Source: Hirudinaria manillensis
Lineage: Eukaryota > Annelida > Clitellata > Hirudinida > Hirudinidae
Assembly (NCBI GenBank): GCA_034509925.1
Contig: CM067534.1
Coordinates: forward strand, 5,324,501-5,388,500
Direction: 5' to 3'
DNA: 64,000 bases
A program made the translations under genes and the position numbers. Of this stretch, positions 1-64,000 are shown piece after piece (position 1 is the stretch's first letter; the number at the start of each line of letters is the position of its first letter). The notes beneath the pieces were generated by a model. The model was not told where the DNA came from. It saw nothing but the letters and a program-made list of their open reading frames with translations, and did not search any database.

Positions 1-43
1 GAGCACGGCTAGGCTTTACCGGACAATGACACGACAACGTTAG
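1..43 (+). CDS. Tgs1: TGS1-like gene, 3' end only (copy 0)
   Basis: The window opens inside this copy. Bases 2-43 encode the last 13 residues (STARLYRTMTRQR) and the TAG stop, identical to the end of every other copy. The rest lies to the left of the window, showing that the array is not complete here. Confidence 0.93.
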   Translation, partial: STARLYRTMTRQR

Positions 44-592
44 AGCGAGATACCAGCCTTCTTCCCTTCGCCATGATTTTAGCCAGGAGAGATATTTTAC
101 GCGATGAAAATTTTTATTATTCGAGAAAGATGTTAATAAAATTTAAATATACCAAAAAAAAAACAAAAGCCTTAATTAATAACATTCTTGCGCGATAAAT
201 GGGATATTAAATTTTGTTTTAATCGAGAAACATTTTAATTTTAATCAAATTTATATATAAAAAATTAAAAAAAATAAAAACTTTTATTAATAACTTACTT
301 GAGCGATAAATGGGATATTAAATTTTTTTAAATCGAGAAACATTTTAATTTTAATCAAATTTATATATAAAAATTTTAAAAAAATAAAAACCTTTATTAA
401 CATTTTAATTTTAATCAAATTTATATATAAAAAATTTTAAAAAAATAAAAACCTTTATTAATAACTTACTTGAGCGATAAATGGGATATTAAATTTTTTA
501 AATCGAGAAACATTTTAATTTTAATCAAATTTATATATAAAAAATTAAAAAAAAAACAACCCCTTATTCTTAACTTACTCGCGCGATAAATA
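44..592 (+). repeat. Spacer 0: 3'UTR plus AT-rich subrepeats
   Basis: The conserved 3'UTR has AATAAA at 135-140, followed about 15 bp later by an A-run. Three full subrepeats carry the core GATAAATGGGATATTAAA. A fourth, near 391-450, has lost its core: the sequence jumps from CTTTATTAA straight to CATTTTAATT. The last block (CTTACTCGCGCGATAAATAGG) leads into the promoter. No coding potential. Confidence 0.9.
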
Positions 593-704
593 GGCGGGAA
601 GCTAAGCCTCGGGCTAGTAGCTAGCACGCATGCGCTGCCCGCGTGCTCGTTGCTGAGGCGCCGATACCTATAAATTAAGGAGAACGGGTAGACTACGGCA
701 TTTC
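593..704 (+). promoter_or_regulatory. Promoter block of copy 1
   Basis: A GC-rich island of about 110 bp in AT-rich surroundings. In order it holds GGCGGGAAGC, the repeated GCTAG motif (GCTAGTAGCTAGC), an inverted repeat GCACGC/GCGTGC, and the TATA box TATAAATTA at 669-677. Transcription would start about 30 bp downstream, near GGCATTTC (698-705), giving a 5'UTR of roughly 90 bp. Copy 1 differs from the others by GCATGC inside the inverted repeat and by AAATAGGC at its left end. The TATA box is seen; start-site placement is inferred from spacing. Confidence 0.72.
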
Positions 705-788
705 TTGGCCGACGAGTCTAGCGTTCACATCTCCTCCGCGCTTGATCGAGTTTACGTTTCGCGAAAACCAATCATTTGTCACGACAAT

Positions 789-2096
789 ATGTCCCATTCA
801 ATTAACGACACTTGGCAGAGACTTGCCGAATTGGACGTGAGTCGAGAAGAGTCGAGGTATCGCTGTAAAATATTGCTGACCAGGGCGAACATCGACGACT
901 CGCATCTGATGAAAAACTACCAGAGGTACTCGGACGAAATGGTTTCGAGCGACGAGGAATTCTCCGTCGGGGACAAAGATAGCATGGAAGTGGTGCACGA
1001 GATGGGTTTCAAATTCGAGTCTGAAATGGACGTCGGAGAGAAGAAAATCTCTCGTGTCGGCGTAATAATCAACTCGAGGCACGGTGCTTCGCTGCGGATG
1101 CGCATCAAGCGTAAGAAGTTTGAAGAATTTTCGAGCGAGAACAAAAAATTCTGGATCAACAGGCACAGGCTCTTCTCAAAGTTTGATAGCGGAATCAAGC
1201 TCGATCAAGAGAGTTGGTTCTCTGTCACTCCCGAGCTGTTGGCAAAGCACATCGCCTCGAGATTGAAATGCCGCACGATTATCGACGCTTTTTGCGGAGC
1301 TGGCGGAAATGCCATTCAATTCGCTATGGTCTGCGATAGAGTCATAGCAATTGACATCGACCCGAGAAAAATCAGAATGGCCAGGCACAACGCCAGGATA
1401 TACGGTGTGGAGGACAAGATTACCTTTATAAACAAAAACTTTTTCGACTTCGTCTCCGACTCGAGGTCGAGAGCGGATGTCGTTTTTCTTAGTCCCCCTT
1501 GGGGAGGTCCCTCGTACAGAAACAAGGAGACATTTAGTCTCAAGGACGTGACGCCGGACATGGATAAAATAATGGCCAAGGCGAAATCCTTATCGGACAA
1601 CATTGCCGCCTTTCTTCCTCGCAATACGGCCGTCGAAGAGCTAATGAAATTTTCCGAGAGGAGGGTTTTCGAAGTAGAGCAGAATGTTATGTGCGACCGT
1701 TTGAAAACGATCACCGTTTATTACGGAAATCTGGTCGATGCCACTTCCGATCCCATTGCCAAGAAGTTTGATTCGCCTAAACCTCCGATGCGATTCGTAG
1801 AGCCAATCGAACAATCCTGGAGGAGAGAGAGCAAAGACGAGGTGCCTCTTTGGAACGATGGGCAGAGCCTCGAAGAGAAGCTCACGTGCAAGCCTCGTGC
1901 TTACAGGAACTTTAATAGCCGAGCGACAAGATGGGAATCACCCAAAGGCAGCCTCGAAACATGGGGTTCGCCGAAAAGAAGTCAATATTTCGAAGACGCA
2001 ACACTCGAAGAAAAGTTGTCCGCTCCGGCTACGCAATTCAAAAATTTTCAATCGAGCACGGCTAGGCTTTACCGGACAATGACACGACAACGTTAG
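789..2096 (+). CDS. Tgs1: TGS1-like RNA cap methyltransferase, copy 1 (D217N)
   Basis: The 435-residue protein matches the reference copy (copy 2) except for D217N (AAC at 1437-1439). Residue 217 is the acidic position of motif III (FINKDF), which in class I methyltransferases commonly contacts the adenine of S-adenosylmethionine, so this copy may bind cofactor less well. I know of no data for this particular change. All other catalytic motifs, including SPPWGGP, are intact. The next ATG is 1994 bp away. Confidence 0.93.
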   Translation: MSHSINDTWQRLAELDVSREESRYRCKILLTRANIDDSHLMKNYQRYSDEMVSSDEEFSVGDKDSMEVVHEMGFKFESEMDVGEKKISRVGVIINSRHGASLRMRIKRKKFEEFSSENKKFWINRHRLFSKFDSGIKLDQESWFSVTPELLAKHIASRLKCRTIIDAFCGAGGNAIQFAMVCDRVIAIDIDPRKIRMARHNARIYGVEDKITFINKNFFDFVSDSRSRADVVFLSPPWGGPSYRNKETFSLKDVTPDMDKIMAKAKSLSDNIAAFLPRNTAVEELMKFSERRVFEVEQNVMCDRLKTITVYYGNLVDATSDPIAKKFDSPKPPMRFVEPIEQSWRRESKDEVPLWNDGQSLEEKLTCKPRAYRNFNSRATRWESPKGSLETWGSPKRSQYFEDATLEEKLSAPATQFKNFQSSTARLYRTMTRQR

Positions 2097-2586
2097 AGCG
2101 AGATACCAGCCTTCTTCCCTTCGCCATGATTTTAGCAAGGAGAGATATTTTACGCGATGAAAATTTTTATTATTCGAGAAAGATGTTAATAAAATTTAAA
2201 TATACCAAAAAAAAAACAAAAGCCTTAATTAATAACATTCTTGCGCGATAAATGGGATATTAAATTTTGTTTTAATCGAGAAACATTTTAATTTTAATCA
2301 AATTTATATATAAAAAATTTAAAAAAAATAAAAACCTTTATTAATAACTTACTTGAGCGATAAATGGGATATTAAATTTTTTTAAATCGAGAAACATTTT
2401 AATTTTAATCAAATTTATATATAAAAAATTAAAAAAAAATAAAAACCTTTATTAATAACTTACTTGAGCGATAAATGGGATATTAAATTTTTTTAAATCG
2501 AGAAACATTTTAATTTTAATCAAATTTATATATAAATAATTAAAAAAAAACAAGCCCTTATTCTTAACTTACTCGCGCGATAAATG
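2097..2586 (+). repeat. Spacer 1: 3'UTR plus 3 subrepeats
   Basis: AATAAA lies at 2188-2193. The first subrepeat is the gene-proximal class A (ACATTCTTGCGCGATAAATG core, then ATTTTGTTTTAATCG). The next two are class B (ACTTACTTGAGCGATAAATG core, then ATTTTTTTAAATCG). Confidence 0.9.
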
Positions 2587-2698
2587 GGCGGGAAGCTAAG
2601 CCTCGGGCTAGTAGCTAGCACGCACGTGCTGCCCGCGTGCTCGTTGCTGAGGCGCCGATACCTATAAATTAAGGAGAACGGGTAGACTACGGCATTTC
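2587..2698 (+). promoter_or_regulatory. Promoter block of copy 2
   Basis: TATAAATTA lies at 2663-2671, 120 bp before the ATG. A palindromic E-box CACGTG is present at 2623-2628 where most copies have CACGCG. Only copies 2, 3 and 6 share it. Confidence 0.72.
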
Positions 2699-2782
2699 TT
2701 GGCCGACGAGTCTAGCGTTCACATCTCCTCCGCGCTTGATCGAGTTTACGTTTCGCGAAAACCAATCATTTGTCACGACAAT

Positions 2783-4090
2783 ATGTCCCATTCAATTAAC
2801 GACACTTGGCAGAGACTTGCCGAATTGGACGTGAGTCGAGAAGAGTCGAGGTATCGCTGTAAAATATTGCTGACCAGGGCGAACATCGACGACTCGCATC
2901 TGATGAAAAACTACCAGAGGTACTCGGACGAAATGGTTTCGAGCGACGAGGAATTCTCCGTCGGGGACAAAGATAGCATGGAAGTGGTGCACGAGATGGG
3001 TTTCAAATTCGAGTCTGAAATGGACGTCGGAGAGAAGAAAATCTCTCGTGTCGGCGTAATAATCAACTCGAGGCACGGTGCTTCGCTGCGGATGCGCATC
3101 AAGCGTAAGAAGTTTGAAGAATTTTCGAGCGAGAACAAAAAATTCTGGATCAACAGGCACAGGCTCTTCTCAAAGTTTGATAGCGGAATCAAGCTCGATC
3201 AAGAGAGTTGGTTCTCTGTCACTCCCGAGCTGTTGGCAAAGCACATCGCCTCGAGATTGAAATGCCGCACGATTATCGACGCTTTTTGCGGAGCTGGCGG
3301 AAATGCCATTCAATTCGCTATGGTCTGCGATAGAGTCATAGCAATTGACATCGACCCGAGAAAAATCAGAATGGCCAGGCACAACGCCAGGATATACGGT
3401 GTGGAGGACAAGATTACCTTTATAAACAAAGACTTTTTCGACTTCGTCTCCGACTCGAGGTCGAGAGCGGATGTCGTTTTTCTTAGTCCCCCTTGGGGAG
3501 GTCCCTCGTACAGAAACAAGGAGACATTTAGTCTCAAGGACGTGACGCCGGACATGGATAAAATAATGGCCAAGGCGAAATCCTTATCGGACAACATTGC
3601 CGCCTTTCTTCCTCGCAATACGGCCGTCGAAGAGCTAATGAAATTTTCCGAGAGGAGGGTTTTCGAAGTAGAGCAGAATGTTATGTGCGACCGTTTGAAA
3701 ACGATCACCGTTTATTACGGAAATCTGGTCGATGCCACTTCCGATCCCATTGCCAAGAAGTTTGATTCGCCTAAACCTCCGATGCGATTCGTAGAGCCAA
3801 TCGAACAATCCTGGAGGAGAGAGAGCAAAGACGAGGTGCCTCTTTGGAACGATGGGCAGAGCCTCGAAGAGAAGCTCACGTGCAAGCCTCGTGCTTACAG
3901 GAACTTTAATAGCCGAGCGACAAGATGGGAATCACCCAAAGGCAGCCTCGAAACATGGGGTTCGCCGAAAAGAAGTCAATATTTCGAAGACGCAACACTC
4001 GAAGAAAAGTTGTCCGCTCCGGCTACGCAATTCAAAAATTTTCAATCGAGCACGGCTAGGCTTTACCGGACAATGACACGACAACGTTAG
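2783..4090 (+). CDS. Tgs1: TGS1-like RNA cap methyltransferase, copy 2 (reference)
   Basis: TGS1 adds two methyl groups from S-adenosylmethionine to N2 of m7G caps of snRNA, snoRNA and telomerase RNA in the nucleus. In this 435-residue protein: acidic N-terminus (about 49-72), basic RMRIKRKK (103-110, possible NLS), [19 protein letters not shown] (121-139), WFSVTP (143-148), motif [10 protein letters not shown] (166-174), AIDIDP (187-192), motif III FINKDF (213-218), catalytic SPPWGGP (235-241; its Trp stacks on m7G in the human enzyme), FLPRN (275-279), LKTITVYYG (305-313). The C-terminus has two LEEKL...NF repeats (357-381, 403-426). The ATG is chosen because it has A at -3, lies downstream of the TATA box, and copy 3 breaks the frame upstream of it. 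It is intronless and much shorter than human TGS1. Family assignment is firm; activity is inferred. Confidence 0.95.
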   Translation: MSHSINDTWQRLAELDVSREESRYRCKILLTRANIDDSHLMKNYQRYSDEMVSSDEEFSVGDKDSMEVVHEMGFKFESEMDVGEKKISRVGVIINSRHGASLRMRIKRKKFEEFSSENKKFWINRHRLFSKFDSGIKLDQESWFSVTPELLAKHIASRLKCRTIIDAFCGAGGNAIQFAMVCDRVIAIDIDPRKIRMARHNARIYGVEDKITFINKDFFDFVSDSRSRADVVFLSPPWGGPSYRNKETFSLKDVTPDMDKIMAKAKSLSDNIAAFLPRNTAVEELMKFSERRVFEVEQNVMCDRLKTITVYYGNLVDATSDPIAKKFDSPKPPMRFVEPIEQSWRRESKDEVPLWNDGQSLEEKLTCKPRAYRNFNSRATRWESPKGSLETWGSPKRSQYFEDATLEEKLSAPATQFKNFQSSTARLYRTMTRQR

Positions 4091-4689
4091 AGCGAGATAC
4101 CAGCCTTCTTCCCTTCGCCATGATTTTAGCCAAGAGAGATATTTTACGCGATGAAAATTTTTATTATTCGAGAAAGATGTTAAAAAAATTTAAATTTACC
4201 AAAAAAAAAAAAAGCCTTAATTAATAACATTCTTGCGCGATATATGGGATATTAAATTTTGTTTTAATCGAGAAACATTTTAATTTTAATCAAATTTATA
4301 TATAAAAAATTTAAAAAAAATAAAAACCTTTATTAATAACTTACTTGAGCGATAAATGGGATATTAAATTTTTTTAAATCGAGAAACATTTTAATTTTAA
4401 TCAAATTTATATATAAAAAATTAAAAAAAAATAAAAACCTTTATTAATAACTTACTTGAGCGATAAATGGGATATTAAATTTTTTTAAATCGAGAAACAT
4501 TTTAATTTTAATCAAATTTATATATAAAAAATAAAAAAAAAATAAAAACCTTTATTAATAACTTACTTGAGCGATAAATGGGATATTAAATTTTTTTAAA
4601 TCGAGAAACATTTTAATTTTAATCAAATTTATATATAAATAATTAAAAAAAAACAAGCCCTTATTCTTAACTTACTCGCGCGATAAATG
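4091..4689 (+). repeat. Spacer 2: 3'UTR (AATAAA lost) plus 4 subrepeats
   Basis: The usual AATAAA is changed to an A-run (GTTAAAAAAATTT, near 4181-4192), and the 3'UTR reads AGCCAAGAG instead of AGCCAGGAG. Both changes recur in spacer 4. The first subrepeat core reads GATATATGGG. AATAAA-like strings still occur in the A-rich subrepeats (for example AAAATAAAAACC) and could serve as backup signals. Confidence 0.88.
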
Positions 4690-4801
4690 GGCGGGAAGCT
4701 AAGCCTCGGGCTAGTAGCTAGCACGCACGTGCTGCCCGCGTGCTCGTTGCTGAGGCGCCGATACCTATAAATTAAGGAGAACGGGTAGACTACGGCATTT
4801 C
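4690..4801 (+). promoter_or_regulatory. Promoter block of copy 3
   Basis: TATAAATTA lies at 4766-4774, 119 bp before the ATG because one T is missing from the 5'UTR. The E-box CACGTG is at 4726-4731. Confidence 0.72.
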
Positions 4802-4884
4802 TTGGCCGACGAGTCTAGCGTTCACATCTCCTCCGCGCTTGATCGAGTTTACGTTTCGCGAAAACCAATCATTGTCACGACAAT

Positions 4885-6192
4885 ATGTCCCATTCAATTA
4901 ACGACACTTGGCAGAGACTTGCCCAATTGGACGTGAGTCGAGAAGAGTCGAGGTATCGCTGTAAAATATTGCTGACCAGGGCGAACATCGACGACTCGCA
5001 TCTGATGAAAAACTACCAGAGGTACTCGGACGAAATGGTTTCGAGCGACGAGGAATTCTCCGTCGGGGACAAAGATAGCATGGAAGTGGTGCACGAGATG
5101 GGTTTCAAATTCGAGTCTGAAATGGACGTCGGAGAGAAGAAAATCTCTCGTGTCGGCGTAATAATCAACTCGAGGCACGGTGCTTCGCTGCGGATGCGCA
5201 TCAAGCGTAAGAAGTTTGAAGAATTTTCGAGCGAGAACAAAAAATTCTGGATCAACAGGCACAGGCTCTTCTCAAAGTTTGATAGCGGAATCAAGCTCGA
5301 TCAAGAGAGTTGGTTCTCTGTCACTCCCGAGCTGTTGGCAAAGCACATCGCCTCGAGATTGAAATGCCGCACGATTATCGACGCTTTTTGCGGAGCTGGC
5401 GGAAATGCCATTCAATTCGCTATGGTCTGCGATAGAGTCATAGCAATTGACATCGACCCGAGAAAAATCAGAATGGCCAGGCACAACGCCAGGATATACG
5501 GTGTGGAGGACAAGATTACCTTTATAAACAAAGACTTTTTCGACTTCGTCTCCGACTCGAGGTCGAGAGCGGATGTCGTTTTTCTTAGTCCCCCTTGGGG
5601 AGGTCCCTCGTACAGAAACAAGGAGACATTTAGTCTCAAGGACGTGACGCCGGACATGGATAAAATAATGGCCAAGGCGAAATCCTTATCGGACAACATT
5701 GCCGCCTTTCTTCCTCGCAATACGGCCGTCGAAGAGCTAATGAAATTTTCCGAGAGGAGGGTTTTCGAAGTAGAGCAGAATGTTATGTGCGACCGTTTGA
5801 AAACGATCACCGTTTATTACGGAAATCTGGTCGATGCCACTTCCGATCCCATTGCCAAGAAGTTTGATTCGCCTAAACCTCCGATGCGATTCGTAGAGCC
5901 AATCGAACAATCCTGGAGGAGAGAGAGCAAAGACGAGGTGCCTCTTTGGAACGATGGGCAGAGCCTCGAAGAGAAGCTCACGTGCAAGCCTCGTGCTTAC
6001 AGGAACTTTAATAGCCGAGCGACAAGATGGGAATCACCCAAAGGCAGCCTCGAAACATGGGGTTCGCCGAAAAGAAGTCAATATTTCGAAGACGCAACAC
6101 TCGAAGAAAAGTTGTCCGCTCCGGCTACGCAATTCAAAAATTTTCAATCGAGCACGGCTAGGCTTTACCGGACAATGACACGACAACGTTAG
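4885..6192 (+). CDS. Tgs1: TGS1-like RNA cap methyltransferase, copy 3 (E14Q)
   Basis: 435 residues, identical to copy 2 except E14Q (CAA at 4924-4926), in the poorly conserved N-terminus, so likely neutral. One T is deleted just upstream (ATCATTGTC instead of ATCATTTGTC), which closes the in-frame extension seen upstream of the ATG in other copies. This indel is tolerated only if translation starts at this ATG, supporting the start chosen for the whole array. Confidence 0.94.
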   Translation: MSHSINDTWQRLAQLDVSREESRYRCKILLTRANIDDSHLMKNYQRYSDEMVSSDEEFSVGDKDSMEVVHEMGFKFESEMDVGEKKISRVGVIINSRHGASLRMRIKRKKFEEFSSENKKFWINRHRLFSKFDSGIKLDQESWFSVTPELLAKHIASRLKCRTIIDAFCGAGGNAIQFAMVCDRVIAIDIDPRKIRMARHNARIYGVEDKITFINKDFFDFVSDSRSRADVVFLSPPWGGPSYRNKETFSLKDVTPDMDKIMAKAKSLSDNIAAFLPRNTAVEELMKFSERRVFEVEQNVMCDRLKTITVYYGNLVDATSDPIAKKFDSPKPPMRFVEPIEQSWRRESKDEVPLWNDGQSLEEKLTCKPRAYRNFNSRATRWESPKGSLETWGSPKRSQYFEDATLEEKLSAPATQFKNFQSSTARLYRTMTRQR

Positions 6193-6681
6193 AGCGAGAT
6201 ACCAGCCTTCTTCCCTTCGCCATGATTTTAGCCAGGAGAGATATTTTACGCGATGAAAATTTTTATTATTCGAGAAAGATGTTAATAAAATTTAAATATA
6301 CCAAAAAAAAACAAAAGCCTTAATTAATAACATTCTTGCGCGATAAATGGGATATTAAATTTTGTTTTAATCGAGAAACATTTTAATTTTAATCAAATTT
6401 ATATATAAAAAATTTAAAAAAAATAAAAACCTTTATTAATAACTTACTTGAGCGATAAATGGGATATTAAATTTTTTTAAATCGAGAAACATTTTAATTT
6501 TAATCAAATTTATATATAAAAAATTAAAAAGAAATAAAAACCTTTATTAATAACTTACTTGAGCGATAAATGGGATATTAAATTTTTTTAAATCGAGAAA
6601 CATTTTAATTTTAATCAAATTTATATATAAATAATTAAAAAAAAACAAGCCCTTATTCTTAATTTACTCGCGCGATAAATG
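6193..6681 (+). repeat. Spacer 3: 3'UTR plus 3 subrepeats
   Basis: AATAAA lies at 6284-6289. One class A subrepeat is followed by two class B. The promoter-proximal segment has TTAATTTACTCGCG in place of TTAACTTACTCGCG. Confidence 0.9.
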
Positions 6682-6793
6682 GGCGGGAAGCTAAGCCTCG
6701 GGCTAGTAGCTAGCACGCACGCGCTGCCCGCGTGCTCGTTGCTGAGGCGCCGATACCTATAAATTAAGGAGAACGGGTAGACTACGGCATTTC
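6682..6793 (+). promoter_or_regulatory. Promoter block of copy 4
   Basis: TATAAATTA lies at 6758-6766. The inverted-repeat region has the common CACGCG form, with no E-box. Confidence 0.72.
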
Positions 6794-6877
6794 TTGGCCG
6801 ACGAGTCTAGCGTTCACATCTCCTCCGCGCTTGATCGAGTTTACGTTTCGCGAAAACCAATCATTTGTCACGACAAT

Positions 6878-8185
6878 ATGTCCCATTCAATTAACGACAC
6901 TTGGCAGAGACTTGCCGAATTGGACGTGAGTCGAGAAGAGTCGAGGTATCGCTGTAAAATATTGCTGACCAGGGCGAACATCGACGACTCGCATCTGATG
7001 AAAAACTACCAGAGGTACTCGGACGAAATGGTTTCGAGCGACGAGGAATTCTCCGTCGGGGACAAAGATAGCATGGAAGTGGTGCACGAGATGGGTTTCA
7101 AATTCGAGTCTGAAATGGACGTCGGAGAGAAGAAAATCTCTCGTGTCGGCGTAATAATCAACTCGAGGCACGGTGCTTCGCTGCGGATGCGCATCAAGCG
7201 TAAGAAGTTTGAAGAATTTTCGAGCGAGAACAAAAAATTCTGGATCAACAGGCACAGGCTCTTCTCAAAGTTTGATAGCGGAATCAAGCTCGATCAAGAG
7301 AGTTGGTTCTCTGTCACTCCCGAGCTGTTGGCAAAGCACATCGCCTCGAGATTGAAATGCCGCACGATTATCGACGCTTTTTGCGGAGCTGGCGGAAATG
7401 CCATTCAATTCGCTATGGTCTGCGATAGAGTCATAGCAATTGACATCGACCCGAGAAAAATCAGAATGGCCAGGCACAACGCCAGGATATACGGTGTGGA
7501 GGACAAGATTACCTTTATAAACAAAGACTTTTTCGACTTCGTCTCCGACTCGAGGTCGAGAGCGGATGTCGTTTTTCTTAGTCCCCCTTGGGGAGGTCCC
7601 TCGTACAGAAACAAGGAGACATTTAGTCTCAAGGACGTGACGCCGGACATGGATAAAATAATGGCCAAGGCGAAATCCTTATCGGACAACATTGCCGCCT
7701 TTCTTCCTCGCAATACGGCCGTCGAAGAGCTAATGAAATTTTCCGAGAGGAGGGTTTTCGAAGTAGAGCAGAATGTTATGTGCGACCGTTTGAAAACGAT
7801 CACCGTTTATTACGGAAATCTGGTCGATGCCACTTCCGATCCCATTGCCAAGAAGTTTGATTCGCCTAAACCTCCGATGCGATTCGTAGAGCCAATCGAA
7901 CAATCCTGGAGGAGAGAGAGCAAAGACGAGGTGCCTCTTTGGAACGATGGGCAGAGCCTCGAAGAGAAGCTCACGTGCAAGCCTCGTGCTTACAGGAACT
8001 TTAATAGCCGAGCGACAAGATGGGAATCACCCAAAGGCAGCCTCGAAACATGGGGTTCGCCGAAAAGAAGTCAATATTTCGAAGACGCAACACTCGAAGA
8101 AAAGTTGTCCGCTCCGGCTACGCAATTCAAAAATTTTCAATCGAGCACGGCTAGGCTTTACCGGACAATGACACGACAACGTTAG
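6878..8185 (+). CDS. Tgs1: TGS1-like RNA cap methyltransferase, copy 4
   Basis: Same 435-residue protein as copy 2, with no amino-acid difference. The next ATG is 1991 bp away. Confidence 0.94.
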   Translation: MSHSINDTWQRLAELDVSREESRYRCKILLTRANIDDSHLMKNYQRYSDEMVSSDEEFSVGDKDSMEVVHEMGFKFESEMDVGEKKISRVGVIINSRHGASLRMRIKRKKFEEFSSENKKFWINRHRLFSKFDSGIKLDQESWFSVTPELLAKHIASRLKCRTIIDAFCGAGGNAIQFAMVCDRVIAIDIDPRKIRMARHNARIYGVEDKITFINKDFFDFVSDSRSRADVVFLSPPWGGPSYRNKETFSLKDVTPDMDKIMAKAKSLSDNIAAFLPRNTAVEELMKFSERRVFEVEQNVMCDRLKTITVYYGNLVDATSDPIAKKFDSPKPPMRFVEPIEQSWRRESKDEVPLWNDGQSLEEKLTCKPRAYRNFNSRATRWESPKGSLETWGSPKRSQYFEDATLEEKLSAPATQFKNFQSSTARLYRTMTRQR

Positions 8186-8672
8186 AGCGAGATACCAGCC
8201 TTCTTCCCTTCGCCATGATTTTAGCCAAGAGAGATATTTTACGCGATGAAAATTTTTATTATTCGAGAAAGATGTTAAAAAAATTTAAATATACCAAAAA
8301 AAAAAGCCTTAATTAATAACATTCTTGCGCGATAAATGGGATATTAAATTTTGTTTTAATCGAGAAACATTTTAATTTTAATCAAATTTATATATAAAAA
8401 ATTTAAAAAAAATAAAAACCTTTATTAATAACTTACTTGAGCGATAAATGGGATATTAAATTTTTTTAAATCGAGAAACATTTTAATTTTAATCAAATTT
8501 ATATATAAAAAATTTAAAAAAAATAAAAACCTTTATTAATAACTTACTTGAGCGATAAATGGGATATTAAATTTTTTTAAATCGAGAAACATTTTAATTT
8601 TAATCAAATTTATATATAAATAATTATAAAAAAAAACAAGCCCTTATTCTTAACTTACTCGCGCGATAAATG
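8186..8672 (+). repeat. Spacer 4: 3'UTR (AATAAA lost) plus 3 subrepeats
   Basis: Shares with spacer 2 both the loss of AATAAA (GTTAAAAAAATTT near 8275-8287) and the AGCCAAGAG variant. Units 2 and 4 therefore have a common recent ancestor although unit 3 lies between them. Confidence 0.88.
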
Positions 8673-8784
8673 GGCGGGAAGCTAAGCCTCGGGCTAGTAG
8701 CTAGCACGCACGCGCTGCCCGCGTGCTCGTTGCTGAGGCGCCGATACCTATAAATTAAGGAGAACGGGTAGACTACGGCATTTC
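8673..8784 (+). promoter_or_regulatory. Promoter block of copy 5
   Basis: TATAAATTA lies at 8749-8757. Common CACGCG form. Confidence 0.72.
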
Positions 8785-8868
8785 TTGGCCGACGAGTCTA
8801 GCGTTCACATCTCCTCCGCGCTTGATCGAGTTTACGTTTCGCGAAAACCAATCATTTGTCACGACAAT

Positions 8869-10176
8869 ATGTCCCATTCAATTAACGACACTTGGCAGAG
8901 ACTTGCCGAATTGGACGTGAGTCGAGAAGAGTCGAGGTATCGCTGTAAAATATTGCTGACCAGGGCGAACATCGACGACTCGCATCTGATGAAAAACTAC
9001 CAGAGGTACTCGGACGAAATGGTTTCGAGCGACGAGGAATTCTCCGTCGGGGACAAAGATAGCATGGAAGTGGTGCACGAGATGGGTTTCAAATTCGAGT
9101 CTGAAATGGACGTCGGAGAGAAGAAAATCTCTCGTGTCGGCGTAATAATCAACTCGAGGCACGGTGCTTCGCTGCGGATGCGCATCAAGCGTAAGAAGTT
9201 TGAAGAATTTTCGAGCGAGAACAAAAAATTCTGGATCAACAGGCACAGGCTCTTCTCAAAGTTTGATAGCGGAATCAAGCTCGATCAAGAGAGTTGGTTC
9301 TCTGTCACTCCCGAGCTGTTGGCAAAGCACATCGCCTCGAGATTGAAATGCCGCACGATTATCGACGCTTTTTGCGGAGCTGGCGGAAATGCCATTCAAT
9401 TCGCTATGGTCTGCGATAGAGTCATAGCAATTGACATCGACCCGAGAAAAATCAGAATGGCCAGGCACAACGCCAGGATATACGGTGTGGAGGACAAGAT
9501 TACCTTTATAAACAAAGACTTTTTCGACTTCGTCTCCGACTCGAGGTCGAGAGCGGATGTCGTTTTTCTTAGTCCCCCTTGGGGAGGTCCCTCGTACAGA
9601 AACAAGGAGACATTTAGTCTCAAGGACGTGACGCCGGACATGGATAAAATAATGGCCAAGGCGAAATCCTTATCGGACAACATTGCCGCCTTTCTTCCTC
9701 GCAATACGGCCGTCGAAGAGCTAATGAAATTTTCCGAGAGGAGGGTTTTCGAAGTAGAGCAGAATGTTATGTGCGACCGTTTGAAAACGATCACCGTTTA
9801 TTACGGAAATCTGGTCGATGCCACTTCCGATCCCATTGCCAAGAAGTTTGATTCGCCTAAACCTCCGATGCGATTCGTAGAGCCAATCGAACAATCCTGG
9901 AGGAGAGAGAGCAAAGACGAGGTGCCTCTTTGGAACGATGGGCAGAGCCTCGAAGAGAAGCTCACGTGCAAGCCTCGTGCTTACAGGAACTTTAATAGCC
10001 GAGCGACAAGATGGGAATCACCCAAAGGCAGCCTCGAAACATGGGGTTCGCCGAAAAGAAGTCAATATTTCGAAGACGCAACACTCGAAGAAAAGTTGTC
10101 CGCTCCGGCTACGCAATTCAAAAATTTTCAATCGAGCACGGCTAGGCTTTACCGGACAATGACACGACAACGTTAG
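8869..10176 (+). CDS. Tgs1: TGS1-like RNA cap methyltransferase, copy 5
   Basis: Same 435-residue protein as copy 2. The next ATG is 2105 bp away, a four-subrepeat unit. Confidence 0.94.
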   Translation: MSHSINDTWQRLAELDVSREESRYRCKILLTRANIDDSHLMKNYQRYSDEMVSSDEEFSVGDKDSMEVVHEMGFKFESEMDVGEKKISRVGVIINSRHGASLRMRIKRKKFEEFSSENKKFWINRHRLFSKFDSGIKLDQESWFSVTPELLAKHIASRLKCRTIIDAFCGAGGNAIQFAMVCDRVIAIDIDPRKIRMARHNARIYGVEDKITFINKDFFDFVSDSRSRADVVFLSPPWGGPSYRNKETFSLKDVTPDMDKIMAKAKSLSDNIAAFLPRNTAVEELMKFSERRVFEVEQNVMCDRLKTITVYYGNLVDATSDPIAKKFDSPKPPMRFVEPIEQSWRRESKDEVPLWNDGQSLEEKLTCKPRAYRNFNSRATRWESPKGSLETWGSPKRSQYFEDATLEEKLSAPATQFKNFQSSTARLYRTMTRQR

Positions 10177-10777
10177 AGCGAGATACCAGCCTTCTTCCCT
10201 TCGCCATGATTTTAGCCAGGAGAGATATTTTACGCGATGAAAATTTTTATTATTCGAGAAAGATGTTAATAAAATTTAAATATACCAAAAAAAAAAAAAA
10301 ACCTTTATTAATAACTTAATTGAGCGATAAATGGGATATTAAATTTTGTTTTAATCGAGAAACATTTTAATTTTAATCAAATTTATATATAAAAAATTAA
10401 AAAAAATAAAAACCTTTATTAATAACTTACTTGAGCGATAAATGGGATATTAAATTTTTTTAAATCGAGAAACATTTTAATTTTAATCAAATTTATATAT
10501 AAAAAATTAAAAAAAAATAAAAACCTTTATTAATAACTTACTTGAGCGATAAAAGGGATATTAAATTTTTTTAAATCGAGAAACATTTTAATTTTAATCA
10601 AATTTATATATAAAAACTTTAAAAAAAAATAAAAGCCTTAATTAGTAACTTACTTGAGCGATAAATGGGATATTAAATTTTTTTAAATCGAGAAACATTT
10701 TAATTTTAATCAAATTTATATATAAAAAATTAAAAAAAAAGCAACCCCTTATTCTTAACTTACTCGCGCGATAAATG
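10177..10777 (+). repeat. Spacer 5: 3'UTR plus 4 subrepeats
   Basis: AATAAA lies at 10268-10273. The first subrepeat is a hybrid: a class B-like left part (TTAATTGAGCGATAAATG) followed by the class A signature ATTTTGTTTTAATCG. The third core is mutated to GATAAAAGGG. Confidence 0.88.
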
Positions 10778-10889
10778 GGCGGGAAGCTAAGCCTCGGGCT
10801 AGTAGCTAGCACGCACGTGCTGCCCGCGTGCTCGTTGCTGAGGCGCCGATACCTATAAATTAAGGAGAACGGGTAGACTACGGCATTTC
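10778..10889 (+). promoter_or_regulatory. Promoter block of copy 6
   Basis: TATAAATTA lies at 10854-10862. The E-box CACGTG is at 10814-10819, as in copies 2 and 3. Confidence 0.72.
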
Positions 10890-10973
10890 TTGGCCGACGA
10901 GTCTAGCGTTCACATCTCCTCCGCGCTTGATCGAGTTTACGTTTCGCGAAAACCAATCATTTGTCACGACAAT

Positions 10974-12281
10974 ATGTCCCATTCAATTAACGACACTTGG
11001 CAGAGACTTGCCGAATTGGACGTGAGTCGAGAAGAGTCGAGGTATCGCTGTAAAATATTGCTGACCAGGGCGAACATCGACGACTCGCATCTGATGAAAA
11101 ACTACCAGAGGTACTCGGACGAAATGGTTTCGAGCGACGAGGAATTCTCCGTCGGGGACAAAGATAGCATGGAAGTGGTGCACGAGATGGGTTTCAAATT
11201 CGAGTCTGAAATGGACGTCGGAGAGAAGAAAATCTCTCGTGTCGGCGTAATAATCAACTCGAGGCACGGTGCTTCGCTGCGGATGCGCATCAAGCGTAAG
11301 AAGTTTGAAGAATTTTCGAGCGAGAACAAAAAATTCTGGATCAACAGGCACAGGCTCTTCTCAAAGTTTGATAGCGGAATCAAGCTCGATCAAGAGAGTT
11401 GGTTCTCTGTCACTCCCGAGCTGTTGGCAAAGCACATCGCCTCGAGATTGAAATGCCGCACGATTATCGACGCTTTTTGCGGAGCTGGCGGAAATGCCAT
11501 TCAATTCGCTATGGTCTGCGATAGAGTCATAGCAATTGACATCGACCCGAGAAAAATCAGAATGGCCAGGCACAACGCCAGGATATACGGTGTGGAGGAC
11601 AAGATTACCTTTATAAACAAAGACTTTTTCGACTTCGTCTCCGACTCGAGGTCGAGAGCGGATGTCGTTTTTCTTAGTCCCCCTTGGGGAGGTCCCTCGT
11701 ACAGAAACAAGGAGACATTTAGTCTCAAGGACGTGACGCCGGACATGGATAAAATAATGGCCAAGGCGAAATCCTTATCGGACAACATTGCCGCCTTTCT
11801 TCCTCGCAATACGGCCGTCGAAGAGCTAATGAAATTTTCCGAGAGGAGGGTTTTCGAAGTAGAGCAGAATGTTATGTGCGACCGTTTGAAAACGATCACC
11901 GTTTATTACGGAAATCTGGTCGATGCCACTTCCGATCCCATTGCCAAGAAGTTTGATTCGCCTAAACCTCCGATGCGATTCGTAGAGCCAATCGAACAAT
12001 CCTGGAGGAGAGAGAGCAAAGACGAGGTGCCTCTTTGGAACGATGGGCAGAGCCTCGAAGAGAAGCTCACGTGCAAGCCTCGTGCTTACAGGAACTTTAA
12101 TAGCCGAGCGACAAGATGGGAATCACCCAAAGGCAGCCTCGAAACATGGGGTTCGCCGAAAAGAAGTCAATATTTCGAAGACGCAACACTCGAAGAAAAG
12201 TTGTCCGCTCCGGCTACGCAATTCAAAAATTTTCAATCGAGCACGGCTAGGCTTTACCGGACAATGACACGACAACGTTAG
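10974..12281 (+). CDS. Tgs1: TGS1-like RNA cap methyltransferase, copy 6
   Basis: Same 435-residue protein as copy 2. The unit is 1883 bp long, the first minimal-length unit from the left. Confidence 0.94.
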   Translation: MSHSINDTWQRLAELDVSREESRYRCKILLTRANIDDSHLMKNYQRYSDEMVSSDEEFSVGDKDSMEVVHEMGFKFESEMDVGEKKISRVGVIINSRHGASLRMRIKRKKFEEFSSENKKFWINRHRLFSKFDSGIKLDQESWFSVTPELLAKHIASRLKCRTIIDAFCGAGGNAIQFAMVCDRVIAIDIDPRKIRMARHNARIYGVEDKITFINKDFFDFVSDSRSRADVVFLSPPWGGPSYRNKETFSLKDVTPDMDKIMAKAKSLSDNIAAFLPRNTAVEELMKFSERRVFEVEQNVMCDRLKTITVYYGNLVDATSDPIAKKFDSPKPPMRFVEPIEQSWRRESKDEVPLWNDGQSLEEKLTCKPRAYRNFNSRATRWESPKGSLETWGSPKRSQYFEDATLEEKLSAPATQFKNFQSSTARLYRTMTRQR

Positions 12282-12660
12282 AGCGAGATACCAGCCTTCT
12301 TCCCTTCGCCATGATTTTAGCCAGGAGAGATATTTTACGCGATGAAAATTTTTATTATTCGAGAAAGATGTTAATAAAATTTAAATATACCAAAAAAAAA
12401 CAAAAGCCTTAATTAATAACATTCTTGCGCGATAAATGGGATATTAAATTTTGTTTTAATCGAGAAACATTTTAATTTTAATCAAATTTATATATAAAAA
12501 ATTAAAAAAAAGAAAAACCTTTATTAATAACTTAATTGAGCGATAAATGGGATATTAAATTTTTTTAAATCGAGAAACATTTTAATTTTAATCAAATTTA
12601 TATATAAAAAATTAAAAAAAAAAACAAGCCCTTATTCTTAACTTACTCGCGCGATAAATG
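12282..12660 (+). repeat. Spacer 6: 3'UTR plus 2 subrepeats
   Basis: AATAAA lies at 12373-12378. One class A and one class B subrepeat, the minimal spacer form that dominates the right end of the array. Confidence 0.9.
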
Positions 12661-12772
12661 GGCGGGAAGCTAAGCCTCGGGCTAGTAGCTAGCACGCACG
12701 CGCTGCCCGCGTGCTCGTTGCTGAGGCGCCGATACCTATAAATTAAGGAGAACGGGTAGACTACGGCATTTC
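12661..12772 (+). promoter_or_regulatory. Promoter block of copy 7
   Basis: TATAAATTA lies at 12737-12745. Common CACGCG form. Confidence 0.72.
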
Positions 12773-12856
12773 TTGGCCGACGAGTCTAGCGTTCACATCT
12801 CCTCCGCGCTTGATCGAGTTTACGTTTCGCGAAAACCAATCATTTGTCACGACAAT

Positions 12857-14164
12857 ATGTCCCATTCAATTAACGACACTTGGCAGAGACTTGCCGAATT
12901 GGACGTGAGTCGAGAAGAGTCGAGGTATCGCTGTAAAATATTGCTGACCAGGGCGAACATCGACGACTCGCATCTGATGAAAAACTACCAGAGGTACTCG
13001 GACGAAATGGTTTCGAGCGACGAGGAATTCTCCGTCGGGGACAAAGATAGCATGGAAGTGGTGCACGAGATGGGTTTCAAATTCGAGTCTGAAATGGACG
13101 TCGGAGAGAAGAAAATCTCTCGTGTCGGCGTAATAATCAACTCGAGGCACGGTGCTTCGCTGCGGATGCGCATCAAGCGTAAGAAGTTTGAAGAATTTTC
13201 GAGCGAGAACAAAAAATTCTGGATCAACAGGCACAGGCTCTTCTCAAAGTTTGATAGCGGAATCAAGCTCGATCAAGAGAGTTGGTTCTCTGTCACTCCC
13301 GAGCTGTTGGCAAAGCACATCGCCTCGAGATTGAAATGCCGCACGATTATCGACGCTTTTTGCGGAGCTGGCGGAAATGCCATTCAATTCGCTATGGTCT
13401 GCGATAGAGTCATAGCAATTGACATCGACCCGAGAAAAATCAGAATGGCCAGGCACAACGCCAGGATATACGGTGTGGAGGACAAGATTACCTTTATAAA
13501 CAAAGACTTTTTCGACTTCGTCTCCGACTCGAGGTCGAGAGCGGATGTCGTTTTTCTTAGTCCCCCTTGGGGAGGTCCCTCGTACAGAAACAAGGAGACA
13601 TTTAGTCTCAAGGACGTGACGCCGGACATGGATAAAATAATGGCCAAGGCGAAATCCTTATCGGACAACATTGCCGCCTTTCTTCCTCGCAATACGGCCG
13701 TCGAAGAGCTAATGAAATTTTCCGAGAGGAGGGTTTTCGAAGTAGAGCAGAATGTTATGTGCGACCGTTTGAAAACGATCACCGTTTATTACGGAAATCT
13801 GGTCGATGCCACTTCCGATCCCATTGCCAAGAAGTTTGATTCGCCTAAACCTCCGATGCGATTCGTAGAGCCAATCGAACAATCCTGGAGGAGAGAGAGC
13901 AAAGACGAGGTGCCTCTTTGGAACGATGGGCAGAGCCTCGAAGAGAAGCTCACGTGCAAGCCTCGTGCTTACAGGAACTTTAATAGCCGAGCGACAAGAT
14001 GGGAATCACCCAAAGGCAGCCTCGAAACATGGGGTTCGCCGAAAAGAAGTCAATATTTCGAAGACGCAACACTCGAAGAAAAGTTGTCCGCTCCGGCTAC
14101 GCAATTCAAAAATTTTCAATCGAGCACGGCTAGGCTTTACCGGACAATGACACGACAACGTTAG
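12857..14164 (+). CDS. Tgs1: TGS1-like RNA cap methyltransferase, copy 7
   Basis: Same 435-residue protein as copy 2. It is followed by one of the three expanded spacers (next ATG 2375 bp away). Confidence 0.94.
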   Translation: MSHSINDTWQRLAELDVSREESRYRCKILLTRANIDDSHLMKNYQRYSDEMVSSDEEFSVGDKDSMEVVHEMGFKFESEMDVGEKKISRVGVIINSRHGASLRMRIKRKKFEEFSSENKKFWINRHRLFSKFDSGIKLDQESWFSVTPELLAKHIASRLKCRTIIDAFCGAGGNAIQFAMVCDRVIAIDIDPRKIRMARHNARIYGVEDKITFINKDFFDFVSDSRSRADVVFLSPPWGGPSYRNKETFSLKDVTPDMDKIMAKAKSLSDNIAAFLPRNTAVEELMKFSERRVFEVEQNVMCDRLKTITVYYGNLVDATSDPIAKKFDSPKPPMRFVEPIEQSWRRESKDEVPLWNDGQSLEEKLTCKPRAYRNFNSRATRWESPKGSLETWGSPKRSQYFEDATLEEKLSAPATQFKNFQSSTARLYRTMTRQR

Positions 14165-15035
14165 AGCGAGATACCAGCCTTCTTCCCTTCGCCATGATTT
14201 TAGCCAGGAGAGATATTTTACGCGATGAAAATTTTTATTATTCGAGAAAGATGTTAATAAAATTTAAATATACCAAAAAAAAACAAAAGCCTTAATTAAT
14301 AACATTCTTGCGCGATAAATGGGATATTAAATTTTGTTTTAATCGAGAAACATTTTAATTTTAATCAAATTTATATATAAAAAATTAAAAAAAATAAAAA
14401 CTTTTATTAATAACTTACTTGAGCGATAAATGGGATATTAAATTTTTTTAAATCGAGAAACATTTTAATTTTAATCAAATTTATATATAAAAAATTAAAA
14501 AAAAATAAAAACCTTTATTAATAACTTACTTGAGCGATAAATGGGATATTAAATTTTTTTAAATCGAGAAACATTTTAATTTTAATCAAATTTATATATA
14601 TAAAATTAAAAAAAATTTATTAATAACTTACTTGAGCGATAAATGGGATATTAAATTTTTTTAAAAAAAAAAAACCTTTATTAATAACTTACTTGAGCTT
14701 TTTAAATCGAGAAACATTTTAATTTTAATCAAATTTATATATAAAAAATTAAAAAAAAAAAAAAAACCTTTATTAATAAAAACCTTTATTAATAACTTAA
14801 TTGAGCGATAAATGGGATATTAAATTTTTTTAAATCGAGAAACATTTTAATTTTAATCAAATTTATATATAAAAATTTTAAAAAAATAAAAACCTTTATT
14901 AATAACTTACTTGAGCGATAAATGGGATATTAAATTTTTTTAAATAGATAAACAATTTTATTTTAATCAAATTTATATATAAAAAATTTAAAAAAAAAAC
15001 AAGCCCTTATTCTTAACTTACTCGCGCGATAAATG
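14165..15035 (+). repeat. Spacer 7: 3'UTR plus about 7 irregular subrepeats
   Basis: AATAAA lies at 14256-14261. Six subrepeats keep the GATAAATGGG core. A seventh, near 14690-14700, has lost it (ACTTGAGCTTTTTAAATCG), and another junction near 14660 fuses TTTTTTTAAA directly to an A-run. A short duplication of ACCTTTATTAATAA lies near 14766-14795. This irregularity points to repeated slippage or unequal exchange among subrepeats. Confidence 0.88.
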
Positions 15036-15147
15036 GGCGGGAAGCTAAGCCTCGGGCTAGTAGCTAGCACGCACGCGCTGCCCGCGTGCTCGTTGCTGAG
15101 GCGCCGATACCTATAAATTAAGGAGAACGGGTAGACTACGGCATTTC
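15036..15147 (+). promoter_or_regulatory. Promoter block of copy 8
   Basis: TATAAATTA lies at 15112-15120. Common CACGCG form. Confidence 0.72.
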
Positions 15148-15231
15148 TTGGCCGACGAGTCTAGCGTTCACATCTCCTCCGCGCTTGATCGAGTTTACGT
15201 TTCGCGAAAACCAATCATTTGTCACGACAAT

Positions 15232-16539
15232 ATGTCCCATTCAATTAACGACACTTGGCAGAGACTTGCCGAATTGGACGTGAGTCGAGAAGAGTCGAGG
15301 TATCGCTGTAAAATATTGCTGACCAGGGCGAACATCGACGACTCGCATCTGATGAAAAACTACCAGAGGTACTCGGACGAAATGGTTTCGAGCGACGAGG
15401 AATTCTCCGTCGGGGACAAAGATAGCATAGAAGTGGTGCACGAGATGGGTTTCAAATTCGAGTCTGAAATGGACGTCGGAGAGAAGAAAATCTCTCGTGT
15501 CGGCGTAATAATCAACTCGAGGCACGGTGCTTCGCTGCGGATGCGCATCAAGCGTAAGAAGTTTGAAGAATTTTCGAGCGAGAACAAAAAATTCTGGATC
15601 AACAGGCACAGGCTCTTCTCAAAGTTTGATAGCGGAATCAAGCTCGATCAAGAGAGTTGGTTCTCTGTCACTCCCGAGCTGTTGGCAAAGCACATCGCCT
15701 CGAGATTGAAATGCCGCACGATTATCGACGCTTTTTGCGGAGCTGGCGGAAATGCCATTCAATTCGCTATGGTCTGCGATAGAGTCATAGCAATTGACAT
15801 CGACCCGAGAAAAATCAGAATGGCCAGGCACAACGCCAGGATATACGGTGTGGAGGACAAGATTACCTTTATAAACAAAGACTTTTTCGACTTCGTCTCC
15901 GACTCGAGGTCGAGAGCGGATGTCGTTTTTCTTAGTCCCCCTTGGGGAGGTCCCTCGTACAGAAACAAGGAGACATTTAGTCTCAAGGACGTGACGCCGG
16001 ACATGGATAAAATAATGGCCAAGGCGAAATCCTTATCGGACAACATTGCCGCCTTTCTTCCTCGCAATACGGCCGTCGAAGAGCTAATGAAATTTTCCGA
16101 GAGGAGGGTTTTCGAAGTAGAGCAGAATGTTATGTGCGACCGTTTGAAAACGATCACCGTTTATTACGGAAATCTGGTCGATGCCACTTCCGATCCCATT
16201 GCCAAGAAGTTTGATTCGCCTAAACCTCCGATGCGATTCGTAGAGCCAATCGAACAATCCTGGAGGAGAGAGAGCAAAGACGAGGTGCCTCTTTGGAACG
16301 ATGGGCAGAGCCTCGAAGAGAAGCTCACGTGCAAGCCTCGTGCTTACAGGAACTTTAATAGCCGAGCGACAAGATGGGAATCACCCAAAGGCAGCCTCGA
16401 AACATGGGGTTCGCCGAAAAGAAGTCAATATTTCGAAGACGCAACACTCGAAGAAAAGTTGTCCGCTCCGGCTACGCAATTCAAAAATTTTCAATCGAGC
16501 ACGGCTAGGCTTTACCGGACAATGACACGACAACGTTAG
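15232..16539 (+). CDS. Tgs1: TGS1-like RNA cap methyltransferase, copy 8 (M66I)
   Basis: 435 residues, as copy 2 except M66I (ATA at 15427-15429), in the acidic N-terminal region before the catalytic domain. Copy 14 carries the same change, and both copies sit directly after an expanded spacer. The two units are therefore probably related by a segmental duplication. Confidence 0.94.
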   Translation: MSHSINDTWQRLAELDVSREESRYRCKILLTRANIDDSHLMKNYQRYSDEMVSSDEEFSVGDKDSIEVVHEMGFKFESEMDVGEKKISRVGVIINSRHGASLRMRIKRKKFEEFSSENKKFWINRHRLFSKFDSGIKLDQESWFSVTPELLAKHIASRLKCRTIIDAFCGAGGNAIQFAMVCDRVIAIDIDPRKIRMARHNARIYGVEDKITFINKDFFDFVSDSRSRADVVFLSPPWGGPSYRNKETFSLKDVTPDMDKIMAKAKSLSDNIAAFLPRNTAVEELMKFSERRVFEVEQNVMCDRLKTITVYYGNLVDATSDPIAKKFDSPKPPMRFVEPIEQSWRRESKDEVPLWNDGQSLEEKLTCKPRAYRNFNSRATRWESPKGSLETWGSPKRSQYFEDATLEEKLSAPATQFKNFQSSTARLYRTMTRQR

Positions 16540-17137
16540 AGCGAGATACCAGCCTTCTTCCCTTCGCCATGATTTTAGCCAGGAGAGATATTTTACGCGA
16601 TGAAAATTTTTATTATTCGAGAAAGATGTTAATAAAATTTAAATATACCAAAAAAAAACAAAAGCCTTAATTAATAACATTCTTGCGCGATAAATGGGAT
16701 ATTAAATTTTGTTTTAATCGAGAAACATTTTAATTTTAATCAAATTTATATATAAAAAATTAAAAAAAAGAAAAACCTTTATTAATAACTTACTTGAGCG
16801 ATAAATGGGATATTAAATTTTTTTAAATCGAGAAACATTTTAATTTTAATCAAATTTATATATAAAAAATTTAAAAAAAATAAAAACCTTTATTAATAAC
16901 TTACTTGAGCGATAAATGGGATATTAAATTTTTTAAATCGAGAAACATTTTAATTTTAATCAAATTTATATATAAAAAATTTAAAAAAATAAAAACCTTT
17001 ATTAATAACTTACTTGAGCGATAAATGGGATATTAAATTTTTTTAAATCGAGAAACATTTTAATTTTAATCAAATTTATATATAAAAAATTAAAAAAAAA
17101 ACAAGCCCTTATTCTTAACTTACTCGCGCGATAAATG
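16540..17137 (+). repeat. Spacer 8: 3'UTR plus 4 subrepeats
   Basis: AATAAA lies at 16631-16636. One class A subrepeat then three class B. Confidence 0.9.
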
Positions 17138-17249
17138 GGCGGGAAGCTAAGCCTCGGGCTAGTAGCTAGCACGCACGCGCTGCCCGCGTGCTCGTTGCTG
17201 AGGCGCCGATACCTATAAATTAAGGAGAACGGGTAGACTACGGCATTTC
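17138..17249 (+). promoter_or_regulatory. Promoter block of copy 9
   Basis: TATAAATTA lies at 17214-17222. Common CACGCG form. Confidence 0.72.
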
Positions 17250-17333
17250 TTGGCCGACGAGTCTAGCGTTCACATCTCCTCCGCGCTTGATCGAGTTTAC
17301 GTTTCGCGAAAACCAATCATTTGTCACGACAAT

Positions 17334-18641
17334 ATGTCCCATTCAATTAACGACACTTGGCAGAGACTTGCCGAATTGGACGTGAGTCGAGAAGAGTCGA
17401 GGTATCGCTGTAAAATATTGCTGACCAGGGCGAACATCGACGACTCGCATCTGATGAAAAACTACCAGAGGTACTCGGACGAAATGGTTTCGAGCGACGA
17501 GGAATTCTCCGTCGGGGACAAAGATAGCATGGAAGTGGTGCACGAGATGGGTTTCAAATTCGAGTCTGAAATGGACGTCGGAGAGAAGAAAATCTCTCGT
17601 GTCGGCGTAATAATCAACTCGAGGCACGGTGCTTCGCTGCGGATGCGCATCAAGCGTAAGAAGTTTGAAGAATTTTCGAGCGAGAACAAAAAATTCTGGA
17701 TCAACAGGCACAGGCTCTTCTCAAAGTTTGATAGCGGAATCAAGCTCGATCAAGAGAGTTGGTTCTCTGTCACTCCCGAGCTGTTGGCAAAGCACATCGC
17801 CTCGAGATTGAAATGCCGCACGATTATCGACGCTTTTTGCGGAGCTGGCGGAAATGCCATTCAATTCGCTATGGTCTGCGATAGAGTCATAGCAATTGAC
17901 ATCGACCCGAGAAAAATCAGAATGGCCAGGCACAACGCCAGGATATACGGTGTGGAGGACAAGATTACCTTTATAAACAAAGACTTTTTCGACTTCGTCT
18001 CCGACTCGAGGTCGAGAGCGGATGTCGTTTTTCTTAGTCCCCCTTGGGGAGGTCCCTCGTACAGAAACAAGGAGACATTTAGTCTCAAGGACGTGACGCC
18101 GGACATGGATAAAATAATGGCCAAGGCGAAATCCTTATCGGACAACATTGCCGCCTTTCTTCCTCGCAATACGGCCGTCGAAGAGCTAATGAAATTTTCC
18201 GAGAGGAGGGTTTTCGAAGTAGAGCAGAATGTTATGTGCGACCGTTTGAAAACGATCACCGTTTATTACGGAAATCTGGTCGATGCCACTTCCGATCCCA
18301 TTGCCAAGAAGTTTGATTCGCCTAAACCTCCGATGCGATTCGTAGAGCCAATCGAACAATCCTGGAGGAGAGAGAGCAAAGACGAGGTGCCTCTTTGGAA
18401 CGATGGGCAGAGCCTCGAAGAGAAGCTCACGTGCAAGCCTCGTGCTTACAGGAACTTTAATAGCCGAGCGACAAGATGGGAATCACCCAAAGGCAGCCTC
18501 GAAACATGGGGTTCGCCGAAAAGAAGTCAATATTTCGAAGACGCAACACTCGAAGAAAAGTTGTCCGCTCCGGCTACGCAATTCAAAAATTTTCAATCGA
18601 GCACGGCTAGGCTTTACCGGACAATGACACGACAACGTTAG
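17334..18641 (+). CDS. Tgs1: TGS1-like RNA cap methyltransferase, copy 9
   Basis: Same 435-residue protein as copy 2. Copies 8 to 11 form a run of four-subrepeat units of 2102-2106 bp. Confidence 0.94.
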   Translation: MSHSINDTWQRLAELDVSREESRYRCKILLTRANIDDSHLMKNYQRYSDEMVSSDEEFSVGDKDSMEVVHEMGFKFESEMDVGEKKISRVGVIINSRHGASLRMRIKRKKFEEFSSENKKFWINRHRLFSKFDSGIKLDQESWFSVTPELLAKHIASRLKCRTIIDAFCGAGGNAIQFAMVCDRVIAIDIDPRKIRMARHNARIYGVEDKITFINKDFFDFVSDSRSRADVVFLSPPWGGPSYRNKETFSLKDVTPDMDKIMAKAKSLSDNIAAFLPRNTAVEELMKFSERRVFEVEQNVMCDRLKTITVYYGNLVDATSDPIAKKFDSPKPPMRFVEPIEQSWRRESKDEVPLWNDGQSLEEKLTCKPRAYRNFNSRATRWESPKGSLETWGSPKRSQYFEDATLEEKLSAPATQFKNFQSSTARLYRTMTRQR

Positions 18642-19243
18642 AGCGAGATACCAGCCTTCTTCCCTTCGCCATGATTTTAGCCAGGAGAGATATTTTACGC
18701 GATGAAAATTTTTATTATTCGAGAAAGATGTTAATAAAATTTAAATATACCAAAAAAAAAACAAAAGCCTTAATTAATAACATTCTTGCGCGATAAATGG
18801 GATATTAAATTTTGTTTTAATCGAGAAACATTTTAATTTTAATCAAATTTATATATAAAAAATTTTAAAAAAATAAAAACCTTTATTAATAACTTACTTG
18901 AGCGATAAATGGGATATTAAATTTTTTTAAATCGAGAAACATTTTAATTTTAATCAAATTTATATATAAAAAATTAAAAAAAAATAAAAACCTTTATTAA
19001 TAACTTACTTGAGCGATAAATGGGATATTAAATTTTTTTAAATCGAGAAACATTTTAATTTTAATCAAATTTATATATAAAAAATTAAAAAAAAATAAAA
19101 ACCTTTATTAATAACTTACTTGAGCGATAAATGGGATATTAAATTTTTTTAAATCGAGAAACATTTTAATTTTAATCAAATTTATATATAAAAAATTTAA
19201 AAAAAAACAAGCCCTTATTCTTAACTTACTCGCGCGATAAATG
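18642..19243 (+). repeat. Spacer 9: 3'UTR plus 4 subrepeats
   Basis: AATAAA lies at 18733-18738. One class A subrepeat then three class B. Confidence 0.9.
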
Positions 19244-19355
19244 GGCGGGAAGCTAAGCCTCGGGCTAGTAGCTAGCACGCACGCGCTGCCCGCGTGCTCG
19301 TTGCTGAGGCGCCGATACCTATAAATTAAGGAGAACGGGTAGACTACGGCATTTC
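19244..19355 (+). promoter_or_regulatory. Promoter block of copy 10
   Basis: TATAAATTA lies at 19320-19328. Common CACGCG form. Confidence 0.72.
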
Positions 19356-19439
19356 TTGGCCGACGAGTCTAGCGTTCACATCTCCTCCGCGCTTGATCGA
19401 GTTTACGTTTCGCGAAAACCAATCATTTGTCACGACAAT

Positions 19440-20747
19440 ATGTCCCATTCAATTAACGACACTTGGCAGAGACTTGCCGAATTGGACGTGAGTCGAGAAG
19501 AGTCGAGGTATCGCTGTAAAATATTGCTGACCAGGGCGAACATCGACGACTCGCATCTGATGAAAAACTACCAGAGGTACTCGGACGAAATGGTTTCGAG
19601 CGACGAGGAATTCTCCGTCGGGGACAAAGATAGCATGGAAGTGGTGCACGAGATGGGTTTCAAATTCGAGTCTGAAATGGACGTCGGAGAGAAGAAAATC
19701 TCTCGTGTCGGCGTAATAATCAACTCGAGGCACGGTGCTTCGCTGCGGATGCGCATCAAGCGTAAGAAGTTTGAAGAATTTTCGAGCGAGAACAAAAAAT
19801 TCTGGATCAACAGGCACAGGCTCTTCTCAAAGTTTGATAGCGGAATCAAGCTCGATCAAGAGAGTTGGTTCTCTGTCACTCCCGAGCTGTTGGCAAAGCA
19901 CATCGCCTCGAGATTGAAATGCCGCACGATTATCGACGCTTTTTGCGGAGCTGGCGGAAATGCCATTCAATTCGCTATGGTCTGCGATAGAGTCATAGCA
20001 ATTGACATCGACCCGAGAAAAATCAGAATGGCCAGGCACAACGCCAGGATATACGGTGTGGAGGACAAGATTACCTTTATAAACAAAGACTTTTTCGACT
20101 TCGTCTCCGACTCGAGGTCGAGAGCGGATGTCGTTTTTCTTAGTCCCCCTTGGGGAGGTCCCTCGTACAGAAACAAGGAGACATTTAGTCTCAAGGACGT
20201 GACGCCGGACATGGATAAAATAATGGCCAAGGCGAAATCCTTATCGGACAACATTGCCGCCTTTCTTCCTCGCAATACGGCCGTCGAAGAGCTAATGAAA
20301 TTTTCCGAGAGGAGGGTTTTCGAAGTAGAGCAGAATGTTATGTGCGACCGTTTGAAAACGATCACCGTTTATTACGGAAATCTGGTCGATGCCACTTCCG
20401 ATCCCATTGCCAAGAAGTTTGATTCGCCTAAACCTCCGATGCGATTCGTAGAGCCAATCGAACAATCCTGGAGGAGAGAGAGCAAAGACGAGGTGCCTCT
20501 TTGGAACGATGGGCAGAGCCTCGAAGAGAAGCTCACGTGCAAGCCTCGTGCTTACAGGAACTTTAATAGCCGAGCGACAAGATGGGAATCACCCAAAGGC
20601 AGCCTCGAAACATGGGGTTCGCCGAAAAGAAGTCAATATTTCGAAGACGCAACACTCGAAGAAAAGTTGTCCGCTCCGGCTACGCAATTCAAAAATTTTC
20701 AATCGAGCACGGCTAGGCTTTACCGGACAATGACACGACAACGTTAG
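19440..20747 (+). CDS. Tgs1: TGS1-like RNA cap methyltransferase, copy 10
   Basis: Same 435-residue protein as copy 2. The next ATG is 2106 bp away. Confidence 0.94.
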   Translation: MSHSINDTWQRLAELDVSREESRYRCKILLTRANIDDSHLMKNYQRYSDEMVSSDEEFSVGDKDSMEVVHEMGFKFESEMDVGEKKISRVGVIINSRHGASLRMRIKRKKFEEFSSENKKFWINRHRLFSKFDSGIKLDQESWFSVTPELLAKHIASRLKCRTIIDAFCGAGGNAIQFAMVCDRVIAIDIDPRKIRMARHNARIYGVEDKITFINKDFFDFVSDSRSRADVVFLSPPWGGPSYRNKETFSLKDVTPDMDKIMAKAKSLSDNIAAFLPRNTAVEELMKFSERRVFEVEQNVMCDRLKTITVYYGNLVDATSDPIAKKFDSPKPPMRFVEPIEQSWRRESKDEVPLWNDGQSLEEKLTCKPRAYRNFNSRATRWESPKGSLETWGSPKRSQYFEDATLEEKLSAPATQFKNFQSSTARLYRTMTRQR

Positions 20748-21349
20748 AGCGAGATACCAGCCTTCTTCCCTTCGCCATGATTTTAGCCAGGAGAGATATT
20801 TTACGCGATGAAAATTTTTATTATTCGAGAAAGATGTTAATAAAATTTAAATATACCAAAAAAAAAACAAAAGCCTTAATTAATAACATTCTTGCGCGAT
20901 AAATGGGATATTAAATTTTGTTTTAATCGAGAAACATTTTAATTTTAATCAAATTTATATATAAAAAAATTTTAAAAAAAAAAAACCTTTATTAATAACT
21001 TAATTGAGCGATAAATGGGATATTAAATTTTGTTTTAATCGAGAAACATTTTAATTTTAATCAAATTTATATATAAAAAATTAAAAAAAATAAAAACCTT
21101 TATTAATAACTTACTTGAGCGATAAATGGGATATTAAATTTTTTTAAATCGAGAAACATTTTAATTTTAATCAAATTTATATATAAAAATTAAAAAAAAA
21201 TAAAACCTTTATTAATAACTTTCTTGAGCGATAAATGGGATATTAAATTTTGTTTTAATCGAGAAACATTTTAATTTTAATCAAATTTATATATAAAAAA
21301 TTAAAAAAAAAAACAAGCCCTTATTCTTAACTTACTCGCGCGATAAATG
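20748..21349 (+). repeat. Spacer 10: 3'UTR plus 4 subrepeats, mostly class A type
   Basis: AATAAA lies at 20839-20844. Subrepeats 1, 2 and 4 all carry the ATTTTGTTTTAATCG signature that is normally confined to the first position. The class A right half has spread within this spacer. Confidence 0.88.
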
Positions 21350-21461
21350 GGCGGGAAGCTAAGCCTCGGGCTAGTAGCTAGCACGCACGCGCTGCCCGCG
21401 TGCTCGTTGCTGAGGCGCCGATACCTATAAATTAAGGAGAACGGGTAGACTACGGCATTTC
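21350..21461 (+). promoter_or_regulatory. Promoter block of copy 11
   Basis: TATAAATTA lies at 21426-21434. Common CACGCG form. Confidence 0.72.
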
Positions 21462-21545
21462 TTGGCCGACGAGTCTAGCGTTCACATCTCCTCCGCGCTT
21501 GATCGAGTTTACGTTTCGCGAAAACCAATCATTTGTCACGACAAT

Positions 21546-22853
21546 ATGTCCCATTCAATTAACGACACTTGGCAGAGACTTGCCGAATTGGACGTGAGTC
21601 GAGAAGAGTCGAGGTATCGCTGTAAAATATTGCTGACCAGGGCGAACATCGACGACTCGCATCTGATGAAAAACTACCAGAGGTACTCGGACGAAATGGT
21701 TTCGAGCGACGAGGAATTCTCCGTCGGGGACAAAGATAGCATGGAAGTGGTGCACGAGATGGGTTTCAAATTCGAGTCTGAAATGGACGTCGGAGAGAAG
21801 AAAATCTCTCGTGTCGGCGTAATAATCAACTCGAGGCACGGTGCTTCGCTGCGGATGCGCATCAAGCGTAAGAAGTTTGAAGAATTTTCGAGCGAGAACA
21901 AAAAATTCTGGATCAACAGGCACAGGCTCTTCTCAAAGTTTGATAGCGGAATCAAGCTCGATCAAGAGAGTTGGTTCTCTGTCACTCCCGAGCTGTTGGC
22001 AAAGCACATCGCCTCGAGATTGAAATGCCGCACGATTATCGACGCTTTTTGCGGAGCTGGCGGAAATGCCATTCAATTCGCTATGGTCTGCGATAGAGTC
22101 ATAGCAATTGACATCGACCCGAGAAAAATCAGAATGGCCAGGCACAACGCCAGGATATACGGTGTGGAGGACAAGATTACCTTTATAAACAAAGACTTTT
22201 TCGACTTCGTCTCCGACTCGAGGTCGAGAGCGGATGTCGTTTTTCTTAGTCCCCCTTGGGGAGGTCCCTCGTACAGAAACAAGGAGACATTTAGTCTCAA
22301 GGACGTGACGCCGGACATGGATAAAATAATGGCCAAGGCGAAATCCTTATCGGACAACATTGCCGCCTTTCTTCCTCGCAATACGGCCGTCGAAGAGCTA
22401 ATGAAATTTTCCGAGAGGAGGGTTTTCGAAGTAGAGCAGAATGTTATGTGCGACCGTTTGAAAACGATCACCGTTTATTACGGAAATCTGGTCGATGCCA
22501 CTTCCGATCCCATTGCCAAGAAGTTTGATTCGCCTAAACCTCCGATGCGATTCGTAGAGCCAATCGAACAATCCTGGAGGAGAGAGAGCAAAGACGAGGT
22601 GCCTCTTTGGAACGATGGGCAGAGCCTCGAAGAGAAGCTCACGTGCAAGCCTCGTGCTTACAGGAACTTTAATAGCCGAGCGACAAGATGGGAATCACCC
22701 AAAGGCAGCCTCGAAACATGGGGTTCGCCGAAAAGAAGTCAATATTTCGAAGACGCAACACTCGAAGAAAAGTTGTCCGCTCCGGCTACGCAATTCAAAA
22801 ATTTTCAATCGAGCACGGCTAGGCTTTACCGGACAATGACACGACAACGTTAG
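21546..22853 (+). CDS. Tgs1: TGS1-like RNA cap methyltransferase, copy 11
   Basis: Same 435-residue protein as copy 2. The next ATG is 2105 bp away. Confidence 0.94.
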   Translation: MSHSINDTWQRLAELDVSREESRYRCKILLTRANIDDSHLMKNYQRYSDEMVSSDEEFSVGDKDSMEVVHEMGFKFESEMDVGEKKISRVGVIINSRHGASLRMRIKRKKFEEFSSENKKFWINRHRLFSKFDSGIKLDQESWFSVTPELLAKHIASRLKCRTIIDAFCGAGGNAIQFAMVCDRVIAIDIDPRKIRMARHNARIYGVEDKITFINKDFFDFVSDSRSRADVVFLSPPWGGPSYRNKETFSLKDVTPDMDKIMAKAKSLSDNIAAFLPRNTAVEELMKFSERRVFEVEQNVMCDRLKTITVYYGNLVDATSDPIAKKFDSPKPPMRFVEPIEQSWRRESKDEVPLWNDGQSLEEKLTCKPRAYRNFNSRATRWESPKGSLETWGSPKRSQYFEDATLEEKLSAPATQFKNFQSSTARLYRTMTRQR

Positions 22854-23454
22854 AGCGAGATACCAGCCTTCTTCCCTTCGCCATGATTTTAGCCAGGAGA
22901 GATATTTTACGCGATGAAAATTTTTATTATTCGAGAAAGATGTTAATAAAATTTAAATATACCAAAAAAATAAACAAAAGCCTTAATTAATAACATTCTT
23001 GCGCGATAAATGGGATATTAAATTTTGTTTTAATCGAGAAACATTTTAATTTTAATCAAATTTATATATAAAAAATTTTAAAAAAATAAAAACCTTTATT
23101 AATAACTTACTTGAGCGATAAATGGGATATTAAATTTTTTTAAATCGAGAAACATTTTAATTTTAATCAAATTTATATAAAAAATTAAAAAAAATAAAAA
23201 CCTTTATTAATAACTTACTTGAGCGATAAATGGGATATTAAATTTTGTTTTAATCGAGAAACATTTTAATTTTAATCAAATTTATATATAAAAAATTAAA
23301 AAAAATAAAAACCTTTATTAATAACTTACTTGAGCGATAAATGGGATATTAAATTTTTTTAAATCGAGAAACATTTTAATTTTAATCAAATTTATATATA
23401 AAAAATTAAAAAAAAAAGCAACCCCTTATTCTTAACTTACTCGCGCGATAAATG
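22854..23454 (+). repeat. Spacer 11: 3'UTR plus 4 subrepeats
   Basis: AATAAA lies at 22945-22950. Subrepeats 1 and 3 carry the class A ATTTTGTTTTAATCG signature. The A-run after the 3'UTR is interrupted (AAAAAAATAAACAAAAG), a variant also found in spacer 14. Confidence 0.88.
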
Positions 23455-23566
23455 GGCGGGAAGCTAAGCCTCGGGCTAGTAGCTAGCACGCACGCGCTGC
23501 CCGCGTGCTCGTTGCTGAGGCGCCGATACCTATAAATTAAGGAGAACGGGTAGACTACGGCATTTC
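23455..23566 (+). promoter_or_regulatory. Promoter block of copy 12
   Basis: TATAAATTA lies at 23531-23539. Common CACGCG form. Confidence 0.72.
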
Positions 23567-23650
23567 TTGGCCGACGAGTCTAGCGTTCACATCTCCTCCG
23601 CGCTTGATCGAGTTTACGTTTCGCGAAAACCAATCATTTGTCACGACAAT

Positions 23651-24958
23651 ATGTCCCATTCAATTAACGACACTTGGCAGAGACTTGCCGAATTGGACGT
23701 GAGTCGAGAAGAGTCGAGGTATCGCTGTAAAATATTGCTGACCAGGGCGAACATCGACGACTCGCATCTGATGAAAAACTACCAGAGGTACTCGGACGAA
23801 ATGGTTTCGAGCGACGAGGAATTCTCCGTCGGGGACAAAGATAGCATGGAAGTGGTGCACGAGATGGGTTTCAAATTCGAGTCTGAAATGGACGTCGGAG
23901 AGAAGAAAATCTCTCGTGTCGGCGTAATAATCAACTCGAGGCACGGTGCTTCGCTGCGGATGCGCATCAAGCGTAAGAAGTTTGAAGAATTTTCGAGCGA
24001 GAACAAAAAATTCTGGATCAACAGGCACAGGCTCTTCTCAAAGTTTGATAGCGGAATCAAGCTCGATCAAGAGAGTTGGTTCTCTGTCACTCCCGAGCTG
24101 TTGGCAAAGCACATCGCCTCGAGATTGAAATGCCGCACGATTATCGACGCTTTTTGCGGAGCTGGCGGAAATGCCATTCAATTCGCTATGGTCTGCGATA
24201 GAGTCATAGCAATTGACATCGACCCGAGAAAAATCAGAATGGCCAGGCACAACGCCAGGATATACGGTGTGGAGGACAAGATTACCTTTATAAACAAAGA
24301 CTTTTTCGACTTCGTCTCCGACTCGAGGTCGAGAGCGGATGTCGTTTTTCTTAGTCCCCCTTGGGGAGGTCCCTCGTACAGAAACAAGGAGACATTTAGT
24401 CTCAAGGACGTGACGCCGGACATGGATAAAATAATGGCCAAGGCGAAATCCTTATCGGACAACATTGCCGCCTTTCTTCCTCGCAATACGGCCGTCGAAG
24501 AGCTAATGAAATTTTCCGAGAGGAGGGTTTTCGAAGTAGAGCAGAATGTTATGTGCGACCGTTTGAAAACGATCACCGTTTATTACGGAAATCTGGTCGA
24601 TGCCACTTCCGATCCCATTGCCAAGAAGTTTGATTCGCCTAAACCTCCGATGCGATTCGTAGAGCCAATCGAACAATCCTGGAGGAGAGAGAGCAAAGAC
24701 GAGGTGCCTCTTTGGAACGATGGGCAGAGCCTCGAAGAGAAGCTCACGTGCAAGCCTCGTGCTTACAGGAACTTTAATAGCCGAGCGACAAGATGGGAAT
24801 CACCCAAAGGCAGCCTCGAAACATGGGGTTCGCCGAAAAGAAGTCAATATTTCGAAGACGCAACACTCGAAGAAAAGTTGTCCGCTCCGGCTACGCAATT
24901 CAAAAATTTTCAATCGAGCACGGCTAGGCTTTACCGGACAATGACACGACAACGTTAG
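23651..24958 (+). CDS. Tgs1: TGS1-like RNA cap methyltransferase, copy 12
   Basis: Same 435-residue protein as copy 2. The next ATG is 1886 bp away through a recombinant spacer. Confidence 0.94.
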   Translation: MSHSINDTWQRLAELDVSREESRYRCKILLTRANIDDSHLMKNYQRYSDEMVSSDEEFSVGDKDSMEVVHEMGFKFESEMDVGEKKISRVGVIINSRHGASLRMRIKRKKFEEFSSENKKFWINRHRLFSKFDSGIKLDQESWFSVTPELLAKHIASRLKCRTIIDAFCGAGGNAIQFAMVCDRVIAIDIDPRKIRMARHNARIYGVEDKITFINKDFFDFVSDSRSRADVVFLSPPWGGPSYRNKETFSLKDVTPDMDKIMAKAKSLSDNIAAFLPRNTAVEELMKFSERRVFEVEQNVMCDRLKTITVYYGNLVDATSDPIAKKFDSPKPPMRFVEPIEQSWRRESKDEVPLWNDGQSLEEKLTCKPRAYRNFNSRATRWESPKGSLETWGSPKRSQYFEDATLEEKLSAPATQFKNFQSSTARLYRTMTRQR

Positions 24959-25340
24959 AGCGAGATACCAGCCTTCTTCCCTTCGCCATGATTTTAGCCA
25001 GGAGAGATATTTTACGCGATGAAAATTTTTATTATTCGAGAAAGATGTTAATAAAATTTAAATATACCAAAAAAAAAACAAAAGCCTTAATTAATAACAT
25101 TCTTGCGCGATAAATGGGATATTAAATTTTGTTTTAATCGAGAAACATTTTAATTTTAATCAAATTTATATATAAAAAATTAAAAAAAAATAAAAACCTT
25201 TATTAATAACTTACTTGAGCGATAAATGGGATATTAAATTTTTTTAAATCGAGAAACATTTTAATTTTAATCAAATTTATATATAAAAACTTTAAAAAAA
25301 AATAAAAGCCTTTATTAATAACTTACTTGAGCGATAAATG
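24959..25340 (+). repeat. Spacer 12: 3'UTR plus 2 subrepeats and a hybrid junction
   Basis: AATAAA lies at 25050-25055. After two full subrepeats, a class B left half (ACTTACTTGAGCGATAAATG, 25321-25340) runs directly into the promoter block GGCGGGAAGC. The usual promoter-proximal segment (CTTATTCTTAACTTACTCGC) is missing. The crossover lies within the shared GCGATAAATGGG core. Confidence 0.9.
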
Positions 25341-25452
25341 GGCGGGAAGCTAAGCCTCGGGCTAGTAGCTAGCACGCACGCGCTGCCCGCGTGCTCGTTG
25401 CTGAGGCGCCGATACCTATAAATTAAGGAGAACGGGTAGACTACGGCATTTC
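25341..25452 (+). promoter_or_regulatory. Promoter block of copy 13
   Basis: TATAAATTA lies at 25417-25425. The block is normal from GGCGGG onward, but it is the only one fused directly to a class B subrepeat. Confidence 0.72.
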
Positions 25453-25536
25453 TTGGCCGACGAGTCTAGCGTTCACATCTCCTCCGCGCTTGATCGAGTT
25501 TACGTTTCGCGAAAACCAATCATTTGTCACGACAAT

Positions 25537-26844
25537 ATGTCCCATTCAATTAACGACACTTGGCAGAGACTTGCCGAATTGGACGTGAGTCGAGAAGAGT
25601 CGAGGTATCGCTGTAAAATATTGCTGACCAGGGCGAACATCGACGACTCGCATCTGATGAAAAACTACCAGAGGTACTCGGACGAAATGGTTTCGAGCGA
25701 CGAGGAATTCTCCGTCGGGGACAAAGATAGCATGGAAGTGGTGCACGAGATGGGTTTCAAATTCGAGTCTGAAATGGACGTCGGAGAGAAGAAAATCTCT
25801 CGTGTCGGCGTAATAATCAACTCGAGGCACGGTGCTTCGCTGCGGATGCGCATCAAGCGTAAGAAGTTTGAAGAATTTTCGAGCGAGAACAAAAAATTCT
25901 GGATCAACAGGCACAGGCTCTTCTCAAAGTTTGATAGCGGAATCAAGCTCGATCAAGAGAGTTGGTTCTCTGTCACTCCCGAGCTGTTGGCAAAGCACAT
26001 CGCCTCGAGATTGAAATGCCGCACGATTATCGACGCTTTTTGCGGAGCTGGCGGAAATGCCATTCAATTCGCTATGGTCTGCGATAGAGTCATAGCAATT
26101 GACATCGACCCGAGAAAAATCAGAATGGCCAGGCACAACGCCAGGATATACGGTGTGGAGGACAAGATTACCTTTATAAACAAAGACTTTTTCGACTTCG
26201 TCTCCGACTCGAGGTCGAGAGCGGATGTCGTTTTTCTTAGTCCCCCTTGGGGAGGTCCCTCGTACAGAAACAAGGAGACATTTAGTCTCAAGGACGTGAC
26301 GCCGGACATGGATAAAATAATGGCCAAGGCGAAATCCTTATCGGACAACATTGCCGCCTTTCTTCCTCGCAATACGGCCGTCGAAGAGCTAATGAAATTT
26401 TCCGAGAGGAGGGTTTTCGAAGTAGAGCAGAATGTTATGTGCGACCGTTTGAAAACGATCACCGTTTATTACGGAAATCTGGTCGATGCCACTTCCGATC
26501 CCATTGCCAAGAAGTTTGATTCGCCTAAACCTCCGATGCGATTCGTAGAGCCAATCGAACAATCCTGGAGGAGAGAGAGCAAAGACGAGGTGCCTCTTTG
26601 GAACGATGGGCAGAGCCTCGAAGAGAAGCTCACGTGCAAGCCTCGTGCTTACAGGAACTTTAATAGCCGAGCGACAAGATGGGAATCACCCAAAGGCAGC
26701 CTCGAAACATGGGGTTCGCCGAAAAGAAGTCAATATTTCGAAGACGCAACACTCGAAGAAAAGTTGTCCGCTCCGGCTACGCAATTCAAAAATTTTCAAT
26801 CGAGCACGGCTAGGCTTTACCGGACAATGACACGACAACGTTAG
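25537..26844 (+). CDS. Tgs1: TGS1-like RNA cap methyltransferase, copy 13
   Basis: Same 435-residue protein as copy 2. It is followed by the longest spacer of the window (next ATG 3126 bp away). Confidence 0.94.
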   Translation: MSHSINDTWQRLAELDVSREESRYRCKILLTRANIDDSHLMKNYQRYSDEMVSSDEEFSVGDKDSMEVVHEMGFKFESEMDVGEKKISRVGVIINSRHGASLRMRIKRKKFEEFSSENKKFWINRHRLFSKFDSGIKLDQESWFSVTPELLAKHIASRLKCRTIIDAFCGAGGNAIQFAMVCDRVIAIDIDPRKIRMARHNARIYGVEDKITFINKDFFDFVSDSRSRADVVFLSPPWGGPSYRNKETFSLKDVTPDMDKIMAKAKSLSDNIAAFLPRNTAVEELMKFSERRVFEVEQNVMCDRLKTITVYYGNLVDATSDPIAKKFDSPKPPMRFVEPIEQSWRRESKDEVPLWNDGQSLEEKLTCKPRAYRNFNSRATRWESPKGSLETWGSPKRSQYFEDATLEEKLSAPATQFKNFQSSTARLYRTMTRQR

Positions 26845-28466
26845 AGCGAGATACCAGCCTTCTTCCCTTCGCCATGATTTTAGCCAGGAGAGATATTTTA
26901 CGCGATGAAAATTTTTATTATTCGAGAAAGATGTTAATAAAATTTAAATATACCAAAAAAAACAAAAGCCTTAATTAATAACATTCTTGCGCGATAAATG
27001 GGATATTAAATTTTGTTTTAAGGCGAGAAACATTTTAATTTTAATCAAATTATATATATAAAAAATTAAAAAAAATAAAAACTTTTATTAATAACTTACT
27101 TGAGCGATAAATGGGATATTAAATTTTTTAAATCGAGAAACATTTTAATTTTAAATCAAAATTATATATAAAAATTTAAAAAAAAAAAAAACCTTTATTA
27201 ATAACTTACTTGAGCGATAAATGGGATATTAAATTTTTTTAAATCGAGAAACATTTTAATTTTAATCAAATTTATATATATAAAATTTAAAAAAAAATAA
27301 AAACCTTTATTAATAAATTACTTGAGCGATAAATGGGATTATTAAATTTTTTTAAATCGAGGAAACATTTTAATTTTAATCAAATTTATATATAAAAAAT
27401 TTAAAAAAAAATAAAATCCTTTATTAATAACTTACTTGTGCGATAAATGGGATATTAAATTTTTTTAAATCGAGAAACATTTTAATTTTAATCAAATTTA
27501 TATATAAAAAAATTAAAAAAAAAAAAAAAAACCTTTATTAATAACTTACTTGAGCGATAAATGGGATATTAAATTTTTTTAAATCGAGAAAACATTTTAA
27601 TTTTAATCAAATTTATATATATAAAATTTAAAAAAAAAATAAAAACCTTTATTAATAACTTACTTGAGCGATAAATGGATATTAAATTTTTTTAAATCGA
27701 GAAACATTTTAATTTTAATCAAATTTATATAAAAAAAATTAAAAAAAAAAATAAAAAACCTTTATTATAAACTTACTTGAGCGATAAATGGGATATTAAT
27801 TTTTTTAAATCGAGAAACATTTTAATTTTAATCAAATTTATATATATAAAAAATTTAAAAAAAATAAAAACCTTTATTAATAACTTACTTGAGCGATAAA
27901 TGGGATATTAAATTTTTTTAAATCGAGAAACATTTTAATGTTAATCAAATTTATATATAAAAAATTAAAAAAAAAAAAAAAAAAAACCTTTTATTAATAA
28001 CTTACTTGAGCGATAAATGGGATATTAAATTTTTTTAAATCGAGAAACATTTTAATTTTAATCAAATTTATATATATAAAATTTAAAAAAAAATAAAAAC
28101 CTTTATTAATAACTTACTTGAGCGATAAATGGGATATTAAATTTTTTTAAATCGAGAAACATTTTAATTTTAATCAAATTTATATATAAAAAATTAAAAA
28201 GAAATAAAAACCTTTATTAATAACTTACTTGAGCGATAAATGGGATATTAAATTTTTTTAAATCGAGAAACATTTTAATTTTAATCAAATTTATATATAA
28301 AAAATTAAAAAAAAAATGAAAACCTTTATTAATAACTTACTTGAGCGATAAATGGGATATTAAATTTTTTTAAATCGAGAAACATTTTAATTTTAATCAA
28401 ATTTATATATAAATAATTATAAAAAAAAAACAAGCCCTTATTCTTAACTTACTCGCGCGATAAATG
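26845..28466 (+). repeat. Spacer 13: 3'UTR plus 13 subrepeats (largest)
   Basis: AATAAA lies at 26936-26941. Thirteen subrepeat cores follow at about 110-bp intervals. They are more diverged than elsewhere, with many one-base changes such as GGGATTATTAAAT, GATAAATGGATATT and CGAGGAAACATT, and A-runs of up to about 20. Either this is an older, less homogenised block or consensus accuracy is lower here. Confidence 0.9.
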
Positions 28467-28578
28467 GGCGGGAAGCTAAGCCTCGGGCTAGTAGCTAGCA
28501 CGCACGCGCTGCCCGCGTGCTCGTTGCTGAGGCGCCGATACCTATAAATTAAGGAGAACGGGTAGACTACGGCATTTC
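28467..28578 (+). promoter_or_regulatory. Promoter block of copy 14
   Basis: TATAAATTA lies at 28543-28551. Common CACGCG form. Confidence 0.72.
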
Positions 28579-28662
28579 TTGGCCGACGAGTCTAGCGTTC
28601 ACATCTCCTCCGCGCTTGATCGAGTTTACGTTTCGCGAAAACCAATCATTTGTCACGACAAT

Positions 28663-29970
28663 ATGTCCCATTCAATTAACGACACTTGGCAGAGACTTGC
28701 CGAATTGGACGTGATTCGAGAAGAGTCGAGGTATCGCTGTAAAATATTGCTGACCAGGGCGAACATCGACGACTCGCATCTGATGAAAAACTACCAGAGG
28801 TACTCGGACGAAATGGTTTCGAGCGACGAGGAATTCTCCGTCGGGGACAAAGATAGCATAGAAGTGGTGCACGAGATGGGTTTCAAATTCGAGTCTGAAA
28901 TGGACGTCGGAGAGAAGAAAATCTCTCGTGTCGGCGTAATAATCAACTCGAGGCACGGTGCTTCGCTGCGGATGCGCATCAAGCGTAAGAAGTTTGAAGA
29001 ATTTTCGAGCGAGAACAAAAAATTCTGGATCAACAGGCACAGGCTCTTCTCAAAGTTTGATAGCGGAATCAAGCTCGATCAAGAGAGTTGGTTCTCTGTC
29101 ACTCCCGAGCTGTTGGCAAAGCACATCGCCTCGAGATTGAAATGCCGCACGATTATCGACGCTTTTTGCGGAGCTGGCGGAAATGCCATTCAATTCGCTA
29201 TGGTCTGCGATAGAGTCATAGCAATTGACATCGACCCGAGAAAAATCAGAATGGCCAGGCACAACGCCAGGATATACGGTGTGGAGGACAAGATTACCTT
29301 TATAAACAAAGACTTTTTCGACTTCGTCTCCGACTCGAGGTCGAGAGCGGATGTCGTTTTTCTTAGTCCCCCTTGGGGAGGTCCCTCGTACAGAAACAAG
29401 GAGACATTTAGTCTCAAGGACGTGACGCCGGACATGGATAAAATAATGGCCAAGGCGAAATCCTTATCGGACAACATTGCCGCCTTTCTTCCTCGCAATA
29501 CGGCCGTCGAAGAGCTAATGAAATTTTCCGAGAGGAGGGTTTTCGAAGTAGAGCAGAATGTTATGTGCGACCGTTTGAAAACGATCACCGTTTATTACGG
29601 AAATCTGGTCGATGCCACTTCCGATCCCATTGCCAAGAAGTTTGATTCGCCTAAACCTCCGATGCGATTCGTAGAGCCAATCGAACAATCCTGGAGGAGA
29701 GAGAGCAAAGACGAGGTGCCTCTTTGGAACGATGGGCAGAGCCTCGAAGAGAAGCTCACGTGCAAGCCTCGTGCTTACAGGAACTTTAATAGCCGAGCGA
29801 CAAGATGGGAATCACCCAAAGGCAGCCTCGAAACATGGGGTTCGCCGAAAAGAAGTCAATATTTCGAAGACGCAACACTCGAAGAAAAGTTGTCCGCTCC
29901 GGCTACGCAATTCAAAAATTTTCAATCGAGCACGGCTAGGCTTTACCGGACAATGACACGACAACGTTAG
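28663..29970 (+). CDS. Tgs1: TGS1-like RNA cap methyltransferase, copy 14 (S18I, M66I)
   Basis: 435 residues. It differs from copy 2 at S18I (ATT at 28714-28716) and M66I (ATA at 28858-28860, shared with copy 8), both before the catalytic domain. It is the most diverged intact copy at protein level, and it lies next to the most diverged spacer. Confidence 0.94.
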   Translation: MSHSINDTWQRLAELDVIREESRYRCKILLTRANIDDSHLMKNYQRYSDEMVSSDEEFSVGDKDSIEVVHEMGFKFESEMDVGEKKISRVGVIINSRHGASLRMRIKRKKFEEFSSENKKFWINRHRLFSKFDSGIKLDQESWFSVTPELLAKHIASRLKCRTIIDAFCGAGGNAIQFAMVCDRVIAIDIDPRKIRMARHNARIYGVEDKITFINKDFFDFVSDSRSRADVVFLSPPWGGPSYRNKETFSLKDVTPDMDKIMAKAKSLSDNIAAFLPRNTAVEELMKFSERRVFEVEQNVMCDRLKTITVYYGNLVDATSDPIAKKFDSPKPPMRFVEPIEQSWRRESKDEVPLWNDGQSLEEKLTCKPRAYRNFNSRATRWESPKGSLETWGSPKRSQYFEDATLEEKLSAPATQFKNFQSSTARLYRTMTRQR

Positions 29971-30675
29971 AGCGAGATACCAGCCTTCTTCCCTTCGCCA
30001 TGATTTTAGCCAGGAGAGATATTTTACGCGATGAAAATTTTTATTATTCGAGAAAGATGTTAATAAAATTTAAATATACCAAAAAAATAAACAAAAGCCT
30101 TAATTAATAACATTCTTGCGCGATAAATGGGATATTAAATTTTGTTTTAATCGAGAAACATTTTAATTTTAATCAAATTTATATATAAAAAATTAAAAAA
30201 AAATAAAAACCTTTATTAATAACTTACTTGAGCGATAAATGGGATATTAAATTTTAAATCGAGAAACATTTTAATTTTAATCAAATTTATATATAAAAAT
30301 TTAAAAAAAATAAAAACTTTTATTAATAACTTACTTGAGCGATAAATGGGATATTAAATTTTTTTAAATCGAGAAACATTTTAATTTTAATCAAATTTAT
30401 ATATAAAAATTTTAAAAAAATAAAAACCTTTATTAATAACTTACTTGAGCGATAAATGGGATATTAAATTTTTTTAAATCGAGAAACATTTTAATTTTAA
30501 TCAAATTTATATATAAAAAATTTAAAAAAAATAAACCTTTATTAATAACTTACTTGAGCGATAAATGGGATATTAAATTTTTTAAATCGAGAAACATTTT
30601 AATTTTAATCAAATTTATATATAAATAATTAAAAAAAAACAAGCCCTTATTCTTAACTTACTCGCGCGATAAATG
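29971..30675 (+). repeat. Spacer 14: 3'UTR plus 5 subrepeats
   Basis: AATAAA lies at 30062-30067. One class A and four class B-like subrepeats; the second has a shortened ATTTTAAATCG. The unit length of 2209 bp fits the five-subrepeat class. Confidence 0.88.
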
Positions 30676-32178
<1,503 letters not shown>

Positions 32179-32676
32179 AGCGAGATACCAGCCTTCTTCC
32201 CTTCGCCATGATTTTAGCCAGGAGAGATATTTTACGCGATGAAAATTTTTATTATTCGAGAAAGATGTTAATAAAATTTAAATATACCAAAAAAAAAACA
32301 AAAGCCTTAATTAATAACATTCTTGCGCGATAAATGGGATATTAAATTTTGTTTTAATCGAGAAACATTTTAATTTTAATCAAATTTATATATAAAAAAT
32401 TAAAAAAAAATAAAAATAAAAACCTTTATTAATAACTTACTTGAGCGATAAATGGGATATTAAATTTTTTTAAATCGAGAAACATTTTAATTTTAATCAA
32501 ATTTATATATAAAAAATTTAAAAAAAATAAAAACCTTTATTAATAACTTAATTGAGCGATAAATGGGATATTAAATTTTTTTAAATCGAGAAACATTTTA
32601 ATTTTAATCAAATTTATATATAAAAAATTAAAAAAAAAAACAAGCCCTTATTCTTAACTTACTCGCGCGATAAATG
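32179..32676 (+). repeat. Spacer 15: 3'UTR plus 3 subrepeats
   Basis: AATAAA lies at 32270-32275. One class A and two class B subrepeats. An extra AAATAA repeat near 32410-32422 accounts for the unit being about 7 bp over the three-subrepeat length. Confidence 0.88.
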
Positions 32677-32788
32677 GGCGGGAAGCTAAGCCTCGGGCTA
32701 GTAGCTAGCACGCACGCGCTGCCCGCGTGCTCGTTGCTGAGGCGCCGATACCTATAAATTAAGGAGAACGGGTAGACTACGGCATTTC
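32677..32788 (+). promoter_or_regulatory. Promoter block of copy 16
   Basis: TATAAATTA lies at 32753-32761. Common CACGCG form. Confidence 0.72.
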
Positions 32789-32872
32789 TTGGCCGACGAG
32801 TCTAGCGTTCACATCTCCTCCGCGCTTGATCGAGTTTACGTTTCGCGAAAACCAATCATTTGTCACGACAAT

Positions 32873-34180
32873 ATGTCCCATTCAATTAACGACACTTGGC
32901 AGAGACTTGCCGAATTGGACGTGAGTCGAGAAGAGTCGAGGTATCGCTGTAAAATATTGCTGACCAGGGCGAACATCGACGACTCGCATCTGATGAAAAA
33001 CTACCAGAGGTACTCGGACGAAATGGTTTCGAGCGACGAGGAATTCTCCGTCGGGGACAAAGATAGCATGGAAGTGGTGCACGAGATGGGTTTCAAATTC
33101 GAGTCTGAAATGGACGTCGGAGAGAAGAAAATCTCTCGTGTCGGCGTAATAATCAACTCGAGGCACGGTGCTTCGCTGCGGATGCGCATCAAGCGTAAGA
33201 AGTTTGAAGAATTTTCGAGCGAGAACAAAAAATTCTGGATCAACAGGCACAGGCTCTTCTCAAAGTTTGATAGCGGAATCAAGCTCGATCAAGAGAGTTG
33301 GTTCTCTGTCACTCCCGAGCTGTTGGCAAAGCACATCGCCTCGAGATTGAAATGCCGCACGATTATCGACGCTTTTTGCGGAGCTGGCGGAAATGCCATT
33401 CAATTCGCTATGGTCTGCGATAGAGTCATAGCAATTGACATCGACCCGAGAAAAATCAGAATGGCCAGGCACAACGCCAGGATATACGGTGTGGAGGACA
33501 AGATTACCTTTATAAACAAAGACTTTTTCGACTTCGTCTCCGACTCGAGGTCGAGAGCGGATGTCGTTTTTCTTAGTCCCCCTTGGGGAGGTCCCTCGTA
33601 CAGAAACAAGGAGACATTTAGTCTCAAGGACGTGACGCCGGACATGGATAAAATAATGGCCAAGGCGAAATCCTTATCGGACAACATTGCCGCCTTTCTT
33701 CCTCGCAATACGGCCGTCGAAGAGCTAATGAAATTTTCCGAGAGGAGGGTTTTCGAAGTAGAGCAGAATGTTATGTGCGACCGTTTGAAAACGATCACCG
33801 TTTATTACGGAAATCTGGTCGATGCCACTTCCGATCCCATTGCCAAGAAGTTTGATTCGCCTAAACCTCCGATGCGATTCGTAGAGCCAATCGAACAATC
33901 CTGGAGGAGAGAGAGCAAAGACGAGGTGCCTCTTTGGAACGATGGGCAGAGCCTCGAAGAGAAGCTCACGTGCAAGCCTCGTGCTTACAGGAACTTTAAT
34001 AGCCGAGCGACAAGATGGGAATCACCCAAAGGCAGCCTCGAAACATGGGGTTCGCCGAAAAGAAGTCAATATTTCGAAGACGCAACACTCGAAGAAAAGT
34101 TGTCCGCTCCGGCTACGCAATTCAAAAATTTTCAATCGAGCACGGCTAGGCTTTACCGGACAATGACACGACAACGTTAG
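32873..34180 (+). CDS. Tgs1: TGS1-like RNA cap methyltransferase, copy 16
   Basis: Same 435-residue protein as copy 2, but its 3'UTR is the most altered in the array. Confidence 0.94.
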   Translation: MSHSINDTWQRLAELDVSREESRYRCKILLTRANIDDSHLMKNYQRYSDEMVSSDEEFSVGDKDSMEVVHEMGFKFESEMDVGEKKISRVGVIINSRHGASLRMRIKRKKFEEFSSENKKFWINRHRLFSKFDSGIKLDQESWFSVTPELLAKHIASRLKCRTIIDAFCGAGGNAIQFAMVCDRVIAIDIDPRKIRMARHNARIYGVEDKITFINKDFFDFVSDSRSRADVVFLSPPWGGPSYRNKETFSLKDVTPDMDKIMAKAKSLSDNIAAFLPRNTAVEELMKFSERRVFEVEQNVMCDRLKTITVYYGNLVDATSDPIAKKFDSPKPPMRFVEPIEQSWRRESKDEVPLWNDGQSLEEKLTCKPRAYRNFNSRATRWESPKGSLETWGSPKRSQYFEDATLEEKLSAPATQFKNFQSSTARLYRTMTRQR

Positions 34181-35141
34181 AGCGAGATACCAGCCTTCTT
34201 CCCTTCGCCATGATTTTAGCCAGGAGAGATATTTTACGCGATGAAAATTTTATTATTCTAGAATTATGTTAAAAAAATATAATATACCAAAAAAAAAAAC
34301 AAAAGCCTTAATTAATAACATTCTTGCGCGATAAATGGGATATTAAATTTTGTTTTAATCGAGAAACATTTTAATTTTAATCAAATTTATATATAAAAAA
34401 TTAAAAAAAATAAAAACTTTTATTAATAACTTACTTGAGCGATAAATGGGATATTAAATTTTTTAAAATCGAGAAACATTTTAATTTTAATCAAATTTAT
34501 ATATACAAAATTAAAAAAAAAATAAACCTTTATTAATAACTTACTTGAGCGATAAATGGGATATTAAATTTTTTTAAATCGAGAAACATTTTAATTTTAA
34601 TCAAATTTATATATAAAAAATTTAAAAAAAAAAATAAAAACCTTTATTAATAACTTACTTGAGCGATAAATGGGGGTTATTAATAAATGAGCGATAAATG
34701 GGATAAATTTTTTAAATCGAGAAACATATTCATTTTAATCAAATTTTATATATATAAAAAATTTAAAAAAAATAAAAACCTTTATTAATAACTTACTTGA
34801 GCGATAAATGGGATATTAAATTTTTTTAAATCGAGAAACATTTTAATTTTAATCAAATTTATATATAAAAAATTAAAAAAAAATAAAAACCTTTATTAAT
34901 AACTTACTTGAGCGATAAATGGGATATTAAATTTTTTTAAATCGAGAAACATTTTAATTTTAATCAAATTTATATATAAAAATTTAAAAAAAATAAAAAC
35001 CTTTATTAATAACTTACTTGAGCGATAAATGGGATATTAAATTTTTTTAAATCGAGAAACATTTTAATTTTAATCAAATTTATATATAAAAAATTTAAAA
35101 AAAAACAAGCCCTTATTCTTAACTTACTCGCGCGATAAATG
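34181..35141 (+). repeat. Spacer 16: altered 3'UTR plus about 7 subrepeats
   Basis: The 3'UTR around 34245-34290 has several substitutions (TATTCTAGAATTATG) and lacks AATAAA. The fourth subrepeat, near 34660-34740, is rearranged: GATAAATGGGGGTTATTAA is followed closely by a second, shortened core. The other six are regular. Confidence 0.87.
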
Positions 35142-35253
35142 GGCGGGAAGCTAAGCCTCGGGCTAGTAGCTAGCACGCACGCGCTGCCCGCGTGCTCGTT
35201 GCTGAGGCGCCGATACCTATAAATTAAGGAGAACGGGTAGACTACGGCATTTC
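35142..35253 (+). promoter_or_regulatory. Promoter block of copy 17
   Basis: TATAAATTA lies at 35218-35226. Intact promoter of a frameshifted gene. Confidence 0.7.
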
Positions 35254-35337
35254 TTGGCCGACGAGTCTAGCGTTCACATCTCCTCCGCGCTTGATCGAGT
35301 TTACGTTTCGCGAAAACCAATCATTTGTCACGACAAT

Positions 35338-36647
35338 ATGTCCCATTCAATTAACGACACTTGGCAGAGACTTGCCGAATTGGACGTGAGTCGAGAAGAG
35401 TCGAGGTATCGCTGTAAAATATTGCTGACCAGGGCGAACATCGACGACTCGCATCTGATGAAAAACTACCAGAGGTACTCGGACGAAATGGTTTCGAGCG
35501 ACGAGGAATTCTCCGTCGGGGACAAAGATAGCATGGAAGTGGTGCACGAGATGGGTTTCAAATTCGAGTCTGAAATGGACGTCGGAGAGAAGAAAATCTC
35601 TCGTGTCGGCGTAATAATCAACTCGAGGCACGGTGCTTCGCTGCGGATGCGCATCAAGCGTAAGAAGTTTGAAGAATTTTCGAGCGAGAACAAAAAATTC
35701 TGGATCAACAGGCACAGGCTCTTCTCAAAGTTTGATAGCGGAATCAAGCTCGATCAAGAGAGTTGGTTCTCTGTCACTCCCGAGCTGTTGGCAAAGCACA
35801 TCGCCTCGAGATTGAAATGCCGCACGATTATCGACGCTTTTTGCGGAGCTGGCGGAAATGCCATTCAATTCGCTATGGTCTGCGATAGAGTCATAGCAAT
35901 TGACATCGACCCGAGAAAAATCAGAATGGCCAGGCACAACGCCAGGATATACGGTGTGGAGGACAAGATTACCTTTATAAACAAAGACTTTTTCGACTTC
36001 GTCTCCGACTCGAGGTCGAGAGCGGATGTCGTTTTTCTTAGTCCCCCTTGGGGAGGTCCCTCGTACAGAAACAAGGAGACATTTAGTCTCAAGGACGTGA
36101 CGCCGGACATGGATAAAATAATGGCCAAGGCGAAATCCTTATCGGACAACATTGCCGCCTTTCTTCCTCGCAATACGGCCGTCGAAGAGCTAATGAAATT
36201 TTCCGAGAGGAGGGTTTTCGAAGTAGAGCAGAATGTTATGTGCGACCGTTTGAAAAACGATCACCGTTTATTACGGAAATCTGGTCGATGCCACTTCCGA
36301 TCCCATTGCCAAGAAGTTTGATTCGCCTAAACCTCCGATGCGATTCGTAGAGCCAATCGAACAATCCTGGAGGAGAGAGAGCAAAGACGAGGTGCCTCTT
36401 TGGAACGATGGGCAGAGCCTCGAAGAGAAGCTCACGTGCAAGCCTCGTGCTTACAGGAACTTTAATAGCCGAGCGACAAGATGGGAATCAACCCAAAGGC
36501 AGCCTCGAAACATGGGGTTCGCCGAAAAGAAGTCAATATTTCGAAGACGCAACACTCGAAGAAAAGTTGTCCGCTCCGGCTACGCAATTCAAAAATTTTC
36601 AATCGAGCACGGCTAGGCTTTACCGGACAATGACACGACAACGTTAG
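35338..36647 (+). pseudogene. Tgs1: TGS1-like copy 17, two +1 insertions near the 3' end
   Basis: An extra A in the run at 36253-36257 (TTGAAAAACG) shifts the frame after K306 and ends translation at 36319-36321, giving 327 residues with a foreign tail. A second extra A near 36490 (GAATCAACCCAAAG) lies further downstream. Motifs I to IV and FLPRN are kept. The conserved TITVYYG strand and the LEEKL repeats are lost. Both insertions extend short runs and could be sequencing errors. Confidence 0.85.
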
Positions 36648-37247
36648 AGCGAGATACCAGCCTTCTTCCCTTCGCCATGATTTTAGCCAGGAGAGATATT
36701 TTACGCGATGAAAATTTTTATTATTCGAGAAAGATGTTAATAAAATTTAAATATACCAAAAAAAAAACAAAAGCCTTAATTAATAACATTCTTGCGCGAT
36801 AAATGGGATATTAAATTTTGTTTTAATCGAGAAACATTTTAATTTTAATCAAATTTATATATAAAAATTTAAAAAAAATAAAAACTTTATTAATAACTTA
36901 CTTGAGCGATAAATGGGATATTAAATTTTTTTAAATCGAGAAACATTTTAATTTTAATCAAATTTATATATAAAAAATTTAAAAAAAATAAAAACCTTTA
37001 TTAATAACTTAATTGAGCGATAAATGGGATATTAAATTTTTTTAAATCGAGAAACATTTTAATTTTAATCAAATTTATATATAAAAAATTTAAAAAAAAT
37101 AAAAACCTTTATTAATAACTTACTTGAGCGATAAATGGGATATTAAATTTTTTTAAATCGAGAAACATTTTAATTTTAATCAAATTTATATATAAAAAAT
37201 TTTAAAAAAAACAAGCCCTTATTCTTAACTTACTCGCGCGATAAATG
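36648..37247 (+). repeat. Spacer 17: 3'UTR plus 4 subrepeats
   Basis: AATAAA lies at 36739-36744. One class A and three class B subrepeats; the third has TTAATTGAGC in its left half. Confidence 0.9.
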
Positions 37248-37359
37248 GGCGGGAAGCTAAGCCTCGGGCTAGTAGCTAGCACGCACGCGCTGCCCGCGTG
37301 CTCGTTGCTGAGGCGCCGATACCTATAAATTAAGGAGAACGGGTAGACTACGGCATTTC
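37248..37359 (+). promoter_or_regulatory. Promoter block of copy 18
   Basis: TATAAATTA lies at 37324-37332. Common CACGCG form. Confidence 0.72.
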
Positions 37360-37443
37360 TTGGCCGACGAGTCTAGCGTTCACATCTCCTCCGCGCTTGA
37401 TCGAGTTTACGTTTCGCGAAAACCAATCATTTGTCACGACAAT

Positions 37444-38751
37444 ATGTCCCATTCAATTAACGACACTTGGCAGAGACTTGCCGAATTGGACGTGAGTCGA
37501 GAAGAGTCGAGGTATCGCTGTAAAATATTGCTGACCAGGGCGAACATCGACGACTCGCATCTGATGAAAAACTACCAGAGGTACTCGGACGAAATGGTTT
37601 CGAGCGACGAGGAATTCTCCGTCGGGGACAAAGATAGCATGGAAGTGGTGCACGAGATGGGTTTCAAATTCGAGTCTGAAATGGACGTCGGAGAGAAGAA
37701 AATCTCTCGTGTCGGCGTAATAATCAACTCGAGGCACGGTGCTTCGCTGCGGATGCGCATCAAGCGTAAGAAGTTTGAAGAATTTTCGAGCGAGAACAAA
37801 AAATTCTGGATCAACAGGCACAGGCTCTTCTCAAAGTTTGATAGCGGAATCAAGCTCGATCAAGAGAGTTGGTTCTCTGTCACTCCCGAGCTGTTGGCAA
37901 AGCACATCGCCTCGAGATTGAAATGCCGCACGATTATCGACGCTTTTTGCGGAGCTGGCGGAAATGCCATTCAATTCGCTATGGTCTGCGATAGAGTCAT
38001 AGCAATTGACATCGACCCGAGAAAAATCAGAATGGCCAGGCACAACGCCAGGATATACGGTGTGGAGGACAAGATTACCTTTATAAACAAAGACTTTTTC
38101 GACTTCGTCTCCGACTCGAGGTCGAGAGCGGATGTCGTTTTTCTTAGTCCCCCTTGGGGAGGTCCCTCGTACAGAAACAAGGAGACATTTAGTCTCAAGG
38201 ACGTGACGCCGGACATGGATAAAATAATGGCCAAGGCGAAATCCTTATCGGACAACATTGCCGCCTTTCTTCCTCGCAATACGGCCGTCGAAGAGCTAAT
38301 GAAATTTTCCGAGAGGAGGGTTTTCGAAGTAGAGCAGAATGTTATGTGCGACCGTTTGAAAACGATCACCGTTTATTACGGAAATCTGGTCGATGCCACT
38401 TCCGATCCCATTGCCAAGAAGTTTGATTCGCCTAAACCTCCGATGCGATTCGTAGAGCCAATCGAACAATCCTGGAGGAGAGAGAGCAAAGACGAGGTGC
38501 CTCTTTGGAACGATGGGCAGAGCCTCGAAGAGAAGCTCACGTGCAAGCCTCGTGCTTACAGGAACTTTAATAGCCGAGCGACAAGATGGGAATCACCCAA
38601 AGGCAGCCTCGAAACATGGGGTTCGCCGAAAAGAAGTCAATATTTCGAAGACGCAACACTCGAAGAAAAGTTGTCCGCTCCGGCTACGCAATTCAAAAAT
38701 TTTCAATCGAGCACGGCTAGGCTTTACCGGACAATGACACGACAACGTTAG
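37444..38751 (+). CDS. Tgs1: TGS1-like RNA cap methyltransferase, copy 18
   Basis: Same 435-residue protein as copy 2. The next ATG is 1997 bp away. Confidence 0.94.
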   Translation: MSHSINDTWQRLAELDVSREESRYRCKILLTRANIDDSHLMKNYQRYSDEMVSSDEEFSVGDKDSMEVVHEMGFKFESEMDVGEKKISRVGVIINSRHGASLRMRIKRKKFEEFSSENKKFWINRHRLFSKFDSGIKLDQESWFSVTPELLAKHIASRLKCRTIIDAFCGAGGNAIQFAMVCDRVIAIDIDPRKIRMARHNARIYGVEDKITFINKDFFDFVSDSRSRADVVFLSPPWGGPSYRNKETFSLKDVTPDMDKIMAKAKSLSDNIAAFLPRNTAVEELMKFSERRVFEVEQNVMCDRLKTITVYYGNLVDATSDPIAKKFDSPKPPMRFVEPIEQSWRRESKDEVPLWNDGQSLEEKLTCKPRAYRNFNSRATRWESPKGSLETWGSPKRSQYFEDATLEEKLSAPATQFKNFQSSTARLYRTMTRQR

Positions 38752-39243
38752 AGCGAGATACCAGCCTTCTTCCCTTCGCCATGATTTTAGCCAGGAGAGA
38801 TATTTTACGCGATGAAAATTTTTATTATTCGAGAAAGATGTTAATAAAATTTAAATATACCAAAAAAAAAACAAAAGCCTTAATTAATAACATTCTTGCG
38901 CGATAAATGGGATATTAAATTTTGTTTTAATCGAGAAACATTTTAATTTTAATCAAATTTATATATAAAAAATTTAAAAAATAAAAACTTTATTAATAAC
39001 TTACTTGAGCGATAAATGGGATATTAAATTTTTTTAAATCGAGAAACATTTTAATTTTAATCAAATTTATATATAAAAAATTAAAAAAAATAAAAACCTT
39101 TATTAATAACTTACTTGAGCGATAAATGGGATATTAAATTTTTTTAAATCGAGAAACATTTTAATTTTAATCAAATTTTATTTATAAATATATAAAAAAA
39201 AAAAAAACAAGCCCTTATTCTTAACTTACTCGCGCGATAAATG
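38752..39243 (+). repeat. Spacer 18: 3'UTR plus 3 subrepeats
   Basis: AATAAA lies at 38843-38848. One class A and two class B subrepeats. The last ends in a diverged stretch (ATTTTATTTATAAATATAT, near 39174-39192). Confidence 0.88.
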
Positions 39244-39356
39244 GGCGGGAAGCTAAGCCTCGGGGGCTAGTAGCTAGCACGCACGCGCTGCCGCGTGCTC
39301 GTTGCTGAGGCGCCGATACCTATAAATTAAGGAGAACGGGTAGACTACGGCATTTC
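39244..39356 (+). promoter_or_regulatory. Promoter block of copy 19 (indels)
   Basis: TATAAATTA lies at 39321-39329. Two indels are unique to this copy: GGG is expanded to GGGGG before CTAGTAGC, and CCC is shortened to CC in GCTGCCGCGTGC, which alters the loop of the inverted repeat. Confidence 0.68.
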
Positions 39357-39440
39357 TTGGCCGACGAGTCTAGCGTTCACATCTCCTCCGCGCTTGATCG
39401 AGTTTACGTTTCGCGAAAACCAATCATTTGTCACGACAAT

Positions 39441-40744
39441 ATGTCCCATTCAACGACACTTGGCAGAGACTTGCCGAATTGGACGTGAGTCGAGAAGAGT
39501 CGAGGTATCGCTGTAAAATATTGCTGACCAGGGCGAACATCGACGACTCGCATCTGATGAAAAACTACCAGAGGTACTCGGACGAAATGGTTTCGAGCGA
39601 CGAGGAATTCTCCGTCGGGGACAAAGATAGCATGGAAGTGGTGCACGAGATGGGTTTCAAATTCGAGTCTGAAATGGACGTCGGAGAGAAGAAAATCTCT
39701 CGTGTCGGCGTAATAATCAACTCGAGGCACGGTGCTTCGCTGCGGATGCGCATCAAGCGTAAGAAGTTTGAAGAATTTTCGAGCGAGAACAAAAAATTCT
39801 GGATCAACAGGCACAGGCTCTTCTCAAAGTTTGATAGCGGAATCAAGCTCGATCAAGAGAGTTGGTTCTCTGTCACTCCCGAGCTGTTGGCAAAGCACAT
39901 CGCCTCGAGATTGAAATGCCGCACGATTATCGACGCTTTTTGCGGAGCTGGCGGAAATGCCATTCAATTCGCTATGGTCTGCGATAGAGTCATAGCAATT
40001 GACATCGACCCGAGAAAAATCAGAATGGCCAGGCACAACGCCAGGATATACGGTGTGGAGGACAAGATTACCTTTATAAACAAAGACTTTTTCGACTTCG
40101 TCTCCGACTCGAGGTCGAGAGCGGATGTCGTTTTTCTTAGTCCCCCTTGGGGAGGTCCCTCGTACAGAAACAAGGAGACATTTAGTCTCAAGGACGTGAC
40201 GCCGGACATGGATAAAATAATGGCCAAGGCGAAATCCTTATCGGACAACATTGCCGCCTTTCTTCCTCGCAATACGGCCGTCGAAGAGCTAATGAAATTT
40301 TCCGAGAGGAGGGTTTTCGAAGTAGAGCAGAATGTTATGTGCGACCGTTTGAAAACGATCACCGTTTATTACGGAAATCTGGTCGATGCCACTTCCGATC
40401 CCATTGCCAAGAAGTTTGATTCGCCTAAACCTCCGATGCGATTCGTAGAGCCAATCGAACAATCCTGGAGGAGAGAGAGCAAAGACGAGGTGCCTCTTTG
40501 GAACGATGGGCAGAGCCTCGAAGAGAAGCTCACGTGCAAGCCTCGTGCTTACAGGAACTTTAATAGCCGAGCGACAAGATGGGAATCACCCAAAGGCAGC
40601 CTCGAAACATGGGGTTCGCCGAAAAGAAGTCAATATTTCGAAGACGCAACACTCGAAGAAAAGTTGTCCGCTCCGGCTACGCAATTCAAAAATTTTCAAT
40701 CGAGCACGGCTAGGCTTTACCGGACAATGACACGACAACGTTAG
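39441..40744 (+). pseudogene. Tgs1: TGS1-like copy 19, 4-bp deletion after the start codon
   Basis: Four bases (TTAA) are missing just after the fourth codon (CATTCAACGACAC instead of CATTCAATTAACGACAC), so the normal ATG reads only 15 codons before a TGA. The rest of the frame is open and unchanged. Starting at the next in-frame ATG (39557, residue M41) would give a 395-residue protein with the whole catalytic domain, so partial function is possible. An upstream TTG is also in frame but is not a likely eukaryotic start. Confidence 0.8.
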
Positions 40745-41125
40745 AGCGAGATACCAGCCTTCTTCCCTTCGCCATGATTTTAGCCAGGAGAGATATTTTA
40801 CGCGATGAAAATTTTTATTATTCGAGAAAGATGTTAATAAAATTTAAATATACCAAAAAAAAACAAAAGCCTTAATTAATAACATTCTTGCGCGATAAAT
40901 GGGATATTAAATTTTGTTTTAATCGAGAAACATTTTAATTTTAATCAAATTTATATATAAAAAATTAAAAAAAAATAAAAACCTTTATTAATAACTTACT
41001 TGAGCGATAAATGGGATATTAAATTTTTTTAAATCGAGAAACATTTTAATTTTAATCAAATTTATATATAAATAATTATAAAAAAAAAACAAGCCCTTAT
41101 TCTTAACTTACTCGCGCGATAAATG
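40745..41125 (+). repeat. Spacer 19: 3'UTR plus 2 subrepeats
   Basis: AATAAA lies at 40836-40841. One class A and one class B subrepeat. From here to the right edge the minimal spacer dominates. Confidence 0.9.
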
Positions 41126-41237
41126 GGCGGGAAGCTAAGCCTCGGGCTAGTAGCTAGCACGCACGCGCCGCCCGCGTGCTCGTTGCTGAGGCGCCGATAC
41201 CTATAAATTAAGGAGAACGGGTAGACTACGGCATTTC
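41126..41237 (+). promoter_or_regulatory. Promoter block of copy 20
   Basis: TATAAATTA lies at 41202-41210. The inverted-repeat loop reads GCGCCGCCC instead of GCGCTGCCC. Confidence 0.72.
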
Positions 41238-41321
41238 TTGGCCGACGAGTCTAGCGTTCACATCTCCTCCGCGCTTGATCGAGTTTACGTTTCGCGAAAA
41301 CCAATCATTTGTCACGACAAT

Positions 41322-42629
41322 ATGTCCCATTCAATTAACGACACTTGGCAGAGACTTGCCGAATTGGACGTGAGTCGAGAAGAGTCGAGGTATCGCTGTA
41401 AAATATTGCTGACCAGGGCGAACATCGACGACTCGCATCTGATGAAAAACTACCAGAGGTACTCGGACGAAATGGTTTCGAGCGACGAGGAATTCTCCGT
41501 CGGGGACAAAGATAGCATGGAAGTGGTGCACGAGATGGGTTTCAAATTCGAGTCTGAAATGGACGTCGGAGAGAAGAAAATCTCTCGTGTCGGCGTAATA
41601 ATTAACTCGAGGCACGGTGCTTCGCTGCGGATGCGCATCAAGCGTAAGAAGTTTGAAGAATTTTCGAGCGAGAACAAAAAATTCTGGATCAACAGGCACA
41701 GGCTCTTCTCAAAGTTTGATAGCGGAATCAAGCTCGATCAAGAGAGTTGGTTCTCTGTCACTCCCGAGCTGTTGGCAAAGCACATCGCCTCGAGATTGAA
41801 ATGCCGCACGATTATCGACGCTTTTTGCGGAGCTGGCGGAAATGCCATTCAATTCGCTATGGTCTGCGATAGAGTCATAGCAATTGACATCGACCCGAGA
41901 AAAATCAGAATGGCCAGGCACAACGCCAGGATATACGGTGTGGAGGACAAGATTACCTTTATAAACAAAGACTTTTTCGACTTCGTCTCCGACTCGAGGT
42001 CGAGAGCGGATGTCGTTTTTCTTAGTCCCCCTTGGGGAGGTCCCTCGTACAGAAACAAGGAGACATTTAGTCTCAAGGACGTGACGCCGGACATGGATAA
42101 AATAATGGCCAAGGCGAAATCCTTATCGGACAACATTGCCGCCTTTCTTCCTCGCAATACGGCCGTCGAAGAGCTAATGAAATTTTCCGAGAGGAGGGTT
42201 TTCGAAGTAGAGCAGAATGTTATGTGCGACCGTTTGAAAACGATCACCGTTTATTACGGAAATCTGGTCGATGCCACTTCCGATCCCATTGCCAAGAAGT
42301 TTGATTCGCCTAAACCTCCGATGCGATTCGTAGAGCCAATCGAACAATCCTGGAGGAGAGAGAGCAAAGACGAGGTGCCTCTTTGGAACGATGGGCAGAG
42401 CCTCGAAGAGAAGCTCACGTGCAAGCCTCGTGCTTACAGGAACTTTAATAGCCGAGCGACAAGATGGGAATCACCCAAAGGCAGCCTCGAAACATGGGGT
42501 TCGCCGAAAAGAAGTCAATATTTCGAAGACGCAACACTCGAAGAAAAGTTGTCCGCTCCGGCTACGCAATTCAAAAATTTTCAATCGAGCACGGCTAGGC
42601 TTTACCGGACAATGACACGACAACGTTAG
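41322..42629 (+). CDS. Tgs1: TGS1-like RNA cap methyltransferase, copy 20
   Basis: Same 435-residue protein as copy 2. A silent C-to-T change in codon I94 (ATT, position 41603) is shared with copies 22 and 26 only, and is a useful marker of unit relationships. Confidence 0.94.
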   Translation: MSHSINDTWQRLAELDVSREESRYRCKILLTRANIDDSHLMKNYQRYSDEMVSSDEEFSVGDKDSMEVVHEMGFKFESEMDVGEKKISRVGVIINSRHGASLRMRIKRKKFEEFSSENKKFWINRHRLFSKFDSGIKLDQESWFSVTPELLAKHIASRLKCRTIIDAFCGAGGNAIQFAMVCDRVIAIDIDPRKIRMARHNARIYGVEDKITFINKDFFDFVSDSRSRADVVFLSPPWGGPSYRNKETFSLKDVTPDMDKIMAKAKSLSDNIAAFLPRNTAVEELMKFSERRVFEVEQNVMCDRLKTITVYYGNLVDATSDPIAKKFDSPKPPMRFVEPIEQSWRRESKDEVPLWNDGQSLEEKLTCKPRAYRNFNSRATRWESPKGSLETWGSPKRSQYFEDATLEEKLSAPATQFKNFQSSTARLYRTMTRQR

Positions 42630-43149
42630 AGCGAGATACCAGCCTTCTTCCCTTCGCCATGATTTTAGCCAGGAGAGATATTTTACGCGATGAAAATTTT
42701 TATTATTCGAGAAAGATGTTAATAAAATTTAAATATACCAAAAAAAAACAAAAGCCTTAATTAATAACATTCTTGCGCGATAAATGGGATATTAAATTTT
42801 GTTTTAATCGAGAAACATTTTAATTTTAATCAAATTTATATATAAAAAATTTAAAAAAAATAAAAACCTTTATTAATAACTTACTTGAGCGATAAATGGG
42901 ATATTAAATTTTTTTAAATCGAGAAACATTTTAATTTTAATCAAATTTATATAAACATTTTAATTTTAATCAAATTTTATATATAAAAAATTAAAAAAAA
43001 ATAAAAACCTTTATTAATAACTTACTTGAGCGATAAATGGGATATTAAATTTTTTTAAATCGAGAAACATTTTAATTTTAATCAAATTTATATATAAAAA
43101 ATTTAAAAAAAAACAAGCCCTTATTCTTAACTTACTCGCGCGATAAATG
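42630..43149 (+). repeat. Spacer 20: 3'UTR plus 3 subrepeats and a local duplication
   Basis: AATAAA lies at 42721-42726. About 29 bp (ACATTTTAATTTTAATCAAA...) is duplicated in tandem near 42923-42981, which explains the unit length of 2023 rather than 1994 bp. Confidence 0.88.
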
Positions 43150-43260
43150 GGCGGGAAGCTAAGCCTCGGGCTAGTAGCTAGCACGCACGCGCTGCCCGCG
43201 TGCTCGTTGCTGAGGCGCCGATACCTATAAATTAAGGAGAACGGGTAGATACGGCATTTC
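43150..43260 (+). promoter_or_regulatory. Promoter block of copy 21
   Basis: TATAAATTA lies at 43226-43234. One C is missing downstream (GGGTAGATACGG), so the TATA-to-ATG distance is 119 bp. Confidence 0.72.
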
Positions 43261-43344
43261 TTGGCCGACGAGTCTAGCGTTCACATCTCCTCCGCGCTTG
43301 ATCGAGTTTACGTTTCGCGAAAACCAATCATTTGTCACGACAAT

Positions 43345-44652
43345 ATGTCCCATTCAATTAACGACACTTGGCAGAGACTTGCCGAATTGGACGTGAGTCG
43401 AGAAGAGTCGAGGTATCGCTGTAAAATATTGCTGACCAGGGCGAACATCGACGACTCGCATCTGATGAAAAACTACCAGAGGTACTCGGACGAAATGGTT
43501 TCGAGCGACGAGGAATTCTCCGTCGGGGACAAAGATAGCATGGAAGTGGTGCACGAGATGGGTTTCAAATTCGAGTCTGAAATGGACGTCGGAGAGAAGA
43601 AAATCTCTCGTGTCGGCGTAATAATCAACTCGAGGCACGGTGCTTCGCTGCGGATGCGCATCAAGCGTAAGAAGTTTGAAGAATTTTCGAGCGAGAACAA
43701 AAAATTCTGGATCAACAGGCACAGGCTCTTCTCAAAGTTTGATAGCGGAATCAAGCTCGATCAAGAGAGTTGGTTCTCTGTCACTCCCGAGCTGTTGGCA
43801 AAGCACATCGCCTCGAGATTGAAATGCCGCACGATTATCGACGCTTTTTGCGGAGCTGGCGGAAATGCCATTCAATTCGCTATGGTCTGCGATAGAGTCA
43901 TAGCAATTGACATCGACCCGAGAAAAATCAGAATGGCCAGGCACAACGCCAGGATATACGGTGTGGAGGACAAGATTACCTTTATAAACAAAGACTTTTT
44001 CGACTTCGTCTCCGACTCGAGGTCGAGAGCGGATGTCGTTTTTCTTAGTCCCCCTTGGGGAGGTCCCTCGTACAGAAACAAGGAGACATTTAGTCTCAAG
44101 GACGTGACGCCGGACATGGATAAAATAATGGCCAAGGCGAAATCCTTATCGGACAACATTGCCGCCTTTCTTCCTCGCAATACGGCCGTCGAAGAGCTAA
44201 TGAAATTTTCCGAGAGGAGGGTTTTCGAAGTAGAGCAGAATGTTATGTGCGACCGTTTGAAAACGATCACCGTTTATTACGGAAATCTGGTCGATGCCAC
44301 TTCCGATCCCATTGCCAAGAAGTTTGATTCGCCTAAACCTCCGATGCGATTCGTAGAGCCAATCGAACAATCCTGGAGGAGAGAGAGCAAAGACGAGGTG
44401 CCTCTTTGGAACGATGGGCAGAGCCTCGAAGAGAAGCTCACGTGCAAGCCTCGTGCTTACAGGAACTTTAATAGCCGAGCGACAAGATGGGAATCACCCA
44501 AAGGCAGCCTCGAAACATGGGGTTCGCCGAAAAGAAGTCAATATTTCGAAGACGCAACACTCGAAGAAAAGTTGTCCGCTCCGGCTACGCAATTCAAAAA
44601 TTTTCAATCGAGCACGGCTAGGCTTTACCGGACAATGACACGACAACGTTAG
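43345..44652 (+). CDS. Tgs1: TGS1-like RNA cap methyltransferase, copy 21
   Basis: Same 435-residue protein as copy 2. It has the common ATC codon at I94, unlike its neighbours on both sides. Confidence 0.94.
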   Translation: MSHSINDTWQRLAELDVSREESRYRCKILLTRANIDDSHLMKNYQRYSDEMVSSDEEFSVGDKDSMEVVHEMGFKFESEMDVGEKKISRVGVIINSRHGASLRMRIKRKKFEEFSSENKKFWINRHRLFSKFDSGIKLDQESWFSVTPELLAKHIASRLKCRTIIDAFCGAGGNAIQFAMVCDRVIAIDIDPRKIRMARHNARIYGVEDKITFINKDFFDFVSDSRSRADVVFLSPPWGGPSYRNKETFSLKDVTPDMDKIMAKAKSLSDNIAAFLPRNTAVEELMKFSERRVFEVEQNVMCDRLKTITVYYGNLVDATSDPIAKKFDSPKPPMRFVEPIEQSWRRESKDEVPLWNDGQSLEEKLTCKPRAYRNFNSRATRWESPKGSLETWGSPKRSQYFEDATLEEKLSAPATQFKNFQSSTARLYRTMTRQR

Positions 44653-45029
44653 AGCGAGATACCAGCCTTCTTCCCTTCGCCATGATTTTAGCCAGGAGAG
44701 ATATTTTACGCGATGAAAATTTTTATTATTCGAGAAAGATGTTAATAAAATTTAAATATACCAAAAAAAAACAAAAGCCTTAATTAATAACATTCTTGCG
44801 CGATAAATGGGATATTAAATTTTTTTAAATCGAGAAACATTTTAATTTTAATCAAATTTATATATAAAAATTTAAAAAAAATAAAAACCTTTATTAATAA
44901 CTTACTTGAGCGATAAATGGGATATTAAATTTTTTTAAATCGAGAAACATTTTAATTTTAATCAAATTTATATATAAAAAATTTAAAAAAAAACAAGCCC
45001 TTATTCTTAACTTACTCGCGCGATAAATG
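44653..45029 (+). repeat. Spacer 21: 3'UTR plus 2 subrepeats
   Basis: AATAAA lies at 44744-44749. The first subrepeat is a hybrid: class A left half (ACATTCTTGCGCGATAAATG) with class B right half (ATTTTTTTAAATCG), the reverse of the hybrid in spacer 5. Confidence 0.88.
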
Positions 45030-45141
45030 GGCGGGAAGCTAAGCCTCGGGCTAGTAGCTAGCACGCACGCGCTGCCCGCGTGCTCGTTGCTGAGGCGCCG
45101 ATACCTATAAATTAAGGAGAACGGGTAGACTACGGCATTTC
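45030..45141 (+). promoter_or_regulatory. Promoter block of copy 22
   Basis: TATAAATTA lies at 45106-45114. Common CACGCG form. Confidence 0.72.
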
Positions 45142-45225
45142 TTGGCCGACGAGTCTAGCGTTCACATCTCCTCCGCGCTTGATCGAGTTTACGTTTCGCG
45201 AAAACCAATCATTTGTCACGACAAT

Positions 45226-46533
45226 ATGTCCCATTCAATTAACGACACTTGGCAGAGACTTGCCGAATTGGACGTGAGTCGAGAAGAGTCGAGGTATCGC
45301 TGTAAAATATTGCTGACCAGGGCGAACATCGACGACTCGCATCTGATGAAAAACTACCAGAGGTACTCGGACGAAATGGTTTCGAGCGACGAGGAATTCT
45401 CCGTCGGGGACAAAGATAGCATGGAAGTGGTGCACGAGATGGGTTTCAAATTCGAGTCTGAAATGGACGTCGGAGAGAAGAAAATCTCTCGTGTCGGCGT
45501 AATAATTAACTCGAGGCACGGTGCTTCGCTGCGGATGCGCATCAAGCGTAAGAAGTTTGAAGAATTTTCGAGCGAGAACAAAAAATTCTGGATCAACAGG
45601 CACAGGCTCTTCTCAAAGTTTGATAGCGGAATCAAGCTCGATCAAGAGAGTTGGTTCTCTGTCACTCCCGAGCTGTTGGCAAAGCACATCGCCTCGAGAT
45701 TGAAATGCCGCACGATTATCGACGCTTTTTGCGGAGCTGGCGGAAATGCCATTCAATTCGCTATGGTCTGCGATAGAGTCATAGCAATTGACATCGACCC
45801 GAGAAAAATCAGAATGGCCAGGCACAACGCCAGGATATACGGTGTGGAGGACAAGATTACCTTTATAAACAAAGACTTTTTCGACTTCGTCTCCGACTCG
45901 AGGTCGAGAGCGGATGTCGTTTTTCTTAGTCCCCCTTGGGGAGGTCCCTCGTACAGAAACAAGGAGACATTTAGTCTCAAGGACGTGACGCCGGACATGG
46001 ATAAAATAATGGCCAAGGCGAAATCCTTATCGGACAACATTGCCGCCTTTCTTCCTCGCAATACGGCCGTCGAAGAGCTAATGAAATTTTCCGAGAGGAG
46101 GGTTTTCGAAGTAGAGCAGAATGTTATGTGCGACCGTTTGAAAACGATCACCGTTTATTACGGAAATCTGGTCGATGCCACTTCCGATCCCATTGCCAAG
46201 AAGTTTGATTCGCCTAAACCTCCGATGCGATTCGTAGAGCCAATCGAACAATCCTGGAGGAGAGAGAGCAAAGACGAGGTGCCTCTTTGGAACGATGGGC
46301 AGAGCCTCGAAGAGAAGCTCACGTGCAAGCCTCGTGCTTACAGGAACTTTAATAGCCGAGCGACAAGATGGGAATCACCCAAAGGCAGCCTCGAAACATG
46401 GGGTTCGCCGAAAAGAAGTCAATATTTCGAAGACGCAACACTCGAAGAAAAGTTGTCCGCTCCGGCTACGCAATTCAAAAATTTTCAATCGAGCACGGCT
46501 AGGCTTTACCGGACAATGACACGACAACGTTAG
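45226..46533 (+). CDS. Tgs1: TGS1-like RNA cap methyltransferase, copy 22
   Basis: Same 435-residue protein as copy 2. Carries the silent I94 ATT marker (45507) shared with copies 20 and 26. Confidence 0.94.
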   Translation: MSHSINDTWQRLAELDVSREESRYRCKILLTRANIDDSHLMKNYQRYSDEMVSSDEEFSVGDKDSMEVVHEMGFKFESEMDVGEKKISRVGVIINSRHGASLRMRIKRKKFEEFSSENKKFWINRHRLFSKFDSGIKLDQESWFSVTPELLAKHIASRLKCRTIIDAFCGAGGNAIQFAMVCDRVIAIDIDPRKIRMARHNARIYGVEDKITFINKDFFDFVSDSRSRADVVFLSPPWGGPSYRNKETFSLKDVTPDMDKIMAKAKSLSDNIAAFLPRNTAVEELMKFSERRVFEVEQNVMCDRLKTITVYYGNLVDATSDPIAKKFDSPKPPMRFVEPIEQSWRRESKDEVPLWNDGQSLEEKLTCKPRAYRNFNSRATRWESPKGSLETWGSPKRSQYFEDATLEEKLSAPATQFKNFQSSTARLYRTMTRQR

Positions 46534-46911
46534 AGCGAGATACCAGCCTTCTTCCCTTCGCCATGATTTTAGCCAGGAGAGATATTTTACGCGATGAAAA
46601 TTTTTATTATTCGAGAAAGATGTTAATAAAATTTAAATATACCAAAAAAAAACAAAAGCCTTAATTAATAACATTCTTGCGCGATAAATGGGATATTAAA
46701 TTTTGTTTTAATCGAGAAACATTTTAATTTTAATCAAATTTATATATAAAAAATTATAAAAAATAAAATCTTTTATTAATAACTTATTTGAGCGATAAAT
46801 GGGATATTAAATTTTTTTAAATCGAGAAACATTTTAATTTTAATCAAATTTATATATAAAAAATTTAAAAAAAAACAAGCCCTTATTCTTAACTTACTCG
46901 CGCGATAAATG
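46534..46911 (+). repeat. Spacer 22: 3'UTR plus 2 subrepeats
   Basis: AATAAA lies at 46625-46630. The inter-subrepeat segment reads AAAATCTTTTATTAATAACT followed by TATTTGAGCG, a variant shared in part with spacers 24-26. Confidence 0.9.
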
Positions 46912-47023
46912 GGCGGGAAGCTAAGCCTCGGGCTAGTAGCTAGCACGCACGCGCTGCCCGCGTGCTCGTTGCTGAGGCGCCGATACCTATAAATTAAGGA
47001 GAACGGGTAGACTACGGCATTTC
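46912..47023 (+). promoter_or_regulatory. Promoter block of copy 23
   Basis: TATAAATTA lies at 46988-46996. Common CACGCG form. Confidence 0.72.
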
Positions 47024-47107
47024 TTGGCCGACGAGTCTAGCGTTCACATCTCCTCCGCGCTTGATCGAGTTTACGTTTCGCGAAAACCAATCATTTGTCA
47101 CGACAAT

Positions 47108-48415
47108 ATGTCCCATTCAATTAACGACACTTGGCAGAGACTTGCCGAATTGGACGTGAGTCGAGAAGAGTCGAGGTATCGCTGTAAAATATTGCTGACC
47201 AGGGCGAACATCGACGACTCGCATCTGATGAAAAACTACCAGAGGTACTCGGACGAAATGGTTTCGAGCGACGAGGAATTCTCCGTCGGGGACAAAGATA
47301 GCATGGAAGTGGTGCACGAGATGGGTTTCAAATTCGAGTCTGAAATGGACGTCGGAGAGAAGAAAATCTCTCGTGTCGGCGTAATAATCAACTCGAGGCA
47401 CGGTGCTTCGCTGCGGATGCGCATCAAGCGTAAGAAGTTTGAAGAATTTTCGAGCGAGAACAAAAAATTCTGGATCAACAGGCACAGGCTCTTCTCAAAG
47501 TTTGATAGCGGAATCAAGCTCGATCAAGAGAGTTGGTTCTCTGTCACTCCCGAGCTGTTGGCAAAGCACATCGCCTCGAGATTGAAATGCCGCACGATTA
47601 TCGACGCTTTTTGCGGAGCTGGCGGAAATGCCATTCAATTCGCTATGGTCTGCGATAGAGTCATAGCAATTGACATCGACCCGAGAAAAATCAGAATGGC
47701 CAGGCACAACGCCAGGATATACGGTGTGGAGGACAAGATTACCTTTATAAACAAAGACTTTTTCGACTTCGTCTCCGACTCGAGGTCGAGAGCGGATGTC
47801 GTTTTTCTTAGTCCCCCTTGGGGAGGTCCCTCGTACAGAAACAAGGAGACATTTAGTCTCAAGGACGTGACGCCGGACATGGATAAAATAATGGCCAAGG
47901 CGAAATCCTTATCGGACAACATTGCCGCCTTTCTTCCTCGCAATACGGCCGTCGAAGAGCTAATGAAATTTTCCGAGAGGAGGGTTTTCGAAGTAGAGCA
48001 GAATGTTATGTGCGACCGTTTGAAAACGATCACCGTTTATTACGGAAATCTGGTCGATGCCACTTCCGATCCCATTGCCAAGAAGTTTGATTCGCCTAAA
48101 CCTCCGATGCGATTCGTAGAGCCAATCGAACAATCCTGGAGGAGAGAGAGCAAAGACGAGGTGCCTCTTTGGAACGATGGGCAGAGCCTCGAAGAGAAGC
48201 TCACGTGCAAGCCTCGTGCTTACAGGAACTTTAATAGCCGAGCGACAAGATGGGAATCACCCAAAGGCAGCCTCGAAACATGGGGTTCGCCGAAAAGAAG
48301 TCAATATTTCGAAGACGCAACACTCGAAGAAAAGTTGTCCGCTCCGGCTACGCAATTCAAAAATTTTCAATCGAGCACGGCTAGGCTTTACCGGACAATG
48401 ACACGACAACGTTAG
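47108..48415 (+). CDS. Tgs1: TGS1-like RNA cap methyltransferase, copy 23
   Basis: Same 435-residue protein as copy 2. The next ATG is 1884 bp away. Confidence 0.94.
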   Translation: MSHSINDTWQRLAELDVSREESRYRCKILLTRANIDDSHLMKNYQRYSDEMVSSDEEFSVGDKDSMEVVHEMGFKFESEMDVGEKKISRVGVIINSRHGASLRMRIKRKKFEEFSSENKKFWINRHRLFSKFDSGIKLDQESWFSVTPELLAKHIASRLKCRTIIDAFCGAGGNAIQFAMVCDRVIAIDIDPRKIRMARHNARIYGVEDKITFINKDFFDFVSDSRSRADVVFLSPPWGGPSYRNKETFSLKDVTPDMDKIMAKAKSLSDNIAAFLPRNTAVEELMKFSERRVFEVEQNVMCDRLKTITVYYGNLVDATSDPIAKKFDSPKPPMRFVEPIEQSWRRESKDEVPLWNDGQSLEEKLTCKPRAYRNFNSRATRWESPKGSLETWGSPKRSQYFEDATLEEKLSAPATQFKNFQSSTARLYRTMTRQR

Positions 48416-48795
48416 AGCGAGATACCAGCCTTCTTCCCTTCGCCATGATTTTAGCCAGGAGAGATATTTTACGCGATGAAAATTTTTATTATTCGAGAAA
48501 GATGTTAATAAAATTTAAATATACCAAAAAAAAAACAAAAGCCTTAATTAATAACATTCTTGCGCGATAAATGGGATATTAAATTTTGTTTTAATCGAGA
48601 AACATTTTAATTTTAATCAAATTTATATATAAAAAATTAAAAAAACAAAAGCCTTAATTAATAACATTCTTGCGCGATAAATGGGATATTAAATTTTGTT
48701 TTAATCGAGAAACATTTTAATTTTAATCAAATTTATATATAAAAAATTAAAAAAAAAAACAAGCCCTTATTCTTAACTTACTCGCGCGATAAATG
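48416..48795 (+). repeat. Spacer 23: 3'UTR plus 2 class A subrepeats
   Basis: AATAAA lies at 48507-48512. Both subrepeats are class A: the segment ACAAAAGCCTTAATTAATAA through TTTTGTTTTAATCG occurs twice (about 48534 and 48653). The gene-proximal subrepeat was duplicated and the class B one lost. Confidence 0.9.
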
Positions 48796-48907
48796 GGCGG
48801 GAAGCTAAGCCTCGGGCTAGTAGCTAGCACGCACGCGCTGCCCGCGTGCTCGTTGCTGAGGCGCCGATACCTATAAATTAAGGAGAACGGGTAGACTACG
48901 GCATTTC
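48796..48907 (+). promoter_or_regulatory. Promoter block of copy 24
   Basis: TATAAATTA lies at 48872-48880. Common CACGCG form. Confidence 0.72.
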
Positions 48908-48991
48908 TTGGCCGACGAGTCTAGCGTTCACATCTCCTCCGCGCTTGATCGAGTTTACGTTTCGCGAAAACCAATCATTTGTCACGACAAT

Positions 48992-50299
48992 ATGTCCCAT
49001 TCAATTAACGACACTTGGCAGAGACTTGCCGAATTGGACGTGAGTCGAGAAGAGTCGAGGTATCGCTGTAAAATATTGCTGACCAGGGCGAACATCGACG
49101 ACTCGCATCTGATGAAAAACTACCAGAGGTACTCGGACGAAATGGTTTCGAGCGACGAGGAATTCTCCGTCGGGGACAAAGATAGCATGGAAGTGGTGCA
49201 CGAGATGGGTTTCAAATTCGAGTCTGAAATGGACGTCGGAGAGAAGAAAATCTCTCGTGTCGGCGTAATAATCAACTCGAGGCACGGTGCTTCGCTGCGG
49301 ATGCGCATCAAGCGTAAGAAGTTTGAAGAATTTTCGAGCGAGAACAAAAAATTCTGGATCAACAGGCACAGGCTCTTCTCAAAGTTTGATAGCGGAATCA
49401 AGCTCGATCAAGAGAGTTGGTTCTCTGTCACTCCCGAGCTGTTGGCAAAGCACATCGCCTCGAGATTGAAATGCCGCACGATTATCGACGCTTTTTGCGG
49501 AGCTGGCGGAAATGCCATTCAATTCGCTATGGTCTGCGATAGAGTCATAGCAATTGACATCGACCCGAGAAAAATCAGAATGGCCAGGCACAACGCCAGG
49601 ATATACGGTGTGGAGGACAAGATTACCTTTATAAACAAAGACTTTTTCGACTTCGTCTCCGACTCGAGGTCGAGAGCGGATGTCGTTTTTCTTAGTCCCC
49701 CTTGGGGAGGTCCCTCGTACAGAAACAAGGAGACATTTAGTCTCAAGGACGTGACGCCGGACATGGATAAAATAATGGCCAAGGCGAAATCCTTATCGGA
49801 CAACATTGCCGCCTTTCTTCCTCGCAATACGGCCGTCGAAGAGCTAATGAAATTTTCCGAGAGGAGGGTTTTCGAAGTAGAGCAGAATGTTATGTGCGAC
49901 CGTTTGAAAACGATCACCGTTTATTACGGAAATCTGGTCGATGCCACTTCCGATCCCATTGCCAAGAAGTTTGATTCGCCTAAACCTCCGATGCGATTCG
50001 TAGAGCCAATCGAACAATCCTGGAGGAGAGAGAGCAAAGACGAGGTGCCTCTTTGGAACGATGGGCAGAGCCTCGAAGAGAAGCTCACGTGCAAGCCTCG
50101 TGCTTACAGGAACTTTAATAGCCGAGCGACAAGATGGGAATCACCCAAAGGCAGCCTCGAAACATGGGGTTCGCCGAAAAGAAGTCAATATTTCGAAGAC
50201 GCAACACTCGAAGAAAAGTTGTCCGCTCCGGCTACGCAATTCAAAAATTTTCAATCGAGCACGGCTAGGCTTTACCGGACAATGACACGACAACGTTAG
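48992..50299 (+). CDS. Tgs1: TGS1-like RNA cap methyltransferase, copy 24
   Basis: Same 435-residue protein as copy 2. The next ATG is 1884 bp away. Confidence 0.94.
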   Translation: MSHSINDTWQRLAELDVSREESRYRCKILLTRANIDDSHLMKNYQRYSDEMVSSDEEFSVGDKDSMEVVHEMGFKFESEMDVGEKKISRVGVIINSRHGASLRMRIKRKKFEEFSSENKKFWINRHRLFSKFDSGIKLDQESWFSVTPELLAKHIASRLKCRTIIDAFCGAGGNAIQFAMVCDRVIAIDIDPRKIRMARHNARIYGVEDKITFINKDFFDFVSDSRSRADVVFLSPPWGGPSYRNKETFSLKDVTPDMDKIMAKAKSLSDNIAAFLPRNTAVEELMKFSERRVFEVEQNVMCDRLKTITVYYGNLVDATSDPIAKKFDSPKPPMRFVEPIEQSWRRESKDEVPLWNDGQSLEEKLTCKPRAYRNFNSRATRWESPKGSLETWGSPKRSQYFEDATLEEKLSAPATQFKNFQSSTARLYRTMTRQR

Positions 50300-50677
50300 A
50301 GCGAGATACCAGCCTTCTTCCCTTCGCCATGATTTTAGCCAGGAGAGATATTTTACGCGATGAAAATTTTTATTATTCGAGAAAGATGTTAATAAAATTT
50401 AAATATACCAAAAAAAAACAAAAGCCTTAATTAATAACATTCTTGCGCGATAAATGGGATATTAAATTTTGTTTTAATCGAGAAACATTTTAATTTTAAT
50501 CAAATTTATATATAAAAATTATAAAAAATAAAAACCTTTTATTAATAACTTATTTGAGCGATAAATGGGATATTAAATTTTTTTAAATCGAGAAACATTT
50601 TAATTTTAATCAAATTTATATATAAAAAATTAAAAAAAAAACAAGCCCTTATTCTTAACTTACTCGCGCGATAAATG
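50300..50677 (+). repeat. Spacer 24: 3'UTR plus 2 subrepeats
   Basis: AATAAA lies at 50391-50396. One class A and one class B subrepeat, with the TATTTGAGCG variant. Confidence 0.9.
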
Positions 50678-50791
50678 GGCGGGAAGCTAAGCCTCGGGCT
50701 AGTAGCTAGCACGCACGCGCTGCCCGCGTGCTCGTTGCTGAGGCGCCGATACCTATAAATTAAGGAGAACGGGTAGACACTACGGCATTTC
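50678..50791 (+). promoter_or_regulatory. Promoter block of copy 25
   Basis: TATAAATTA lies at 50754-50762. Two extra bases (GTAGACACTACGG) put the TATA box 122 bp before the ATG. Confidence 0.72.
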
Positions 50792-50875
50792 TTGGCCGAC
50801 GAGTCTAGCGTTCACATCTCCTCCGCGCTTGATCGAGTTTACGTTTCGCGAAAACCAATCATTTGTCACGACAAT

Positions 50876-52183
50876 ATGTCCCATTCAATTAACGACACTT
50901 GGCAGAGACTTGCCGAATTGGACGTGAGTCGAGAAGAGTCGAGGTATCGCTGTAAAATATTGCTGACCAGGGCGAACATCGACGACTCGCATCTGATGAA
51001 AAACTACCAGAGGTACTCGGACGAAATGGTTTCGAGCGACGAGGAATTCTCCGTCGGGGACAAAGATAGCATGGAAGTGGTGCACGAGATGGGTTTCAAA
51101 TTCGAGTCTGAAATGGACGTCGGAGAGAAGAAAATCTCTCGTGTCGGCGTAATAATCAACTCGAGGCACGGTGCTTCGCTGCGGATGCGCATCAAGCGTA
51201 AGAAGTTTGAAGAATTTTCGAGCGAGAACAAAAAATTCTGGATCAACAGGCACAGGCTCTTCTCAAAGTTTGATAGCGGAATCAAGCTCGATCAAGAGAG
51301 TTGGTTCTCTGTCACTCCCGAGCTGTTGGCAAAGCACATCGCCTCGAGATTGAAATGCCGCACGATTATCGACGCTTTTTGCGGAGCTGGCGGAAATGCC
51401 ATTCAATTCGCTATGGTCTGCGATAGAGTCATAGCAATTGACATCGACCCGAGAAAAATCAGAATGGCCAGGCACAACGCCAGGATATACGGTGTGGAGG
51501 ACAAGATTACCTTTATAAACAAAGACTTTTTCGACTTCGTCTCCGACTCGAGGTCGAGAGCGGATGTCGTTTTTCTTAGTCCCCCTTGGGGAGGTCCCTC
51601 GTACAGAAACAAGGAGACATTTAGTCTCAAGGACGTGACGCCGGACATGGATAAAATAATGGCCAAGGCGAAATCCTTATCGGACAACATTGCCGCCTTT
51701 CTTCCTCGCAATACGGCCGTCGAAGAGCTAATGAAATTTTCCGAGAGGAGGGTTTTCGAAGTAGAGCAGAATGTTATGTGCGACCGTTTGAAAACGATCA
51801 CCGTTTATTACGGAAATCTGGTCGATGCCACTTCCGATCCCATTGCCAAGAAGTTTGATTCGCCTAAACCTCCGATGCGATTCGTAGAGCCAATCGAACA
51901 ATCCTGGAGGAGAGAGAGCAAAGACGAGGTGCCTCTTTGGAACGATGGGCAGAGCCTCGAAGAGAAGCTCACGTGCAAGCCTCGTGCTTACAGGAACTTT
52001 AATAGCCGAGCGACAAGATGGGAATCACCCAAAGGCAGCCTCGAAACATGGGGTTCGCCGAAAAGAAGTCAATATTTCGAAGACGCAACACTCGAAGAAA
52101 AGTTGTCCGCTCCGGCTACGCAATTCAAAAATTTTCAATCGAGCACGGCTAGGCTTTACCGGACAATGACACGACAACGTTAG
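50876..52183 (+). CDS. Tgs1: TGS1-like RNA cap methyltransferase, copy 25
   Basis: Same 435-residue protein as copy 2. The next ATG is 1883 bp away. Confidence 0.94.
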   Translation: MSHSINDTWQRLAELDVSREESRYRCKILLTRANIDDSHLMKNYQRYSDEMVSSDEEFSVGDKDSMEVVHEMGFKFESEMDVGEKKISRVGVIINSRHGASLRMRIKRKKFEEFSSENKKFWINRHRLFSKFDSGIKLDQESWFSVTPELLAKHIASRLKCRTIIDAFCGAGGNAIQFAMVCDRVIAIDIDPRKIRMARHNARIYGVEDKITFINKDFFDFVSDSRSRADVVFLSPPWGGPSYRNKETFSLKDVTPDMDKIMAKAKSLSDNIAAFLPRNTAVEELMKFSERRVFEVEQNVMCDRLKTITVYYGNLVDATSDPIAKKFDSPKPPMRFVEPIEQSWRRESKDEVPLWNDGQSLEEKLTCKPRAYRNFNSRATRWESPKGSLETWGSPKRSQYFEDATLEEKLSAPATQFKNFQSSTARLYRTMTRQR

Positions 52184-52562
52184 AGCGAGATACCAGCCTT
52201 CTTCCCTTCGCCATGATTTTAGCCAGGAGAGATATTTTACGCGATGAAAATTTTTATTATTCGAGAAAGATGTTAATAAAATTTAAATATACCAAAAAAA
52301 AACAAAAGCCTTAATTAATAACATTCTTGCGCGATAAATGGGATATTAAATTTTGTTTTAATCGAGAAACATTTTAATTTTAATCAAATTTATATATAAA
52401 AAATTAAAAAAAATAAAATCTTTTATTAATAACTTATTTGAGCGATAAATGGGATATTAAATTTTTTTAAATCGAGAAACATTTTAATTTTAATCAAATT
52501 TATATATAAAAAATTTAAAAAAAAAACAAGCCCTTATTCTTAACTTACTCGCGCGATAAATG
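52184..52562 (+). repeat. Spacer 25: 3'UTR plus 2 subrepeats
   Basis: AATAAA lies at 52275-52280. One class A and one class B subrepeat, with the AAAATCTTTTATT and TATTTGAGCG variants of spacer 22. Confidence 0.9.
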
Positions 52563-52674
52563 GGCGGGAAGCTAAGCCTCGGGCTAGTAGCTAGCACGCA
52601 CGCGCTGCCCGCGTGCTCGTTGCTGAGGCGCCGATACCTATAAATTAAGGAGAACGGGTAGACTACGGCATTTC
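52563..52674 (+). promoter_or_regulatory. Promoter block of copy 26
   Basis: TATAAATTA lies at 52639-52647. Common CACGCG form. Confidence 0.72.
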
Positions 52675-52758
52675 TTGGCCGACGAGTCTAGCGTTCACAT
52701 CTCCTCCGCGCTTGATCGAGTTTACGTTTCGCGAAAACCAATCATTTGTCACGACAAT

Positions 52759-54066
52759 ATGTCCCATTCAATTAACGACACTTGGCAGAGACTTGCCGAA
52801 TTGGACGTGAGTCGAGAAGAGTCGAGGTATCGCTGTAAAATATTGCTGACCAGGGCGAACATCGACGACTCGCATCTGATGAAAAACTACCAGAGGTACT
52901 CGGACGAAATGGTTTCGAGCGACGAGGAATTCTCCGTCGGGGACAAAGATAGCATGGAAGTGGTGCACGAGATGGGTTTCAAATTCGAGTCTGAAATGGA
53001 CGTCGGAGAGAAGAAAATCTCTCGTGTCGGCGTAATAATTAACTCGAGGCACGGTGCTTCGCTGCGGATGCGCATCAAGCGTAAGAAGTTTGAAGAATTT
53101 TCGAGCGAGAACAAAAAATTCTGGATCAACAGGCACAGGCTCTTCTCAAAGTTTGATAGCGGAATCAAGCTCGATCAAGAGAGTTGGTTCTCTGTCACTC
53201 CCGAGCTGTTGGCAAAGCACATCGCCTCGAGATTGAAATGCCGCACGATTATCGACGCTTTTTGCGGAGCTGGCGGAAATGCCATTCAATTCGCTATGGT
53301 CTGCGATAGAGTCATAGCAATTGACATCGACCCGAGAAAAATCAGAATGGCCAGGCACAACGCCAGGATATACGGTGTGGAGGACAAGATTACCTTTATA
53401 AACAAAGACTTTTTCGACTTCGTCTCCGACTCGAGGTCGAGAGCGGATGTCGTTTTTCTTAGTCCCCCTTGGGGAGGTCCCTCGTACAGAAACAAGGAGA
53501 CATTTAGTCTCAAGGACGTGACGCCGGACATGGATAAAATAATGGCCAAGGCGAAATCCTTATCGGACAACATTGCCGCCTTTCTTCCTCGCAATACGGC
53601 CGTCGAAGAGCTAATGAAATTTTCCGAGAGGAGGGTTTTCGAAGTAGAGCAGAATGTTATGTGCGACCGTTTGAAAACGATCACCGTTTATTACGGAAAT
53701 CTGGTCGATGCCACTTCCGATCCCATTGCCAAGAAGTTTGATTCGCCTAAACCTCCGATGCGATTCGTAGAGCCAATCGAACAATCCTGGAGGAGAGAGA
53801 GCAAAGACGAGGTGCCTCTTTGGAACGATGGGCAGAGCCTCGAAGAGAAGCTCACGTGCAAGCCTCGTGCTTACAGGAACTTTAATAGCCGAGCGACAAG
53901 ATGGGAATCACCCAAAGGCAGCCTCGAAACATGGGGTTCGCCGAAAAGAAGTCAATATTTCGAAGACGCAACACTCGAAGAAAAGTTGTCCGCTCCGGCT
54001 ACGCAATTCAAAAATTTTCAATCGAGCACGGCTAGGCTTTACCGGACAATGACACGACAACGTTAG
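52759..54066 (+). CDS. Tgs1: TGS1-like RNA cap methyltransferase, copy 26
   Basis: Same 435-residue protein as copy 2. Silent I94 ATT marker at 53040, as in copies 20 and 22. Confidence 0.94.
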   Translation: MSHSINDTWQRLAELDVSREESRYRCKILLTRANIDDSHLMKNYQRYSDEMVSSDEEFSVGDKDSMEVVHEMGFKFESEMDVGEKKISRVGVIINSRHGASLRMRIKRKKFEEFSSENKKFWINRHRLFSKFDSGIKLDQESWFSVTPELLAKHIASRLKCRTIIDAFCGAGGNAIQFAMVCDRVIAIDIDPRKIRMARHNARIYGVEDKITFINKDFFDFVSDSRSRADVVFLSPPWGGPSYRNKETFSLKDVTPDMDKIMAKAKSLSDNIAAFLPRNTAVEELMKFSERRVFEVEQNVMCDRLKTITVYYGNLVDATSDPIAKKFDSPKPPMRFVEPIEQSWRRESKDEVPLWNDGQSLEEKLTCKPRAYRNFNSRATRWESPKGSLETWGSPKRSQYFEDATLEEKLSAPATQFKNFQSSTARLYRTMTRQR

Positions 54067-54445
54067 AGCGAGATACCAGCCTTCTTCCCTTCGCCATGAT
54101 TTTAGCCAGGAGAGATATTTTACGCGATGAAAATTTTTATTATTCGAGAAAGATGTTAATAAAATTTAAATATACCAAAAAAAAACAAAAGCCTTAATTA
54201 ATAACATTCTTGCGCGATAAATGGGATATTAAATTTTGTTTTAATCGAGAAACATTTTAATTTTAATCAAATTTATATATAAAAAATTAATAAAATTAAA
54301 TTCTTGTATTAATAACTTATTTGAGCGATAAATGGGATATTAAATTTTTTTAAATCGAGAAACATTTTAATTTTAATAAAATTTATATATAAAAAAATAA
54401 AAAAAAAAACAAGCCCTTATTCTTAACTTACTCGCGCGATAAATG
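54067..54445 (+). repeat. Spacer 26: 3'UTR plus 2 subrepeats, diverged
   Basis: AATAAA lies at 54158-54163. Next to the array edge the spacer is more diverged: AATAAAATTAAATTCTTGTA replaces the usual A-rich linker, and TTTTAATAAAATTT replaces TTTTAATCAAATTT. Confidence 0.9.
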
Positions 54446-54557
54446 GGCGGGAAGCTAAGCCTCGGGCTAGTAGCTAGCACGCACGCGCTGCCCGCGTGCT
54501 CGTTGCTGAGGCGCCGATACCTATAAATTAAGGAGAACGGGTAGACTACGGCATTTC
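54446..54557 (+). promoter_or_regulatory. Promoter block of copy 27
   Basis: TATAAATTA lies at 54522-54530. Common CACGCG form. Confidence 0.72.
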
Positions 54558-54641
54558 TTGGCCGACGAGTCTAGCGTTCACATCTCCTCCGCGCTTGATC
54601 GAGTTTACGTTTCGCGAAAACCAATCATTTGTCACGACAAT

Positions 54642-55949
54642 ATGTCCCATTCAATTAACGACACTTGGCAGAGACTTGCCGAATTGGACGTGAGTCGAGA
54701 AGAGTCGAGGTATCGCTGTAAAATATTGCTGACCAGGGCGAACATCGACGACTCGCATCTGATGAAAAACTACCAGAGGTACTCGGACGAAATGGTTTCG
54801 AGCGACGAGGAATTCTCCGTCGGGGACAAAGATAGCATGGAAGTGGTGCACGAGATGGGTTTCAAATTCGAGTCTGAAATGGACGTCGGAGAGAAGAAAA
54901 TCTCTCGTGTCGGCGTAATAATCAACTCGAGGCACGGTGCTTCGCTGCGGATGCGCATCAAGCGTAAGAAGTTTGAAGAATTTTCGAGCGAGAACAAAAA
55001 ATTCTGGATCAACAGGCACAGGCTCTTCTCAAAGTTTGATAGCGGAATCAAGCTCGATCAAGAGAGTTGGTTCTCTGTCACTCCCGAGCTGTTGGCAAAG
55101 CACATCGCCTCGAGATTGAAATGCCGCACGATTATCGACGCTTTTTGCGGAGCTGGCGGAAATGCCATTCAATTCGCTATGGTCTGCGATAGAGTCATAG
55201 CAATTGACATCGACCCGAGAAAAATCAGAATGGCCAGGCACAACGCCAGGATATACGGTGTGGAGGACAAGATTACCTTTATAAACAAAGACTTTTTCGA
55301 CTTCGTCTCCGACTCGAGGTCGAGAGCGGATGTCGTTTTTCTTAGTCCCCCTTGGGGAGGTCCCTCGTACAGAAACAAGGAGACATTTAGTCTCAAGGAC
55401 GTGACGCCGGACATGGATAAAATAATGGCCAAGGCGAAATCCTTATCGGACAACATTGCCGCCTTTCTTCCTCGCAATACGGCCGTCGAAGAGCTAATGA
55501 AATTTTCCGAGAGGAGGGTTTTCGAAGTAGAGCAGAATGTTATGTGCGACCGTTTGAAAACGATCACCGTTTATTACGGAAATCTGGTCGATGCCACTTC
55601 CGATCCCATTGCCAAGAAGTTTGATTCGCCTAAACCTCCGATGCGATTCGTAGAGCCAATCGAACAATCCTGGAGGAGAGAGAGCAAAGACGAGGTGCCT
55701 CTTTGGAACGATGGGCAGAGCCTCGAAGAGAAGCTCACGTGCAAGCCTCGTGCTTACAGGAACTTTAATAGCCGAGCGACAAGATGGGAATCACCCAAAG
55801 GCAGCCTCGAAACATGGGGTTCGCCGAAAAGAAGTCAATATTTCGAAGACGCAACACTCGAAGAAAAGTTGTCCGCTCCGGCTACGCAATTCAAAAATTT
55901 TCAATCGAGCACGGCTAGGCTTTACCGGACAATGACACGACAACGTTAG
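54642..55949 (+). CDS. Tgs1: TGS1-like RNA cap methyltransferase, copy 27 (last)
   Basis: Last copy of the array, still the same 435-residue protein as copy 2. Divergence at the array edge affects only noncoding DNA. Confidence 0.94.
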   Translation: MSHSINDTWQRLAELDVSREESRYRCKILLTRANIDDSHLMKNYQRYSDEMVSSDEEFSVGDKDSMEVVHEMGFKFESEMDVGEKKISRVGVIINSRHGASLRMRIKRKKFEEFSSENKKFWINRHRLFSKFDSGIKLDQESWFSVTPELLAKHIASRLKCRTIIDAFCGAGGNAIQFAMVCDRVIAIDIDPRKIRMARHNARIYGVEDKITFINKDFFDFVSDSRSRADVVFLSPPWGGPSYRNKETFSLKDVTPDMDKIMAKAKSLSDNIAAFLPRNTAVEELMKFSERRVFEVEQNVMCDRLKTITVYYGNLVDATSDPIAKKFDSPKPPMRFVEPIEQSWRRESKDEVPLWNDGQSLEEKLTCKPRAYRNFNSRATRWESPKGSLETWGSPKRSQYFEDATLEEKLSAPATQFKNFQSSTARLYRTMTRQR

Positions 55950-56064
55950 AGCGAGATACCAGCCTTCTTCCCTTCGCCATGATTTTAGCCAGGAGAGATA
56001 TTTTACGCGATGAAAATTTTTATTATTCGAGAAAGATGTTAATAAAATTTAAATATACCAAAAA
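55950..56064 (+). other. 3'UTR of copy 27, right boundary of the array
   Basis: The conserved 3'UTR runs to AATAAA (56041-56046) and about 13 bp further to a short A-run (56060-56064), then array sequence stops. No subrepeats follow. In other units this A-run is 7-14 long and leads into the first subrepeat. Confidence 0.9.
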
Positions 56065-56065
56065 G

Positions 56066-56130
56066 GTCTTTTTTCTTAAGTTATTTGCTCGATAAGTGGG
56101 CGAGAAGCTTTGTGATTCCGAGCTTCGAGA
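56066..56130 (+). repeat. Diverged promoter-block remnant at the array edge
   Basis: TTCTTAAGTTATTTGCTCGA followed by TAAGTGGGCGAGAAGC and a GATTCCGAGC segment resembles the promoter-proximal sequence of every unit (TTCTTAACTTACTCGCGCGA, then TAAATGGGCGGGAAGC and GCCTCGGGC). Identity over about 55 bp is clear but incomplete, and no TATA box or gene follows. It looks like the truncated start of a further unit that escaped homogenisation, or the ancestral flank. Confidence 0.7.
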
Positions 56131-56499
56131 GATCGTTTAATTCATTTAATTAAAAAGCAAAAATAGTTAGTTAACTAAAGCCAGTTTATTTTTTAGAGTT
56201 TTTTGTCGTAATCTGTTTTTTAATCATAGCTTCTCAAAAGTGACACTCTTCAATGCCTCTACCCGGAAATCAGTATGACCAGTTAGAAAAAGTGGATATG
56301 AAGATATTGACCTCACTTGTGGTGGTATGGAAATATTATTTTTCTGCATCCATATATGAATATTTCTGATGCACTTATTCTTGAGATCCTCTCTTTTTCA
56401 TCTCCCTCTCACAAAAGCACGCACTCATCAATGCTAAATGCTCTTCCAGACGCCACTATTTCTTTACGAACAGAGTTGAAATCTAGTTAGGTTGTCGTG
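56131..56499. other. Intergenic or 5' region, nothing firmly recognised
   Basis: AT-rich sequence between the array and the small zinc-finger gene. It contains a 38-codon open frame (56253-56369, starting MPLPGNQYDQLEK) that could be an upstream exon but has no convincing donor. TTAG at 56487-56490 could be a splice acceptor for the following exon. Confidence 0.4.
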
Positions 56500-58853
56500 A
56501 TGTTCTTGAGTTTTCAAAATCATGTTCGATCCCCATTCGGAGCCACATGCTACATTGGTTCGGATAAAACCATACAACCTGTTACAATTTTAACATTTCC
56601 TGCCAATTCCATGCCATTTGTTTATACTCCACAAGTCACGAAAGCTGATGCAACGGCCATCCAACTGAGACGGCATTACCCGACGATGTTCAATTTCTTA
56701 AAGGTTTCATCACATAGAAAGGCTCAGCAGGTGAGTTGACTCTTCCAGATGGTTTTGGATTGCACTGTGCACGTGGCGCTTCGTAAATTATAAATTATTA
56801 TTACGTAGTGATACTAGTGATTGGATGGCTTATAGTTAGATAAATATTATTTTATGATTCTAGTATAATCTAGAAAAAAAGTTAGTGGATATGAAGTGTC
56901 GGATAGAATCCTTGTACTTTTTGATAGTACAAATTAGTGAACGATAGATACAATAAACACTGTTAAATTTAGACTAAGAGTGGGGTAACAAGTGAATTTG
57001 AACGTAACATCATGCAAAGCTACAAATATCTTCAAGATGGCCATGACTATCTGGCAGAGCATTCCAAGAAAGCACCATGGATTATCACTCATTTAGTACG
57101 GAAGACCATCTCATTAATTCAACATTATATTGCAAAAGGAGACAATTTTATTGACTTTCATTACAGGATTGTAATGTAATGTATTGATAATGAAAGTTTT
57201 TTTTCACTGAATGCAACCTTTGAACTTAGTAACGTGAAATTATGAAGCGGCCTTCTTATATTTAATATTATGCCCAATTATAATTCAAATTTTAGGTAAA
57301 AGTCAGATTCTTGAGAATTACTAATAAAAAAATGGGGGACTTAATAACAAATTATGTTAGCATCTAAAACCGACGAAATTCTTGGTAAAAAGCTTCCAGT
57401 ACGTTCCGATAGAAAAAAGCCCGATAGTTAATTATTAAAGTTAATAACTGAGATGTTACGTTTACTACAATTGATGAGCTAATTCTAACAGTTAATGATT
57501 GCATTCAATCCAAGGTTAATATTGAATTCTAGGCCCATCCAAAGTTTTATTTACTCAGAAATAAGTTGAGGGACAAGAAAATTCACAAACAACGGAGAAG
57601 TGAAGGCGTTAAATCACTGGAGATTAGTTTCATCTGGAACGGCATCTGTCTCACATCAGTCCATTGGAGCGTTTAACGAGATTTCTTCGCCGCAACTCTT
57701 TCTCAATTACTAGTTTCAAGGCGAAAGATTCTGGAATCCTAAGATGGGAATTTTAAGACCCGCTTGATGACGAAGCAGGCATTTATCTGTCAATAAGCTT
57801 AGCGGACTGAGAGAAATCCCGCTACCAGCGGCAATATGTTTTCTTGACTACTTCAATATGTCAAATTCAAGGTTGTCGGTGATTCTGTTAGTTGCACCTT
57901 GAAGATGAGTGGCATAAAAAGTTTTTTTTGTAAGAGCGATGCGGTCATTTGCGCTTTATTCAACTTGATTCAACATCGAGTATGCGATTTCGTGAATGGA
58001 CTTGTGGCTAAGAAATTAAGAACATACATTTAACCATCTTATATTGCAAAGCTAATGCCCAGTTCAGCTATAATTAGCCACTTTTAAAAATCATTATACA
58101 ACTATATCTTTTCATAATACAGCTTATTATTATGTAATCATTCAGAGTATTTTATTTGTATTAAATATGAATGAAACGAGTTTTTACTTTGAATAAAATT
58201 TCTTCTGATCAACGAGGTAGTCAGTTATTCGTAACGAAGGTAACAAATTACCTTAATTCACCTCTTGCTTTGGAGAAGAAAAGAGCTTTTTTTAGCTGAA
58301 AGTATTGTTTGCGATTTATTCAGAAACTTGTGATGCTTCTCAAATCAGAATTAAGCATGTCACGTTCTAACGTAATATTATCTTTAATGCATTTATGCTT
58401 GACGATACTTTTTGCAACTTTAAATTTTTTTTAAAGTTCTAATTTTCCGTTGCCTCTTAGATTGTGTATTGGTCCATTTGAAAAAAGACTAGCCTTTTCA
58501 CCATTGCATTAAGTGTCAACTGACCGAAGACAAATTACTATTATTAAGACATGTACAGCACGACCGAAAATGTGATGCTGTAAGAAAATATGAATAATAA
58601 ATATAAATAAGAAAATATGTTCTACGACAATCCTTTAAGCTCATATTTCTAGATCAAGCAAAAGGTGAAGAAAGTCAAATGCAACGTTTGTGGTGTGGTC
58701 TTGAACTCGAACACACAGGCCCAGCAACATTTCAGCGGTAAAAACCACTCCAGAGCCCTGCGAAAGAAGATCAAACTTTCGAGGAATTGGAGTGAGATCA
58801 ACGGAGAATTGGCAGAAGAATCAGACCAGACTCAATCACCTCTCAGTGGTTAA
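56500..58853 (+). CDS. Probable two-exon U1/JAZ-type zinc-finger protein
   Basis: Exon 1 (56500-56730) ends at CAG|GTGAGT; exon 2 (58653-58853) begins after TTTCTAG; both are in phase 0. The joined product is about 143 residues. The first 77 match nothing I recognise. Residues 87-109 form one finger with C-x2-C-x12-H-x5-H spacing (C87, C90, H103, H109), within CNVCGVVLNSNTQAQQH, followed by SGKNH and a basic ALRKKIKLSR. This spacing is typical of matrin/JAZ/ZNF346-like fingers that bind dsRNA or take part in splicing. Role inferred from the fold only. The ATG is uncertain because exon 1 could be internal to a longer gene. Expression is unproven. Confidence 0.5.
56731..58652 (+). other. Intron of the small zinc-finger gene
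   Basis: A 1.9-kb AT-rich stretch with stop codons in all frames at short intervals. The donor GTGAGT (56731) is a strong match and the acceptor TTTCTAG (58646-58652) is acceptable. I see no gene, RNA or repeat in it. Confidence 0.45.
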
Positions 58854-59130
58854 TATAGCATGCTTAATTTCGATGACTCTTGCAGTGCGGTGACCCTTGA
58901 CTTATCAAACATTATGTTTGCCAAGTAACCAAGTTTTAACCGAAATATAAATATAAATCATCGCATTATATAATTATTTATTAAATATTTTGCAGTTCTT
59001 TGTAAAATTAAACTTCATGCATTTGTTTTTATCCTTTGTGTTTTTTCTCAGTTTACTTTCCACTCGTCAAACCATGGTCGTAACTTCAGTTTGTTTTTTA
59101 AGGGCAAGGGGATTAAAGACCTGTAGGAAT
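58854..59130. other. Probable 3'UTR and intergenic DNA
   Basis: Downstream of the small zinc-finger gene. I found no canonical AATAAA in the first 150 bp. AATATAAAT strings near 58944-58956 are weak alternatives. Confidence 0.35.
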
Positions 59131-59585
59131 CGATTTTTTTGCCCGAGCTAGGCCCGACCCGATCCGTGGACTGTTTTTGGGCGAGCCAATAGGCTTCAAA
59201 CAAATAAGAGGATCGGGTTGGACCGGTCAGCGTTCAAAGTGGGCCATTATGTTCTCAGCCCAGATTTGCATATTTTATTTTGAAGATCACATAAATGAAA
59301 GCTAATAATCTTTCTAGAGCGATTAAACCTCCCACAAATCTCAGAAATTGAGAAATTCCATACCCGTGGGATGCATTATTCGAGCGGGCCTAGTCGGGTC
59401 GGACACTCACATAGAGCGGGTCGGGGTTGAGCTTGGGCAAAAATATTCGGCCCGCTAAAGACCGCCAAAGCCCGGCCCGGTTAGACCTAAGACAAATGGG
59501 TGGGTCGGTCTGGGCCTGCTTTCAAAGCTTCAAAGTGGGATTTGACGAGCCGTAATGTTCTCAACTCAGATTTGCATATTTTACA
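59131..59585. repeat. GC-rich element with inverted and direct repeats
   Basis: This is the only stretch outside the array rich in CCCGACCCG/CGGGTCGGG strings. Segment 59131-59164 (TTTTTTTGCCCGAGCTAGGC core) is an imperfect inverted copy of 59414-59449 (GAGCTTGGGCAAAAATATTC core). A direct repeat is also present: TTCAAAGTGGG...TGTTCTCA...CAGATTTGCATATTTTA at 59233-59277 and, with a 10-bp insert, at 59529-59583. It resembles a degenerate non-autonomous repeat; I cannot name a family and it has no coding capacity. Confidence 0.5.
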
Positions 59586-61040
59586 ATATATAACATTCCC
59601 CCCATTTAACTACTGCTCCACTTTCTCCCCACCACCACCACCCCAATGACGTCAAATGTTCCGGCGGAGAACATCTTGCAATTGTTTACATATAATTAAC
59701 CACAAGGATGACCGTAAAAGATCAATTCCCTCATCACCGAGAAAAGGATGATTGTGTTTGTTTAGCGATCAAATGATCTTCCCCTGTTTGCAACATCGTA
59801 GAGCATAAATGCCAACTTTGTTATTTCATACGAAAAATAAATAAATTCATACATAAATTTTAGAAGCTGTTGATTTATTCATCTGTTAAATTAATGGAAA
59901 CATTATTTGAAAATCGATAATAATCATACCATTCCTTAACTATTTTAAATTTTAGATTCGATAAAAGAAACTTCAAAGACAGAGCAGCATCATTCGGAGA
60001 GAATATTCCTTGAAAAGAATTGACTTTTCACATTTTACTTCCGCGTAATGGACATTGAACTTTTGTTGATAATTAAGATGACGTTTATCATCACCATCTC
60101 AATAAATCAGAGACACCAATTAAAATGGTTACTTTTTGGCTGCGTTGCCAGGAATTCACGACGGAAGTCGACCAGATATAATGTTGACCGAATGCGTTCC
60201 ACAGTCGTGACGAATCGTATTCATAAGCCTCCAGGCTCCTTCTTGTAGGAACACACGGTGGGTTGATTAAGAACTTTTCCCACGTTCTAGGCGTACGTAC
60301 AAAAACTGGAAATAATAACGTGCCACGTCGCCAGATCTTTTCGACCCAAACTAGAGAAATCTATTAAACAAATTCTCGAACCGCCTCCAATGATTTGAGC
60401 GCCTGTCAGAACCTATCCGTGATCCTGCCGCCGACGGCACTCGGAAAAAATCCAAGCAAAACCATACTCGAGCCAACCAAAATACCAAACTCTTCTTAAG
60501 CTAACCTTCAAAAATAGGATATTGAGAAATGTACTTAAATTCCTTGCTTTGCAAAACTCCCAGTCACTTTAGTCAAAATGGCTTGAAATACAATAAAAGT
60601 TCCAGCCCCAGTACAAGAACCCATTGCAATCAGCATTACTCGCAACTCATCGCTCAGCACCAATTACCAAGATCTTAAATTAGCTAATTCAATTTCTAAA
60701 AAAGTTAATTTACTCTGGCATAATATCCTAATATCCCCAAATTATTATAAAAAAAAATAAAATCAAGCCCTCAAATGCATTTGCAAAAATATACAGAGGT
60801 TCCAATGCCAACTAGATGTGTTTCTTCATTTATAAAATAAATACCTTTGAAATTAACATAACAGGACCATGTAAATAAACATAAATAATTTTATAAACCT
60901 CAATATCAACACTCAGTTCTTTTAAAAGACACTCTTCCAAGTGCTTTCCACCTACTCAACCAGGAACAGAATTAAAAATATCAAATTAGGAATATAAAGG
61001 CATTAGAATACTACATCAGTCAATAATCTCCAACTACTTT
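59586..61040. other. Intergenic region, no gene supported
   Basis: A 1.45-kb stretch. A CACCACCACCAC run (about 59631-59643) is followed by TGACGTCA (59647-59654), a perfect CRE palindrome that may be chance. The right part should include the 3'UTR of the minus-strand zinc-finger gene. Nothing else stands out. Confidence 0.4.
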
Positions 61041-63710
61041 TCAACTCTGACTCAGTAAGTCGGTTTCGTCATCGACCTTGACCTTCTTAGGGGTCGGCTC
61101 AAAGCTTTGATCTTTCACGACCTTTTCCGTCTCCGAGGAAACTCTTCCGACGTTGTCCAGAGGCTTGTTTACGTCGACAGACGAAGATCCCGAATGCTGC
61201 TGTGCCGTAGCTTTTGAACTGGGTGTCAGAGATAAACTGCCACTGGACATCTTTTGCCTCATAGATCTCAGTATGGGTCTTCCTATCCCTGCGAGATTCT
61301 CGTACAACTTCTCCAATTCGGCTCGGTCTTGCTCCTGAGATTTTTTCTCAGGAACTCTAGTGGGCGGAGTAACCAATTGCTGGGAGGACCTCTTGCGATT
61401 GGTCGAGACCCTGCTAGTCACGTTGGACTGCGACATGCCCGACGTTTGACTCGCGATGGGCTTCTTGTACCTGGAAAGATTCGACGAAGTGGGGTGGTGC
61501 TGGAGTGATTCTTCTCTTTTTAAGTGCCTAGCAGCTGACAAAGCTTGCAAGACAGTGTGTAAGACATCCTTGTTGGCAAAAATATCCCTGTGGTATAATA
61601 CCATGTGATCCTGGAAAGCTGGCCCGTTCTTAAGCGACTTATTGCAAATATAACACTGCTTGGCATAAAACATGTCCAGCAGGGTTATGTTATGACGCGT
61701 GCTCATGTGATTGAGAGGATTGAGAGTCTGGCTCTCCCCGCAAATGTGGCATGCCGGAGGGGTCCGACTCGTGGTCCCGTGAAGAATGGAGGCTGCAGAA
61801 AGAGCAGACGCAGAGGATCCAGTGTTGATTCGATGAACGACAGTTGCATGTTTTGCAAGACCCTGGTACGTCCAGAACCTGGACGGGCAGCGGTCGCACG
61901 ACATGGTTGGTTCGGTCGATCCCCTGGTGGTGTTCAGCTTCACCTTGTGCTGTATCTGAGCAAAATCGGATTAAATCTAATTGATTATGGACAATTTAAA
62001 GATCATTTCTTGCTGAATAATCTCCATTTTTCTTAACGAAATTATTTTAAAAATGGATGTCAAAATATGAACCTGAAGATGGTTGAGTAGAACTGCCCTG
62101 TTGCCCATGCTTACTCCGCAAATCTCACAAAGTTCTACCGTCGAAGAATGTTTCACGGCAGTCCTGCCATCCTTGATCAAGCTGTTCCCATTATTTCCAA
62201 CCGTGCTAGTGGAATGTTGCATGCTGGAGTACATGTTCCTAGAAATGTTGGCCTGGAGGGATTCATTCGACCTTGGCATTACCGACGACTGGGTGTAATA
62301 ACCTTGGTTGTTGAGGTGGTAGTTTGAAGAATAATTGCTGGCTACATTGGTCAAATAGTTTGAATATCTTTGCTGATTTGATGAATAGGATCCTTGTTGG
62401 ATGAACTTCCTCTTTAATGGAATATCAGCATCTGCTGGTAATGGCTGGAGATTGCAACCGATGACGAATCTTTTGGAACATGTTATCATGTGGGTATCAA
62501 TTTTGAGTTGATTTTTGGCTTCATATGAGCAAAAGGAGCATTTGTATGGAGACATCTGAAAGCAAGCATCCATTCAATAGATATGATAAAAAGAAACATA
62601 AAAAAACAGACTACACAATAATGAACTCACTTTCTTTCTCAATCGACCAGTCATACTGTGGTCTGATTTCATGTGAGCAATGAAATGAGATGGCCACCTT
62701 GTCTTGAATTCTCTACAGCAACAGCAAACATGATTTGTACCTCCTTCGATGCGTCCATATTCCTGATGTAGTTGCATCACGTTGATAGAATCTGTAGCAA
62801 AGACTCTACATTTGCACCTAGTAACATATGGCTTCAAACTATAAGGAGCATTCCGGACTTCTTGTTTGGAGTAAAATTCTTCCAACTTAGAGAGTTGCTC
62901 CTTTTCACGATCTGAGAGTTTATTTTGGGAGTCTTTTGACATCTGTATTTCAATAAGATCCTTATAGACGTGCTGTCTAACGAGCTCGACTCCCAAATCG
63001 TGAAGCAAACGAGCAAATGCCGTGATGGAGGAATCTCCGGAAGTTGAATTTGTGCTGCCTTCGGTGTTTGGCTTACTACCGTTTGACTGACTCTTGACTG
63101 GCTTTTTTGAAATGTCATCATTGATAGGTGTTTGAGATTTTCCACAAGAATCAGAAGTGCCAATAATAATGACATCGCTGTCATTTTCTTTGTCAACTAT
63201 TTCAGAGTTAATGCATTTTCCCAATTCTGACTGTAAATTACTCTGAGTATCAGCTTCTGTATTTGTTTTAGTATTAGTAAGAGCTTCTGATTGACCAACT
63301 ATTATCTCACAGAAATCAGAATCATCTTTTGAAGGATTTAATACATCACTGGATCTTTTTTCAACTGTTGCTTTGTTGATGTCTTTCGAATCGATGTTTA
63401 AGCCCTCAACTTTTTCAACTTCAGTTTTGTGCATGCTGAAACCATTTTTAGAAAATAATTCCTCTGTCTTTATATTTTGAAATGACATATTCTCTTTTCT
63501 TTCTGAATCATTCAATGTTGTTGAAAATGTGATGGCTGGATCATTATTATGACCATTGGCCCTGCCTTCTTCTCTGTCATGATTTGAAACTGAATGTTCT
63601 AATCTTGTTTTGTCATTTACATTTGATTGGCCATTGCGATTCATTGGATCTTTGAATTTCATGATAGATACCACTGACTCTTGCCCTTTAGATGAGCCTT
63701 GATCGTTCAT
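61041..63710 (-). CDS. MEP-1: MEP-1-like multi-zinc-finger protein, three exons
   Basis: Minus-strand exons 63710-62631, 62555-62073 and 61955-61041, all phase 0, encode 825 residues. Introns are 75 and 117 bp with GTGAGT and GTTCAT donors and TTTCAG and GCTCAG acceptors. The N-terminus (1-230) is Ser/Asn/Asp-rich with two SUMO-interaction-like motifs (DFCEIIVG at 132-139; DSDVIIIG at 177-184). Then come a conserved helical stretch (about 230-290) and fingers at C329/C332/H346/H351, C366/C369/H382/C386, C503/C506/H519/H524, C541/C544/H557/H562, C590/C593/H604/H609 and C622/C625/H638/H643, with a PKKVKV NLS at 810-815. H519 and H524 of one finger lie on either side of the second splice junction, supporting the model. 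In Drosophila MEP-1 partners Mi-2 in a SUMO-recruited repressor complex. The name rests on recalled architecture and is moderately certain. Confidence 0.72.
61956..62072 (-). other. Intron 2 of the MEP-1-like gene
   Basis: 117 bp, GTTCAT...GCTCAG on the minus strand. It splits a C2H2 finger between its two histidines. Joining the exons restores normal finger spacing (H-x4-H). Confidence 0.8.
62556..62630 (-). other. Intron 1 of the MEP-1-like gene
   Basis: 75 bp, GTGAGT...TTTCAG, read on the minus strand. The open frame runs through the intron on both sides, so a naive reading would add VSSLLC... after K360 and MDACFQ before residue 361. Confidence 0.8.
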
Positions 63711-64000
63711 TGTGATAGACTAAATTTCAAAATAAAGTATATTCACGTTAGCATTCGTTATCAACACGCCTTATTCTATTTAAAATCCATGCTATAAACG
63801 ACAAGACGATCTCTTTTTATGCGACGATCTATTTTTTACGATCTTAACAGAATCTAGTAGCAAATCGAAAATATCGGTCACGGTTATACGTTTGAAATAA
63901 AAAAAATGCGTTCGCCTCGAATACAATGCTTTGATTTGTCCCTTTCCTTGTCAAAAGTTCTTTGATGCCAAAATTTCTCTTAGACTATGCGCCGGTTCAT
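63711..64000 (-). promoter_or_regulatory. 5' region of the MEP-1-like gene
   Basis: Just before the ATG the minus strand reads TTTTGAAATTTAG then TCTATCACA, which could be an acceptor of a 5'UTR intron. No clear TATA box or upstream coding exon is visible before the window ends. Confidence 0.35.

What the first reader, a model, noticed from the sequence alone, without database searches (positions are those of the whole stretch)
1..56064. A housekeeping RNA-cap enzyme amplified into an rDNA-like tandem array
At least 28 head-to-tail copies of a TGS1-like gene are present, 20 of 27 complete ones encoding an identical protein, each with its own TATA promoter and separated by spacers of about 111-bp subrepeats. 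TGS1 is single copy in the animals I know. Large homogeneous arrays are typical of rRNA, histone and 5S genes, not of cap methyltransferases. The sequence shows the array directly; that it is unusual is from general knowledge.
Basis: partly seen in the sequence, partly recalled or inferred. Interest (0 to 1): 0.92.

Follow-up and report, generated by a model that had tools for sequence, protein, structure and literature searches.

The report
Leech cap-enzyme retrogene in 29-copy array
In a leech genome, an extra intron-less version of an enzyme that finishes the caps of small nuclear RNAs has been multiplied into a row of 29 nearly identical genes, in a genome where RNAs it could act on are also multiplied, while an ordinary single gene for the enzyme sits elsewhere.

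Summary
The array is real and larger than reported: 29 head-to-tail units over 59.2 kb, bounded by unique DNA, without gaps. Twenty-two copies encode one 435-residue protein, 4 differ by one or two residues, 3 are frameshifted. Contig lengths identify the genome as the PacBio HiFi assembly of the leech Hirudinaria manillensis. The amplified gene is not the housekeeping TGS1, which is a separate intron-containing gene on C3, but an intron-less paralog with an intact methyltransferase core (91% identical to a relative, tails 58-70%). Its promoter has 29 copies here and 226 in a second, ~132-kb array on C8 in front of a non-coding 89-bp repeat. U1, U2 and U3, classes that receive this cap, also have homogeneous tandem arrays (21 of 42, 46 of 46 and 20 of 50 genes scored), whereas U6 and SRP RNA gave 3 hits each. 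Best reading: dosage amplification of a trimethylguanosine-cap branch, perhaps for oogenesis. Activity, expression and read depth are untested; assembly polishing may exaggerate uniformity.

The parts
1..56060 (+). window part of the tandem array (first to last CDS C9:5321240-5380449, i.e. window -3260 to 55949)
1..43 (+). end of copy 2 CDS (starts upstream of the window)
789..2096 (+). copy 3, intact CDS, D217N
2783..4090 (+). copy 4, intact CDS, majority protein (reference copy)
4885..6192 (+). copy 5, intact CDS, E14Q
6878..8185 (+). copy 6, intact CDS, majority protein
8869..10176 (+). copy 7, intact CDS, majority protein
10974..12281 (+). copy 8, intact CDS, majority protein
12857..14164 (+). 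copy 9, intact CDS, majority protein
15232..16539 (+). copy 10, intact CDS, M66I
17334..18641 (+). copy 11, intact CDS, majority protein
19440..20747 (+). copy 12, intact CDS, majority protein
21546..22853 (+). copy 13, intact CDS, majority protein
23651..24958 (+). copy 14, intact CDS, majority protein
25537..26844 (+). copy 15, intact CDS, majority protein
28663..29970 (+). copy 16, intact CDS, S18I and M66I
30872..32178 (+). copy 17, frameshifted CDS (1-base deletion in a T run)
32873..34180 (+). copy 18, intact CDS, majority protein
35338..36647 (+). copy 19, frameshifted CDS (two single-base insertions)
37444..38751 (+). copy 20, intact CDS, majority protein
39441..40744 (+). copy 21, frameshifted CDS (4-base deletion near the start)
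41322..42629 (+). copy 22, intact CDS, majority protein
43345..44652 (+). copy 23, intact CDS, majority protein
45226..46533 (+). copy 24, intact CDS, majority protein
47108..48415 (+). copy 25, intact CDS, majority protein
48992..50299 (+). copy 26, intact CDS, majority protein
50876..52183 (+). copy 27, intact CDS, majority protein
52759..54066 (+). copy 28, intact CDS, majority protein
54642..55949 (+). copy 29 (last), intact CDS, majority protein
2568..2782 (+). example of the 215-bp promoter and 5'UTR region: TATA element about 121 bp before the ATG, promoter-proximal element GATAAATGGGCGGGAA
4091..4200 (+). example of the 110 bp after the stop; AATAAA is present there in 26 of 29 copies (this copy is one of the 3 that lack it, from the sequence)
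4201..4691 (+). example spacer of about 111-bp subrepeats (2-13 per spacer)
26955..28468 (+). longest spacer, 13 subrepeats
56061..56120 (+). array right edge; diverged copy of the promoter-proximal element, then unique DNA

Best explanation
The array is an intron-less paralog of trimethylguanosine synthase (TGS1), probably of retroposed origin, that keeps an intact cap-binding methyltransferase core. It has been amplified by tandem duplication, and homogenised by unequal exchange and gene conversion, into 29 units, each with its own TATA promoter and nearly all with a polyadenylation signal. The most likely reason is dosage: many identical short Pol II genes give a large burst of cap hypermethylase at a stage that makes large amounts of U1, U2 and U3 RNA, most plausibly oogenesis or the early embryo, where some animals with large eggs use tandem snRNA arrays (recalled). 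Shown: the array, its anatomy, the separate intron-containing TGS1, the conserved core, and tandem arrays of U1, U2 and U3. Inferred: retroposition, the mode of homogenisation, enzymatic activity, expression, tissue, and any causal link between the enzyme array and the RNA arrays.
Against: No expression data and no enzymatic test. The small-RNA contrast is confounded: U1, U2 and U3 are Pol II genes, U6 and SRP RNA Pol III genes (recalled), and only five RNA families were tried. Tandem U1/U2 arrays occur in animals not known to have a TGS1 array (recalled). Segregating CDS sites show no purifying selection among copies (4 nonsynonymous, 1 synonymous) and 3 of 29 copies are frameshifted. The array promoter shares nothing detectable with the fetched stretch of one U1, one U2 and one U3 unit.
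Confidence: 0.48

Rival explanations
1. Neutral or selfish expansion: a functional retro-derived gene in a recombination-prone, subrepeat-rich neighbourhood expanded by unequal crossing-over; extra copies are tolerated and bring no dosage benefit. The C8 array shows that the same kind of unit, once its CDS is dead, amplifies even further as a satellite.
For: Spacers vary by whole subrepeats (2-13); nearest relatives of units are often non-adjacent; a dead unit lies beside the C8 array (frameshifted CDS fragment, 167 of 201 identical) and 226 promoter-bearing units follow; the C8 promoter has diverged (33 of 205) about as much as that dead fragment (34 of 201), so no extra conservation is visible; 4:1 nonsynonymous to synonymous segregating sites.
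Against: 26 of 29 copies keep the full reading frame, 29 of 29 the TATA element and 26 of 29 the AATAAA; the amplification coincides with arrays of three RNA classes that receive this cap.
Confidence: 0.27
2. Two-part conflict system (Stellate-like or decoy): the coding array and the 226-unit non-coding array, which share a promoter found only in these arrays, act against each other, for example by titration of a transcription factor or RNA-mediated silencing in the germ line.
For: Promoter pattern: 29 forward and 226 reverse matches, control 0; C8 units have AATAAA in 20 of 20 complete units examined and 2 of 205 promoter positions segregating among 21 copies.
Against: The 89-bp repeat has no sense or antisense match to the CDS above chance; the shared part is promoter and 5'UTR in sense, at 84%; no sign that the C8 promoter is more conserved than dead sequence.
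Confidence: 0.1
3. Assembly artefact: one or a few real copies inflated in the assembly.
For: Units are 1.9-3.1 kb and nearly identical; the published pipeline polished with short reads (NextPolish, passage), which could also make copies look more alike.
Against: HiFi reads of mean 18.73 kb were used, far longer than the longest exact repeat of 1,849 bp; no gaps; units are distinguishable by their spacers; both edges are unique.
Confidence: 0.05
4. One reading: the housekeeping TGS1 itself was amplified.
For: Clear homology to TGS1 in domain, sequence and fold.
Against: A separate intron-containing TGS1 lies on C3 and falls among canonical animal TGS1, while the array gene, C2, C5 and their relatives are split from these by a branch with support 100.
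Confidence: 0.03

Closest known systems
Trimethylguanosine synthase 1 (TGS1, Pfam PF09445)
   Same: Methyltransferase core, SAM and SPPWGGP motifs, predicted fold within 1.0-1.2 A of human 3gdh
   Different: No introns in the CDS; N-terminal 125 residues match only P0001, P0002 and P0013 among 48 aligned relatives (the C-terminal tail was not searched by itself); 29 copies; activity untested
rRNA, 5S and histone tandem arrays (recalled)
   Same: Head-to-tail homogeneous units, spacer subrepeats that carry a copy of a promoter-proximal element, gene body more uniform than its flanks
   Different: Protein-coding with a polyadenylation signal and TATA promoter, only 29 units, and a cap enzyme
Stellate / Suppressor of Stellate of Drosophila (recalled)
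   Same: Homogeneous array of a short protein gene plus a larger related non-coding array on another chromosome
   Different: The C8 array shares promoter and 5'UTR, not coding sequence, apart from one dead fragment at its edge; no germline or small-RNA data
Oocyte or maternal-type snRNA and 5S arrays of frogs, sea urchins and fish (recalled)
   Same: Large tandem arrays of U1 and U2, here also U3
   Different: No developmental expression data here; the enzyme itself is arrayed too

Membership tests
TGS1-type cap guanine-N2 methyltransferase (PF09445) | Methyltransf_15 domain above curated cut-off | tested here: met
   149 bits against 22; all 29 array copies hit in the genome, 28 in one piece and frameshifted copy 17 in two
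TGS1-type cap guanine-N2 methyltransferase (PF09445) | SAM and m7G-cap motifs (DAFCGxGGN, AIDIDP, SPPWGGP; motif roles recalled) | tested here: met
   All present; the 8 departures from conserved columns lie outside them
TGS1-type cap guanine-N2 methyltransferase (PF09445) | TGS1 catalytic fold | tested here: met
TGS1-type cap guanine-N2 methyltransferase (PF09445) | Converts m7G caps to m2,2,7G caps | not testable with these tools
   needs an enzyme assay
Housekeeping TGS1 ortholog | Single copy, introns, groups with canonical TGS1 | tested here: not met
   no introns and 29 copies; the C3 gene fills that place
rDNA-like homogeneous tandem array | Head-to-tail, near-identical units, each with a promoter, separated by subrepeat spacers | tested here: met
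rDNA-like homogeneous tandem array | Copies held uniform by ongoing exchange in nature | tested here: inconclusive
   uniform gene body and mosaic unit relationships, but short-read polishing could add to it
Stellate/Su(Ste)-like suppressed array | Non-coding array complementary to the coding array | tested here: not met
   89-bp repeat does not match the CDS above shuffles
Stellate/Su(Ste)-like suppressed array | Germline expression and small-RNA silencing | not testable with these tools
   no RNA data held
Maternal-type dosage array | Expression in oogenesis or early embryo | not testable with these tools
   no RNA data held

The most novel reading that the evidence does not exclude
One private promoter governs a two-part amplified module on two chromosomes: 29 copies of an RNA-cap methyltransferase gene and 226 copies of a non-coding 89-bp-repeat RNA gene, the latter being either the enzyme's dedicated RNA substrate or a decoy that restrains it, in a genome in which three trimethylguanosine-capped RNA classes (U1, U2, U3) are arrayed too.
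Probability: 0.13. Interest if true: 0.92.

Novelty: new variant of a known kind. Interest (0 to 1): 0.7.

Why it matters
Homogeneous tandem arrays usually answer a need for massive RNA or histone output. An array of a cap-modifying enzyme, in a genome where three RNA classes that carry that cap are arrayed while U6 and SRP RNA gave only three hits each, would be an RNA-maturation pathway scaled up at the gene level from substrate to enzyme. It would make cap hypermethylation capacity testable as a limiting step in snRNP supply. The second array with the same promoter gives a natural test of whether promoter-bearing satellites regulate their coding relatives.

Tried and rejected
Considered and rejected: housekeeping TGS1 amplified; a known structural-RNA gene inside the units (no Rfam match in the window at gathering score; no tRNA); the 89-bp repeat as CDS-derived or antisense, as a known RNA family (no match at gathering score in L054 and L067; in L038 at E up to 5 the one row inside the repeats was a CRISPR repeat model at 24.7 bits, cut-off 35, E 1.8), as protein coding (longest ATG ORF 19-47 aa after the putative start site in the 6 units examined; on the other strand of L067 ORFs up to 87 aa run through the repeats), or as an unusually stable fold (z -1.2 and -0.3); the promoter as a dispersed mobile element (29 forward and 226 reverse matches). 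The list is cut, so that all 226 reverse matches lie on C8 is an inference: every reverse place listed is on C8, 21 more were read in L038/L054, and 132 kb at the mean unit of those 21 (about 580 bp) gives about 228 units.

Led nowhere: the search with residues 1-125 returned nothing, but a local phmmer finds P0001 with 192 bits, so that null is not used. dN/dS of the array against C2 is saturated. A gapless comparison of 89-bp repeats (72.5%) is misregistered and not used. The scan is for bacterial promoters and not used. The conserved-column test left out P0001, P0002 and P0005 and kept P0013 among its 45 rows.

Papers: 10 searches. Leech with genome and trimethylguanosine synthase gave 0 papers; leech with TGS1 gave 4, none on this by title; trimethylguanosine synthase with tandem gave 33, 20 listed, none on this by title. 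I claim absence only for those searches of that open-access library. Read: PMC10671345 section 3.1 and passages; PMC10087013 and PMC12820476 passages; the rest as listings.
Full report
What was checked. One copy was aligned against the window and its neighbourhood. The window has 27 complete copies and the tail of another; two complete copies lie upstream, giving 29 on one strand from C9:5321240 to 5380449, 59,210 bp. Both ends pass into unique DNA. There is no N in the 93.4 kb examined, the longest exact repeat is 1,849 bp, and units are distinguishable by their spacers. Of 29 copies, 22 encode the same protein, 4 differ by one or two residues and 3 are frameshifted; 19 of 29 CDS are identical in DNA. 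Copies 17 and 19 differ by single-base indels (three in all, two of them in homopolymer runs), which could be sequencing errors; copy 21 lacks 4 bases.

Where it comes from. The best relative of a flanking gene is from the leech Helobdella robusta (69% identity; the only one of 35 hits named with a species). G000 has 23 contigs: C1 of 14,755,599 bp, C13 of 8,303,845 bp and C23 of 15,581 bp. A paper on Hirudinaria manillensis reports 22 scaffolds, 13 chromosomes of 14.76 to 8.30 Mb totalling 147.43 Mb, and a 15,581-bp mitogenome (section 3.1 read). G000 less C14-C23 gives 147.42 Mb. The nine small contigs sum to 0.99 Mb here against 1.16 Mb in the paper, which accounts for the difference in totals (148.43 against 148.59 Mb). 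I take the species as identified by these lengths, not by a name in the tool. That assembly used HiFi reads of mean 18.73 kb, NextDenovo, and NextPolish with Illumina reads.

What it is not. The genome has 34 PF09445 genes in the search: 29 in the array, two on C2 (98.6% alike in DNA, dN 0.010, dS 0.035), two on C5 and one on C3 (35 rows, copy 17 in two pieces). The C3 gene has several exons, with four introns inside the methyltransferase part. In an unrooted tree of 37 sequences over 206 columns it falls among canonical TGS1 of other animals; the array gene, C2, C5, P0001, P0002 and P0013 are split from these by a branch of 0.51 with support 100. Inside that group the array joins P0001 with support 54 only. 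The array, C2 and C5 genes all have an uninterrupted reading frame, which fits a retroposed ancestor, but I found no insertion marks. How widely the family occurs is not known: P0001, P0002 and P0013 have no named source, and only 120 of 1,908 hits were listed. The C5 pair have lost SPPWGGP.

Unit anatomy. Each unit has a TATA element about 121 bp before the ATG (29 of 29), the CDS, AATAAA within 110 bp of the stop (26 of 29) and, in the 28 spacers, 2-13 subrepeats of about 111 bp. The promoter-proximal element around AACTTACTCGCGCGATAAATGGG recurs in diverged form in the subrepeats and once past the last copy, an arrangement also known from ribosomal spacers (recalled). Subrepeats in first position are 98.9% alike between spacers but 86.8% alike to those in last position (28 of each), so the whole unit, not the subrepeat, is what spread. 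Substitutions segregate at 5 of 1,308 CDS sites, 0 of 122 from TATA to ATG, 8 of 93 upstream and 8 of 110 downstream (Fisher p 2.7e-7 and 9.5e-7 against the CDS). The CDS sites are 4 nonsynonymous and 1 synonymous against a site ratio of 3.85, so protein-level selection among copies is not what keeps them alike. Gene conversion is the natural reading; short-read polishing that cannot place reads inside a 1.5-kb near-identical block is a real alternative.

A second array. A decayed relative on C8 (69% over 55 residues, frameshifted; 167 of 201 nucleotides identical) lies beside copies of the same promoter. In 16 kb there are 21 promoter copies, each followed by 2-7 copies of an 89-bp repeat, with AATAAA in 20 of 20 complete units. 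Genome-wide the promoter core has 29 forward and 226 reverse matches, control 0. The reverse matches listed are all on C8 from 2519783 on, and the upper end is near C8:2652106, about 132 kb. The 89-bp repeat gave 145 listed matches, all on C8 (40 of 226 candidates scored). It is not demonstrably coding, an Rfam family or derived from the CDS. The promoter has diverged from that of C9 (33 of 205) about as much as the dead CDS fragment (34 of 201), so I see no sign of selection on it. The simplest view is a satellite grown from a dead sister unit; a functional link remains possible.

Likely substrates. U2 genes lie in a tandem array (46 of 46 scored, all 173.1 bits). U1 has a homogeneous array on C8 (21 of 42 scored) and scattered variants. 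U3 has a homogeneous array on C11 (20 of 50 scored) and 30 scattered genes. U6 gave 3 hits (47 candidates scored) and SRP RNA 3 (26 scored); SMN gave one. The counts are lower bounds, since the tool scores only its best candidates. U1, U2 and U3 carry trimethylguanosine caps and U6 and SRP RNA do not (recalled). The contrast also follows the polymerase that makes them, so it supports but does not prove a link. The fetched stretch of one unit of each RNA array shows no similarity to the array promoter.

Conclusion. It is best described as a dosage-amplified, probably retro-derived TGS1 paralog in a leech in which three cap-recipient RNA classes are arrayed as well. What is shown is genome structure; activity, expression and purpose are inferred.

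Noticed in passing
L038 and L054 (C8:2640001-2656000), array reaches C8:2519783: Array of 226 promoter copies over ~132 kb with 89-bp non-coding repeats, sharing the methyltransferase array's promoter.
   Followed up: partly
G000 C2:12504767-12582929; C8:561564-588551; C11:5440837-5490020: Homogeneous tandem arrays of U2, U1 and U3 RNA genes.
   Followed up: partly
L035:3726-8695 (C5): Five vault RNA genes (RF00006 above gathering score) interleaved with the tandem pair of divergent TGS1-like genes.
   Followed up: no
L035:4386-5456 and 6947-8146 (C5): Two TGS1-like genes that have lost the SPPWGGP motif, dN/dS 0.6-0.8 between them by two methods, perhaps non-enzymatic paralogs.
   Followed up: partly
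L032:4261-4737: ORF that looks like a piece of a non-LTR retrotransposon, about 1.5 kb upstream of the first copy (name recalled).
   Followed up: no
P0003 and P0004: A Daphnia pulicaria protein, and one labelled Arabidopsis halleri, that appear to hold two TGS1-type domains in one chain.
   Followed up: no
C9:3235479-3235715 (L036): Short decayed relative of the array gene's C-terminal part, 67% over 75 residues.
   Followed up: no
upstream of C2 and C5 TGS1-like genes (L033, L034, L035): All four share a motif like TATTCAGAATCTTTTT about 100 bp before the ATG, by eye, which the array promoter lacks (sequences).
   Followed up: no
window 61041-63710: Zinc-finger gene of at least three exons; best named relative from Helobdella robusta.
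   Followed up: partly
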